A stretch of 64,000 nt of DNA from Omphalotus guepiniiformis. Its lineage: Eukaryota; Basidiomycota; Agaricomycetes; Agaricales; Omphalotaceae. The DNA lies in contig JAQOOI010000073.1 in assembly GCA_028554645.1 (NCBI GenBank), positions 434,001 to 498,000 on the forward strand. The letters are read 5' to 3'. This document shows positions 1 to 64,000 of this stretch, in pieces; position 1 is the first letter of the stretch; each line of letters starts with the position of its first letter. The position numbers and the translations under genes are program-made. A model generated the notes under the pieces. It worked only from the letters and a program-made list of their open reading frames with translations, was not told where the DNA came from and ran no database searches.

Positions 1-1275
1 GCACAGGTGTATTCGAATGACATACGAGCACGGATGGTAAGAGAATAGTGCATCCCAGTGGAAATTCCATTATAATTTTCAGGTCCCACAGTATGATATG
101 TCCACCCTTTGTGCTATCATATGACCCGCCTGATGTCACTGCACACATCCCATGTGCGGTGTTCTTTGAGTCCGTGTGAATGTATGTTCGAGTTTGTGGC
201 CCAAAGTTAACAGTCGTGCATGCGAAAACGCTTCTAGGGAAGTTGGGTTGTAGATCCGGTAGTTTCTCGTACAGCTCTTTGTTACGTTCGAAGTAATATT
301 GATAATTTTTGGGCGACCACGCTGCGTACGCTGCTGAGCAGGTAATTTAATCCTCATTGCCACCCTTCATTTATTTGCCCACTTACCGCTCTGAACTGCG
401 GCGATGTTTCGGAAGCACGGGCGATCCAACAGGTCGTGCATCATTGCCTGGTGCTCACCTCCCAGTCGCATCGGCCGTGGCTGACCTTTCCCATACGATA
501 TGCCGTATGCAAGAGCCGGAAATTCCCCTCGCTTGTGTTTCTTTTCTTTTGCATCAAAAGTCGTATCGGTTCGCGCCTGTTCTATAAGTTCAAATGCCGC
601 CTTTATATCCTCCTCATATTTCGGGTTTTTTAACTTTTTAACCCCTACAGAAATTAGCCGGTTTTGGCCATCTACAAGAGGCTTTGCTACTCTGCTGAGA
701 ATGTTAACTTGAGTTCACTTCCGGCCGTGACATGACACTTACTCTCTGTGCCACTGCACGTATTGAAATCCTTCCTTTGCGAAATACTCGGGAGGCCTCG
801 CCACCGTTCGCCCGTAAGGTTTCAAGTCAGTTCCCACATATGCTCCGTTCGCCATTGGTAGACTCTCTGACTCCAGCCCAGTCGCCGTTGGCGAGGCAGT
901 AGCTACTGCATTGGTGTAACCGTCAGCATGCCCCCTTTCTTCATACCGCTGTTGTCTTCGCTTTGCTCGCTTTCGATTGCTGTATTGCTGTTTGTTCGAC
1001 CCCTCATCACCTTTGCAGTTTGCTGCCCGTGACCCACCGTCGGTTCCAGGACTCTCCACTTCCCTGTCCAGCCGTTTCCTCTTCTCGCCGACGCGGCTTG
1101 TAGAGGCTTGACCATCTTGTTGCTGGACAAACTCCTCTAGCTCCTCGTCTAGCTCATTTTCCTCTCTGTCAAGCGCCTGCCTCATGAGCGCATTCGTATC
1201 AACGTTCGTGGAGATCCGAATGGGGTTGGATTCAGTCGCCCAGCTGGCGGAGCAAGGTACCACTGGCGTATACAA
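1..1275 (-). CDS. TET/JBP-like 2-oxoglutarate/Fe(II) dioxygenase, partial at window edge
   Basis: This is the 5' part of a spliced gene that runs off the left edge. Exons are about 1275-743, 694-387 and 333 to before 1, joined by two ~50 bp GT-AG introns that keep the frame open. The N-terminal exon is charged and low complexity (EELEEF stretch, KRKR patches). The last exon carries the double-stranded beta-helix core. HTD (about 174-166) gives the HxD iron ligands. A GGHIILWDL stretch follows, and then the distal histidine in VCHSNTP near the edge. This arrangement matches the basidiomycete TET/JBP family, whose members oxidise 5-methylcytosine and have expanded together with transposons in these fungi. 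The catalytic activity is inferred from the motif only. The ATG at 1275 is the furthest upstream; a start nearer 1185 is possible. No frame break is visible, so it may be functional. Confidence 0.7.
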
Positions 1276-2311
1276 AAGTCATATGCATGTGCTCTGGGTA
1301 CGATGTCATATTCTACTTACTCTCGGGAATTCTAAGTCAAACGGTGCACGCCTACTTTGCCACGCCTATGCAACACCACGGGACTAGGCAGAGAATTTGA
1401 TCCTTTGTTGTCCCCTAGTACTTTTGGTTAACCTTTTGATTCCTTTGCTAAACGCCCGGGCAGATGTGCAAATGCCTTGAAGCAATTCGCGTCTGGGCTT
1501 CAAACTCCGGGGTACACTGACAGCGTAGGTCTGTTTAGAGCTGTAGCGGGTTTGGACTTGCGTGCTCTGCAGTGTAGGTCCATAATTTGAACCATTCACA
1601 GCCAGCTTTGCATGCCTTCCTCCCACCATCTAGCTGCTTCAGGTTGCGGCTTGCGTGCTCTGCGGCGTAGGTCCATAATTTGAACCATTCGCTGCCAGCT
1701 TCGCAGTCCTTTCACCTGCACATGGACCTCGCGTTCCACGTTTCACACGTCCTTTAGACGCCAATTATCGTGTGCGCCTAACACCAGGCTCCCCGAATCT
1801 TTTGACGCGTGGCGCGTACTTGAACGCCCCCCTACGGCCTGCGGCGAGTTGTACTGGGGATTTCAAGGACCTACCTGATATTTTGTGAATTGTTCTTGCC
1901 CTCAGTGTATTGCGGTCGTCGATCGAGCTTCTTGACAGGCTTCGTATTGGAAGATGTGAGGGCCTGCCGTTGTTGGATGAGAAGCTGGCCGAGTACTTAC
2001 AGTGGCGGACATAGAATTGTGTCTTTTCGAGCCACATTGTCACGTGAGTTTTACACTTGTACGCAAACAAAGCCAATGTCTGTCACTTGCTTTTCAACCA
2101 CTTTTGATCCTCTGTTTGTTGTCTCACCGTCTCAATGTCGCGGTTCATGGCAATCCTTGCTTGGGTCATTGCCTTCCGTAGTGGTGAGTTGCGCACGCTT
2201 CTGCTTAGAACATCGGCTTACGTTGTATTTTTTCGCCGCGGGCAGATACATGCTTTGCTGCTTGCTTCAACGAACCTGTTAGTCTTACGTCTCTCTCTGT
2301 CAGTTTTGATG
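1276..2311. other. Intergenic stretch with a short direct duplication
   Basis: I recognise no gene here. A ~55 bp segment at 1557-1611 is repeated with a few changes at 1650-1704. The stretch from about 2050 to 2311 precedes element A and is continuous, once A is removed, with the Helitron reading frame that resumes at 23190. It is therefore probably the Helitron leader. The exact Helitron 5' end (expected to begin TC) could not be fixed. Confidence 0.4.
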
Positions 2312-2318
2312 GTATGTT

Positions 2319-3012
2319 ATGCTGTTCAAAAGTGTCAAAAAATAATTTACACAAAATATGTGTCACCTCTATTCAAGACATGTTTCTGTGTGTAACCTAC
2401 TTTCTATCTTGGCTGCACACATGCAACACAGAGATGTATGTGTGTGCACACAACACAAATATATGTGTGTGTGCGCGCGCGCAATGTAAAAAATGTGTGT
2501 GCACAACACACACAACATGAAAAATGTGTGCGCACAACACACACAACATGAAAAATGTGTGCGCACAACACACACAACATGGGTTCACAACACACACAAC
2601 ATGGATGTATCACAAATAGCTTTAACCTATGGATAGACACACATTTCTAACAACAAAGCAATATTCTGATCAATGCAGCAATGCATATAAACATAGCCAG
2701 AGAGATAAACCATTAGGATGAGGTATCATAGGCTAGAGTGAGCAATGATTGTAGTAATGCGTATGAACATGACTAGAGAGTTAAACTATTAGGATGAGGT
2801 ATCATAGGCTAGAGTGAGCAATGATTGTAGTAATGCGTATAAACATGACTAGAGAGATAAACTATTAGGATGAGGTATCATAGGCCAGAGTGAGCAATGA
2901 TTGTAGTAATGCGTATAAACATAACTAGAGAGATAAACTATTAGGATGAGGTATCATAGGCTAGAGTGAGCAATGATTGTACTAATGAGTGTGAACATAA
3001 TTAGACTGAAAA
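2319..3012. repeat. Left terminal inverted repeat of element A with satellite arrays
   Basis: The outer ~35 bp are followed by a unique ~90 bp. Next comes an array of ~30-bp units built on ACACACAACATGAAAAATGT (about 2440-2605), then four ~73-bp units containing GATGAGGTATCATAGGC (about 2690-2995). The same blocks appear in reverse order and orientation at 11797-12549 and 23107-23189, so the repeat is roughly 0.7 kb. Reading frames through the array are by-products of the repeat. Confidence 0.85.
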
Positions 3013-3016
3013 GCTT

Positions 3017-4181
3017 TTAAGATGAAGTATTCTCCAAAGCCAGCAGACGATTAGCAACAAGAGTGATAATCTGTGAATGAAAAGACCTTGCTCTAAGGCT
3101 AACGTCCTGGATAAATTCCACTCTGCATTCAGGATGCATCTTAGAGAATAGTGTATTCTCTAGCACCATTTCAAAATCATGCAAAGAAAAGGAACCACCT
3201 GGTTGACTTGTCCTGTGCTGTACCCGTGATCTCACACTGCGCCATGAGCTCTTGATAGCCTGAAGGCAAATCTCATGGTCCATGCAGTCAGATACCTTCC
3301 ACTCATCTGCTGTACCTCTCGGAGCATTCGAAAGTAGTTCGTGAACAGTCTGCTCCATCAAGCGACTCCCTCGAAGAAGAATTAAGATATATCCAGGTTT
3401 CTGAATAAGTGCTAGACATGACTTGAGTCTATCTTTCTGAACCACACAAACACAGATATAATATTCTCACCTGCTTGCTCATCTGAAAGCTGAAGTTTTC
3501 CAGTATAATAGAAATCTCGAAGTGCAGAGGATATCCAATCTAGCTGGTTGTACGAGATGCCGAGAACTAATTTTTGACAAGTAGGGATTGTGTAGCAATG
3601 CGTGATCCTTTTCACCGCATATTGAAAGCCTGGCTCATATTGATATCGGCTGCAAATCTTGAGAAAAGCGATAAGTGTCTCGACAGGAGGTACCCTGTTG
3701 TGGCGGTCTAGATGCATCTCCCTAGTAAAGACACTAAGCAGGCTTGCAACGAGAGTATGAGTATCTACGTACACGTCATAAATGTGCTGTATCAATGCTT
3801 CAAACTCGGCCGATGGAACACCATGTATCTTGATAGGATTTTCAATGGACCCCTCAGCCACAGTGCCAACAGGTTGAACTTCGCCAAATGATAACATGTC
3901 TGCAATAACAGGAATTCGGGCCAACAGAGACTTATGTACATTGTACTGAATGTCACCACACTAATGACAATGGGTCAATGAGTCAATCTTTGGCAAGTAG
4001 TCATGATACGTACTTCAAATGAAATATTACCATCTGAAAAGAAATATTTCTCGTGCTGTTTGACCTGCGAGAGTGGCCGAGTAGGTCCCAAGTCTGATGC
4101 TGTAGAATGACCAAGTTGGAGCATGCTCGCAACTTCAGCAGCTGAGTCCTCTTGCAGCATTGGAGTTGAATTACTGCTCAT
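3017..4181 (-). CDS. BTB/POZ-domain protein of element A
   Basis: A spliced gene on the minus strand, start 4181 and stop 3017. A low-complexity N-terminus of about 45 residues leads to the BTB core. Its signature is KYFFSDGNISFE, an intron, then YNVHKSLLARIPVIADML, and the core ends near LIQHIYD. The C-terminal half is helical with conserved RITH and LDWISSAL motifs shared with the homologue in element B. Three to four ~50 bp introns are apparent, for example after SDGNISFE and after SDEQAG. Agaricomycetes have many BTB proteins of this form, which act as protein-protein adaptors. Its role in the transposon is unknown. The stop abuts the terminal repeat, and the gene is divergent from the transposase with 141 bp between start codons. 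Conservation in both A and B argues that it is an element gene rather than captured cargo. Confidence 0.75.
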
Positions 4182-4322
4182 TATCTAGTAAGGTGTAAAG
4201 CAAGTATAAAGCTTGAGAGGAACGAGTGAACTGAATGAAATGAGGAAGAGAAGATTCTGAACAGTTTAGAACTCAGTAGACGATGTTGGACTTGATTGAC
4301 CGTGACGTGTTTGTTCACATCG
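4182..4322. promoter_or_regulatory. Shared divergent promoter region, element A
   Basis: The BTB start (4181, minus) and the transposase start (4323, plus) are 141 bp apart. The same arrangement with about 136 bp is kept in element B. A short bidirectional promoter is inferred from geometry; no specific element was identified. Confidence 0.45.
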
Positions 4323-6364
4323 ATGACAGTCGACTTCCCCCCTCTTCCTGACTTTGCCTCATCATCGAACTACAAGGAAACTGATTGGTCACCAAATGTG
4401 TATGAAGCGTATGAGAAATTGAGAGCACGATACAAAAGTGCATCTAGTATCTTAATCCAAGAGGCTGATCCACTACGTCTTCAGGTTCAGCTAGAAATTC
4501 TCATTGAGGAGCTACCGCTAGTAGAAGCATTGGAGGACAGTGCAGAGAATGAACACCTTCCATACGAGTGGATTTTAAAAGTGGCGGAGGTGTATGCAAA
4601 TCTCATAAAGACCATAACTGAGGCACAATCCAGTGCGAAGGACAGGTGTGTGCTCAAGTTCAACTGTATCTTATCTTGTACCAACATCTGAACTGCAGGG
4701 ATGAGACAAATATCTACTACGAAAATCTGGTTTCACTCCGTCATACAGGCAAACAAGGCCGCCCTCGCAAAGAAATCAACGCTAGATTTATGAAACAGAT
4801 TGTTCTACCAAAATACAACTTTAGGTTTACAGCCGTCACCTCGTCTCTAAAATTATGTCGGAACACACTCAAAGCTCGGATGAGAGAAGCAAATATCAGC
4901 TACAAGCACTCCTCTATCTCAGATGCAGAACTGGATGCTATCGTACGAACTTATCGACAAACCAAAATTGGATCTGGCATTCGCTACTTGACAGGCCACC
5001 TTCGAAATGTCCTCCAACTCAAAATCCCTCGCTATCGTGTCTATCGTGCTGTGAAGCGGGTTGATAAAGTGGGTAGCATTCTGAGGGGCCGGAAGGGTAT
5101 ACGTCGTCGACCATATAGTGTTAAGCGTCCAAATGCTCTATGGCATGTTGACGGACACCATAAGTTGATCTTGTGGGGTATCGTGATCCATGGAATTGTA
5201 GATGGATTCGACCGTTTCGTATGTGGTTCTCTCTTCACATTTCCAGTGTATTTCTCTATTAATTTGGAACCTTGCAGATCACTGCAATGCGAGCTAGCAA
5301 CAACAATAGAGCTTCAACAGTATTACATCTACTCCAAGACGCAGAGAAAAAGCATGGAGAACCATCGAGAATGCGGGGTGATCGAGGGAAGGAGAACAAG
5401 GGTATTGCACTCTCCATGATTGCACGAAGAGGTTTGAATAGAGGTTCATTCATCTGGGGACCGTGAGTCACTGTAAATTCCATACTTTGTTTTCGACTCA
5501 ACGTCTTTGTCCTAGGTCTACTCATAACACTCGGATTGAGCGTCTATGGGTGGAAGCAGGTACTCAATTCGTGCGACGATGGAGAGCCTTTTTTTTTCGC
5601 CTCGAAGCATTACACGGCCTGGACCGATCAAACCCTCATCACCTTTGGCTCTTGCATGAACTATTTCTAGCGACAATTAACGACGACTGTCAAGAGTTTG
5701 TCTTGGAATGGAACGCGCATCCCATCTCTGGGGAAGGGCATGATCGAAGTCCTGAGGTGCGTGTACAATTAATCTACTCTCAATTTCATACTCATCTTCC
5801 CTTCAGGAAATGCGGTTGCTCGGAAAGCTCAACCAAGGCATATACATCCCTGACGAATGTGAAGGCCTATGTCCAGAGGAGATTGAGAAACGCTACGGTC
5901 TTCTTGGCAGCCCTCTAGTCAACCCAGTAAATCACACTGGCGCCGGATATCTGTCTGACGAAGAGATTGATGACCTTCCCAACCTCGATGAAGATGGTGA
6001 TTCAGATCATGCAGAACCCGATTCATGGGAGGATATGCCTACTGGGTATGATAACCAGTTCATTGAAGCTGTCAACACCCCTCCCCATCGAAATCCCTTC
6101 AAAAACAGGCCAGATTTGGAACGAGTTTTTCGAGAAGCGCTGGCGAGAGCTAACGATGAAGGCATTATTCCTTCAGGTTATGGCATCTTACCAGAAGAAT
6201 GGGAGACGAATGTATATCTACCATATGAAGTCCTTCGTACAGGGAAGCGGGCAGGGAAGGAGCTTCGTGTCGAACTCCCAGATGCTATTTGGCGGCCCCG
6301 AGCTCAGCTATGGGCTCGAGCTCTGGATGTCTGTCTTCACTTGGAAGCTGCCCTTACAGGCTGA
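4323..6364 (+). CDS. DDE integrase-like transposase of element A
   Basis: Five exons joined by ~50-60 bp introns; about 600 residues. The ATG at 4323 (MTVDFPPLPDF) aligns with the start of the element B homologue, so it is preferred over 4296. The N-terminal region is helical, followed by a basic GRPRKE stretch and a helix-turn-helix-like KLCRNTLKARM segment. The catalytic core has D in WHVDGHHKLILWGIVIHG (codon near 5150), D in RGDRGKEN (near 5379) and E in NTRIERLW (near 5539). This is the rve/retroviral-integrase fold found in eukaryotic 'integrase core domain' proteins. The C-terminus is acidic, then ends with a conserved IIPSGYGILPEEW and RELWAR-like block. It presumably cuts and joins the TATGCTGTT termini, giving the 7-bp duplications seen. 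No frame break was found, so the element is potentially autonomous. Confidence 0.8.
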
Positions 6365-7235
6365 ACTATATTTTGCTATACTACTCTAGTTGTATACAAA
6401 TCAAATATTACATCCTGACACCTAAAAACTTGAACACGAATACGTGTCATTTGCAGTGCATCAAGGTTCCACGTGTGCGTACTATCTCTCTCTCCATCGA
6501 CGATGACCTCGTATGTTGTGCAAGCCAAATCAAACTTCGACTCTCTTCTCATATAGAAAACACGCACCTTCAAGAAAAGACTCCATCAGGAATCCATCGA
6601 GCAACGTTCTCGCGGCCTTTTGCCTGCTCAACATCTGTACAGGAATTCTTCAATTGAAACCAAGCACAAAGCCTGCTACGATGGTACGGAAAGGAGGCGG
6701 TAGAATGAGGGGCTGTTGAGGATTGTATCTTTCTCGTTGGATGATTCATTACCCCTTTCTCCTTCGCTTGCTTTCGTATCGCTTTCTTATCACTAATGTC
6801 CCTCTCTTCACAGCTACGATTCATGCAGCGTTGGCACCTTCCTCAATTAAACCCTCAAATACGGTTCAATGTTCAGGTCCCGCTATTTGGACATGGGAAT
6901 ACGAATATATCGAATTATGGCCGTAGCCTCCGAGAGGAAGATGGTATGACAGGGGATATAAGTGATACAGGTATAAATTAGGCATACGAAAGGTCGTGAC
7001 TCTCACTCAACTAAAACATAGTCATGCATACGGTAATGGAATTGGAGGAATATAGTTTCGATGTTTCGAGCGCGAAACTGGAATGCGTCCTCCACGGAAG
7101 TGTGTCGATCAAAGCAGCGAGATATTCCAAAGTCGGCGAGTCTCTCGAAGGCATAAGATGCATAATGCTTAAACATAGCACATGGACAAACGCAAGTATA
7201 TATGTATGCATGTGAGAGCAGCATGTCCAAAGCAG
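6365..7235. other. Element A cargo zone, no recognised gene
   Basis: The sequence lies between the transposase stop and the ribosomal protein pseudogene. Short open frames occur on both strands but none shows a recognisable domain or consistent splicing. It has no counterpart in element B, as expected for independently acquired cargo. Confidence 0.4.
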
Positions 7236-8785
7236 TTACTCCTCATCGTCGTCGGCCTCCTCGCCGCCACCTGCGTGGAACTTCTCGATTCTGCTGCCAA
7301 TTTTCGCCTTGCGCTCAGCAAGGGTGAATCTCGGGGTAAACTCCCTTTCCGCCTTCCAGTCCTTGGCATTCTCGGTGGGCTTGAAGGTAGAGTCTTCCCG
7401 AATATGCATTCGTAATATGCGGAGAACTGCTTCTTGAACCTGATAGACAAATAAGAAGATATAGGAAGTTGATTGATACAAGCGTACCGTTCGTCATCCT
7501 ACAGACATCCCGCGCGGGTGGCGTTGATGGGAAATTGAAGAGAATAAGACACCGTGCTGGCTGGGACCTTCGAACGCAGGGGATTGAGCTAAAAGAATTG
7601 GTTTGTTAACTTCAATGAAAGATACGAGGAGGTAGTATAACACACACCATAATTCCAATACTGCGACGACGAATGGTGATAGGATCGTACAGGATATGTC
7701 TGGCCAGGGTAATCCATAGAAATCCGCGTAAAAAGCAAAGATGGAATCGTCTCGAGGGTGAGTGTGCATGACCAAGTTTATAAGGAAGATGAGAAGAACA
7801 AAGGACCCGTTCCTTATATATGGCTATAGAAAATAATGAATGATGGATCTGGATGAGGAACGGAGTCTTTAAGTCGGACAAAAACTTACCGTTTAATGAA
7901 CGAAATGAAACGACAACGAGTCGTCTCTCGACAACAACAGTACTCTAGGTTTTGATGGGGCTGAAATCTGTGTACGTCCATGGACGTTATAAGACTTGTC
8001 GGTAAGCAGCAAGCCTCCTCCTCTAAGGACTCCATGTACTCAGCAACGTGAACACTGAAGATATACTTTTTCAGCACTTCAGCTCCAGCTCCTTGTTTTC
8101 AGGGTCATAACCGGGAAAATGCTTCTCTGAGTGAGGAATGAAGATACCACCATCAGATGCACCCTTCATCACACCAAACACGCGGGAACCGGTCAAAGTA
8201 CGCTTGAGACCAACGTCGAGGAAGCAGGGCGTCCTCTTCGTCAAGCGCCTCAGTGAGAGTGAAGTCGCCATCGGGTTCTGTGACACCCTCGTACTTGTCG
8301 GCAAGACCCAGTTTCGTTGATGCACGGCGAGCACAGAGAAGACCGGTTGCGTAAGCTGAAAGAGCCAGTCAAGACATATATATTAAGAATGGTACATATC
8401 AATTACGCACCAGCTGTCCAATTAGTAGGGCCGTGGTTGATGCAATACCAAGGCAATTCCTTTGAGTGAGCGGCACATAGGACAAAGTCACCCTGAAGAC
8501 GGGCGTAGACAATCTGGACGAAGATGTCTTTGTTGGTGAAGCGCACGACAAGACGGTGTTTGGATGAGTTACTAAAGGAGAATGCCATGGATGACGAAAT
8601 GAGGTGCTTGTTCTTGGCCTGGGTGGTCAGTCGCTTACGGGCATAGTCTGGAAAGAACCTCGACAGAAGTACATGACAGTAGAAACATAAGACTTACAAT
8701 CGGTTTTGCCCTCTCTTCGTCTACGGTACTTGACCTGGAATCGAGAGAAGTAGGCATCTGAATTGACCTTTTTGACGAACGACAT
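7236..8785 (-). pseudogene. Captured ribosomal protein L5 (uL18) pseudogene
   Basis: A degenerate, intron-containing copy of the 60S ribosomal protein L5 gene. The start is at 8785 (MSFVKKVNSDAYFSRFQ). Exon 1 ends at 8698, exon 2 covers 8647-8411 and exon 3 starts at 8355. Clear family blocks are [48 protein letters not shown] and the C-terminus FKPTE followed by RKAKIGSRIEKF and an acidic tail. The frame is broken after TEALDEEDA, again near KYIFSVHVAEYMESLEEE, and the stretch down to about 7480 is rearranged. Retained introns mean it was taken up as DNA, not through an mRNA copy. It lies wholly inside element A, between two element genes, and has no equivalent in element B. A functional product is very unlikely. 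Confidence 0.85.
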
Positions 8786-8889
8786 CTGAAGGAGCAGTCA
8801 TATTCTCGCACTATCTGAGCACCTCAATTCTACGAACCTTCTGCTTCGTCCTCCGATTCCGATATATTCGTGAATTTCTCGGTCTTGAT

Positions 8890-8980
8890 GTGATGTACGA
8901 GTATGATCTATTCGCCGTTATCAATCATGAAGGTCAGATGAACAACGGGCACTACACCAACTTTGCTGCAGTTGTTCAAA
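8890..8980 (+). pseudogene. Ubiquitin carboxyl-terminal hydrolase fragment
   Basis: About 28 codons encode YDLFAVINHEGQMNNGHYTNFA. This is the catalytic-histidine box of USP-type deubiquitinases (NHxG then GHYT), closest in form to the Ubp8 type. The similarity stops abruptly after NFA. Only this one box is visible, so it is a captured exon fragment, not a gene. It lies about 100 bp from the 5' end of the L5 pseudogene and is transcribed in the opposite direction, so both may have come from one host locus or from separate captures. Confidence 0.65.
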
Positions 8981-10199
8981 GACATGACAATATTGCTTGC
9001 GATAGGTGTCGGTTGGGAGTAAGAAATTCTCGAAGACTGTTGGCTGACGACCGGTCAGTTGAAGGGCCGGTCATCACATGATTCCGAAACCTTGAATCCG
9101 TCAGAATCCGTCCTTCCAGTTTTCTTCCTCGCAACGCTCTGTCAACTTGAATGCAAATATCGTCGAATCATTCGTACGAAGCCGGGAATTAGTGAGTTTC
9201 AGAGATTCTTTAACAGTAGTAGATGTTCAGGCATGTCTGATTTTACGCCAATTCAGGATGACTGTGACAGTTTGATGGTTGCCGCCCGACTCGAGAATTG
9301 TCCTCACTGTTTCTCTGAACCTAAAGCAAGACCTTCGAGATTTACACCCCGGATACTTTCGAGATGCGAACGAGTTCGCTGTGGATACAACTAGATGGAC
9401 AACCTTTCTTTATCGTTGGCATGTTTTCGGAACTAGAGGTCTGGAAATCGAATCTAACTTATATATATTCTATTAACGAGGACATGTAGGATGTGCAAGC
9501 TTATTTGGCTCTAGGCAAACAACTTTGATGGCTATCAACTCCGTATCACGAACCTTCTGCGCGTTCGTCAACTATGCAGGCCTCCTTGTGTTCCAACACG
9601 CTGGGATTAGCAACTTCGACGGGATCTGCGAGTTTTGAATCAGCAGATGGGAGACGTTGGCTATATCAAGCAAGGGTAGGTTTGTTCGACTCAGAGGATC
9701 CTGAAGATATCCAAAGGGGCAATCTTGGCTAGAAGGAACAACATTACGGACACGAAGGTGTGTGCTGCATTTTTTTTTGAAGAAATGTGAGTCACATTCT
9801 TCAAGCAGGGTATCGTCTTCCCACCCGCGTCGCCGTTGTCAGCGACTGCTGAATAAAGTTGATGCATGAGACATTGGGACAGTCCTGAGATGACTGCTGC
9901 AAAGCTTCTCACTGTTGATGTATCGTTGGATCTCCCGTAACTGCGAGTGCAAGTATTCTTACATATATATATATAATGTATTCCAGTGTATGTTCCTCTC
10001 GGGACGAAGCTCAGAAATAAGAGGTAAACATATGTTGAACATGCTCAACGCAACACGTAAATCACGATCGGAAAGTTCACTGGCCTCGTTGTCAGACGAT
10101 TCTCTCTTATATCTAGCTCTCAGGCTCTCACTCTCTTTCGCTTTCTCTCCTGCATTACACGTTCCTTTCTAATCTTCATTTTCCGTTTTTCAGCTAAAG
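8981..10199. other. Element A cargo zone, no recognised gene
   Basis: Short open frames on both strands; none has a family signature I recognise. The stretch just before 10200 (CT-rich, ending TTTCAGCTAAAG before ATG) is the probable promoter and leader of the Cys/His gene. Confidence 0.35.
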
Positions 10200-11796
10200 A
10201 TGGGCAGGTATCAATCCAGCTCTCCTGCTCCTCGTACTGCCTCTCGTCCTTGCGAATTCATCCTCTCTCCACCTGGCAGCAAATTCCACACAGTCTGCAG
10301 CTGTCCTTCTTTCAACGGAGATGATGACAAGGATAATTGCCTTGATTGTTCTCATCCTGGTTCCCAGCATGCTCGCGCCACACTGGAAGATCCTATTGAT
10401 GTCCCAGAAGCCACAGTTTCGAAATTTGTTGCTTCTTCCAAGAAGAAGAAGACTGTTGCCGACATTGTTAGAGAGTCATTAGCTACTAAGGCGCCTAACA
10501 CTCTGAGCAAATTCGATGCTGCTGATAAGGAGGCTAATAGCGGTCTATTCGCAAAGTCGAAGAAGAGTGGCAAGTGCGTGATATTTTCCTCTTCTGCTTC
10601 CTTATTGAAAACTATGAACTTACTTGGCTGTCACGGTAGGGCTCAGTCTAAATCTAAAGATTCTAAACATCGAGAGACTTCAAACAATTGGCCGAAGATT
10701 GCTGGCATCATTCTCAATCCCTGGGGCACACGAAAAAATGTGAGTAGCTGTGATATCTGTCGATTTCGTACAATTTGAAAAATGCCTGAACCCATTCTCT
10801 ATCTCTAGGAGAGGACAGGCATTTCGAAGCTCATTAGCTCGACTCCGGCACATCCTTCTTCGACCCTTAGTAACTATAAGAGTTTAGGACTTGTCTATGT
10901 GCAAGCGGGTGGTTTTCCTTTCAATACAGAAATGTCGCATGAGGAATTGTCAACTTGGCTTCGTGAACGCTTACCCGTTATGGCCCATCTCTACCGTAAG
11001 CTTAAAGGGAAAGATGGAAGTGCGCCATGGGGAGTCTGTGACTTCAGAGATCGAACACTGACTTTGTCAGTTGAAGACGAGCCAGATGCTGAGACGTTGT
11101 ATGACAAGAAGAGTGGCCGAAGTGCAAAGTCACAATATATATATATTGGTGAGTATTCATCAAAACATTTATTAATTTCTGACCCTTTCTATTCTACAGC
11201 CTCTCGCATGGCAATTCCGAAGGACAAGATCATGCAATATTCCGGAAAGGATGAGTCGGCTTTCAAGCGCAATTTGAATGCTTTGCTTATTGCGGAAAAT
11301 CGACGTGATGGTGAGCCTTTTCCATTTTTGGATTTTCAATTTAATTAATTGTATTTCAGAAATTTCCGAAGATGATAGTGGGGACGATGATGAAGATGAC
11401 GACGAGTCTGATGGCCCTTATTTGAAGAAGTCAGATGAAGAATATAAGCCCCAGAAGCGCAAATATGAAGTGATTGCATCTGATTCAGACTCAGAAGGCA
11501 AGTGGATTTAACAGGATTTTATGGGGTTTATCTCATGGTTCAACAGGGTCACCTGTTCCGAAAAGAAAGTCAACCCGTTTGGCAGACATGACAACCCCTC
11601 GCAATAGCCAAGCAGGTAATGTCTTACATAAATGTGATATTGTGTTGGCTGAATGTTGTTACTAGCTCATACTCATGTTGTTGACCTCTCTATGCTTGAC
11701 TCTGATGCTGATATGGAAGATGATGGCTCTGTCTATACTACACCTGATCCATGGGACAAGAATAGGGTATTTGTCCTTGATCAAAATACTTTTTAG
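10200..11796 (+). CDS. Cys/His-rich accessory protein of element A
   Basis: A spliced gene from ATG 10200 to TAG 11796 with about six exons. The N-terminus carries a likely zinc site: CSCPSFNGDDDKDNCLDCSHPGSQH (about residues 39-63) holds CxC, CxxC and two histidines. A KKKKTVADIVRESL segment follows, then (after introns) the conserved IILNPWG block and a globular part with LSTWLRERLPVM, SAPWGVC and LTLSVEDEPDAETLYDKK. A later acidic, nuclear-type tail (DDSGDDDEDDDESD, PKRKS) ends with DPWDKNRVFVLDQNTF. The homologue in element B keeps all of these blocks, including the PDPW-KNRVFVLD end. No known family is recognised. DNA or chromatin binding is a guess from the zinc-like motif and basic/acidic tail. 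The stop lies at the inner edge of the right terminal repeat. Confidence 0.65.
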
Positions 11797-12549
11797 GTGA
11801 CACTTGCTTCTATTATTGCTTACTCTAGCCTAGAAATTTGCTCACAAGTCTGATTGATTCCACACTCATTTACTGCAATCATTGCTCACTCTAGCCTATG
11901 ATACCTCATCCTAATAGTTTACCTCTCTAGTTATGTTTATACGCATTACTACAATCATTGCTCACTCTAGCCTATGATACCTCATCCTAATAGTTTACCT
12001 CTCTAGTTATCTTTACACACATTACTACAATCATTGCTCACTCTAGCCTATGATACCTCATCCTAATAGTTTATCTCTCTAGTTATGTTTATACGCATTA
12101 CTACAATCATTGCTCACTCTGGCCTATGATACCTCATCCTAATAGTTTAACTCTCTAGTCATGTTTATACGCATTACTACAATCATTGCTCACTCTAGCC
12201 TATGATACCTCATCCTAATGGTTTATCTCTCTGGCTATGTTTATATGCATTGCTGCAATGATCAGAATATTGCTTTGTTGTTAGAAATGTGTGTCTATCC
12301 ATAGGTTAAAGCTATTTGTGATACATCCATGTTGTGTGTGTTGTGAACCCATGTTGTGTGTTGTGCACCAACATTTGTCATGTTGTGTGTGTTGTGCGCA
12401 CACATTTTTCATGTTGTGTGTGTTGTGTGCACACATTTTTCATGTTGTGTGTGCTGTGCACACACATTTTTTACATTGCGCGCGCGCACACACACATATA
12501 TTTGTGTTGTGTGCACCTCTGTGTTGCATGTGTGCAGCCAAGATAGAAA
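11797..12549. repeat. Right terminal inverted repeat of element A, inner part
   Basis: An inverted copy of 2390-3012. Five ~73-bp units with GCCTATGATACCTCATCC (about 11870-12235) are followed by the CA-rich 30-bp array (about 12330-12535). The repeat is cut at 12549 by element B; its outer 83 bp are at 23107-23189. Confidence 0.85.
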
Positions 12550-12556
12550 GTGGGTT

Positions 12557-13155
12557 TATGCTGTTTAAAAGTGTCAAAAAATAATTTTAGCACGTAATAT
12601 CTATCAACACCATATCTCACTTAGTCTTAGCTGATACAACTCCTTGATCACACAATAGCAGATGGTGCTCACAATATTGCAGTTGTTGCTCGTGCTATGG
12701 CAGTTGGTGCTCGCGCTATAACAGATAGTGCTCGCGCTATGGCAATTGGTGCTCGCGCTATGACAGTTGACGCTCACGCTATGGCAGTTGGTGCTCGCGC
12801 TATAGCAGAAAGTGCTCGCGCTATGGCAGGTAGTGCTCGCGCTATAGCAGATGGTACACACATCATTGTATATTGCTTGGGAATAACTTCAGAAAGATGA
12901 CTATTAAGTGGTATTCTAGATCAAAGCAAGTATCAAGCAAATGAGTGTGGTCAACTATTAAGATGTGATATTCTAGATCAAAGCAAGTATCAAGCAAATG
13001 AGTGTGGTCAACTATTAAGATGTGATATTCTAGATCAAAGCAAGTATCAAGCAAATGAGTGTGGTCAACTATTAAGATGTGATATTCTAGATCAAAGCAA
13101 GTATCAAGCAAATGAGTGGGTTGAGCTGTAAGAGTATCCTAGATCAAGGCAGAGG
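12557..13155. repeat. Left terminal inverted repeat of element B with satellite arrays
   Basis: The terminal ~100 bp are followed by a 21-bp array based on GCTCGCGCTATGGCAGTTGG (about 12665-12860), then four ~59-bp units based on GATCAAAGCAAGTATCAAGC (about 12900-13125). It is the inverted counterpart of 22481-23106. The array sequences differ completely from those of element A, although the outermost ~30 bp are shared. Confidence 0.85.
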
Positions 13156-14758
13156 CTAAAATGAATCAAGTACAAACACTCTATTTTTCCTCCATGGATC
13201 AGGTCCAATACTAATAGCATGATCCAATTCCATCTCGTCATTGGATTCTTGATCAGTGATATCAATGACTTTAGAGTTGGCTTAAATAATAGTCAGCATT
13301 GCCAAGACATTCAACTTGAATTCATGAGCTTACCTTTAATGCTATCATGGGGTGTAATCATGCTAGCCAAACGAGCTGACTTTCGGACTGAAAATTGAAC
13401 TGAATCTACAATGAAATGTTTAAGTATGATATGCAATTAACTATAGAAGTTACGCACCAGTTTCACTGTCAGAGTCAGAGTCGGAAACAATGTGATCTCG
13501 TTTGCGCTTCTGAGATGGCTGATATTCATTATCAGGTTTCTTTGATTCATACTCAGACTCAGACTCCATGGGAGGGTTAATCTCTGCACAAAATAATTCA
13601 AAACTCAGAACATGATATAAAAATCACAAAAAAAACTTACCATTCTGACGGTCTTCAGCCATGAGAAGTCCATTATACGCGCGCTTGAAAGTCAATTTAT
13701 CTTGCTCACAATACTTATATATCATAGCCTTCGGGATTGGGTCACGAGAAGCTAGAATCGCAAGGTAATCAGGTGCCGTGAAGTGCAAAAGTGATTTAAT
13801 AGAAGCATACCAATATGGATGAATTGTTTACTCGCAGCTCTACCTGAGTTTGATCGCTTCTCATATAAGGTTTGAGCATCCGGAAAATCCTCGATAGAGA
13901 GCGTCAACATATTGTTTCGGCTCAAGTTACAAGCACCCCAGGGGGCAGACAGCCCCACCGCACCCTTGCCCTTTGCACCATACAGGGCAGACAAGACCGG
14001 TAGATGCCTGCATAACCACGCTGTAACCTCTTCGTGATCCATATCTAAATCAAACGAGAGACCGTCTGACTTCACGTAAGCAAGCTTGAGACTTTTGTAG
14101 TTGCTCAGGCTCGAAGAGGGTTTCGCAGCAAGCGGACTGTTGAGGATCGCAAGACCAGTATTCTATAATTTAAAAAAGTCAGTACATTCTAACAGACTTG
14201 GATGCGAAGATCTCTACACTTACTTCTGAGGTTTGTGATCCCCACGGATTGAGCACAACGCCAGCAATCTTTGGAGCATTGCCGGAAGCATCGCGAGATC
14301 TAGATTTAGAATCCCTGGTTAAAATGAAAGCTTCAGAAATGGGTAGTTATTGCACAAGGGAAGATCACGTACTTCGCAGGTTTCTTCTTTGTTGATAGGC
14401 CCTTGTTGGCTTCCTTCTCAGCCTCATCGAGTTTACTAAGAGCGTCAGGTCGCTTGGCCAAAGACTCTATCAAGACATCTCGCATAGTCTTCTTCTTTGA
14501 AGTGACTTTTGAAGAATTGTACTTGGATGAGGTAGCCTCTGGTGTGGCTCTATCTTCGAGTCGGATTGTCGCATGCTTGTATCCAGGATGTAAGCAATTA
14601 AGACACTCATCCACATCACTGTCTCCATCGAAACCTAGACAATCACAGACTTTTCGAACTTGCGTCCCAGCCTGAGGTACATAGATCACGGATTCACATG
14701 GACGTGCTAAGTCAGGCATAGCGCGTTCCTGGCCTATTGGTGTCAAAGAGCTTGACAA
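13156..14758 (-). CDS. Cys/His-rich accessory protein of element B
   Basis: Homologue of the gene at 10200-11796, on the opposite strand. The start is at 14758, or at 14719 (MPDLARPCESV), which matches the element A start better. The zinc-like region reads VCDCLGFDGDSDVDECLN then CLHPGYKH. Further conserved blocks are SKKKTMRDVLIESLAK, VVLNPWG, VTAWLCRHLPVL, SAPWGAC, LTLSIEDFPDAQTLYEKR and a final PDPW-KNRVFVLDSF with stop at 13156. About six introns of ~50-60 bp are apparent and no frame break was seen. The function is unknown. Strong retention of the same blocks in two divergent elements argues for a role in transposition or in controlling the element. Confidence 0.65.
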
Positions 14759-16134
14759 ATCCCTGCCTATGATGTAGATTTGAGAACGACTCGGAAGAGA
14801 AATACGAATTGGAACAAAAAGATGAATATAAGAGAACGAGTTGGAAGAGAGAAACCCTGACCGTGAAACGTGAACACTGGTTGACTTCCCAATCAGGCGT
14901 GAAGTTACGTATGAAGCTGGACACTGGACAACAATAAATCGACATTTACCTCTTACTCTGACCTTTGCAGGATGAATACAGTGGGAATACAGAAATACGT
15001 ATGCACTGTAATGAGAGTACTCGCAGTAATAGACTCATAGACCCATAGTAGCTCAGCCTGTTCCCATTAACTGTCGAAACCAGCTGAGCTTTGCAGCATT
15101 GACTCGAGAATTATCATGCGGTTGAGTAGGAACGCTGCACGCAAACAAAGAATATACCAGCAATCCTTCGAGCCATGTTGAGCTTGACCAAGGATGCCAG
15201 TGTACTATTCTCTCACATCTATAAACAATGATTCTCAATTTAGGAGAATGCAACACACTAATAAAACATACCTCGGACAGAGTAGCATACCTTGTTCTCC
15301 CATTGCACCTCTCTGTATAGATATAATGAGTACCGGATGTCGATAGGCGTCCAGGTGCTATTGAATTCAGACTGTTTGATACGACGGGTACATGTACAAC
15401 ATGCGGCATCCTTGCTGTGACAGGTTCTGCGCAACATCAGATTCAATAGCAAAGAGAGAACAAAGAGAGACAACACTGGAATAGCTGCAAGAGCGCAGAG
15501 GCCAAGGAAGACACTCGAGGACCGAAAGAGACATGCATCATGGAAGTTATGTGGAAAAGTGCGTCTCGTTCCGACACGTATGCACTGCAAGCAACGTAAC
15601 CATGGCGTCTCACCAATAACTACCGACGAGTCCAGCGTAGTCTCAAGATCTCACTCGCTGAAAATTTCGACGCTCAAGAATATTGTGGAGATCACACCAA
15701 CCAGATGATTATCAAGATGCTTTGGTACGCTTCAATTCGCAATAAAAACCATGCAAGCAGTTACTAGTCGTGATAAGAGTAAAGTTACGATGAACGTGAT
15801 ATACGGTTGCAGAGACGTATGCGGACAAGAGGAAAAGCGCGGTGAAGAGGTAAGGGGGGTCCATGGAGTATGAGGGGCGAGCAAAGTTACGATGGACGTG
15901 ATATACGGTTGCAGAGACGTATGCGGACGAGAAAAAGCGCGGTGAAGAGGTAAGGGGGGGCCAAGGAGCATGAGGGGCGCAGGGAAATAATGCAGAGACG
16001 ATATAAAGATGGCGACCAAGATAGTAGAACAATACACTCGTCATTTGGTGCCTCAGCTGCGTCCTCCTTTTCTGAGGGTTTGTCGGCTGTATATGGGCAT
16101 CAACCTTCGAAGCTAGACAGCAACGTTACGATCA
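14759..16134. other. Element B cargo zone with a ~110-bp tandem duplication
   Basis: No recognisable gene. A ~110-bp unit is duplicated in tandem at 15781-15892 and 15893-15980 (GATATACGGTTGCAGAGACG in both). The segment next to the 14-3-3 pseudogene is probably its downstream flank. Open frames around 15053-15590 (-) have one hydrophobic stretch but no family match. Confidence 0.4.
15781..15980. repeat. Two-copy tandem duplication
   Basis: The two copies start AAAGTTACGATG and run through GCGGTGAAGAGGTAAGG to GAGGGGCG, with a few substitutions and a short deletion in the second copy. Confidence 0.75.
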
Positions 16135-16861
16135 CTTACCAGAGCTGCATGTCAGAGGTCCAGAGCGTGAGGTTATCCCGGAGCAGTTGCATGATGATAG
16201 TCGAGTCTTTGTAGCTCTCCTCTGAGGAAGTGTCGAGCTCGGCAATGGTGTCGTCGAATGCAAGATGGCATGCGCGGTCAGGGCTGTTGAGGATTTCGTA
16301 GTAGAAGACGGAGAAGTTCGGGGCAAGATCCAGACGAATGGGATGTGTAGGAGGGAGTTCAGGGACGGCAACGTCAGAGGCAGCCTTGTAGGCTTCTAAT
16401 GACTTGTGAGCTTTCTGCTTGTCACCAGTGGCAAACTCGGCGAGATAACCGTGGTAAGTCTCCATCCTGTTATGAAGATGTCAGCGTTGGGATAAACACT
16501 AAAATAGAGGGTGCCTAACATCTTGTGATAGAAGACGTTCGACTCGCCTAAGGCGGCAGAAGGAATGAGGTGCTTGTCAAGGATTTCGAGGACATCCTCG
16601 CAGACCTTGGCGAGCTCGGACTCGATCTTGCAGCCTTTGATCATCGAAACCTGGGCTTCATTGCACAACTCTCCACGAAGCAGATCGTGCACCGATGACA
16701 TTCTTGTAGGCGACAGAAAGATTTGCTCCTCAACAGTGAGTTCTTGGACAGACGAAGCCACTCGTTTGCACGCGGGGTTTATCATGTGAGCTAAACAACT
16801 CACCTTCATAATGCTCAGCTAGCTTGACGAGGTAAACAGAGTCTTCACGGGATTCAGCCAT
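16135..16861 (-). pseudogene. Captured 14-3-3 protein pseudogene
   Basis: The start is at 16861 (MAESREDSVYLVKLAEHYE). The classic 14-3-3 blocks are present: [88 protein letters not shown] and [19 protein letters not shown]. Small deletions and substitutions remove residues needed for phosphopeptide binding: the ERYDEMV part is gone, and the VIGARRASWR helix is scrambled to SSVHDLLRGEL. An intron is retained near 16466-16510. The copy stops at TSDMQLW followed by a GT donor, so the last exon is missing. 14-3-3 proteins are essential phosphoserine-binding adaptors in fungi; this copy is almost certainly non-functional. It lies inside element B between the Cys/His and transposase genes. Confidence 0.85.
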
Positions 16862-18544
16862 CTACATGAAAGCAGTCGTAAGTTTTCAAAACGCTCATGG
16901 AAAAGCATAACACGTTGACTCACAGTAGTTGATGGGTGCTTCTACAACGAGAAACACCCTTGAAATTACGGAAGACAACGATGAGGCCAAACGGAACGTA
17001 GTAAAACAAGGAAGGAAGGAGGGATGGTAGGGAAACGTAGACAGAAACACACTTATGAGATTTCTCACACGTTTTTCTAGTTTCTCGCCAGTATCGCCCT
17101 GTCGCCCTGGTGTCGCCACAGGTCGCCACTCATATACGTATACATAGACGACATATTTCGCAAGCCGCACGCCTTATGTAAATCCGATTCCCACCTGTAT
17201 GTCTCCTCCCTCCCTTATCTGCATACCCTCTCGGCTGACCTATCAGGATTAAACCCTACCTCGTGAAACGCAGGATGCTATAAGGAACTTTTTCGGTGAA
17301 GGACATCTCGTTGGTGAGTTAGAAGTTCCTTTCTTGTGGTTTTTTCCGTCTCTTCGTTGCTTGGTGCTGAGTTTTGGTATTGGTTTGAACCACAAAACTG
17401 TCACTAACGCGCCAACCCACTTTTCAGGTCAAAGTGTTCAAACTTACCGCGTGGGAGGAGGAGAGGATAGAATGGGCTTTGGATGGCGTCGGTGGTGCTG
17501 CCAAAGACGGTGAATGGTGGCGCCTACATCCTCGTCGTCGAATAAGAATGGACGTACGCTGCACGCATTCGAACCCGCTGCTTCTGCATCATGTCCAGAC
17601 CGTGAAGTTGTGCGCGAGGTGACGGAGGATGGTGTAGTTGAGATTGAGGGTCGTAGCTTAGTCGTATTTCCTGAGGGGAGGTTGATCCTGGGCCAACTGC
17701 TGGGAGGTTAGTGTATTCCTGAATGTTGTATTGCAAGAAGCGCTGACCTCTTTGATGGTGCGTTCCTCTCTAGCAGGTAAACAGCGTGACTCGTATGTCC
17801 CTGCTCCTATTCCTTCTCTCACTCATCCTAACCGCTTTCTTTCCCCGTTCTAGACGAAATGGCCCGTATCTCTTGATTCCCGTATCTATTGGGAGGCCTA
17901 CGGAGGTCGTCAAATATATTATATGTACAAGCCGCACGCCTTATGTAAATACGATTCCCACCTGCGTGTAACTTCTTTTCTTCCGCAAACAAGACCCAGA
18001 AGTGGCGTATCTAGCTGACCTGAAACCAGGTGAGCAAGTTCAAAGCAACTAATATACACAACGAACTCACCACTTTACATTCAGTTGTGTCTCCTCTTGT
18101 CTCATACTCGCACGATCTCATTCCATAGAAAGACGACAGTCGTATAGTCCTCCACCCATAACCGCATTCTTAAGATTGGGTACTAGGTAAGGTCGATGTC
18201 TCTCCACGTACCCTTGCTCATCTCTTCCTAGTCTGGGCCTCACCTCCATTACCCTCTTTCCTCCGTCTCCTACGATCTCGTCTCATTCGGCAGTATCGTC
18301 GATGGGACCTGGATCAAACGACATAGATCCCATGCGAGGGAGGAGTTGGTGAGGGCTAGCGAGGAATGGAAGATGGTTCACTGCAAGGACGGTGTAGATG
18401 GTCATCTTATGACGATAAACGACGCGACGCCTAATGGAGAATCGAACACGAAATACCGGGAATTACATGGACACCAACGTCATCACCTCACTTCGCCTAT
18501 GCTCTCGCACCGTTCTGCATGGCACGCTCTCACTCCACGAGCTC
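16862..18544. other. Element B cargo zone, mixed host-derived debris
   Basis: The segment from 16862 to about 17160 is probably the 5' flank of the captured 14-3-3 gene. A 39-bp direct repeat (CAAGCCGCACGCCTTATGTA) occurs at 17161-17199 and 17928-17966, so parts of the zone were duplicated. An open stretch at 17434-17720 (+) has codon-like texture (LTAWEEERIEWALDG, EIEGRSLVVFPEGRL) but no family I recognise. It could be upstream exons of the MATE fragment that follows. Confidence 0.4.
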
Positions 18545-18905
18545 TGCATCCTACAGGCAACTCTCGTTTCGTTAGGTCTCGGCGGTGTAGGTCGAACCAC
18601 AAACGAATGGTGGGCTTGGGAGTTGATTGGGTTAGCAGGGAATTTGTAAGTCCTCCTTCACTTCAAGTGATTCATCAATCACTCAATATCATGTCAGACT
18701 CGGGCCAACGGCTCTTACATCTCAATCTGTAATGCTCGTATCTTGTTCCACGATATTTGAAGCACCATTTGGGAGTAGCTACGAATGTTTCGGTGAGTCA
18801 ACGCACCTACACTCTTTCTCCCTTCGGCTTACCCAACCATTTGCAGCGTTGGTAACTTACTCGGTAAACGTCGACCGTGTCGACCGTGTCGGGCTGGAAT
18901 TCAGG
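18545..18905 (+). pseudogene. MATE-family efflux transporter fragment
   Basis: Three exon pieces read in order across two ~60-70 bp introns: NEWWAWELIGLAGNL, then LGPTALTSQSVMLVS followed by IFEAPFG, then RVGNLLGK. These match the conserved middle of MATE multidrug transporters, where EWWAFE, an AAQSV segment and RVGNLLG occur in this order. The frame between pieces is damaged, and the rest of the 12-helix protein is missing. It is a DNA-level capture with introns kept, sited in element B next to the transposase 3' end. Confidence 0.6.
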
Positions 18906-19130
18906 CACCTATCGTCATTGTTAGTAGCAGTACATAGAACTTTTTTTACCTCCCACGTACTACTGGTACTGAATGAATATAACTGACCTTGAACATATCA
19001 CAAACAAGTAATAGGCAACCCATCTGGCAGAGAGCGCAAACAATAGTATATTATTTCCTACCCATTCTTTGTTACGCGTACTACTAGATCCTCAGACCAT
19101 CAAACAACGAAGGACCGTATGAGCTCGAGG
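18906..19130. other. Element B, downstream flank of the transposase
   Basis: No gene seen; likely the 3' untranslated region of the minus-strand transposase plus the end of the captured fragment. Confidence 0.35.
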
Positions 19131-21174
19131 CTACTTTGCGATTACAGCCTGCATATGAAGGAGAATATCTAACCCTCGAGCCCACAGCTCAGCACGAGGT
19201 CGCCAAATACCATCTGGGAGATCGACACGAAGTTCTTTTCCTGCTCGCTTCCCTGAACGAATAAGCTCGTAAGGGGGATATACACCATTTTCCCATTCCA
19301 CGGGCAAGATACCGTATCCTGAAGGAAGAATGTCTTCGTTGGTAGCCATCGCAATTGCATCTACAAATACTTTCTCGAGTTCCGGGCAGTCTTTGAAGGG
19401 ACTTCGATGTGAAGGGGTTTTGACAGCTTCAATGAACTGGTTGTCGTATCCTGTGGGTAAGTCGTCTTCCACTTCCGAATCACTTGAATCATCCTCGTCA
19501 TCAAGACGATGGCCCGGGAGATCATCAACGTCTTCATCAGGCAAATACCCAGCACCGGTATGGTTGGAAGGATGAACTTCAGGGCTGCCAAGAACACCAT
19601 ATCTCCGCTGGATTTCTTGCGGGTCAAGGCCTTCGCAATCGTCGGGAATGCACATCCCCTCGTTGAGCTTCCCTAATAGCCTCATTTCCTAAAGAGATGT
19701 TCAATACAAAATTGCGAGTTTTAAAAGAAATAAAATACACACTTCGGGGCTCTTATCATGTCCTTCTCCAGAGATAGGGTGTGCATTCCATTCCAACACA
19801 AACTCTTGACAATCTTCGTTTATCATGCCCAGAAAGAGTTGATGTAAGAGCCATAGGTGATGAGGATTTGACCGATCTAGGCCATGAAGTGACTCGAGAC
19901 GGAAAAAAAAGGCTCTCCATCGACGAACAAATTGAGTGCCCGTCTCCACCCATATACGTTCAATTCGAGTGTTACGCGTTGACCTACGTTGAGTAGTAAA
20001 GATTAATATGTTGTACTGAATTGGACAGCTTCAACTTACGGTCCCCAAATGAACGAACCTCTATTTACCCCCTTCCGTGCTATCATGTAGAGCGCAGCAA
20101 GTTTGTTCTCTTTTCCTCGATCCCCTCGTAGTCTTGATGGTTCACCACATTTCTCTATTGCCTCAAGAAGTAGTTCAAATACAGTTGAGGCCTTGTTATT
20201 GACACTAGCACACATGGCGGTAATCTGAAAGACGAAACAATTAGTCAAACATGTTTCTGCGCCATTCAGAAATGCACTCACAAAGCGATCAAAACCATCT
20301 ATGAATCCGTGAATTACAATACCCCACAGAATCAATTTGTGATGTCCGTCCACATGCCACAGAGCGTTTGGACGCTTGACACCATATCGACGACGACGTA
20401 TATTCTTCCGGCTCCTCAGCATTGTTCCTACTGCATCAACTCGTCTCACTGAACTGTAGACACGGTGGCGCTGGATTTTGAGCTTGTGGATATTCCGAAG
20501 GCGCCCTGTCAAGTATCGGACACCAGACCCTATCTTGGTTCGACGATATAATCTGACAAGAGCATCTAGTTCAGTGTTCGAAATAGAAGAGTACTTGTAG
20601 TTGACTTTCGACTCTTTCAGCCGAGCTTTGAGAGTGTTTCGACATACTTTGATTGACGATGCAATGGTTTTGAGCCTAAAGTTGTACTTCGGTGAAGCAA
20701 ATCTCTTCATGAACCCAACATGGACTTCCTTCCGAGGCCGGCCTCTTCTGCCACTACGTGTAACTGTTACTGGATTCTCGAAGTAGATATTGGATTCATC
20801 CCTGTAAAATCTCTGTGTCAACATGAAAATCCAACATGCCTCACAACACACCTTTGTCTCGCAGTGTACTGTGCTTCATACAAGGCTTTTATAATCTCTC
20901 CAAAGACTTTGGCCACCTCCAAAATCCACTCTTGCGGAACATGTTCATCCTCTGCACATTCCTCAAGGGCCTCAAGCAACGGAAGTTCTTCAACAATAGT
21001 TTCCAACTGGATCTGCAGGCGCAGTGGATCTGCTTCCTGAGACAAAAGACGAGAAGCACTTTGGTAAAGTGCTTTTAGCTTTGCATGCACTTCATAGACA
21101 TTCGGAGACCAACTCTGTTCCTCATAGTGTGATGATAGTGGGAATGTAGGCAGAGAAGGGAATCTGGCTGTCAT
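19131..21174 (-). CDS. DDE integrase-like transposase of element B
   Basis: Same exon structure as the element A gene: five exons and four short introns, start 21174 (MTARFPSLPTF) and stop 19131. The catalytic triad is present: D in WHVDGHHKLILWGIVIHG, D in RGDRGKEN and E in NTRIERIW. The basic GRPRKE segment and the RELWAR-like C-terminal block are also kept. The protein is clearly homologous but well diverged from the A protein along its whole length, so A and B are separate lineages, not recent copies. All exons are open, so it is potentially active. It is transcribed divergently from the BTB gene with about 136 bp between starts. Confidence 0.8.
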
Positions 21175-21310
21175 CTGCCAAGTACTGAGTTGACAGTCAA
21201 GGTCGTGTGTTTTGGTTGTTGACACAAAGTAAAAAGATGTTTGCCGGCTGATAGCTTCTTTCTCTTTCAACTCAACATCTCTGATACCTCTCATTTCATA
21301 CACTATCATT
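21175..21310. promoter_or_regulatory. Shared divergent promoter region, element B
   Basis: This short gap between the divergent transposase and BTB starts has the same size and arrangement as in element A. A bidirectional promoter is inferred from this conserved layout. Confidence 0.45.
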
Positions 21311-22480
21311 ATGAGTACTACTGGATTCGATACAGTGGATATCCCTTCTGTGAATAGCTCTGGCTCAAGTACTGTAGTGAACACGCCTGCCACCTCCGTG
21401 GATGGATCTAGTGTTGTTGAGGTGGCCAATCTACTTCAACCTTCTACTGTGATCTCTCGACAACACGAGAAGTACTTTTTCCCAGATGGTAACATTGCCT
21501 TTGAGGTGAGTTTCATTCCTGCATAGCCGCAGACATCTTTAGAGATTTTCTCCCAGTGTGGTGGTTCCGTCTACAATGTACACAAGTCACTGCTCACTCG
21601 GTTCCCGGTCATGGCCGACATGTTCGCATTTGGTGACATTCAGCCTGCTAGCACTGTTTTGGAGGGCTCCATCACCAATCCCATTAAGCTTCAAGGTGTT
21701 CGACCTGAAGACTTTGAAGCATTATTGATGTACATATATGACTTGTACGTGTTTGCATTATGATCTATTTTGAACTGTGATTTATCTAAAGGCATATTTT
21801 TGTTTTAGAGAGATGCATCTTGATTGTCATATTCCTTCAGTGGAGACACTCATCTCGTTTCTCAGGATCTGTGATATGTACCAATACACACCTGGATTTG
21901 AGTATGCTGTCCGAAGGATCACACACTCCTACAGCATTGGATTTTGTCAGAAACTGGTCCTTGGATTGTCTTATAAGCAGTTAGACTGGGTATCTTCTGC
22001 ATTGAAGGCATTGTTCTCAACAGGAAAGCTTCAGCTATCCACAGAACTAGCAGGTAAGAATATTTTCACCAAATTTATTTGATCTCACAATCAGTTTCAG
22101 AATCTATTCAGAAAACCTCGCATATGATGGTTCTCCATCTAGGCAGCAGATTATTGGAACAGACTCTGCAAGAGCTGCTTGCAACCCCTCCAAGGCCAAC
22201 ACCAAGGAATTGGTCGGTGAATGGTTGTGAGAATCATCACTCATGCCTTGAATCAATCAAATCCTCCTGGCGTCATGTGCGAACTAGGGCTCTTAGCAAG
22301 CTTAACCAACCTGGTGGTTTCTCATTGGCAGATCTGGAAACAGTGTTGGAAAATACAGCATTCTCCCGTATGAATCCAGAGTGTCGAGCTTGTTTTACTG
22401 ATGATATTGGTGCAAGGGCAAGGTCTTTCTATGATCAGATCATCACTGTAATTGCAAAGCGCTTGCTTGACACTGTATAG
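21311..22480 (+). CDS. BTB/POZ-domain protein of element B
   Basis: Start 21311 (MSTTGFDTVD) and stop 22480. The BTB core is KYFFPDGNIAFE, an intron, then YNVHKSLLTRFPVMADMF, ending near LLMYIYD. After a second intron the C-terminal half resumes at REMHLDCHIPSVETLISFL and continues with RITHSYSIGFCQKLVLGL, LDWVSSALKAL and a last exon with SRLLEQTLQELL. It matches the element A protein over its full length. The stop codon directly precedes the first satellite unit of the terminal repeat. A non-autonomous relic of the same gene survives in element C. Confidence 0.75.
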
Positions 22481-23106
22481 TTGACCACACTCATTTGCTT
22501 GATACTTGCTTTGATCTAGAATATCACATCTTAATAGTTGACCACACTCATTTGCTTGATACTTGCTTTGATCTAGAATATCACATCTTAATAGTTGACC
22601 ACACTCATTTGCTTGATACTTGCTTTGATCTAGAATATCACATCTTAATAGTTGACCACACTCATTTGCTTGATACTTGCTTTGATCTAGAATATCACAT
22701 CTTAATAGTTGACCACACTCATTTGCTTGATACTTGCTTTGATCTAGAATACCACTTAATAGTCATCTTTCTGAAGTTATTCCCAAGCAATATACAATGA
22801 TGTGTGTACCATCTGCTATAGCGCGAGCACTACCTGCCATAGCGCGAGCACTTTCTGCTATAGCGCGAGCACCAACTGCCATAGCGTGAGCGTCAACTGT
22901 CATAGCGCGAGCACCAATTGCCATAGCGCGAGCACTATCTGTTATAGCGCGAGCACCAACTGCCATAGCACGAGCAACAACTGCAATATTGTGAGCACCA
23001 TCTGCTATTGTGTGATCAAGGAGTTGTATCAGCTAAGACTAAGTGAGATATGGTGTTGATAGATATTACGTGCTAAAATTATTTTTTGACACTTTTAAAC
23101 AGCATA
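22481..23106. repeat. Right terminal inverted repeat of element B
   Basis: Five ~59-bp units (TGATACTTGCTTTGATCTAG in each) at about 22490-22760 are followed by the 21-bp CATAGCGCGAGCAC array (about 22800-22990) and the terminal ~110 bp. It has one more 59-bp unit than the left end. Confidence 0.85.
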
Positions 23107-23189
23107 GTGGGTTACACACAGAAACATGTCCTGAATAGAGGTGACACGTATTTTGTGTAAATTATTTTTTGACACTTTTGAACAGCATA
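23107..23189. repeat. Outer 83 bp of element A right terminal repeat
   Basis: Complement of 2319-2400 with few changes. It is split from the inner part (11797-12549) by element B and begins with the second GTGGGTT target copy. Confidence 0.85.
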
Positions 23190-23245
23190 GTATGTTCTTT
23201 GTCTCGCAGTGCGTCTATCCTTTACTGACATATCGCTTATTAACT

Positions 23246-24363
23246 ATGGGCCAAATTCGATCGTCGTCACCCCCGGTGTCAGCTTCTTCCGCCGTCTCTT
23301 CAAAGGTGTCATCTTGGGTTTTATCCGAGTTCACCTCTGTTGAGGTATTCAATTGCAGTGGTCTATTGGACACTGCCCCTGCCGGAATACCCGGTGTTTT
23401 TTCTACTACTGCCTCTACGAGGTCTTGTATCTCCATCTTGCATACCCCGTTATGTCATTGGAGTCAGTCTGCCTCCGTGTTCGAATATAATGCCCTTTCT
23501 CCTGCTTTCTTATGTGTTTTGAAGAAAACTTCTGTAAACTGTCTCGCTGCTTTACGTGGGTTGTACTTGACTTGCGGCAGTGTCACTGGATGTGCCGCTA
23601 CGTCGACTTTGCATGCTACGAGCAACACGACGACTGTGTATACAACTTTTCACCCGCTGCACACTATCTTGTGTCTCCGCTTCTCCGTTGCTTTATTGAT
23701 CTTGGCCCTTGGTGTACATCCAATCTGGGTCCTTTACGCCCGTCGTTATTGCATGCTTGCTGCAGCTCTCTTTGCAGTAATGCATGATCCCTTTCGACAC
23801 CCCTCCGAAGCGCCTGTCGATGCTGAGCACTGCCAGCTCAGTCAAAACGATGATGTTGTTTGTTCACTGCCAGTAATGTCAACCGGTGGTCATGCCAAAA
23901 GACTGATTGCGTACTCGCTGATCAAGGATTATATTGTGTCCTCCCATGCTGATAACAAAACATTTAACGATTCTGCCCTTTCCTTCACGTTTGCAGGTTC
24001 CACCACTTTGCTGGACGACCCCACGTTTCCGTGCGACACGCACGTATATACGGACATACCCGTGCACCTCTTGCTACCACACTTGCCAGTGTCTGACTGT
24101 CGCAAGCTCGCCAATGACCATGGTGGCAAGTTATCTCGTGGATCCAAAGATGATGTCGTCGCGTACTTCGACAATCACTCGTGTGAGTGCTGTAGCCACC
24201 AAATGACGGTTTTTCTCTTTCGCCCCTCTGCTCACGCAAACAAATGTAAAGCTCGTAAACTCAAGCGTGAAAAGGCGAAACTTGCTCCTCCACCTGCACA
24301 TGCCTCCTCCTGCTCCTCCTGCCCCTTTCCACCTGAGCCGGTCGACGACGCTGTCACAGACAG
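23246..24363 (+). pseudogene. Helitron Rep-helicase, N-terminal segment
   Basis: Open frame starting at MGQIRSSSPP (23246); the frame is open further upstream to 23193. It is serine-rich at first, then has a hydrophobic stretch, a LLLPHLPVSDCRKLANDHG segment and a cysteine/lysine-rich part. At 24363 it is broken by element C. Removing C and one copy of its CAGACAG duplication joins it in frame to the Rep segment at 26927. This shows that the two are one gene. N-terminal extensions of this kind precede DUF6570 in large fungal Helitron proteins, and their function is not known to me. The open frame to 24391 ends inside the C terminus and is artificial there. Confidence 0.65.
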
Positions 24364-24687
24364 TATGCTGTTTAATAGTGTCAAAAAATAATTTTAGCAC
24401 AAACTTCTATAAACATCATATCTCTCTTAGTCTTGGCTGTATACAAACCCTTGATCACACAATAGCAGATGGTGCTCACAATATTGCAGTTGTTGCTCAC
24501 ACAATGGCTGGTAGTGCGTGCACTAGGACAGATAGTGCTCACACAATGGCAAGTAGTGCTCGCGCTATGATAGCTAGTGTTCGCGCTATGGCAGATAGTG
24601 CACGCGCGATCTTATATTGCTGGAAAATAACTTCAGAAAGGTGACTATTAAGTGGTGTTCTAGATCAAAGCAAGCATTAAGCAAATG

Positions 24688-24949
24688 TGTAACACCTCAT
24701 ACAACTTAGCCAGATAAGATAATATTGAGATAAGTGATGCTTATCTCAATTATCTTATCACATTTATATGACCACATGACCACTTTGTTGGTCTTTATTA
24801 GCATCACAGGGCTCTGGTCCTATAAAAGTAGCTTAAATTTATCTATCTGTATAGCATATGTAGACTGAATATATCTGTGTTGTGCTCACAGATGATAGAT
24901 AAGTTATAACTCAATATACAGATAATACTAACTAGTATTATCTCTTATA
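24688..24949. mobile_element. 262-bp insertion in element C terminal repeat, LTR-like
   Basis: The block splits a satellite unit between GCAAATG and AGTGTGGTC. It starts TGTAACACC, contains a TATAAAAG box near 24820, and has two palindromes (24713-24759, ~20-bp arms; 24920-24943, 10-bp arms). The first ~54 bp reappear inverted at about 26567-26620 in the opposite terminal repeat. A TG start and TATA box suggest a small solo LTR, but no target duplication or CA end is visible. Confidence 0.4.
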
Positions 24950-25029
24950 AGTGTGGTCAACTATTAAGATGTGATATTCTAGATCAAAGCATATTAAGCA
25001 AATGAGTGGGCAGAGCTATAAGAATATCC

Positions 25030-26010
25030 CAAGTATCCTAGATGAAGGCAGAGACTAAAGTGAATCAAAACAAACACTCTATCTTTTGTCCATAAATCAA
25101 GTCCAGTACTAGTGGCATGATCCAATTTCATTTTGTTATTGAATTAGAGCATATTCGAACCAATGTAAGATCATAAAGTATGATTATCACAAAATACAGA
25201 TTTACATGAAATATGTTCATTATGAATTGTATAATAGATTATACATCTTGTAAGTGAACATGAATTCTCAAAAGTAACAGTGCCAGCTTGGTATTCTCCC
25301 TTTCATCATTGCTCCTCTGTTTTATCTCTACAGCTAGCCTGTGTAAAGTGAAAGTGGTCAGTATCCTCTGCAACTGTCAATTTGATTCCTGCAGAATGAA
25401 ATTTTATCTCATTCAATGAACTTGAACTTGAAGTACTAACAACAAGTACTAATCACTGTATATTGAAACTAACAAGCTTGAATAATAATTTTCTATACAC
25501 TAATGATTTACTATAAGATCATTTAAATGTTATATCACTGGTCTTACATTGGTCTGAATATGCTCTATTCCTGATCAGTGATATTAATGACATTAGAGTT
25601 GGCTTAAGTATTCCATCCTGGATATTTGCAAGTTTATCTTCAATACTATCATGGAGTGTAGTCATACTAGCCAAACAAGTTGACTTTCATATCTAGACAG
25701 AAAATTGGGCTGAATCTACAATCAGACATATTGATATGATATGAAATTAACTATAGATGCTACACACCAGTTTTGCTATCAAAGTCAGAGTTGGGAATAT
25801 TATGATCTTGTTTGCACATCTGAGATTGCTAGTATACACCATCAGATTTTCTTGATTCATGCTCTAAGTCAGACTCCCTGGGCAGGTTGATCTCTGCACA
25901 AATTAATTTAGAGCCCAAAATATGATATAAAAATTGCCAAAAAAAAGTTAACATTCTATTGGACACAAGAAGTCCATTATATGCATGCTTGAAAGTCAAT
26001 TGATCTTGTC
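25030..26010 (-). pseudogene. Decayed Cys/His gene remnant in element C
   Basis: Nucleotide-level similarity to the 3' half of the element B gene (13140-13720): the end exon near 25030-25140, then, after the MITE, exon and intron pieces around 25570-26010. All frames are broken and the zinc-like N-terminal part is missing. Confidence 0.6.
25146..25566. mobile_element. 421-bp MITE
   Basis: Terminal inverted repeats of ~25 bp: AGAGCATATTCGAACCAATG at the left and its near-complement ending GAATATGCTCT at the right. It is flanked by ATT at 25143-25145 and 25567-25569. Removing it restores the alignment with element B (GAATTCCTGATCAG). AT-rich and non-coding. The 3-bp duplication would suit a PIF/Harbinger-type mover, but this is not certain. 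Confidence 0.8.
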
Positions 26011-26021
26011 CACAAATCATA

Positions 26022-26534
26022 CACTCTATGACATTGTATTTTGTCAAAAACTGGTCCTTGGACTGTCCTATAAGCAGTTAGACTGGGTATCTACTGCCAT
26101 TGAAGGCACTATTTTCAACAGGTAAGCTCTATCTATCCACAGAACTAGCAGGTAAGAATATTTTCACCAAGATATTTGATCTCACAATCTGTTTCAGAAT
26201 CTATTGAGACAATCTCATATATGATGGTTCTTCATCTAGGCAGCGGATTACCATGCCATCTCTCCAAGGCCAACACCAAGAAATTGGTTGGTATATAGTT
26301 GTGGGAATCATCACTCATATCTTGAATCAATCAAATTCTTCTGCTGTCATGTGCAAGCTAAGGCTCTCAGCAAGCTTAATTGCAGATCTGGAAACAGTGT
26401 CGAAGAATACAACCTTCTCCTATATGGATTCAGAATATTGAGCTTGTTTTACCAATGATATTGATGCAAGGACAAGGTTCTTCTATAATCAGATTATTAT
26501 TCTTATTGCAAAGTGCTTACTTAGCACTATATAG
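26022..26534 (+). pseudogene. Decayed BTB gene remnant in element C
   Basis: Corresponds to the C-terminal exons of the element B BTB gene (about 21935-22480). Recognisable stretches include FVKNWSLDCPISS-like DNA near 26045 and the final exon near 26380-26530. There are several substitutions and frame breaks, and the BTB core itself is absent. Confidence 0.6.
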
Positions 26535-26926
26535 TTGACCATACTCATTTGCTTAATACTTGCTTTGACACTTATCTCAATATTATCTTATCTTGCCAAG
26601 TTGTACAAGGTATTACACAGTTGCTTAATGCTTGCTTTGATTAGAATACTACTTAATAGTCACCTTTCTGAAGTTATTCTCCAGCAATATAAGATCGCGC
26701 ACGCACTATCTGCCATAGCGCGAACACTAGCTATTACAGCGCGAGCGCTACTTGCCATAGTGTGAGCACTATCTGTCCTAGCGCGAGCAACAACTGCAAT
26801 ATTGTGAGCACCATCTGCTATTATGTGATCAAGGGGTTGTATACAGCTAAGACTAAGAGAGATATGATGTTTATAGAAGTTTGTGCTGAAATTATTTTTT
26901 GACACTTTTAAACAGCATACAGACAG

Positions 26927-29900
26927 AGTGATCCGCAACGCGTGCTCTCGCATGTCAGACTCTTTGATTGAGGAAGGTGGTTGTGCAGTCTGTGGGCAGC
27001 TCGCTCCTCGCGCTCAATTGTCCCCACTGAAATCGGTTAAAAAACTACTTCACGTTCTCGAATCACCCGATGTCGCTCGAAAAGAAAGAAAGTTGCTGTA
27101 CAAACCAATAAAGTACTCCACACAGCCCATTCTGGACCATAACCTCTCGGAAATCTGTGACTCTTGCCGGGCATCTGTGCGCTCTGGGAAGGTGCCACAT
27201 CTGGCTCTAGCTCGCGGTCTATGGTTGGGTGACGTTCCCCCACAGTTGTCGTGCCTTCGATATATGGAGCGTCTGCTCATATCGCGCGTTCGTCACTCTT
27301 GCTGTTTCATAAAGCTCAGCACAGGTCGGAAGAAGATGAAAGCAAATGCAATCGCTTTCGAAGCGCCTACGCCGAAGTTATATGGTCACCTACCTCCTCC
27401 TCGATCAGACATGGACGAAGTTCTAGCTATTCTTTTCACTGGACCGACAAAACCTATGCCTGATGACTTCAAACGTAGTCCATTTCTTGTACGAAGCCAT
27501 AAGGTGAGGGAAGCGCTAGAATGGCTTATTCGAAACCACCCTGATTACGAAGATGTTGTGGTTTCGGATAGCAACCTTTCTCAGTACGACGACGAAACCA
27601 TGCCGCCCTGTACTGTCGAGTGGAAATTTTCCGAAACGAACAAGAATCCAGAAAATACCAGTGTATGGGACGCAGACTACGAAGACGGTACAGAAGAAGG
27701 TGAATGTCCCTTCATGGTGCATGAAATTACAGGTGAGCAGTTAGACAGTCTATCAATCAACGAGCTCAAGGGTAAAGCTTGGCAGCATTTTGATAACGGG
27801 GGTAAGGTGCTCGCTGTTGGGCACTCCAAGCACCCTGAGTCGTTGTGGAATAACCCACGGTTGTATCCGAAGATGTTTCCCTGCCTGTTCCCTTACGGTG
27901 CTGGTGCAATAGGTACCACTCATTTGGGTGCCGATGCCCATAATAAATTTTTTATGTTGTATCATGACAAGCGTTTCCAGACCGACCCCCATTTTCCCTT
28001 TGTCACTTTCAGTCACAGCCAGATCAAAAGGGCCAACAGTGCTGCCTGGCTGCTTACGGATAAGAAAAATTTTGGCGCTATGTCGGATAGACTGTTAAAT
28101 CTGAATCAGACAGTGTTGGCTGACATAGCTAATAGACTCGCCAACGGCGAGAATTTCAAGCCACAGAGCGACGAAGAAAAAGCATGTTATCAAGTTATCC
28201 GTGATCTGGACCAAGTTGCGTGTCGTGTGCAAGGGTCGACGACCACTAAGAAACATATGCGCAATGAGATTTGGTCATTAATTTCACATAAAGGTGCACC
28301 CTCCTGGTATATCACGCTGTCTCCAGCAGACAAAAAACATCTGATCTCTCTGTATTATGCTGGTGCAAGCCAAGCGTTCGAACCTAAGATTTTGGAACAT
28401 AAGACAAGGCTGGCACGTATTGCTCAGAACCCAGTTGCGTCTGCCAGATTCTTTCACTTTATGGTTCAAATCTTCCTTGAAGAAGTGTTAGGTTGCTCAT
28501 CAACGGAACGAGGTTTGTACGGCCATCACAGTGCACACTACGGTACCGTGGAACAGCAGGGCCGTCTGACTCCTCACCTACATCTAATGCTTTGGCTCAG
28601 AAACAGCCTGTCCCCACAAGCGATGCGCGATAAAATATTGGACCCCAATTCTAGTTGGCAGAAGAGGATAGTGGAATACTTGGAAAGTGTGCATTGCGGC
28701 GAATTCATTGGTGGCACCCAACAAGAGATTTATCAGAAGTTCAAAGAAGTGTCTATTAATGATAAAGAGTATCGAAACCCAACTGAAACGATGCCCGTTT
28801 CTCCACCGTCTGTCTGTGCTCTCCACAACTTCACTTTAGAACCAGACACATGCTCGTCTTGTCGTGTGTATGCAGATTGGAAATTGCAATACTGCGATGC
28901 AGTCGACGATCTTATCTGCAAGTCAAACGTCCATAACTGTGAGCATGGGCTGAAGAAGGATGGTACCGAAAAGCTCAACAAGTTGTCCACCGGCTGCAAA
29001 GATAATAAGTGGGGTCGATGCAAAGCGCGGTTTCCTCGTGAGCTCTTCAAACAGACGCTCATAGATCCTGAAACAGGGGGGATATACATGAAAAAGGGTG
29101 AGCCGTGGTTGAACATGTTCACCCGACCACTAACGTACGTATTTCGGTGCAATACTGATGTTACGAATCTTTCTTCAGGTACAGCAATAAAAGCCGTTGT
29201 CCTGTACGTGTCAGACTATATCACCAAGGCTTCCCTGAAGACTCACGTTGTCTTCAACTGTATCTTGAATATCTTTTCTAAAAGCGGTGAGCTGATACAC
29301 GGAACAGCGTCTAGTCAAGAGAAAGCACGTATGCTGATGACAAAGGTAGTGAATTTGCTTACCACCAAAATGGAACTGGGTGCTCTGTTGGTTTGCATGT
29401 ATCTGCTCGGTAATCCTGATCACTACACAGATCACAAATTCATCCCGTTCTACTGGCAGAACTTTGTTTCGGAAGCTCGACGATACTGGCACAATGATGA
29501 TCCACACGCTGTTCCGCAAAAAGTCGCCTTGATGAAGCGTAACGGCAAAATTGTAGGTCTGTCACAGGTGTACGATTACATCTATAGAGGCGAAACACTT
29601 GCTCATCTTTCACTCTATGAATGGGCCAGACACACTCACCGGGTTCCGATGAGCAGTGCCAAGTTCACCGGTTCGCAGTCATCCAGGAAGAAGGCAACCC
29701 CTGGCTCGACTACCTTGGTTAGACAGTGTTCTGGTGAAGAAAACACACTACACACACCCGATATCTCTTTTGTTTCCATGGACGACTCATTTGCTTTGAA
29801 TGATTCAGCTCTGCCTGAGGATGGCAGTGACTGTGAACCATATACCAACGAAGCAACGGATCCGGCGATCTCACCCATACAGCTTTGCAAATCGTGTGCC

Positions 29901-30683
29901 CACCTTCACCCGTCTCACCCTTTGTATGAAACACATGCCACGTATTTCAAGAAAGACACTGAGTTTGATGTCGTTAACTTTGTGGGTGCTACACTTCCAA
30001 GACGAGACCAGGGAGATCATGAATACTATTGCTCGGCAATGCTGGCGTTGTTCAAGCCTTGGAGGAGTGGTGGTGATCTGAAAGAAAAGGACTGCAATTG
30101 GCAGACCGCCTTTGAAAATCACGCATTCAGTGAAAGAGAAAAGGACTTAATGAATAATTTCAACTTACAATACGAATGCCTTGATGCGAGGGATGATTAT
30201 CGGGCAAAACTAAAAGCTGGTGCACAGGAAACAACATCTTGGGACTCTACGTTCAATGAGTGGCTGATGGATAATTCAGCTCCTGACGACGATGTTGTAC
30301 ATCCAGTGGACAACGAAGAGCTCACATATGAGATTGAAGCTCCAACTGAATCTATGAGTGTTCAAGTGAGCGCTGCATATCGCCGTCAGTTAACTTTAAC
30401 AACGGTTATGAAAGTACTGCTCACCTCGTCAGGCTGGTGTGATCCAAAACAAAATAGCACAGATCGTGCACAGGACAGACATAACGAGCCTCCTTCAAGG
30501 AACTGGTCCGCTGCAGAATGGAAAAAGGCTGTCATGAGAGCACAAGAGGCACTTCTAAACAACAAAGCCAAGAACCTTCCTACACAAATACATCAAACTC
30601 GACCCGCCCTTTGTCAACCTTCACTGTGTTCTTCTGATCCTGACTGCATTGTGCGGATCACAGACAAAGTGTACCTGGAGTGA
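26927..30683 (+). pseudogene. Helitron Rep segment (DUF6570 + HUH Rep nuclease)
   Basis: Continuation of the Helitron protein. Order: CAVCGQ zinc-like start, DUF6570-type region (about 27100-27700), Helitron_like_N region (about 27900-28500, with LYPKMFPCLFPYG and the APSWYITLSP block), then the HUH nuclease motif TPHLHLMLWLRN at about 28567-28602. The paired catalytic tyrosines are in LYVSDYITK near 29200-29226. This is a rolling-circle nuclease that nicks and joins single-stranded Helitron ends. The frame ends at TGA 30681-30683, but the same frame stays open directly after it into the helicase. The TGA is therefore probably a single nonsense change in a once continuous Rep-helicase protein. 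With the two insertions, no full-length product can be made. Confidence 0.85.
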
Positions 30684-30900
30684 GCGTTTGTTTCGTCGAA
30701 GAGTCATACGGACCACGTAAAGGAGTGTTGCAAACAGTTTATGCTCAATCACGAACAAGAGAGAGCTTTCTGTATCGTGGCGAATCACGCAGTGAGTCCT
30801 TACCATGATCAGCTGAGGTTGTACATCGGAGGAATGGGCGGTACTGGCAAATCACAAGTGCTAAAGGTGCTCTCGTATTTTTTGGCGCTGAGGGAGGAAT
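30684..30900 (+). pseudogene. Helitron helicase, Walker A segment
   Basis: Same frame as the Rep segment, starting right after the TGA. It includes FMLNHEQERAFCIVANHAV and the Walker A motif GMGGTGKSQV (about 30831-30860) of a PIF1-type helicase. It is cut at 30900 by the chromodomain retrotransposon. Removing the retrotransposon with one copy of the GGAAT duplication continues the frame into 37174. Confidence 0.85.
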
Positions 30901-31353
30901 TGTCAGCGACTCGAGTTATCAAACTCAAATAACCAAACACAATGATCTTAGTTTCACACGAGTAAGAGAAAAGCAGAGAGTGAAATTGAGAAAAGAGACG
31001 ATACAAGGAAGTATGCTAAGTACAAGTCTAAACTCGAGGAGTTATTGACAAGATCGAAGCTAAAGAAATATCTACCTAAACGGACTTATTATATACGTAA
31101 ATAAAACCCTAAACCCTGGGCTATAACCCTTGACTAATACACCGTGTGTCTACCATGAGTTCGATCGCCTCAAGTACTTCATTAATGATCGTGATCGCCT
31201 TGAGGTCTACATGCTTGATCTCGATCATCATGCTACATACGTATGTATTTAATATAACCCTAGATCTATAACTTACGATGTTATCTACTGATAATAAAAG
31301 TGTCTATATGTACAAACAATGAGATAAGATGAAAAAAGAAAACATTCGTAACA
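30901..31353 (-). repeat. 3' LTR of the chromodomain Ty3 element
   Basis: Begins and ends with TGT...ACA in inverted form (plus strand TGTCAGCGAC ... CATTCGTAACA). Just inside it, plus strand 31354-31370, the minus strand reads a purine run (TAAGGAGGGGG then TCA), the expected polypurine tract. Confidence 0.9.
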
Positions 31354-31364
31354 TGACCCCCTCC

Positions 31365-34300
31365 TTAGGGACGATGTCCCCATCGTCCTAACTTCACTGC
31401 TAATGCTTCTGTCGGCATCTTCTTCGTTTCTACTACTTCCGTACATGCTTCAGGGATAGGTCGTAACAATGATGTCGGGAATAAGGAAATTGGGATCTCA
31501 ATCTTTCTTAACTGAGGTGGTCGTGGTTTAGTGGGGAATTTTTTATGGAACTCTTCGATTGCTTCTTTTGCGTTTGCAAGGTTTGCTAATGGTTCCCATG
31601 TTTGTTCGTGCCGCGAGTATCCCTTCCATTGGACTTTGTATCCAAATCTCCCTCCCCTATATTTCCCTGAATCTACTATTTCTTCCACTTCGAACTCCGG
31701 TTCTTCTCCTTCTATCACTGGTGGCGGATTGTCATTCTTAGGCTGCTCGGGGAATTCAGGCGGATGATAGGGTGACAGTAAAACTTCGTTAAAGACTGGA
31801 TGTATTCTCTTCCAAGTCTTCGGAATCTTTAGCTGGTATGACGTTGCTCCAATTTTCTTTACAACTTCGAAAGGACCAAATCGTTTATCATCCAACGTCT
31901 TCATTGGTCGATCAGAAGTCAGATTTGTCGCTTCAAGCCATACTTTGTCATTAGGCTTGTATTCGACTGATGGTTTTCTTTTCTTGTCGTAATACCGAGT
32001 CATGTCTTCCTTTGCCTTTTTGAGTGCTGCTCCTACTTCGTCTCTGATCTTGACCATCTTATCGGCAAATTCCTGTGCTGTGGGGTTTGCCGACGGAGTT
32101 TTGAGAGCTGTTCCCTTATACGGATGTCGTCCCATATCTGCATAGAACGGAGTGACACCCGTCGCTGAGTGTATTCTGTCATTCAACACAAACTCTGCTG
32201 TCGGTAACCATTCATGCCAGTCGTTCTGATGTTGATTGATGAATAACCGGAGATAATGTTCAATCTCTTGGTTCATCCGTTCCGTCTGTCCATTCGTCTG
32301 TGGGTGATATGCCGTTGTGAAACTCCCCTGAATGCCTAATAATTGGTATAGTTCCTTCATGAATCGGGAATGATATTGAGGTCCCCGATCATGAATAATC
32401 TTTCTCGGTAATCCATGTATAGGAAAGATTTTGTCCCTATAGATTCTGGCCATTCCTTCAGACGTTAACGACATGTGTGTGGGTACCAAACGTGTTCGTT
32501 TGGTGAAATGGTCCACAGTCACACTTATGGCATTAAAACCTCCAGCTTCCGGTAGTTCTCCGATCAGATCCGTTCCTATGACTTCCCAGGGACCTTGTGG
32601 AACATTGTTTGTGACTAGTGTTCCCGTTGGTTTGGTTCGATGAATCTTAGTGGCCTGACACTTTTCACACCCTTTAACGTATTTCCGTACATCCTGAGTG
32701 ATTCCCGGCCACCAATAGTTTCTCGTCACCAATTCCATGGTTTTGAACTGTCCTGGATGTCCCGTCAGAACGGTATCATGATGTAGTCCGATGATCTTTC
32801 CCCGTAACCTATTATCAATAGGCACGTAAATCCTATCCTGCCACGTCACAATTCCTTCCTCTGACTCGACCCAATCCTTCTCTTTTCCTTCTAAAGCCTT
32901 ATTCACTAGATTATCCCGTACTTTTGACTTTTTCTTGATGAGATCTAAGATCTCGTCTTCGGGCATCTCTAGTCTGTTGATCGAAAAAAGTTCCGGCTTT
33001 AAAAGTACCACATCCTCATTGTCTTTCTCCCCCGTCTCATGATTGGCCATCCTGGACAATGCATCTGGCTTTCCCATCAATTTTCCGGGTTTATGAATCA
33101 ATGTAAAGTCATATTCGGATAATTCAGTGATCCATCGGGCTTGTCGACGATTCAATTTCTGAGGCTTTTTGAAATACTGAAGATTTTGATGATCTGTATA
33201 GATCTCAAATGACTCTTCCGCACCCATCAGATACTGTCTCCAATCTGCTAAGGAATCCATAATGGCCATCATTTCCTTATCATAGATCTCATAATTACGT
33301 TCCGTTTCATTTAGAGATCTAGATCTGAATGCAATAGGCCACCATTTTCCATCTATCTTTTGCGATAAGACAGCTCCGTTCGCATAATCTGAGGAATCTG
33401 CCTCGACTCTGAATTGCCCATGATCACGGGGTATGGTTAGAACAACTTCTTCGGCAATTCTACTTTTGAGTTCTTCGAATGCCTGCTGTTGCTGCTCTGT
33501 CCATTCCCACTTTGAATTCCCAGTCAGTGATGACAATGGTTTCGCCACTTGACTGAATCCTCGGATAAATCGTCGGTAGAAATTACAGAAACCCAAGAAG
33601 GACTGTACTTCCTTCTTGTTTCCTGGTATTTTCCATTCTTTTACCGCTTTGACTTTCTTTGGATCCATCCGCACTTGTCCGTTTCCTACAAACACTCCAA
33701 GGTACTCGACATTACTGGTCTCGAATTCGCACTTTTCAGGTCTAAGATACAACTTGTGTTGTCGTAATATATCTAACACCTGTTTTACAATTGACTCGTG
33801 CTCTTCGATTGTATTTGTGAAAACCAAAATGTCGTCTAAGTACACCATGACATGACCTTCATTGATCAAATCCCTTAAGATATGATTCATGAACGCTTGG
33901 AAGGTCGCCGGAGAATTTGTGAGACCAAAGAACATAACCGTTGGTTCAAAGAGCCCCCGATTAGTCCTAAATGCCGCCTTCCACTCATCACCTTCTTTGA
34001 TCCGGATATTATTGTATCCCCATCGAACATCCATTTTCGAAAATACTTTCGAATTCTTCAGTTTATCAATGAGTTCTTGAATGAGCGGCAACGGGTATTT
34101 GTTCTTTATCGTTGCTTCATTCAATTTCCGATAATCCTGGACGGGTCGAAGTTTCCCATCTTTCTTTGCCACAAAGAAGAATGGTGAGGCCATCGGTGAC
34201 TTTGATGGTCTAATTCGTCCAGATTTCAGATTTTCCTTAATGAACTCATCTAAAACTTTCTGTTCCAAAGGATTTAATGGATAGACCTTGCAATCTACTG

Positions 34301-35311
34301 GCGTAAAGTCTGGTTTCAGTTCAATTGCATGGTCCCAGGGTCTTCGTTCGGGTAAATTTTGGAAATCGGCTTCATCAAAAACATCCTTGTACTCATTGAC
34401 GTACTTGTCTGCTTTTGACTCAGTTTTTTTGCCTTTTCCAAAGTTCATACTCCGAAGATATCCATCCCAATTCAGGTAAAACAAACGATCCCCTTCTTCC
34501 AGTTCCCAGACTTCAGCGTTGGATTCAGGTTTTAGGTAATACGGTATGTAACCACACTTCTTAGGACATCGATCAAACTTTAAGGTTGAATCGTTCCAAT
34601 CTATATTGGGGTTATGACGTCTTAACCAATCGAGTCCCAGAAATATGTCCGTTTTGCCCAAATTTGTAACAGCAAGTTCAATGCGTTCCGCATGATCTCC
34701 CATTACCAATCTGACTTCTATGAACCCTTCAATTGAACCGTCCTCGTTTAAGGTACCATCAGCATTGTATACCGGCATCTTTACTGGTAATTTCTTAACA
34801 GTTAAGCCATGTCGCTCTACGAATTCTTTATTGACGCAAGAACCTGTTGCTCCACTGTCAAGTAATGCCGATGTTTCTATCTGCTTGCCACTTTCGATGT
34901 CATCGATTGTAACAGACAGCTTGAGATCTCTGCCCTTAGTACCTTTTACGAACCGCAAGTTTTTCTTGAGTGACTTTACGGCTGTGACGGCTTCGCTAAT
35001 GTCCAATGACCGGATCTGGGCAACCGTTTCTTCCGATGCTTCCCTGGCCCGACAGGTTGGCATCCATGCTCTCAAAATTCCCACTGCTCGTTCTGACTCA
35101 TCCTCCCTTACTCTCTGCGCTATCCATTCTGGTGAATTCGGTGGATAACGTTCTCTCACAGGTTTTGAATCGGACTTTGTAGATACTGAAGCAAATTTAT
35201 TCTCAGGATGATTAAATACAAAGTGAAAATTGCTGTCCTTGTGATCTACACTAGACTGTTCCGATTCTAACTCAGAAGGACCTGTATTCACTTCTGAGCT
35301 CTGACAAAACC
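31365..35311 (-). CDS. Ty3 pol polyprotein with chromodomain
   Basis: About 1300 residues in the -1 frame relative to gag, entered at the slippery site near 35306. Order: aspartic protease (LLDSGATGSCVN), reverse transcriptase (SPFFFVAKKDGKLRPVQDYR, then VYLDDILVF with the YLDD catalytic pair), RNase H (EADSSDYANGAVL, IYTDHQNL), integrase zinc site (HHDTVLTGH then CEKCQ), integrase core (TDLIGELPE, IIHDRGPQYHS, PQTNGQTERMNQ) and a C-terminal chromodomain (VEEIVDSGKYRGGRFGYKVQWKGY, then WEP). Protein products are cytoplasmic particles that copy the element and then the nuclear integration complex. The chromodomain usually guides integration to modified chromatin. No stop or frame break was seen. 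The stop is next to the polypurine tract. Confidence 0.93.
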
Positions 35312-36178
35312 CGTGTCCGATTTCAACCAGTTTAAGAACCAGCTCGGCGGCTGTTCTTCTTTCTTCTCTTCTTCCTGCACGTTCACCTGCCTCACTCTCT
35401 GACCCCGCTTTGCTGGACAATCCCGCGGGATATGCCCCCTCTGTCCGCAATTGAAACACTGCCCATTCCTTCGGGCCGCGTCAATGTCCATGGGTTTACC
35501 TGTACCCCCAAAGGTCGTTCCTGTGGCGTCTCTCCGATCACCACTTCCTGCCGCTTGCTGCGGACTTTGTTCCCTTCTTGGCGTAAACGCCAGTCTGTTC
35601 TGGTTCTTGCGCCATTCCTGATGCCTTCTCCATAGCTGATCAATCTTGATCACTATGTCCTTCCATTCATCGTACACCTTGGGTAATTCATCCCTCGTGT
35701 ATATGGCATCAATAGTCTTCTCATTAATGCCCTTCTCAATAAGCCGCACCACATACGGGTCATCCTTCTTGTAATCCGCCTCTGTCAACAGTATCTCCAA
35801 CTCCTGGAAATACTCCTCCGCCGTCCCCGCTCCCTGCTTCAACAACTCCACCTTCTCCTGCGCTGTCCTCTGCAGACCGGAATCTAGGAACGCCTTGTTC
35901 AAGGCTTGCTTGAAATGCGCCCAGTCCTTCTGCCATTTCTCGTTGTCTTGGTCAAAATGGGTATTATAGTAATTATTGACCCATCCGTCTACAAGCTTCC
36001 CATTCATGAAAGAGATCGCAACATCAATCCTTTCATCGTCGGTTGTGATACCGTTTTTCTTATCACGGATGTATGTGAAGAGTCTTCGACGCCAATTCTT
36101 GAATTCGGATTTGACACCGGTGAAGTTATCGGGTTTGTTGAGGAGTGATTTTCCTCGCGAAGTTTCGATTTCAGACAT
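35288..36178 (-). CDS. Ty3 gag protein
   Basis: 296 codons, start 36178 (MSEIETSRGKSLLNKPDNF) and stop 35288. It has a helical capsid region (ERIDVAISFMNGKLVDGW, then FLDSGLQRTAQEKVELLKQG, typical of retrotransposon gag), a basic linker and a single CCHC zinc knuckle, CFNCGQRGHIPRDC. It forms the virus-like particle and binds element RNA. It differs from the copy at 62879 by only a few residues. The last six codons after the slippery heptamer are gag-only. Confidence 0.93.
   Translation of the reverse strand: MSEIETSRGKSLLNKPDNFTGVKSEFKNWRRRLFTYIRDKKNGITTDDERIDVAISFMNGKLVDGWVNNYYNTHFDQDNEKWQKDWAHFKQALNKAFLDSGLQRTAQEKVELLKQGAGTAEEYFQELEILLTEADYKKDDPYVVRLIEKGINEKTIDAIYTRDELPKVYDEWKDIVIKIDQLWRRHQEWRKNQNRLAFTPRREQSPQQAAGSGDRRDATGTTFGGTGKPMDIDAARRNGQCFNCGQRGHIPRDCPAKRGQRVRQVNVQEEEKKEEQPPSWFLNWLKSDTGFVRAQK
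35306..35312 (-). promoter_or_regulatory. -1 ribosomal frameshift heptamer GGGTTTT between gag and pol
   Basis: On the minus strand the gag codons read ACG GGT TTT GTC. G-GGT-TTT therefore sits exactly in the X-XXY-YYZ register needed for simultaneous -1 slippage. The new frame is open into pol. The gag stop lies 15 bases downstream. The same heptamer in the same register is kept in the second copy at 63745-63751. Confidence 0.75.
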
Positions 36179-36715
36179 TCTGATAGGAGTATGAGGTCGG
36201 GTAGAATAGGGAGATGATGCAAGAGATTTGTATGAAGGTGTGACAGGTGATGGGATAGTGGTTTCTTCGAAGAGACTGCTAAAGTTCCCCCAAGATTCTG
36301 TAATGGTAGAGTTTACTTCGGTCCGTCAGTAACCTCACGAAGAGATTTCGGGACCTTTTCTGCCTCTAATAAACGAGTTCCTAAATCTGTGCTCACTTGC
36401 TGAGTAAACCTGGGCGTGCCTTTCTAGGAGTGCACCTCGTTCCCCAAGCACAAAGTCCCTTCCCCGAAGGTCAGTTATCAGACGATGCTTTCTGCTGCCA
36501 GTACAGAGTCGGACTCAACGTTACTCTTTTGTACTATAGGCGCAATTACTCTATTAGAGCACAGATTCCTAATTCGGACGGAAACCCGAATATCAAAGGG
36601 AGAAAAATGAAGTAAGTGTGTGAAGGTGAAGAGAAACTTACTTGCTACTGAAATAGCAACAAGAAGGCAAACTTGAATTGTGTTGGTCGGGTGAGTTGTG
36701 TTAGCTTCGATCTTA
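36179..36715 (-). other. Leader region of the chromodomain Ty3 element
   Basis: Untranslated region between the 5' LTR and gag, matched in the copy at 62344-62878. It contains no gene. Its LTR-proximal end is the self-primer site. Confidence 0.7.
36701..36714 (-). promoter_or_regulatory. Self-priming primer-binding site, Tf1-like
   Basis: One base inside the 5' LTR the minus strand reads AAGATCGAAGCTAA. This is a perfect 14-base complement of TTAGCTTCGATCTT inside the same LTR (36865-36878). A TATATAA box lies about 32 bp before that LTR site, so it should be the RNA 5' end. This is the arrangement used by Tf1 and relatives, which prime cDNA synthesis with their own RNA 5' end instead of a tRNA. 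There is no TGG-initial tRNA complement here. Confidence 0.75.
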
Positions 36716-37168
36716 TGTCAGCGACTCGAGTTATCAAACTCAAATAACCAAACACAATGATCTTAGTTTCACACGAGTAAGAGAAAAGCAGAGAGTGAAA
36801 TTGAGAAAAGAGACGATACAAGGAAGTATGCTAAGTACAAGTCTAAACTCGAGGAGTTATTGACAAGATCGAAGCTAAAGAAATATCTACCTAAACGGAC
36901 TTATTATATACGTAAATAAAACCCTAAACCCTGGGCTATAACCCTTGACTAATACACCGTGTGTCTACCATGAGTTCGATCGCCTCAAGTACTTCATTAA
37001 TGATCGTGATCGCCTTGAGGTCTACATGCTTGATCTCGATCATCATGCTACATACGTATGTATTTAATATAACCCTAGATCTATAACTTACGATGTTATC
37101 TACTGATAATAAAAGTGTCTATATGTACAAACAATGAGATAAGATGAAAAAAGAAAACATTCGTAACA
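36716..37168 (-). repeat. 5' LTR of the chromodomain Ty3 element, with TATA box
   Basis: 453 bp, visually identical to the 3' LTR. On the minus strand TATATAA (about 36905-36911) precedes the predicted transcript start at 36878, giving U3 of ~290 bp and R-U5 of ~163 bp. The U3 includes a telomere-like AAACCCTAAACCCTGGG stretch (plus strand). Confidence 0.9.
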
Positions 37169-37173
37169 GGAAT

Positions 37174-39827
37174 CTTACAGATTTACGGTCCTTGCCCCGA
37201 CTGGGAATGCCGTGGCCTTGCTTGGTGGTTCAACTTATCATTCTGTATTGGGAATAAGTGAACGGACTTCCAAGAAAACCTTACCGCAGGTCAGAAATCG
37301 TCTTCTCGGTATTGATTACATCTTTGTGAACGAAGTTTCCATGATATCTGCATCAGACTTGTATCATATAAGCGCTCGTTTGGCTATGGCTTTTAACAAA
37401 GAAGGTACAGAGTTCGGCGGGATGAACATGATCTTCGCGGGTGACTTCGCACAGCTTCCTCCAGCAATTGGGACTCCGTTGTACTCTCGTTCAATAGGGT
37501 TAGGTCGTACCACCGTCCGCAAACAAGAGGAAGCGATTGGTAAATCGATCTGGCACCGTATAACTAATGTTGTTATTCTAAGGAAAAATATGAGACAGAA
37601 TGTTCAATCAACAGAGGATCAGAAGCTGCGTACTGCTTTGGAGAACATGCGCTATCGGAAATGTACGCCCCGTGACGTTTCGTTCCTAAACTCTCGAGTC
37701 AGCGCAAATATGCCTGGCGCTCCCTCCATAAGTGACGATCAATTCAGAAACGTACCTATTATCACCGCACTTAACGTACAAAAAGACGAGATTAACCGTC
37801 TGGGCTGCGAACGATTTGCGAAGGAAGCTGGCTACCCATTGGTGCATTTCTTTTCTGAAGACATTGCTGTTCCTCCAACAGACAGAGTGTCAGACAGCAA
37901 GCGAGCTACCAAGAAGAATTCACGTAACTTACCAGCGATGACTGACGCTGTCCAGACCCTGCTGTGGTCATTAGGCCATTCTTCTTCAGAACTCCATATT
38001 GCTTCAAAGTTGTTGCTGTGCATTGGAATGCTGGTTATGATACGTACGAATCTTGCAACTGAGTTGTGCATCACCAAAGGGCAAGAGGGCATAGTTCATG
38101 GATGGGTGACAAAAAAAGGATCGAGAGGTCAGACCATGTTGGATATCCTTTTCATCCAGCTCACCAATTTGCCAGCAGGAAAAACAGTTGAAATTGAAGG
38201 ATTGCCGGTCAATGTCGTGCCTATGTCCCCCACGTCTAATTCAATGAACATTGTGCTTCCCGATGGCACAAATCTTCACATATCCCGCAGTCAGGTTGAA
38301 ATTCTACCGAATTTTGCAATGACAGACTATGCGTCACAAGGCAAAACACGACCATTTAACCCAGTAGACCTCACAAACTGTAGGGATTTCCACGGCATAT
38401 ACACTGCGTTGTCGAGGAGTGCTACAGCCGATGGTACCCTCATATTGCAAAGTTTTGCCCCACAGAAGATTACAGGGGGTCAAATACAAAATCTTAAGAA
38501 CGAGTATTGTGAGCTGGAGATACTGGATGAAATCACAAGGTTGCGCTACCTCGGTAAATCTGACAAGACCGTCATGGGCCATCATCGACAGGACCTCATA
38601 AAGGTGTTCCGTGCGTGGAAGGGCGACTCCTACATCCCCCCTAACGTGCATGCCGCAGTAAGATGGAACAAGAAGGATCCATGGCGTGATTTGGATTTGG
38701 AAGAGGAGGCATGGAACATCGTAGCTCGTAAAGCAAAAGCTACTGACGATAATACTGAACATGTGTCAAGGAAGAAAGCTTTCAATATAGCAGAGGGCAC
38801 AATACCAGTCACCGTTAATGCCAACCCTGTAATCCCAGAACCGACGTTGCCAGAGTCTGTGACTGCCCGAAAACGTCGACACGTGTCTGATTCTTCGAGC
38901 GTTCGTGAAGCCAGTGTTCGAGATAGTAAGAAGAGGGTGAGAATCGCCTCCAGGTCGTTATTTTCTTGTCCAGCTCCCACAACGTCTTCTAGTCCAGCTC
39001 ACATACCAATGGGGCCTCAGTGGAACAGTAATAGCTGTGCATATGATGCCGTCGTGTTTATTTTGTACTCAATATGGATATCTAACACAGATTGGTGGTC
39101 AGCAGCATTTGGTGAGATTGAAAACGACTTGCTACATGAGCTTACCGATGACTTTCAGTCATGCAGAATGAACTCAATTGGGATCGAGGAGGTTCGCAAT
39201 AATTTGCGCAGAAGGTTGGAGCTGATAGATCCTAGATCGTTTGTGCGAGGTGAATACGCTCCGGTCCTAGGGGTACTTGACAATGTGCTAACGTCGGCAT
39301 CTGCTATATTCACTTCCAAGTATGTTTGTGAGGGAAGTCACACAATTAACCGCGTACCTCAGGCTCTGCATAAAGCACTCCTTGACTCCACCCAACCTCA
39401 CCCTTCAATAGCCGATTGGATCTCCCTGCATCAGCATCCGACGCATCTGCGGTGTACAGAGTGTCTGCGCCGTGTTTCAATCAAATACTCAGCTGTGTTT
39501 CTACCCCCTATACTAGCATTCCAATTGTCGCAGCCTGACCACAATAACGAGACTCCGTACATAAATAGTGAGTTCATGTTGTCTAGGTCTGACGGTGTTA
39601 GCGAAAAATACGTTCTCCGAGGGGTAATCTACTATGGTGCTTACCATTATACGTCACGTGTCGTCAATGACAGTAGCGACATCTGGTTCTACGACGGTGT
39701 AAGAGGGCCAGCAAACGTGACTTACAACGGTAGTCTTGATGTGCGTGGCTTGAATTTGAGTCAACAAGGTCAGAGGTCTGCATGCTCTGTCATATACGTG
39801 CGTTCTAGTACATGCGAGAGAACGTGA
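37174..39827 (+). pseudogene. Helitron helicase C-terminal part with cysteine-peptidase-like domain
   Basis: After the retrotransposon the helicase continues: APTGNAVALLGG, the Walker B region FVNEVSM, AGDFAQLPPAIG, MTDYASQGKTRP and YTALSRSATADG, all PIF1-family motifs. Walker B carries N where the family normally has D, which may impair ATP hydrolysis. From about 39000 an extra domain follows: NSNSCAYDAVVFILYSIW (near 39025-39075), a CTECLRR zinc-like pair and YHYTSRVVNDSSDIWFYDG (near 39640-39695). Cys in NSCAYD and His in HYTSR are placed as in ubiquitin-peptidase-like enzymes that are fused to some fungal Helitron proteins. The stop is at 39827. This segment has an open frame but has lost its N-terminal partner. 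Confidence 0.8.
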
Positions 39828-41023
39828 AGAATGTATATTCTGTTCAGAAAGAACTTAGAAAGTACGCAATGCCTTTGTGGTTTCAGATACAGGCCATCCC
39901 GTTTCCCGGTGCCAAAACGGACAGAAAAATCACACGATAACTAACTCGCCTGTGGCATCCTGTCATGTGACCATGCAAGCTCGTCTGGCTCATACCACGT
40001 CTGTGTGTTCAAACCAAAACCAGGAATCCGAATCGAAGCAAGCTGCAGATATGAAGGTTTCGACGAATGAAGTCATAAAATAAAAAGTATACATATGCGC
40101 ATCTGCGTACCCTTGCCTATCTCACCACCGTCTGCGTCCTCACATATGATTTGAAGCAGGTTTGATCTTGCCGACCAACACAAAACTTCGCGCAACAGGT
40201 GGGTGCGAGTCGCAGCTTCGCCGCCGCGTTAGCTATATATACTAACACACTCTTCTAGCTATGACGGTGCATCTAGCTATAACGGTACACCCAAAATTTC
40301 TCTCCGTATTCCACACAACGCACTTTGGTGTCCCTCTGAGGCTAGTGTGCTCTGTATATATAGGTAAGAGTGGTGTCTTTTGCAACAACCACTGCATCTA
40401 TTGACTCAAACACTTAGCTTTGTAGACAAATATGTTGTATTGTTACCTCAATGATATGTCAGTTCCCAGTTTGAATAGATCTGAAAACTCGTTGAACGAA
40501 AACGGTACTCGGTGTACATTGATCTTCACGGGTACATCAACATAGTGTGCTTTTCACGATTTATACGTGCATGGCGACTCGTAGGTCCTCCCCTCTTGTT
40601 CAATAGCTGTCGGGACATCCCTGGCAACATCACTCTTCGATCGGGTACACTTCCTGGTCTACCACGCATTGCGGGTGCGAGTGTCGCTATCGCCATCAAC
40701 AATCATATGTTGCTTCCACATCGACCATTGTAGACGCTCGACTGTGTTGAGGCCTCCTCACATTCGTCGTTGGCCATGTTTCACCCGCATGAAATGATTA
40801 TTTGGTGAGTCGTCGAATGGCTATGACAGTAAGTAGATGAACGACTTACAATATATTTACTTCCCGTGCCTGCACACATTCACCTTCAAACTGCACCCGC
40901 TTTCATACACGCACGGGCACAGCTTACACTGTCTTTAGATTATATCCTCCTCGAATCACGGCCATTCCTCGTATACAACACTCGCGAGTCTACTCGTGCT
41001 TGGATTAACGAATACTCGAATCT
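39828..41023. other. Region after the Helitron gene, 3' end unresolved
   Basis: No gene recognised. It should contain the Helitron 3' terminus. A weak candidate is the GTTAG...CTAAC hairpin near 40230 followed by CTAG at about 40254. The base after CTAG is C, not the usual T, so this is not convincing. Two similar ~20-bp units with CTAGCTATGACGGTGCA / CTAGCTATAACGGTACA sit at about 40255-40290. Confidence 0.35.
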
Positions 41024-43516
41024 ACCCGCACTTTCATTAAAGACTATGCAAAGAAGGCTAGACCCCTCACGAGGTTGACTAGTTCACAAGTTCCCTTTGA
41101 GATAGGAGAAAAAGAGTTAGAAGCCGTCGAGCTATTAAAAGGAGGCATTAGAAATGCTCCTGCATTGAAACCAATTGATTATTCGTTGTCTAGCGGCATT
41201 ACTCTAGCAGTGGATACATCATGGATGGCTGTAGGATATTATTTATACCAAAGAGATCCTAATGATCCTAAAAAGAAGTTTTATAACTACTTTGGATCTA
41301 TAACATTAAATGAACGAGAAGCAAGGTTCTCACAGCCTAAAAGAGAGTTATATGGGCTCAAGCTCGCGCTAGCCCATACTTACTACCAAACTTATGGTTG
41401 TAGGGATCTAACTGTAGAAACGGATGCTAGCTACATAAAAGGGATGTTAGATAACCCAAGTAGTGGCCCAAATGCAACTATTAATCGTTGGATTGAAGAA
41501 ATAAGAAAGTATCACTTTGAATTGGTACATATCAAGGGGTCTATACATGGACCTGATGGACTATCTAGACCACCACCGGGTAGTGAACCAACAGAGAGAT
41601 TACCTGCTGAAGAGGAAGATTATCTAGATGAAGATGATGGGGAACCATTGCGATTTCGTCAGGAAGATGAGAATGAGCAGGGCCCTTATGACTTTGAAGA
41701 CTTTAAGCATGAGATAGACTCTAGAGGTGGATACTTACAGGGTCTAGCCTTGTCAGTAGAAGACTTCGAAGATGATATTCAAGAATTAATTGAAGAAGAA
41801 CGAAGATTCGCCTACTGGCGAGAACACATACTATTTGAACAAGGAAAGACTCTAGACCAGTTTGCACAGGTTCTAGTAGCTCCTGAATCGACAGAAGAAT
41901 GGAAACATGATCATCCTTATATGGAAGAACATAGAACTACCATAGGGATTGAGCTAGATCGACTGCTACCGAGAATAAAAGAGTTCTTAATGCATCCTGA
42001 ATCGGATATGCTGGATGAGATGGATGCTCGAGCTCGAAAGAAATTTCTCTCGAAGGTGTCTCGATACTTCGTCGACAAGAAAGAACGTATGTATCGAAGA
42101 AATGATGAAGTTGGTGGACAACATCAGCTAATAGTTGAGAAAGAACGTCGTATGTATATCCTGCATAGTGCTCATGATCATTTGGGACACAAAGGAATGT
42201 ATGCTACGAAGGCTGTGATAGAAAAGAGGTTCTGGTGGCCAGAACTGGAGCGAGATGTCAACTGGTTCGTGAAAACGTGTCAGGTATGTCAAGATCGAGC
42301 TCTAGCGCTATTGAAAATACCACCTACCCTTACTCACACCCCTTCTCTGTTCCAGAAAGTACATGTGGATGTATTCAAAGTATCTCCGGCTAGTAATGGC
42401 TGTAAGAACGTAGTACATGGCCGATGTGCTTTATCTTCTTGGTCAGAGAGACAAGCAATCAGAGATGAGACAGCTCGAGCCTTAGGCGAATGGTTCTTTG
42501 AAGATATAATATGTAGATGGGGTTGCCCTCAAGAAGTGGTAACTGATAATGCTAGAAGCATGATTGCAATGTTGAAATGGCTAGAAGAGAAGTATGGGAT
42601 TAAAGGGATTCGTATCTCAGCCTATAATTCTCAAGCCAATGGAAAGATTGAAAGAGCACACTTTGATATCCGTCAAGCTTTAGTAAAAGCAACGGGAGGT
42701 GATCTTAAACGTTGGTACTGGTTTCTCAAACATGTGCTTTGGGCAGACAGAGTAACAACTAGAAGAGGATTTGGATGTTCTCCTTACTTCTTAGTAACTG
42801 GAGCAGAACCAATACTGCCTCTAGACCTTATAGAATCAACTTGGTTGGTAGAGGTACCAGATAGAGTCCTTACTTACGAAGAATTGATCGGCTACAGGGC
42901 TAGAGCCTTGGCAAAGCATAGAACTCATGTTATGGACATGATTTCCAGGGTCGACGAAGAGAAAAGAAGAACTATGAAGAAGTTTGAACAAGATTATGAA
43001 CATGTAATAAAAGACTATGATTTCAAACCTGGAACTCTAGTACAAGTTCGAAACACTCAAATTGAGAAGAGCTTGGACAGGAAGATGTATCCAAGGTATA
43101 GAGGACCTATGATTGTCATCAGACGAACTAAGGGTGGTGCCTACATTATTGCAGAAATGGATGGCTCTGTACTTAAAGAAAAGATTGCTGCCTTTCGCGT
43201 ACTGCCGCATTTTGCAAGATATAAGCCTATAGACCTACCTACAAATGTGCTAGACCTCATAGACCTTACTGCAGAACAGCTAGAACGTATGGTGAACGAA
43301 GATGAGGATACTTACGACGAACAAAGTCGAGATTACATTTTTGACTCCATTCCGAACTTAAGAATGCCTCGGGATGAGGAATATGAAGATGAAGAAGATG
43401 AAGAAGATGATCATCCTTCTCCTGAGAGGGATTTAAGCGCAGAACCTGAAGAGATCACTGGAGTGCGAACTAGAAGCAATAAACAGTTTGTTCTATTGCG
43501 TCGAAGTGGTACTTAA
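41024..43516 (+). pseudogene. 5'-truncated Ty3-type pol (RNase H and integrase)
   Basis: Open from about 41024, where RTFIKDYAKKARPLTRLT (the end of reverse transcriptase) is joined to unrelated sequence, to the stop at 43516. Order: RNase H (AVDTSWMAVGYYLYQ, TVETDASYIKGML), an acidic linker, integrase zinc site (HSAHDHLGHKG then CQVCQ), and core (KVHVDVFK, EVVTDNARS, ANGKIERAH) with D, D and E present. It ends with an SH3-like region and a very acidic tail (EDEEDEEDDHPSPE). No chromodomain. It is related to the pol at 56240-60070 but is a separate family. Gag, protease and most of reverse transcriptase are missing, so it is a dead copy. Confidence 0.85.
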
Positions 43517-43707
43517 TCGATATTCTGAAGGCTCGAAGTAATGACAGTAATAAGAAACTCAAAAGAGTTATATGTACGAAGGTATATGAACTATATCATG
43601 AGTTGGGAGTGTAAAGTAGGTTGGAGACTCTGAATACAGGGTCTAGCGCCTATTCTCACAACAATTCAGTTAGAAAGAACTAGATTACGGGGATCGACAA
43701 AACTTAC
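43517..43707 (+). other. Post-pol spacer
   Basis: Short non-coding stretch between the pol stop and the convergent end of the antisense gene. Confidence 0.5.
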
Positions 43708-45031
43708 TTAGGCACTGCTAGAGTTGGTAGCTGTGGTATCAGCTGAGCTAGACCCAGCCTCCTCCATGGTAGCATCTTGAGGGGTCTCCAAAGATGAAGA
43801 ATCAGCGGTTTGCTTGTCCTCGACTGAGAGACGACTAAATTGCTCTCGTTGAATGTTGTCCATCTGTTTAACAACGAACTGGTACTGATTGGCATGGAAA
43901 TGTACAGCATGCTGAAGAGTGACTTGTTCGGTATGAAGGAAATTGAGAATTGAGCGTAAAGCTTCGACGCTAAGCTTGGGCAGTTCGAGATATGGAGTGA
44001 GCGCGATATGACGGAAAGTTGTAGCGATGGCGGCCTCTCAAAGGGTCTTATCCTCTGGTCAATATGATCAGTAGGGTCGAGACAGGGAGAAACCATGCTT
44101 ACTTACCCTCAATATCCTCACGAAGATCGGAAATGGGTTGCTCGAGGCGAATGCGCTTGCCATTGGCAGCTGCAATGTTATCCTGAGCAACTGATAAGTA
44201 ATACATGGCCTTGAGGTAGGAACAAGAACATACATCCATTCCAGGTACATTGCCGAGGGCCAATGAAAGAGTAGAAGAACGATTCGCGATGTCCTGAACG
44301 TTCGGCGAAGTTATAATATGATAGATAAGAAGACACCGCACTTACCCTGACCTTCTTGTTGAATTGAGGCCAGGAGGAAGGCTTAATTCTTGAGAAGGGG
44401 CATGCATAGATGCAGAAAGACCCAATGCGGCTGCGAGTCCGGCTTTATAGTCCTAAACTTAGGTCAAGTCGGAGTCTCAACCTAAGAAATATGGATACTT
44501 ACTGGAGTAGAAGCAATCCGACCTCCGACGAACTCGATCTCATCATCATCATCATCGTCTTCGATGATAAGAGGAGATTTAACGTTCTGTGAAGAGTATA
44601 CAATGAAGCTTGTAAAGATTAATGAGGAAAGAGGTGAGTTACCTTGCGCTTACGAATGGGCTGTCGAAGCACCTCGAGCTTGGCAAAGAACTCCTCGAGC
44701 CCATTTAGATGGTAGGGACGATTGACCCCATCAATCTCTGTAATAGCTATCACAGTGTTGAGTCCTTTCTGGAAGGTATCAAAGGCGATATCATCCTTGG
44801 CCACCACTTTGGCATTCAAAGGCTTGGACTATGAAGAAATATGAGCTCGACGAAGCCTGAAGAATATAATAAACAAACCATATGATCGGCTAGAGCCGTC
44901 ACGACTGGTCCTAGAAGCTTGGGACTGGCTTTGGGGAAGGCTTGAACGGCTTGAGCGGCAGTAATGGCCTCTTGAGTCTCCTTTAACCATTGATCCCTCT
45001 CGGGCCAGGTCTTGTTGGATCCTCGAGCCAT
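43708..45031 (-). pseudogene. Antisense multi-exon gene Y between Ty3 pol and the 3' LTR
   Basis: The start is at 45031 (MARGSNKTWPERDQWLKETQ) and the end at 43708. Exons recognisable from GT-AG introns of 45-60 bp carry SKPLNAKVVAKDDIAFDTFQKGL, VNRPYHLNGLEEFFAKLEVLRQPIRKRK, an acidic EDDDDDDEIEFVGGR, then DIANRSSTLSLALGNVPGMD with YLKAMYYLSVAQDNIAAANGKR, and a last exon with FLHTEQVTLQHAVHFHANQYQ. One in-frame TGA lies at the start of the last exon, and the exon near 44350-44450 does not splice cleanly. No known family. It lies inside the retrotransposon, antisense to pol, so it appears to be an accessory gene of the element that has begun to decay. Confidence 0.55.
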
Positions 45032-45813
45032 GTGACGATGAGATATGAACGAGAAGAAGACGAAAGTAAGGTCGAGAATGCAGGTTGAAGGTCTTAAAGT
45101 GTACTGATAACTTGGACCCACCTTCGGCGACCCTCCTTTATACTTTCTGACTGAGAACAGAACTCCTGGTCCCTTCGACGAAGTAACATGCCCAACTGAT
45201 TAAGGCACCCTGGACTTAACTAAGGTCTAGCCGAGATATGCAGCGGGGACGCTGAACTTCTTTTGGTTTGGGGGAGAGGAGTCTATCTAGGACATAGAAT
45301 TTTAGTCCATCTAGGACATAGAATTTTGAAATTTCTAAAGATTTCATAAAAACAAAACTTAAGTGTTGTAGATTTCAATAAATCAACATCTAAGATTGGT
45401 TGAAACGAACAAATAAGTGCCTGAGGCACAGAAGTGATAAATAAGGACACGAGACTTATAAATAAAGGGGTCTAGTTACTACTTATTACCTTCGAGCTGG
45501 GATTTCTCTAAGTCGAGTCCATACTTACAGCCTCGACGAAGGCAATCTTAAAGATATTAAATTAAATTTGAACTTAACAATGAATTCACACATAAGAAAG
45601 GAACATGAAAGCTTTTATTTTGGCGCTAAGGCCACGAAATTTCTATGTACATAGTACAAGAAATGAAAGTAAAGATATTTGGGCCTCTATGAAGAGAACC
45701 CTTGCTAGATATAATGATTTTGGAGCTCTATAAAGAGACTCCTTGCTGCGATGTAATGAAAATATTATTTAATGTCCGAAGACTGTAGGCTACGCCTCGA
45801 CGAAGACCCCAAG
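45032..45813. other. Spacer between antisense genes with a second polypurine-like tract
   Basis: AT-rich. TTTGGTTTGGGGGAGA at about 45262-45277 equals the tract found just before the LTR at 48249. It is followed by a ~24-bp direct duplication (TCTAGGACATAGAATTTT). This suggests an internal extra polypurine tract or a relic of an older 3' end. It also serves as promoter for gene Y and 3' flank for gene X. Confidence 0.5.
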
Positions 45814-47742
45814 TCACCTCTCCAGACTGTCCTCTGCCAGGATCCGACCAACGCTTTCCTCCTCCACCGGGGAACGGGCGGTGTTGAGTGTCGTAATGGT
45901 AGGGAGGGAGGATGGAAAGGAAGAGCTAGCCGACGCAGGTACCCGGGAAGATGAAGCATTCGCCGAAGAGCGAAGAGGCACGAGAGCCGAGGTAACCATG
46001 CGCTCGATGGTGCTGCGAGTGTCGGATTTAGAGAAGTCAATGGGAAGGCGCGACGAACTCGGTTGGATCTGAAAACCAGTCTCCGTTTTCACCAAGCTCG
46101 AGTCTCGATCCAAAACCGACATGTCCCAGCCCAAGCCCGCGCCTATCATCAAATCTTCGATTTCGTCCTTGAATGAAGGGTCGTTACGATGAAGAATGTT
46201 GAAAAGAAGGATAGGATCGGTGACTGAACCACGAAGGTGCTCCTGGTCCCGCTCGATGGACTCGCGAAGCTTGTTGGCGTTGTCGGCGAGGTCCAAGACG
46301 CTGCGTCAAAGTTGGTCGTATACAGAGATCTTCTCGACGAGACCAATAACTTCTGCGCCGAGGTCTGAATAAGGAGGGAAATGAGAAAAGATGTTAAATA
46401 AAAAGAAATAAATGAATAACTTACTATGAGAACCTTGACGAGCCAACCCGTAGATCGTATTTCGCATCTCGAGGGCACGAGCCAGCGTCAGGGTCCATGA
46501 ACAAGGTTGCCTGCTTTTGAAGCAGACAGCGCATTTGTAGGAGGTGCTCTGTATTTTGGGCGGAACACACTTCTCTGCTGCGTGAGCTGCGGTACATCGC
46601 GTACATGGCAAGCTGCCAGTGAGCTATAAAAGATAAATGAAAGAGTAATAAAATAAATAAGAAAGAGACTTACTGCGTCGATGGTTCGAGTTGCATGAAG
46701 CAAGTCGGCGAGGTTGAAAACCGTGTCGCTAGCAGGATGTGTGAAGAGGCCGGCCTCGGAGACCTGATGAGAAGGACCAGCCCTCGCTGATGAAGCAGGA
46801 GCAGGGGTCGGCGACCTTTCGCTAGCAACAGGAGATGGCTCTTTGGGAGTCGGGGCCTTTGCCTTAGGCTTGGGCTTCGGTTTGGGCTTCACTGCGCGAA
46901 CGGGTGGACCGGTCTTGAGTATTTTGGAAGGAGTGGACGCGCGAGGCTTCTTAAAGGAGAAGAGATCCATGTCGTCGTCGTCTTCTAGCAGCTCGAGCGC
47001 TCGCTTTTTCGAAGTCAGAACAGGCTAGAATAAGAAAGGATATAAGAAAGAGATTTTAAGGGAATAAAAAAAAAAAAAAAAAAAAGAACCTCGGGCTTGA
47101 CTTGACTTGGACGGACTCGTTGTCAGACTCGAGAACCTCGTCCTCTGAGTTGCTAAGAATGGTATCGTCGTCGCCACAATCGTCGCTGAGGATGGTATCG
47201 AAGTCGTGAAACTAGGAAATTATATTGAATAAGATTATAAAGATTACGATGGAATAAGGACTTACAGGCTCGAGACTATGTTTCTCCTGTCAATCGTCCT
47301 TCGAGATATACCAACCAGTCTTGTGAAGAGATGGGAGTCGAGATTCGAGGGGGTTGCAAAGTCGCACTAGAGCTAGCCACACCGGGCGCACATGCGGACA
47401 GAAATCCTCGATGTCGAAGTCGACGTGCTCAAAGAGAGTATCCTAGAAGAGAAAATGTAAGAATAAAAGATTAAAACTATAAGAAATACAACATACCATG
47501 AAGGGAGTGGCACTTTCCACGGCCTTGGTCATTTCTGAGACCTTGGGGGGATTCTTTCGTGGTTTATCAAAGTAACGACAATAGACGTCGACAATACACG
47601 CGATGACTTCATTGGCTTGTTCGTGAGGGTTGATCTGCGCTGTCTTTCGACCGGCTCGAGTTTTCTTTGCCACAGCCGAAATTTGAGAAGAAGAGGCTGC
47701 CTTGCCCTTCCCTTTCGAAGATTTGCCGGTAGTTCGCGCCAT
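45814..47742 (-). pseudogene. Antisense multi-exon gene X with Cys-rich finger
   Basis: The start is at 47742 (MARTTGKSSKGKGKAASSSQ) and the end at 45814, with about six exons. Visible parts: a basic N-terminus, DTLFEHVDFDIEDFCPHVRPV, an acidic segment, a proline/lysine repeat (KPKPKPKPKAKAPTPKE), then CTRCTAAHAAEKC and CAVCFKSRQPC, a Cys-rich motif that looks metal-binding. A coiled-coil-like ANKLRESIERDQEHL and a serine-rich tail follow. Two in-frame TGA codons (near 47289 and 46313) occur where CGA would keep the frame. No known family; similar Cys-finger proteins are frequent in mushroom-genome repeats. It lies antisense between a Ty3 pol and its 3' LTR, with gene Y downstream. Confidence 0.55.
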
Positions 47743-48248
47743 TAGAAGGAAAGAAAGAACAAGTATGTATAGAGAAAGACAGAGGGCTAGAGCCACTCTG
47801 AAAGAGAAATAGAGAGAAAGGAAGAATGGGCGTGAAAAGTTGAAGTCCGTTTACTTATGGAACGACTCACCTGACCACGTTCCCACGGCGCACGGACCAG
47901 TGAAAGGCTGAGAGATGCGTGAAAAGAAAGGATAGAGAAGCAAGAAACTGAATAAGAAATGTGAAAGAGGAAAAGAGACGGAAAGTCACTTGCCTGAAAA
48001 GAACCTACGGCAATTGCCGAAGGCAAACAACTGGCCGAGAGTATTTTGGTCGGAGTTGGAAATTTGATGATCGGCATAGACCGGCAAAAAGCAATGAACA
48101 GTGTACCACTGCTTCGGCGAACTCTGAGATGTGTGTGAATAAGTATTATATAATCAACAGGCTGTCTGCGAAGCTTTAGAATGTATCTTTGGCTGTATGA
48201 CTGACCGATCACCAGACCGGGGACGGTCTAGATTTGGTTTGGGGGAGA
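47743..48248. other. 3' end of the truncated Ty3 element with polypurine tract
   Basis: Holds the promoter of gene X and, directly before the LTR, TTTGGTTTGGGGGAGA (about 48233-48248), a clear plus-strand polypurine tract. This shows that the LTR at 48249 is the 3' LTR of the element whose pol is at 41024-43516, so genes X and Y lie inside that element. Confidence 0.65.
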
Positions 48249-48772
48249 TGTTGCGCTGAAAATGCATACACACCTGAAATACCTGAAATTAAACGATTTC
48301 TACTGTGAATATGATGGGAATAAAGGGCTAGACTATGTCCCATAGTGCTAGCTAAAACATAGAACACAAATAGTTAAAGGCTCGAAGTGAAAGGACTACG
48401 ATGTACGAGTATGCATCAAGACCTTATGGCTGATATGCCTCTAGACCTTCGGCGAAGTAACTACCTGCTGCGAGACTGTACAGTATGGTCAGACCCACCC
48501 TGCCTGGCAAAGAGCCCTTCGTCTGGAAGTCGCTATTCGAGTATCTGTGTAATCCACGGGACGTAGGAAGGAAGAAACTACACACACACAGGCGTAATAG
48601 CCTCATGAGCCTAAATAACGTCGAAAGGACAAAGCTAGAGGTATCGCCGAGCCATCAAAATGGTTTGTTCGAACTTATAGCCGACCTCCTAGAACCTGCA
48701 GATTGATGATATACTGGAGATAATGCTTTATGATCGGAAATATATGATCAACGATTCCGTTTCGAGATACCA

Positions 48773-48924
48773 GATGGTCAAAGCTATGAAAATGATCGGT
48801 CTTGATGACTGTGTAAACACTTGTTAGTAAAGTAATAACAGACTTGGCGATGGTCAAAGCTATGAAAATGATCAGTCTCGATGACTGTATAATAACTTAT
48901 TAGTAAAGTAATGACAGAATTGGC
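48773..48924. repeat. 76-bp tandem duplication inside the LTR
   Basis: GATGGTCAAAGCTATGAAAA occurs twice, 76 bp apart, here and only once in the related LTR at 50118-51601. Confidence 0.8.
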
Positions 48925-49556
48925 CTTCGAGCGCTGGATATTGGTATATCTACGAGGTGCTATGGGGTCTAGATGTTGAAATAGGAGAAAATACGGAAGC
49001 CCGACGGGATAAATGACTAGAAACTGCCCTCGGCGCTCCTATAAGTACACTGTAAAACAGTTACGAAGATGAATAATAACGAAATGCATAGGAGTAGTTC
49101 GTTTAGAATGGCTCGAGCGCATGATAAGAAGGGTCTAGATGTACCAAAAACATCACTAAAACATAATACTTACACATATATACCCAAGAACTGCACATAA
49201 TTACCCTCTAGACGTGCCTACTTACCCAACTCAGTCATATTGTTTCTGTTTATATCCATTTTATACTCGATGTTATCCCTCTGTTCCTTTTAATTACTCT
49301 ACTCAGTTTTCTATCTATTTATGAAATACTTACAAGCAGTAGAGTACATATACTGTCATGTATAGGGTCGAGCACCCCAGGTTACGACTGCCCGCCAAAT
49401 TGGAGAACTTTACGTATCTTCTAGAGCGTTAAATCACAGAAGGCCTCTTGATTGTGAACGTCAGGCCCCGGTTCTTCGAGCTGGTAGAGGCAGACTATTA
49501 GGAATTGCAGTGCTTTAATAGAGTGCTAAATATCTGAACATCTGTTGTGTTTGAAC

Positions 49557-49649
49557 TGTCTGTCTGTCTGTCTGTCTGTCTGTGTCTGTCTGTCTGTGTC
49601 TGTCTGTCTGTGTCTGTCTGTCTGTGTCTGTCTGTCTGTGTCTGTCTGT
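49557..49649. repeat. TCTG/TGTCTG microsatellite
   Basis: Nearly pure run of TCTG with a TG insertion every few units. A shorter version is in the sister LTR at about 51344-51404. Confidence 0.9.
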
Positions 49650-49886
49650 TTGCTGTTTCTGGTACTCGTCGAAGGGTCTAGACGGTGATCTTTCAGCTCA
49701 GTTAGTCTTTCCAACAGTCTAGCTTGACTTTAGTCAGTTTTCTGCGTGCGGAATCATTGCCAACGCCAGACTACACTCGCTTTTACAAGGCAACCTTTGA
49801 GTTTAGACGAGTTCATACGTCTTAGAGTGCTCATTTTGCTGCTATTACCGTCTTTTCAATACAAGGAGCCTGGTATAACTCAGCGG

Positions 49887-50117
49887 ATGCCAGACCCCAT
49901 GCCAGGAGCATCAATGTCGAAGGTACCAACAACGGCTGATACAAAGAAGGAGGAACCAACTTCAGAACCACCTCAGGGAGGTTCTGGGGGGAAGGCCACG
50001 GGAAATAAAGACTCGAATAAGGGCAGAGCTCCACAAGGAGGTTTTCCAGATGGAGGCCCTCCTGATGACTTGGATGACGAAGGAAATGGTGGTAAAAAGA
50101 ATGATGGTAATGGACGG
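49887..50117 (+). pseudogene. Gag N-terminus of the second Ty3 copy
   Basis: ATG 49887 (MPDPMPGASMSKVPTT), a low-complexity GSGGKATGNKDSNKGR segment, open until the solo LTR at 50118. It continues in the same frame at 51606 when that LTR and its ACGG duplication are removed. TGGTATAACTCAGC at 49871 is a possible tRNA primer site, although 23 bp inside the LTR is further than usual. Confidence 0.65.
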
Positions 50118-51601
50118 TGTTGCGCTGAAAACGCATACACACCTGAAATGCCTGAAATTAAACGGTTTCTACTGTGAATATAATGGGAATAAAGGGCTAG
50201 ACTATGTCCCATAGTGCTAGCTAAAACATAGAACGAGAATAGTTAAAGGCTCGAAGTGAAAGGACTACGATGTACGAGTATACATCAAGACCTTATGGCT
50301 GATATGTCTATAGACCTTCGGCGAAGTAACTACCTGCTGCGAGACTGTACAGTATGGTCAGATCCACCCTGCCTGGCAAAGAGCCCTTCGTCTGGAAGTC
50401 GCTATTTAAGTATCTGTGTAATCCACGGGACTTAGGAAGGAAGAAACCACACACACCCAGGCGTAATAGCCTCATGAGTCTGAATAACGTCGAGAGGACA
50501 AAGCTAGAGGTATCGCCGAAACATCAAGATGGTTTGTTCAAACTTAGCCGAACCCCTAGAAACTGCAGATTGATGATATACTGGAGATAACGCTTTATGA
50601 TCGGAAATATATGATCGACAATTCCGTTTCGAGATACCAGATGGTCAAAGCTATGAAAATGATCGGTCTTGATGACTGTGTAAACACTTGTTAGTAAAGT
50701 AATAACAGACTTGGCCTTCGAGCGCTGGATACCTGCATATCTACGAGGTGCTATGGGGTCTAGATGTCGAAATAGGAGAATATACGGAAGCCCGACGGGA
50801 TAAACGACTGGAAGATACCCTAGGTGCCCCTATAAGTACACTGTAAAACAGTTACGAAGATGAATAATAACGAAATGCATAGGAGTAGTTCGTTTAGAAT
50901 GACTCGAGCGCATGATAAGAAGGGTCTAGATGTACCAAAAACATCACTAAAACATAATACTTATACATATATACCCAAGAACTGCACATAATTACCCTCT
51001 AGACGTGCCTACTTACCCAACTCAGTCATATTGTTTCTGTTTATATCCATTTTATACTCGATGATATCCCTCTGTTCCTTTTACTTGCTCCACTCAGTTT
51101 TATATCTATTTATGAAATACTTACAAGCAGTAGAGTACATATACTGTCATGTATAGGGTCGAGCACCCCAGGTTACGACTGCCCACCAAATTGGAGAACT
51201 TTACGTATCTTCTAGAGCGTTAAATCACAGAAGGCCTCTTGATTGTGAACATCAGGCCCCGGTTCTTCGAGCTGGTAGAGGCAGACTATTAGGAATTGCA
51301 GTGCTTTGATAGAGTGCTAAATATCTGAACATCTGTTGTGTTTGATCTGTCTGTCTGTCTGTCTGTGTCTGTCTGTCTGTGTCTGTCTGTCTGTGTCTGT
51401 CTGTTGCTGTTTCTGGTACTCGTTGAAGGGTCTAGACAGTGATCTTTCAGTTCAGTTAGTCTTTCCAACAGTCTAGCTCGACTTTAGTCAGTTTTCTGCG
51501 TGCGGAATCTTTGCCAACGCCAGACTACACTCGCTTTAACAAGGCAACCTTTGAGTCTAGACGAGTTCCTACGTCTTAGAGTGCTCAATTTGCTGCTATT
51601 A
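50118..51601 (+). mobile_element. Solo LTR inserted in gag of its own family
   Basis: Same LTR family as 48249-49847, with many substitutions between them. It is flanked by ACGG at 50114-50117 and 51602-51605. No internal sequence remains, which is typical of recombination between the two LTRs of a former full insertion. Confidence 0.8.
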
Positions 51602-51605
51602 ACGG

Positions 51606-52918
51606 CCCCATCGAGGTAGAACTCCATTCAATTGAATCCCACGAACAGGCAAAGTAGTGGATTGAGAGGAGTTCTACTACGATTATAACGCACCGGAAGA
51701 AGGAGCTAACCTCAAAGAACGAATTCTTGAAAAGTACGCGCGGATGATTCAATTCCGACTTTATACACGGAAGGATGCATTGGATAATCAGGCACAAAAG
51801 AATTTACTTAACGCTATCGCTAAACCGACCCCGTATGATGGTCAGGATAGTGTAGTAGTTATTGAGACTTGGCTGCGTACACTTCTTAGGATATTCGCCA
51901 TTCAGAACCTAACAGGCCCTGCGCGAAAGCGGGATAATAATCAAGAATGGGTTGTTACGATGGAAGACTATCAGCGAAGCACCATGATGGCTATGTACCT
52001 GAGTGGAGCCACGTTGAAATGGTTCCAAAATGCTGCTGAATGAGTGCCTGATACTTTCCACGAAGGTGTCAACGCGGGAGCTCAACAGTATACATTTTTG
52101 GAAACCTTCGCTGCGTTATTCCGACGGTTTATCACGCCAGCTGCATTATTCGAAATGACAACTCTATTCGAACAAGTCAAATACTCTGAAGTTGAAGGGG
52201 TATGCCAACTCTTTGCAGACTTGCAGATGTATGCGGAAACTATGCCAGCTCCCCCTGCACCGTATTTTTTTAGGGTACATCTGCTTAGCAGAATGCCTAA
52301 TTGGATGCGGTCGCAGATAACGAGCAAAGGCCTTACCGCAGAACATGAAACGGTGAACGACCTTATGCAAGAGGCCATTCGCGTTGAAATTGGTCGCAAG
52401 GCTAACAGGTACTACTCAGCACAGACAGCTATGACACTTCATGCTCCGGATAAGAATACCACTTCTGGGAATTCAAGAGGGAATCCTCGTACTCCTAAGA
52501 AGTTACAAAAGGTCAAAATGGCTCGATACAGCGTCACTGATCATGAGAAGGTCCGTGAACGATCTCGATCCAGAGATAGGAACCGAGGCCAGGATTCTTC
52601 AAGGAGTGGAAGAAATCCTAACTATCAGAGTAAGGATGGAAAGCGTTCGTTCCGGTTCTCCCGTAAGGGAGCCGATGGAGCGTGTTTCATGTGCGGATCC
52701 AAGGACCATTGGGCAAATGACCCCAAATGTCCTAAACGGAAAACCGGAGAGCGATTTGTACGCATCATAGAGGATAATTCTACTGATGAGCCAGTGGAAG
52801 AAACTGCTGCGATGGAGGAAGCTGCTGAGTCTTCTGAGGAGTCACAAGCAGCTGACGAACCCCCTAGTGACCCATATGATGGGGAACTATATTCTGAAGA
52901 AGAATACGAAGGTGTCGA
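51606..52918 (+). pseudogene. Gag body of the second Ty3 copy, broken
   Basis: Continues the frame of the gag start. Capsid-like region: ERILEKYARMIQFRLYTRKD, AIAKPTPYDGQDSVVVIETWL, MYLSGATLKWFQNAAE. A basic RSRSRDRNRGQDSSRSGR linker follows, then one zinc knuckle, CFMCGSKDHWANDPKC. In-frame TGA codons are near 51637, 51661 and 52041. At 52918 the frame is interrupted by the next element and resumes in frame at 61786. It cannot be translated as it stands. Confidence 0.75.
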
Positions 52919-53632
52919 TGTGGAAGTGTCGTATGGCCTACACGTCGCCATCCGCATTCCATACCCTCTTGGTCTTGAAGTACTACTCATCGCTTATATT
53001 CATGCCATCCTCTCGAGGTAGCTGTTCCATCTGTTTGTGCTTAAAATAAGAATATCATCTCGCTACCATACTTACCACAAAATCCCCCACTTTTTACCTT
53101 CTAATACTTACGCCCTCCGAATCCGAATCCGTCGAGGTCCGCGCCACTGAACCAGAGCATCACCCCACCTTGGGAAAGTGGAGACGAGGAGTGGTCAACC
53201 TCGGTGAATCGCCTGGGGATTCGAGTCTAGTGGTTAGCCGGCCAACGCGTGAAAAGGAGGAAGAGTGGCATTTCTTGGGAATCACCCGCATGACACGTGA
53301 CCGCTCACTTACCGTATTCACTCATTCTCGCGCTTGTCGACTGTCAAAATGTACTATATAACTGGGGAAGCCTTTCTTTGGGGCTTCATCTTTCTTACCC
53401 CCATCTTATCCTTACTTCGAGCCAGAGCCAACAGTACTGAGAGCCACAAAAAGACACAGAGCTGAGTTTTCGTTTAAAGAAGTCTAATCTGATACATATT
53501 ATCAGGAATTCCGTACACGGTTACGCTACTTCGTTATCGTTTACGGCAGCGTCGTCGTCGGACGTCAGAGTTGTCTTCTCGACCTTTCCTCTTGACCTTC
53601 TTTCTCCGGGTACTCCAACCCATTCTTCCACA
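52919..53632 (+). repeat. 5' LTR with TATA box and R-region hairpin
   Basis: TATATAA at about 53356 gives a probable start site. Immediately after it GAAGCC (53367-53372) and GGCTTC (53382-53387) can form a short hairpin at the RNA 5' end. The same features are in the 3' copy. Confidence 0.85.
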
Positions 53633-53633
53633 G

Positions 53634-53647
53634 TGGTGACCACCGCA
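53634..53647 (+). promoter_or_regulatory. Probable tRNA primer-binding site
   Basis: TGGTGACCACCGCA begins one base inside the LTR. The initial TGG is complementary to the CCA end of a tRNA. The tRNA itself was not identified. Confidence 0.6.
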
Positions 53648-53753
53648 GGGGGAAAGGTTTTCCGTAGACAGACAGCTGAGTATCGCGTCCAATCATCATA
53701 AACTTTTGAAAGTTTTCTTTTCAGATAAATATATCTTTCAACCGTGATCGTAT

Positions 53754-56243
53754 ATGTCAACTATCCTCAGTGACGAATCGGCATTATCTTCGACATCTGA
53801 CATTACATCCGAATCTCGATCTTCGACAAGGATATCATTGCCGACCATGAATACTTCCGCCCAATTGATCGTATCCATGCCCATCCCGAACACGCAGAAT
53901 GCGCCTCTGTTCGACAAAGTCCGAGTCAAACAGTTCTTGGACGTTGTCAAAAGACACGGAGACGCCGCGCGCATCGACGAGAATGAGTTGGTCGACTATG
54001 TTTTCCTTTATTCTAGCGAAGATGTGCAAGACACCCTGAGGTACATGCCGGAGTTCGATGTTGACCTCACCGACAAGAGATGGTCGAAGGCGAAGGAAAT
54101 GCTCATATCCTTGTATGGTGCAATGGATCTTACTCCCACGGTCACTTTGGAGGATCTAAGGAGATTCTGCCAAGCGCAAACGGCTAAGTCGTCATTTACT
54201 TCTAAAGGTGCAGTTGACAGATATAACCAAGCCTTCCAGAAGTTTGCGGCACCATAGGTCAAAGAGAAACTTTTGTCAGACAGCGAAAGGAACTTTTATT
54301 TTATCACCGGTATTCCGAAAGACATGAAGGAATGGTTCTTTAATTTGGTTCCTGAAGCTAACCAAACTCGTAGCACGCCTCCCTCGATCATCGAATCCGT
54401 CAAATACCTGTACACCAAGTTCGACAAAAACTCGCTACTATACGAGCCCTGGAGGCGAGACGAAGACAAAGAAGGCACGGAAGACGTTCGATTGGACAAA
54501 GATGGGTTCCGAGTTACGACTGTATCGATTCCGTCGACTCCGATGGTTCATGAACCGAGCTTGACGTACAAACCTCCGATGGACCATATATCTATGGATG
54601 ACCTGGCGAAACAATTCGAGCAACTCAGGTTGAATCAAGCTCAGGTGATGTCACTAATGTCTACGTTATCAGGAATGGGAAAGGTTCCTCATGGTATCAT
54701 TCCTACCGAGACTATGCGCGTACAGAAAGAATACCCAAAATCGGCTACAGGTGCGTATGGGAAACGATGCTTCATGTGCGGTAAAGAGGAGAAGGACCTA
54801 ACTCACGAACTCCACCCATCCAAATGTGACGAGACGCCAAAGATGGTGCGAGAGAGACTCATCAAGTTCGACGAAGAGTCACGGAGGTATGTAATGCCGG
54901 ACGGAAGTCCTCTGCCGAGGATTCCGGGCGGCTATCCTGGAGGCATGTCGGGATATCTTAGGGATACGGACACGGCATCGAATACTCAACAAAACGCACG
55001 GGTTGGTCAGGATCGAGACATTCCGCCGCACATGTCAAGGACGACGAGTGCAATAGGATTGATGTACGGTTCATCTGATGTCCTCCAAGGTGACAGTTTC
55101 GCGATTTCAAGTTTAGACGCATATGATTCTGCACCTGCTCTTAGATCAGGCAGGGATACGAACGTGAGATTTGACCCAGCAAGAAGAGAAGATAAAGGTA
55201 AGAGCCGAGATTTCACGGGGTCTACACATCCGGCCCCAGGACCTTCACATGGTAATCCGAGTCCGGGAATCGCTCAACCGAAGAAGAACATTGCGATCCC
55301 TCCACCCAATCATCCCATTAACCGTCCGGAAGGATGGAAAGAATCGCTGAAGCCTAAAGATGCAACGAAGGATGTCAGAATGCGCGAGGAAAGCAAGAAA
55401 GAGAAGTACCATTTTACCTCGGACGTTCAAAGTTCAACTGACATCAAAAGGGTTTACGATAACATCATGAACGTGACTATGACCATACCAATCAGGGATA
55501 TCATTGGGTCCAGCCCGGCCTTACAGAAATTGATGGCAGATACGACAAGGACACGAAAAGAATACGTCGCAGGGACCTCGAACCTGGACGTGTCTAAGGC
55601 TGAGTTCTCATCCTATGAGTATGGAAAAATCTCTGACTGTCTCTGTTGTGAGAATCCGGATAGGATACCAGAGTTCTTACAGAGATATGCTAGCGCCGTG
55701 ATGAAATTTAGCGACATAAAGCTATACGCGATGGCGACGGGAAAACTGACGATTACGCTGAAAGGTATCGAGGTGAACTGCCTTATCGACACGGGATCGG
55801 AATTGAACGTCATGGACTTTGAACTCGCGGAAGAGGCTCAACTACCGATCGATTTCGAAGGGACGAAGTGGTCTATGAAAGGGATACACGGAGGACCAGA
55901 GCCTCTGAAAGGGGTGGTTACGGATGTGCCGATGAAAGTAGGTGCTCACGAGTTCCCGCATCACTTATTCGTCTCTAGGTACGAGATAGGCAAAAACAGG
56001 ATCATCTTAGAACAACCTTTCATGCGCTCGTTCGGAGCCCAAATAGACTTCGGGTTCGACGGAACGATGAAGATGTTCATGTGGAAAGAAGCATGCGACA
56101 AGACTCAGGTAAGACCGACTATAACGGTCGCACTGACGGACCCAAGAGACCCGAGGAACGCTGCCGAAATCAGGAGATGTTACCCTTCAGAAAGGCACCT
56201 GTCCGCTACGATTGAGGAAGTCGATGATGAAGAGGATTTTTGA
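53754..56243 (+). CDS. Gag-protease ORF with one in-frame amber codon
   Basis: Start 53754 (MSTILSDESALSS), stop TGA 56241-56243. A TAG at 54255-54257 divides it, with the same frame open on both sides. Gag part: DKVRVKQFLDVVKRHGDAAR, SKAKEMLISLYGAMD, FYFITGIPKDMKEWFFNLVP. A zinc-knuckle-like CFMCGKEEKDLTHELHPSKC follows at about 54769. The aspartic protease is near the C-terminus (NCLIDTGSELNVMDFELAEE, about 55776). Protease fused to gag, instead of pol, differs from the chromodomain family. The TAG may be a CAG-to-TAG decay or a read-through point. Confidence 0.75.
56234..56240 (+). promoter_or_regulatory. Candidate -1 frameshift site GGATTTT at the gag-protease stop
   Basis: Codons read GAG GAT TTT TGA, so G-GAT-TTT is in register immediately before the stop, and pol is open in the -1 frame across this point. 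GGATTTT is a slippery heptamer used by some plant RNA viruses. Pol has no good ATG at its start, which supports frameshifting. Confidence 0.6.
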
Positions 56244-59200
56244 TCGAGGAGCCGCACACACGGATCTTCAATGTGGCTCCTGCGACAGTAGGAAGATCAA
56301 TTGAATGCCTCTTGGGCAACGAAGTATTTTCAGACCATGATTCCTTATTAACGTTATACCCCAACTCATCGTATGATGGATTTCTTGCAGATTATCTTAG
56401 ACAAGCCACCTTGGATGTTAAGACAGTAATTTCGACTCCTTGGACTGATAGAGTTTTTGACAGATCACTGACATCCGCGGCAGCAAAAGTGGCGCCACGC
56501 AGAAAGTACAAACCAGTACACCGAAAGTTCCGACCTGTGCCAACATATATGCCGAAACCTCAAGCCCAACAATTCAAAACAATACCCCCTCCCATTCCCC
56601 TACAATTACCGACACATCCTATTCCATATCGGGACCTTCACTTCGGAAATCGCGTAACGAAGGACCGGTTAGAAGACATGATGTCCAGGATCGAACCTGA
56701 TACCCTAACGGATACGGAAATCAACCTGCTGGCATTCGTGGTAACGACAAGAGAAACCGCCTTCGCGTTCGAATTCCACGAGAAGGGATATTTCTCTAGA
56801 GAGTATTACCCTGACTACGAGATACCGACTATCGAACATACACCATGGCAACGGCCTCCCATTCGAGTACCCAAGGCCTTGGAACAGTTGGTTGTCGACG
56901 AGATCAACTCACAAGAGGAAGCTGGAAGGTTCGAACCTACGACCTCTAGCTATCGATCCGCGTTGTTTGCCGTAGCTAAAAAGAAAGGCGTCCGACTCGT
57001 GGTAAACTTGGAGGAATTGAACGCGGTGACGATACAAGATGCATCTCTCCCTCCCAACGTAAACGAATTTGCTGAAGATTTCTTAGGATACGCCTTATAC
57101 GGGTTGTTCGATCTATTCTCAGGTTTTGATGCAAGATGGGTGGCGGAGTCCTCTCGACCCTTGCAAGCTTTCCATTCTCCCGCCGGGGCGAAACAACAGT
57201 GTACGTTGGTACAAGGATACACTAACTCATTACAGGAATTTCAGAGGGATACGTGCCACGCGCTGGAACCGGTAAAAGCGTTTGCGAGAAATTTCGTAGA
57301 CGACTGTGGTCTGAAAGGGCCAAGATCGAGGTACGACGACGAACCGATCCCTGGCAATCCAAACATTAGAAGGTTCGTCTACGAATATATCCAGAATCTT
57401 GATCTTCTTTTAGGAGCATTCATCAACGCTGGAATCACGGCTTCGGGATCGAAAGCTATCCTTGCGGCTTTTCGACTACGTATAGTGGGGACAATTGTAG
57501 CCCTGGAAGGATGGATTGTCGAGCCGAACCTGGTCGATAAGGTAAGAAGATGGAAGGAACTAACCTCAGTATCAGAAGTACGCCAATTCCTGGGACTAGC
57601 CGGGGTCGGACGAAGATGGATCAAAGGGTTCGCCTTAGTGGCAAAACCCCTCACGATTTTACTCCAAAAGTCTGCTGACGAAGAGTTTACCTTTACAGGA
57701 GAAGCAAAAGAAGCCATGGACAAACTCATCGACCGGATAACCAAAGCACCGATCCTTATCAAGATAGATTACGACGTTGCCTGTAAGGTACAAAGACGAG
57801 GGAGAACTACGGACGAAGGTATGGTGGTCGTCGGAGTCGATGCTTCATGGGTTGGGGCAGGATGGACATTAAATCAGGTCCGAGATGGGCTAAAGAGACC
57901 GGCATTGTATGGATCTTGCACGTTCAATGAGCGAGAACAAAATTACGGGCAGCCCAAGACCGAAGTCTATGGGGTTTTTAGAGCTCTAAAGGAGTTGCAA
58001 CATCGGGTATGGGGAACTCACTTCCGTCTAGATCACGACGCAAAGTCACTTGTACAGATGCTAAAAGAGCCGGACGACGTGCCCAACGCTCCCGTGTTGA
58101 GGTGGATAGCGTGGATTAGGCTGTTCGATTTCGAAATGTTCCACGTTCCCGCAGAGCGCCACAAAGTGGAGGACGCACTATCCAGGAGACCGTCTGACCT
58201 TACTGACGAGATTCCGGAGACCCCTGAACAGATAGAATCGTTCATCGAATCGTTTCTGGGATTGCTATACAAAGAGGAAGTCAAACCACGCGAAGCTTCG
58301 ATTGTCACCGCTACTAAGTATCTTTTCGACTCTCTTTTCGTGAAATACTCACTACAGAATATATCAGGTTGGACGTGTGGCGGCAAGATTCCCATCATAC
58401 GAGAATCAAAAGCGATTTCACAAGAGGAAAGTTCCGTGGTTAATCATATCCATCTAGCATCTGTAGAGCGCCAAGGTGTGAGGATCCTACTGGACTTCGT
58501 GGACAGAAAGAAGGACAGAAGAGAAACCCGAACGTATAGTATTGGAGATGAAGAGTTGGAAATGGAGGTGGTGATCTTCGAAAGCTACGTTGTCCATTCG
58601 TCAAATATCTGTGAAGATGACCACAAAAATATCCCTCTAGAATCTGTATGGACATGTCATAAACACCGGGTCGTTGATTCGGATGATGCCGAATTCTGGA
58701 AGGACGTTCGCACTTTCTGCCTACGAGGAATCACTCCCGCGAGATGTAAAACGGACAAGGAGAAGTTACGTTTCCGTAAACAAGCACAGCGATATTTCCT
58801 CCACGACGAAAGACTGTGGCTCAGACCGAAGACCAAACGAGGAAATCTACCGAGACTAGTGATAGAATCGGTGTCTAAACGAGGTGAGCTCATGGCTAAG
58901 GCTCATAATGAAACAGGACATAGAGGTAGAGACGCGACGTATCGGAATCTCTCGGATCGTTTCTTTTGGCCGAACATGTACGACTCTGTGGCGTACTTCG
59001 TGAGGTCCTGCATAGAATGCCAAAAACTTATTCGACCTCTACCGGTGATTCCCTATAATGAGAGGTGGCAAGCGCCATTACTTCGCCAATTCAATCTCGA
59101 CTGTATTCACATGCCACCCGGCGTGGGAGGGTTCGAATATATCGTTCAAGCAATCGAACCTAACATCTTATGGACAGAGGCGCTATCACTCAAAAGGTTA

Positions 59201-60070
59201 CAGGCGAAATACATAGCTAAGTTCATTTTCAACTATATAATCTGTCGATTTGCATGTGTTCCTGTACTGAGTATTGACGGAGGTAGCAAGTTCAAAGGAG
59301 ACGTCGAAGAACTTCTAAAGGAACAGTATAACTGCCTCATTGTTATCTCCACAGCATATCACCCACAAGGAAACGCGCCGATCGAGAGGGCCCATCAACC
59401 GTTGGTATTAGCAATATTCAAGTGTGCAGGAGATTCGAAAGGAAAATGGCCGCTATATTTGGAGCCGGCTCTCTTCGCGATCCGCATCACTGTGAGCAGA
59501 TCAACTGGGTATTCGCCGTACTATTTGCTATACGGGATTCATCCTATCTTGGCCTTCGACATTTCCGAAGCGACTTGGCAAACATTAGCGTGGGATCAAG
59601 TCCACTCTCACGACGACTTAGTCGCGCTTAGGACCCTACAACTACATCGAAGAAGTCCGGAGCTCAAGGCAGCTTATTCGAGAATACGGGAATCAAGAAG
59701 GGTCGCAATCAGAGATTTAGAACGGAGGAGCAACTTCGCTTTCGATTTTCACGAGTACGAACCGGGGATGTATGTGTGGCTGCGAGAGTCTAGACTCGAC
59801 GAAATCAAAGGTGCGAAAGGGGAGTGGACGTACTCGGGGCCGTACATCATTCACGAGAAGCGCGATACGGGATCCTATGTTTTGAAAGAGCTAAGTGGTG
59901 CTATACTCAAAGGACATGTACATCCACAGCGTTTACGGTTGTTTTATTTCAGGCCGGAGAATCAAACACTACGATCATCAATACCCACGTCGCCGCTCAA
60001 AATCAACCCGAAGGTCAGCATTATTAAGAGCTCTCAAGACGATCCACGAGAAGGGAGAACACGAGAATGA
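56240..60070 (+). CDS. Ty3-like pol (RT, RNase H, integrase), no chromodomain
   Basis: About 1276 residues without a stop. The reverse transcriptase has VAKKKGVRLVVNLEELNAV, GLFDLFSGFDA and the catalytic pair in ARNFVDDCG (FVDD instead of YVDD). RNase H: VVGVDASWVGAGWTL, FRLDHDAKSL, DALSRRPSD. Integrase zinc site: HNETGHRGRD then CIECQK. Core: NLDCIHMPP, LSIDGGSKF and NAPIERAHQ. The C-terminus has an SH3-like FEPGMYVWLRESRL-type segment and no chromodomain. Expression probably depends on the frameshift at 56234. It ends 18 bp before the extra ORF. Confidence 0.9.
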   Translation: MIEEPHTRIFNVAPATVGRSIECLLGNEVFSDHDSLLTLYPNSSYDGFLADYLRQATLDVKTVISTPWTDRVFDRSLTSAAAKVAPRRKYKPVHRKFRPVPTYMPKPQAQQFKTIPPPIPLQLPTHPIPYRDLHFGNRVTKDRLEDMMSRIEPDTLTDTEINLLAFVVTTRETAFAFEFHEKGYFSREYYPDYEIPTIEHTPWQRPPIRVPKALEQLVVDEINSQEEAGRFEPTTSSYRSALFAVAKKKGVRLVVNLEELNAVTIQDASLPPNVNEFAEDFLGYALYGLFDLFSGFDARWVAESSRPLQAFHSPAGAKQQCTLVQGYTNSLQEFQRDTCHALEPVKAFARNFVDDCGLKGPRSRYDDEPIPGNPNIRRFVYEYIQNLDLLLGAFINAGITASGSKAILAAFRLRIVGTIVALEGWIVEPNLVDKVRRWKELTSVSEVRQFLGLAGVGRRWIKGFALVAKPLTILLQKSADEEFTFTGEAKEAMDKLIDRITKAPILIKIDYDVACKVQRRGRTTDEGMVVVGVDASWVGAGWTLNQVRDGLKRPALYGSCTFNEREQNYGQPKTEVYGVFRALKELQHRVWGTHFRLDHDAKSLVQMLKEPDDVPNAPVLRWIAWIRLFDFEMFHVPAERHKVEDALSRRPSDLTDEIPETPEQIESFIESFLGLLYKEEVKPREASIVTATKYLFDSLFVKYSLQNISGWTCGGKIPIIRESKAISQEESSVVNHIHLASVERQGVRILLDFVDRKKDRRETRTYSIGDEELEMEVVIFESYVVHSSNICEDDHKNIPLESVWTCHKHRVVDSDDAEFWKDVRTFCLRGITPARCKTDKEKLRFRKQAQRYFLHDERLWLRPKTKRGNLPRLVIESVSKRGELMAKAHNETGHRGRDATYRNLSDRFFWPNMYDSVAYFVRSCIECQKLIRPLPVIPYNERWQAPLLRQFNLDCIHMPPGVGGFEYIVQAIEPNILWTEALSLKRLQAKYIAKFIFNYIICRFACVPVLSIDGGSKFKGDVEELLKEQYNCLIVISTAYHPQGNAPIERAHQPLVLAIFKCAGDSKGKWPLYLEPALFAIRITVSRSTGYSPYYLLYGIHPILAFDISEATWQTLAWDQVHSHDDLVALRTLQLHRRSPELKAAYSRIRESRRVAIRDLERRSNFAFDFHEYEPGMYVWLRESRLDEIKGAKGEWTYSGPYIIHEKRDTGSYVLKELSGAILKGHVHPQRLRLFYFRPENQTLRSSIPTSPLKINPKVSIIKSSQDDPREGRTRE

Positions 60071-60088
60071 CTAGAAGGTAGAACCAAG

Positions 60089-61060
60089 ATGTTAAAAGCT
60101 ACAAAGGTCGAGCAAGTACTCGATATCCTTAAATTTTCTTTCGCCTCTATTTTTTTCAGCAAAATCTGCTCAATGTTACTTGTAGACGATTTCGACGCCT
60201 CTCTTGAAGACTACTACGACGTCTGGCGCAAGGCTCGTTTCATCAAATATACCCGCTCAGAAGTCCCTTACTTTTATATCCCTTTATCTGAATTTTCTTT
60301 CGCTACAGACCAGGGGTTCTCGCCGCTGAACCAGCTTAATTGGAATCATCCTCAAGTCCAACCGGCGTCATACTTACAAAGGTTCACCCCTTCATTGGAT
60401 CGAGTGCGACATGTCCCTTACGACGGATTCATCAAGAGAGACTTTACGACAGCTTTCGAGTACGAGGTGGTGGAGGCGTGTCTGCTGGGCGACGAGGAGG
60501 TTGTACTTCCTTTCGTTATCAGAGTTTACCGCGCAGATCATCAGCTAAAGTGGTCTGAAATCACAAGATACCTCTCTTCCCGGCGAACCCCACGTCGTTT
60601 TGATACGATGCTCAGGCCGAGTCATCCTTATTCCGTCAGGACTTTTCTGAAATTTTGTAACAGGTTCTATCTTGACCATAGAGAATTGGATCCACCTTAT
60701 TCGGTGCTAACGGAAAAAGGGAGTCGAGTGGTAGACTGGACGATTGGTCGACCCGTAGATTGGACGTTTGGCGTAGTGGAATCCGCAGCAAAAATGATCC
60801 TCTTCGACAACGAAGAGCTCTTGGAATTCGATTTTGAAATGTTCTTCGAAGAGTTTCGGGAGGGATTTTACGCCTACGCGGTGGATGTGAAGTATAGGGC
60901 TAAGGCCATCTTCGAAGATCTCTCTTCCCGCTTATACCTTCGTAAACTGAAGTTCAACAGTCATCCACAGGTTCCTGAATCGACACGAGCATTCGCCAAC
61001 GAAGCCCGTTCCCCACTCATCTCTCCAGTCAGCACACGCGTACGGGACGAACGCGTCTAA
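60089..61060 (+). CDS. Extra ORF3 between pol and 3' LTR, unknown function
   Basis: 323 codons, MLKATKVEQVLDILKFSFAS to the stop at 61060, 12 bp before the 3' LTR. It has no recognisable domain. The protein is rich in aromatic and acidic residues (DFDASLEDYYDVWRKARFI, EFDFEMFFEEFREGFYAYAV). It has no convincing transmembrane segment and no signal peptide beyond a weak hydrophobic N-terminus (FSFASIFF), so it does not look like an envelope protein. A start at MLLVDDFDAS (about 60173) is possible. An intact frame of this length in an element with near-identical LTRs suggests a real accessory gene. Confidence 0.65.
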   Translation: MLKATKVEQVLDILKFSFASIFFSKICSMLLVDDFDASLEDYYDVWRKARFIKYTRSEVPYFYIPLSEFSFATDQGFSPLNQLNWNHPQVQPASYLQRFTPSLDRVRHVPYDGFIKRDFTTAFEYEVVEACLLGDEEVVLPFVIRVYRADHQLKWSEITRYLSSRRTPRRFDTMLRPSHPYSVRTFLKFCNRFYLDHRELDPPYSVLTEKGSRVVDWTIGRPVDWTFGVVESAAKMILFDNEELLEFDFEMFFEEFREGFYAYAVDVKYRAKAIFEDLSSRLYLRKLKFNSHPQVPESTRAFANEARSPLISPVSTRVRDERV

Positions 61061-61071
61061 ACATCCCTCTC

Positions 61072-61785
61072 TGTGGAAGTGTCGTATGGCCTACACGTCG
61101 CCATCCGCATTCCATACCCTCTTGGTCTTGAAGTACTACTCATCGCTTATATTCATGCCATCCTCTCGAGGTAGCTGTTCCATCTGTTTGTGCTTAAAAT
61201 AAGAATATCATCTCGCTACCATACTTACCACAAAATCCCCCACTTTTTACCTTCTAATACTTACGCCCTCCGAATCCGAATCCGTCGAGGTCCGCGCCAC
61301 TGAACCAGAGCATCACCCCACCTTGGGAAAGTGGAGACGAGGAGTGGTCAACCTCGGTGAATCGCCTGGGGATTCGAGTCTAGTGGTTAGCCGGCCAACG
61401 CGTGAAAAGGAGGAAGAGTGGCATTTCTTGGGAATCACCCGCATGACACGTGACCGCTCACTTACCGTATTCACTCATTCTCGCGCTTGTCGACTGTCAA
61501 AATGTACTATATAACTGGGGAAGCCTTTCTTTGGGGCTTCATCTTTCTTACCCCCATCTTATCCTTACTTCGAGCCAGAGCCAACAGTACTGAGAGCCAC
61601 AAAAAGACACAGAGCTGAGTTTTCGTTTAAAGAAGTCTAATCTGATACATATTATCAGGAATTCCGTACACGGTTACGCTACTTCGTTATCGTTTACGGC
61701 AGCGTCGTCGTCGGACGTCAGAGTTGTCTTCTCGACCTTTCCTCTTGACCTTCTTTCTCCGGGTACTCCAACCCTTTCTTCCACA
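61072..61785 (+). repeat. 3' LTR of the 8.9-kb element
   Basis: 714 bp, same as 52919-53632. No clear polypurine tract precedes it (AACATCCCTCTC). Confidence 0.9.
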
Positions 61786-61889
61786 TCGACGACGACGAAG
61801 TGTTAGGAATGACTACCGAGCACATGTCGGCGATCAGGGAGAACACTTTGTCAGATGAGGAAATTGACGAAGAATTTTTTGATGCCCCG
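61786..61889 (+). pseudogene. Continuation of the interrupted gag
   Basis: Resumes the frame of 51606-52918 as DDDEVLGMTTEHMSAIREN and LSDEEIDEEFFDAP, then is interrupted again by the LTR at 61890. This joins the two sides of the 8.9-kb insertion. Confidence 0.7.
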
Positions 61890-62343
61890 TGTTACGAACG
61901 TTTTCTTTTTTCATCTTATCTCATTGTTTGTACATATAGACACTTTTATTATCAGTAGATAGCATCTTAAGTTATAGATCTAGGGTTATATTAAATACAC
62001 ACGTAGGTAGCATGATGATCGAGATCAAGCATGTAGACCTCAAGGCGATCACGATCATTAATGAAACACTTGAGGCAATCGAACTCATGGTTGACACACG
62101 GTGGATTAGTCAAGGGTTATAGCCCAGGGTTTAGGGTTTTATTTACGTATATAACAAGTCCGCTTAGGTAGATATTTCTTTAGCTTCGATCTTGTCAATA
62201 ACTCCTCGAGTTTAGACTTGTACTTAGCATAACTTCTTTATATCATTCCTCTTCTCAATTCTATTTCCTGCTTTTCTCCTATTCGTGTGAAACTGAGATT
62301 CTTGTGTTTGGTTATTTGAGTTTGACAACTCGAGTCGCTGACA
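61890..62343 (+). repeat. 5' LTR of the second chromodomain copy
   Basis: 454 bp from TGTTACGAACG to GCTGACA. It includes the telomere-like CCAGGGTTTAGGG stretch and the transcript-start motif TTAGCTTCGATCTT at 62180-62193. Confidence 0.9.
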
Positions 62344-62878
62344 TAAGATCGAAGCTACACAACTCACCCGACCAACACAATTCAAGTTTGCCTTCTTGTT
62401 GCTATTTCAGTAGCAAGTAAGTTTCTCTTGACCCTTCACACGCTTACTTCATTTTCTTCCTTTGATATTCGGGTTTCCGTCCGAATTAGGAATCTGTGCT
62501 CCATTAGAGTAATTGCGCCTATAGTACAAACGAGTAACGTTGAGTCCGACTCGGTACTGGCAGCAGAAAGCATCGTCTGATAACCAACCTTCGGGGAGGG
62601 GACTTTGCGCTTGGGGAACGAGGTGCACTCCTAGAAAGGCACGCCCAGGTTTACTCAGCAAGCAAGCACAGATTAGGAACTCGTCTATTAGAGGCAGAAA
62701 AGGTCCCAAAATCTCTTCGTGAGGTTACTGACGGACCGAAGTAAACTCTACCATTACGGAATCTTGGGGGAACTTTAGCAGTCTCTTCGAAGAAACCACC
62801 ATCCCATCACCCATCACACCTTCCTACAAATCTCTTGCATCATCTCCTTATTCTACCCGACCTTCTACTCCTATCAGA
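62344..62878 (+). other. Leader region of the second chromodomain copy
   Basis: Untranslated region up to the gag start, matching 36179-36715 in reverse orientation. No gene seen. Confidence 0.7.
62345..62357 (+). promoter_or_regulatory. Self-priming primer-binding site, second copy
   Basis: AAGATCGAAGCTA starts one base inside the LTR and is complementary to 62181-62193 in the LTR (13 of the 14 positions seen in the other copy). Confidence 0.75.
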
Positions 62879-63769
62879 ATGTCTGAAATCGACACCTCGC
62901 GAGGAAAATCACTCCTCAACAAACCCGACAACTTCACCGGCGTCAAATCTGAATTTAAGAATTGGCGACAAAGATTGTTCACCTATATCCGTGATAAGAA
63001 GAATGGTATCACAACAGATGATGAGAGAATCGACGTTGCGATCTCTTTCATGAACGGAAAGCTTGTCGACGGATGGGTGAATAACTACTACAACACCCAT
63101 TTCGACCAAGACAACGAGAAGTGGCAGAAGGACTGGGCGCAATTCAAGCAAGCCTTGAACAAAGCGTTCCTAGATTCCGGTCTGCAGAGAACAGCGCAGG
63201 AGAAGGTGGAGTTGTTGAAGCAAGGAGCGGGGACGGCGGAGGAGTATTTCCAGGAGTTGGAGATACTGTTGACGGAGGCGGATTACAAGAAGGATGACCC
63301 GTATGTGGTGCGGCTCATTGAGAAGGGCATTAATGAGAAGACTATTGATGCCATTTACACGAGGGATGAGTTACCCAAAGTGTATGATGAATGGAAAGAC
63401 ATAGTGATCAAGATTGATCAACTATGGAGAAGGCGTCAGGAATGGCGCAAGAATCAGAACAGACCGGTGTTTACGCCAAGAAGGGAACAAAGTCCGCAAC
63501 AGGCGGCAGGAAGTGGTGATCGGAGAGACGCCACAGGAACGACCTTTGGGGGTACAGGTAAACCCATGGACATTGACGCGGCCCGAAGGAATGGGCAGTG
63601 TTTCAATTGCGGACAGAGGGGGCATATCTCACGGGATTGTCCAGCAAAGCGGGGTCAGAGAGTGAGGCAGGTGAACGTACAGGAGGAAGAGAAGAAAGAA
63701 GAACAGCCACCGAGCTGGTTCTTGAACTGGTTGAAATCGGATACGGGTTTTGTCAGAGCTCAGAAGTGA
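62879..63769 (+). CDS. Ty3 gag protein, second copy
   Basis: 296 codons, MSEIDTSRGKSLLNKPDNF to the stop at 63769, same length as the other copy with only a handful of substitutions. Zinc knuckle CFNCGQRGHISRDC. The frame is fully open. The GGGTTTT heptamer (63745-63751) is in register six codons before the stop. Confidence 0.93.
   Translation: MSEIDTSRGKSLLNKPDNFTGVKSEFKNWRQRLFTYIRDKKNGITTDDERIDVAISFMNGKLVDGWVNNYYNTHFDQDNEKWQKDWAQFKQALNKAFLDSGLQRTAQEKVELLKQGAGTAEEYFQELEILLTEADYKKDDPYVVRLIEKGINEKTIDAIYTRDELPKVYDEWKDIVIKIDQLWRRRQEWRKNQNRPVFTPRREQSPQQAAGSGDRRDATGTTFGGTGKPMDIDAARRNGQCFNCGQRGHISRDCPAKRGQRVRQVNVQEEEKKEEQPPSWFLNWLKSDTGFVRAQK
63745..63751 (+). promoter_or_regulatory. -1 frameshift heptamer GGGTTTT, second copy
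   Basis: Codons ACG GGT TTT GTC, identical in position and register to the site at 35306-35312. Confidence 0.75.
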
Positions 63770-64000
63770 ATACAGGTCCTTCTGAGTTAGAATCGGAACA
63801 GTCTAGTGTAGATCACAAAGACAGCAATTTTCACTTTGTATTTAATCATCCTGAGAATAAATTTGCATCAGTATCTACAAAGTCCGATTCAAAACCTGTG
63901 AGAGAACGTTATCCGCCGAATTCACCAGAATGGATAGCGCAGAGAGTAAGGGAGGATGAGTCAGAACGAGCGGTGGGAATTTTGAGAGCATGGATGCCAA
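63752..64000 (+). CDS. Start of Ty3 pol, cut by window end
   Basis: The -1 frame continues as CQSSEVNTGPSELESEQSS and then RERYPPNSPEWIAQRVRED, matching the pol N-terminal region of the other copy before the protease. It is open to the window edge. Confidence 0.9.

Follow-up and report, generated by a model that had tools for sequence, protein, structure and literature searches.

The window, a stretch of 64,000 nucleotides of the Omphalotus guepiniiformis genome, contains three members (A, B and C) of a DNA transposon family that, judged from its sequence, is best read as a new, recently active, gene-capturing form of IS3EU, a little-studied superfamily. It is likely that all three are cut-and-paste transposons of the IS3EU kind, in which a BTB-like gene, a transposase gene and a third gene (gene 3) form a standing trio and the interval between the transposase and gene 3 serves as a slot for host-gene pieces. 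A preliminary description of the window had rightly recognised a fungal family of DNA transposons that are bounded by inverted repeats and encode an integrase-like DDE transposase together with two conserved accessory proteins; unexpected in comparison with that first reading was the patchwork of host-gene copies lying beside the two extra genes.

Structure and copies of the elements

Both termini of A, B and C are formed by TATGCTGTT, which is present on the forward strand at 2318, 12557 and 24364 and on the reverse strand ending at 23106, 23189 and 26919; these six matches in the window compare with 0.59 expected, and at least six were obtained in 0 of 100 shuffles. A 31-bp end motif is common to the three members with 94–97% identity. 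The shared termini of the preliminary description therefore held, as did its lengths (10,315 bp for A without B, 10,550 bp for B and 2,556 bp for C), but A is not contiguous in the window. Element B (12557..23106, reverse strand, with its genes inverted in the window) is inserted within the right inverted repeat of A, splitting the latter into a main part (2318..12556, forward strand) and a right end past the nested B (23114..23189, forward strand). These limits of A follow from the ends, the flanks and two copies, A2 and A3, which are 99.8–99.9% identical to A over the full length and lack B at that site, thus providing an empty site for B. The second copy of B, B2, is 99.4% identical to it. 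The left inverted repeat of A (2318..3030, forward strand; 713 bp aligned to the right repeat, 91%) carries 31-bp and 76-bp tandem arrays, and that of B (12557..13151, forward strand; 595 bp, mirrored at 22507-23106 with 98% identity) carries 21-bp and 57-bp arrays.

Element C (24364..26919, forward strand), which is inserted in a Helitron, is a relative of B with an internal deletion and a retained degenerate BTB-like remnant, i.e., a non-autonomous deletion derivative; it and three further copies are 100% identical over 2,556 bp. No host-gene cargo was recognised within C in the searched interval 24620-26300. A block of ~425 bp with inverted ends, located in the same interval, recurs at C22, C10 and C17.

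In the 42.5-Mb host genome, collection by the end motif, allowing at most 3 mismatches, gave 33 ends of the family, which form 16 two-ended elements at 15 distinct sites, L023 and L024 representing one duplicated site that was counted once. All 16 start with TATGCTGTT and end with AACAGCATA (TA..TA), a figure that is partly so by construction because the elements were gathered by the end motif. A candidate for a large autonomous member, element D (C19, 15.7 kb), was rejected: about 2.1 kb of it matches a C-type element (L020, 97%). The interior of D matches other loci, and a 1.1-kb stretch recurs near its right end. The window stretches 44000-47470 and 27200-30670, chosen as host controls, proved to be other repeats or transposons.

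Target duplications and empty sites

Of the 15 distinct sites, 12 carry a 6-bp target duplication and the other three (those of B and C in the window and of copy L021a) an exact 7-bp one; mismatched pairs of left and right flanks, taken as a control, agreed over at least 5 bp in 1 of 238 cases. A 7-bp duplication had previously been assigned to each window element. This was borne out for B (GTGGGTT, at 12550-12556 and 23107-23113) and C (CAGACAG), while the flanks of A read GTATGT (6 bp, at 2312-2317 and 23190-23195) if the element starts at 2318 as in the other members, and 7 bp only if the first T is counted as target. Since 12 of 15 sites carry 6 bp, 7 bp is not the rule of the family; full copies collected from the genome agree with the earlier account in their termini (16/16, subject to the mode of collection) and show its 7-bp duplications at only 3/15 sites.

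The joined flanks of C correspond to a second Helitron copy at C12, ungapped over 837 bp with 98.7% identity, which is the empty site for C, its first base differing from that of the 7-bp duplication of C. Helitrons themselves are without inverted repeats or target duplications.

Transposase and superfamily assignment

The transposase genes of A (4323..6364, forward strand) and B (19131..21174, reverse strand) each consist of five exons with four GT-AG introns and encode 608 aa without an internal stop. Family alignment places the catalytic residues at D259, D316 and E351, with 56 and 34 residues between them (DD34E), so the open frames with D, D and E of the preliminary description are intact, and the order BTB-like gene, transposase, gene 3 is indeed shared by A and B, the latter being inverted in the window. 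The two proteins are 69% identical, with a pN/pS of 0.26, and both elements look autonomous as far as their sequences go.

Against Pfam, the transposase matches rva_4 (1.7e-52) and rve (1.3e-6, under the rve cut-off). Three transposase relatives were compared with NCBIfam: two match both IS481 and IS3 at ≤1e-7 (best 3.6e-12) and the third IS3 only (0.0045), all far under the family cut-offs of those models. No HHCC was found upstream of the core, where the cysteine and histidine residues preceding the LWHVD motif are scattered (5 in A and 8 in B, cysteines accounting for 1 and 2, respectively), and the domain search of the transposase reported no integrase zinc domain. None of the 110 transposase protein relatives among the matches listed bears a superfamily name, and searching the PDB sequences with a profile of the transposase gave 0 matches at 0.01. 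Another rva_4 family is present at C77/C41, and three loci (C6/C12/C21) are near-identical.

The account of IS3EU/GingerRoot in PMC10045372 gives as its marks TA..TA ends, usually 6-bp target duplications, a DDE core related to IS3/IS481 and the absence of HHCC. By ends, predominant duplication length, core and lack of HHCC the present family fits IS3EU, the comparison being with the description of the superfamily rather than with its sequences. That description names neither a BTB-like gene nor gene 3 nor mosaics of host genes such as those present here. According to the same source, a 6-bp duplication also fits Polinton; Ginger1 has an HHCC domain and a 4-bp duplication, neither of which is found here, and was rejected. 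The ends TAT..ATA fit the TNT..AYA pattern of IS481EU from T. vaginalis and not TGT..ACA of H. meleagridis; the IS481EU duplications of about 4, 15 or 25 bp differ from the 6 or 7 bp at 15/15 sites in this family (patterns and lengths from PMC10045372).

IS3EU elements have been described in rust fungi and Tuber, with alpha-kinase and TET/JBP accessory genes in fungal members (PMC12730594). As described there, these fungal elements resemble the present family in having 6-bp duplications, inverted repeats of >30 bp and an extra gene between the transposase and another gene, and differ in their ends (TAYGG..CCRTA in the rust families versus TATGC..GCATA here), in carrying a TET/JBP gene instead of gene pieces, and in their accessory genes. 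Styx of Zymoseptoria (four ORFs, 7.9 kb), the transposase of which its authors link to IS3EU, likewise has 6-bp duplications and recent activity, whereas its accessory genes encode GATA, CCHC and DUF3577 domains and the account of it describes no host-gene mosaic (PMC10853768).

The alternative proposed earlier, that the family represents an undescribed superfamily of its own with 7-bp duplications and the gene trio as its marks, is thus unlikely. It could draw on the exact 7-bp duplications of B and C in the window and of L021a, on word-limited protein searches in which neither the BTB-like gene nor gene 3 had a relative at E 0.001, and on the fact that IS3EU is known here by description and not by reference sequences. 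As a superfamily mark, however, the 7-bp duplication is contradicted by the 6 bp at 12/15 distinct sites; the TA..TA ends and IS3/IS481-like DDE core are stated marks of IS3EU (PMC10045372), and varied accessory genes are already known in its fungal members (PMC12730594, PMC10853768).

Accessory genes

The BTB-like gene comprises four coding blocks in both A (3017..4181, reverse strand, divergent from the transposase) and B (21311..22480, forward strand). The B protein scored 19.1 bits against Pfam BTB, under the cut-off of 20.5 (18.2 for the B exon alone), and the A exon tested alone gave no BTB match; the fold model of the BTB-like exon was poor (pLDDT 59), and a PDB fold search with it returned 0 matches at E 0.001. 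In A, gene 3 (10200..11499, forward strand, with a putative 3' structure) has a cysteine/histidine-rich start, a conserved middle and an acidic end. In B (13630..14719, reverse strand), the last two blocks lie in different frames, identically in B2, and the gene is probably broken in both B copies. The structure model of gene 3 was too poor for use (pLDDT 38). Protein searches with approximate queries found no relatives at E 0.001 among 3,029 candidates for the BTB-like gene and 3,073 for gene 3, an absence that weighs little because the searches were word-limited and the queries imprecise at splice points.

The two products may have regulatory, targeting or complex-assembly roles. That they are instead passengers with no role in transposition seems to us the less probable reading, albeit one with some standing: gene 3 of B appears frame-broken in both copies, and the rust and Zymoseptoria elements bear different genes in place of these two. 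Against it, both genes have been retained since before the split of A and B, the transposases of which are now 69% identical, with pN/pS values between A and B of 0.33 and 0.38 at almost saturated synonymous sites.

Host-gene pieces

A and B differ in the chains of host-gene copies that they hold between the transposase and gene 3. In A, the chain consists of a piece of host locus C75:866132-866317 (6688..6868, 86%); two segments copied from a protein-kinase locus at C17 (6886..7141, reverse strand, 91% and 86%); the ribosomal protein L5 gene region from C62 (7141..8816, reverse strand, with 79% identity over 7141-7500 and 90% over 8014-8816); an exon fragment from a ubiquitin hydrolase (UCH) gene at C61 (8842..8967, forward strand, 95%); and a piece of host locus C65:2777809-2778275 (9157..9584, 70%). 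The L5 piece is split by an insert (7501..8013) that matches C45/C9 with 92% identity and has CCT on each side. The chain of B comprises the 14-3-3 gene region from C62 (15284..17000, reverse strand, 83% and 77%, with frame-breaking indels), a piece copied from a locus present at C8 and C6 (17225..17913, 80%) and pieces of a C69 locus (17972..19041, forward strand, 67-78%), the donor of which has a weak MatE match (0.043). Some donors match at just 67-80%, so that the actual source of the piece may be a paralogue or may have been lost. The copied exons have 0 in-frame stops in the aligned codons and a pN/pS of <1 in 6/6 cases, so that only the indels speak for their decay.

Each chain recurs throughout the copies of its element, 3/3 for A and 2/2 for B (100% after rounding), the whole cargo interval not being letter-identical among copies. 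Host-gene pieces between inverted repeats that have been mobilised together with the element are features of Pack-type transposons; A and B, however, do not look like non-autonomous carriers, because their transposases are uninterrupted. It is improbable that the cargo goes back to independent mobile elements or segmental copies inserted into ancestral A and B rather than to captures by the transposon. Such an origin would suit the piece 7501-8013, which lies within another piece between CCT repeats and has two matching loci (C45, C9), and the B piece 17225-17913 with its four genomic matches (C8, C6). The main pieces, in contrast, correspond to ordinary genes (those for 14-3-3, L5, a kinase and a ubiquitin hydrolase); within the genome, the L5 region has no matches besides its own locus and the three A elements; and the C17 and C62 pieces abut at 7141 without a spacer. 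For an element-core stretch of equal length, the sole matches were A, B and a single additional transposase locus.

Mobilisation of host-gene piece copies by DNA transposons is known from animal Pack-TIR elements of other superfamilies, the main text of the study being without the term IS3EU (PMC8277862). Plant Pack-TYPE elements also carry host-gene pieces but are non-autonomous by definition, in contrast to the transposase-encoding carriers described here (PMC8903248). Among fungi, a hAT element, again of another superfamily, carries a copy of a host gene, histone H3 (PMC6710886), and the Helitrons of Pleurotus capture gene pieces in an agaricomycete but are rolling-circle elements, unlike A and B (PMC4289320). 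Among the matches listed, from which subscription papers were mostly absent, no literature joined rva_4/PF24764, or IS3EU, with BTB/POZ or gene capture.

Proposed mechanism and significance

For the IS3EU-kind family, we infer the chemistry of movement, the capture route and the accessory roles as follows. The DD34E transposase would bind the 31-bp ends, and perhaps also the tandem arrays in the long inverted repeats, excise the element and join it to target bonds with a stagger of 6 bp or, in some cases, 7 bp; C would be moved in trans as a deletion derivative. The products of the BTB-like gene and of the cysteine-rich gene 3 would be standing parts of the lineage, maintained by selection. 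Host-gene DNA, with introns and flanks included, would have been copied several times into the slot between the transposase and gene 3, most likely by template switching during repair of the excision gap, and the resulting chimeras would then have travelled with the element. More tentatively, there may be an agaricomycete IS3EU lineage with a fixed trio, the members of which act as autonomous gene collectors, repeatedly taking up host-gene DNA by template switching during gap repair into the one slot behind the transposase and thereby spreading housekeeping genes in chimeric form.

Because its copies are nearly identical, its ends clear, two of its empty sites known and two of its transposase genes uninterrupted, the family lends itself to tests of its movement and of the roles of its accessory genes. 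Moreover, host-gene mosaics in transposase-encoding elements would add IS3EU to the gene-shuffling DNA transposons of fungi.

Element structure and target sites

In the host genome (42.5 Mb, 80 contigs), the window corresponds to positions 434001-498000 of contig C76. The window contains six occurrences of the motif TATGCTGTT, where 0.59 are expected, and their positions are the ends of three elements: A (2318..12556 and 23114..23189), B (12557..23106, minus strand) and C (24364..26919, plus strand), the last a non-autonomous deletion derivative. The right inverted repeat of A houses B, and A measures 10,315 bp once B and one GTGGGTT copy are removed. Two other genomic copies of A, on C18 (A2) and C69 (A3), are 99.79% and 99.92% identical to it from end to end, and both lack B, so that the empty site of B is seen there. 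The inverted repeats carry tandem arrays (window 2489-2581, 2680-3030 and 12658-13118) with units of 31 and 76 bp in A and 21 and 57 bp in B; these units differ even though the outer 31 bp are nearly alike.

A genome search with the 31-bp end pattern, allowing up to three mismatches, returned 33 ends (17 forward, 16 reverse) against none for the reversed control, resolved as 16 paired elements and one lone end (L025). All 16 begin with TATGCTGTT and finish with AACAGCATA, partly by construction, since they were collected by their end motif. The common inverted termini reported in the preliminary description were confirmed in the window. The duplication length was taken as the longest exact flank match, with L023 and L024, one site present twice, counted once. 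It was 6 bp at 12 of 15 distinct sites and 7 bp at three (window B, window C and L021a), while mismatched flank pairs agreed over at least 5 bp in 1 of 238 cases. The 7-bp duplications previously assigned to all three elements therefore hold for B and C, but neither for most sites nor for A, whose duplication is GTATGT when 2318 is taken as the element start.

Element C sits in a Helitron, in or just before an open frame (26883-30683, plus strand, 1266 aa) with DUF6570 and Helitron_like_N domains. Its joined flanks align with a second Helitron copy on C12 over 837 bp, ungapped, at 98.7%, and this empty site has T in place of the first C of the duplication CAGACAG. The C12 copy is probably interrupted too, because its match falls into two segments separated by about 8.5 kb. 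Within C, positions 25145-25570 (about 425 bp) form a block with inverted ends TAGAGCATATTC and counterparts on C22, C10 and C17 at 76%; it is probably a separate small transposon. A repeat at C19:672830-686348 (L015, L016), lying inside a C-type element, has a stretch of about 1.1 kb that recurs at both sides; the repeat has five long matches at 98-100%, itself included, and may be an LTR retrotransposon.

Copies of A differ by 0.08-0.23%, and four C copies (C1, L018, L019 and L021b) are identical across 2,556 bp; such similarity suggests that movement of the family was recent. Element C, which lacks a transposase, was presumably moved in trans. Given the enzyme type and the duplications, movement would proceed by DDE cut-and-paste with staggered joining.

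Transposase and classification

In both A and B, the transposase gene is divided into five exons by GT-AG introns (50-59 bases) whose positions correspond between the two elements, and its product has 608 aa. As anticipated, both frames are free of internal stops and contain the D, D, E residues (D259, D316 and E351, with 56 and 34 residues between), which are invariant or nearly so in an alignment of the B protein with 21 of its 110 relatives. Pfam returned rva_4 (1.7e-52) and, under its cut-off, rve (1.3e-6). Named relatives are mostly agaricomycete, the best of 7,993 candidates scored being a Paramarasmius palmivorus protein (52%), which points to a mushroom-type fungus as the probable host. 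Further rva_4-type loci, some as near-identical copies, lie on C47, C71, C12, C72, C20:397024, C77/C41, C22, C76:1219420 and C6/C12/C21, their best piece being 34-58% identical to B.

Both prokaryotic models, IS481 and IS3, were matched by two of three protein relatives, P0001 and P0005 (3.6e-12 to 2.1e-7); the third, P0002, matches the IS3 model only (0.0045). Two of three single-frame window pieces match IS481 (5.3e-7 and 6.3e-5), the third having no match at all. The eukaryotic superfamily IS481EU was set aside, since its duplication lengths disagree, even though its Trichomonas vaginalis end pattern, TNT..AYA, would fit. For IS3EU, complete families are described as always having TA..TA ends and usually 6-bp duplications, and the superfamily as lacking the HHCC motif (PMC10045372); all of these marks are seen in the A/B/C family. 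Fungal IS3EU elements are reported from rusts and Tuber (PMC12730594), Styx is a relative (PMC10853768), and IS3EU appears in the repeat annotation of Ganoderma (PMC8955403) and Phlebopus (PMC12411881). Because the described marks are present and fungal IS3EU is known, the family was filed, by agreement with the described marks, as probable IS3EU; a separate superfamily marked by 7-bp duplications, the reading suggested earlier, was not supported.

Accessory genes

The BTB-like gene is oriented divergently from the transposase. The B gene gave a sub-threshold BTB match (0.0015; one exon alone, 0.003), and the tested A exon gave none; the gene's YNVHKSLL motif is similar to fungal BTB proteins. 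All 28 genomic matches of the BTB-like gene fall within A, B or small elements of the C type, among them D, a 15.7-kb element on C19. Gene 3 had no Pfam match; its opening part in A and B contains a C-x-C, C-x-x-C, H-P-G-x-x-H pattern, and its 15 genomic matches lie in A, B and one C16 locus. A frame change in the B gene 3 near 13800-13811 recurs identically in B2, the second copy of B.

Over aligned coding blocks, A and B are 69% identical in the transposase (604 codons; pN 0.173, pS 0.668, ratio 0.26), 61% in the BTB-like gene (312 codons; 0.251, 0.749, 0.33) and 54% in gene 3 (222 codons; 0.304, 0.794, 0.38); these ratios, which are rough because synonymous sites are nearly saturated, show constraint on the trio, and the two accessory genes are conserved as first proposed.

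Host-gene mosaics

The stretch between the transposase and gene 3 differs in content between A and B. In a genome search, A 6700-10170 matched the three A copies and host loci on C75 (85%), C17 (91 and 86%), C62 (79 and 90%), C45 and C9 (92%), C61 (95%) and C65 (70%), and B 14800-19100 matched the two B copies and loci on C62 (83 and 77%), C8 and C6 (76-80%), C69 (67-78%) and, as a weak piece, C20 (71%). Six of ten frames in the two intervals had Pfam matches: Ribosomal_L5e (9.3e-14, 1e-7), Ribosomal_L18_c (8.1e-6), UCH (1.1e-5) and 14-3-3 (3e-38, 3.1e-11); the other four had none. Ten donor frames gave 14-3-3 (two), L5e, L18_c, UCH, Pkinase and a weak MatE (0.043), with three lacking a match. 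The L5 region (1,601 bp), as a control, matched its own locus and the three A elements only. For an equal-length control stretch from the element core (3000-6480), matches were confined to A, B and a single additional transposase locus on C47. Two further control stretches fell on repeats and were not informative; for window 44000-47470, part of an abundant repeat, 42 matches were scored, and many of them are close to 96% identical along the full 3.5 kb. The same mosaics recur in all three A and both B copies and have therefore moved with the element.

Identity to the donor is 89-96% across six copied exons. Frame-breaking indels occur in five, the exception being a 126-base ubiquitin-hydrolase piece, and suggest decay; the aligned codons of all six are free of stops. 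Their pN/pS values (0.13-0.94, on few differences) are uninformative on selection because constraint also acts on the donor branch. Both the L5 copy and the 14-3-3 copy span intron-like gaps between donor frames and extend into the flanks, so DNA, and not processed RNA, was probably the template. Some neighbouring pieces meet closely, at 7017/7019 and 7141/7141; gaps of 17, 25 or nearly 200 bases separate others. Since separate loci are joined with little intervening sequence and non-coding DNA is part of the copies, the favoured route of capture would be template switching during gap repair, which is one model discussed for Pack-TIRs (PMC8277862).

Gene capture by DNA transposons is already known (PMC8277862, PMC6710886, PMC4289320), and IS3EU is among the lineages said to have captured a TET/JBP gene (PMC12730594). 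Among the papers listed, none connected IS3EU to BTB or to capture-related terms. Relative to the literature examined, what is new in this family is the pair formed by the BTB-like gene and gene 3, together with the host-gene mosaics.
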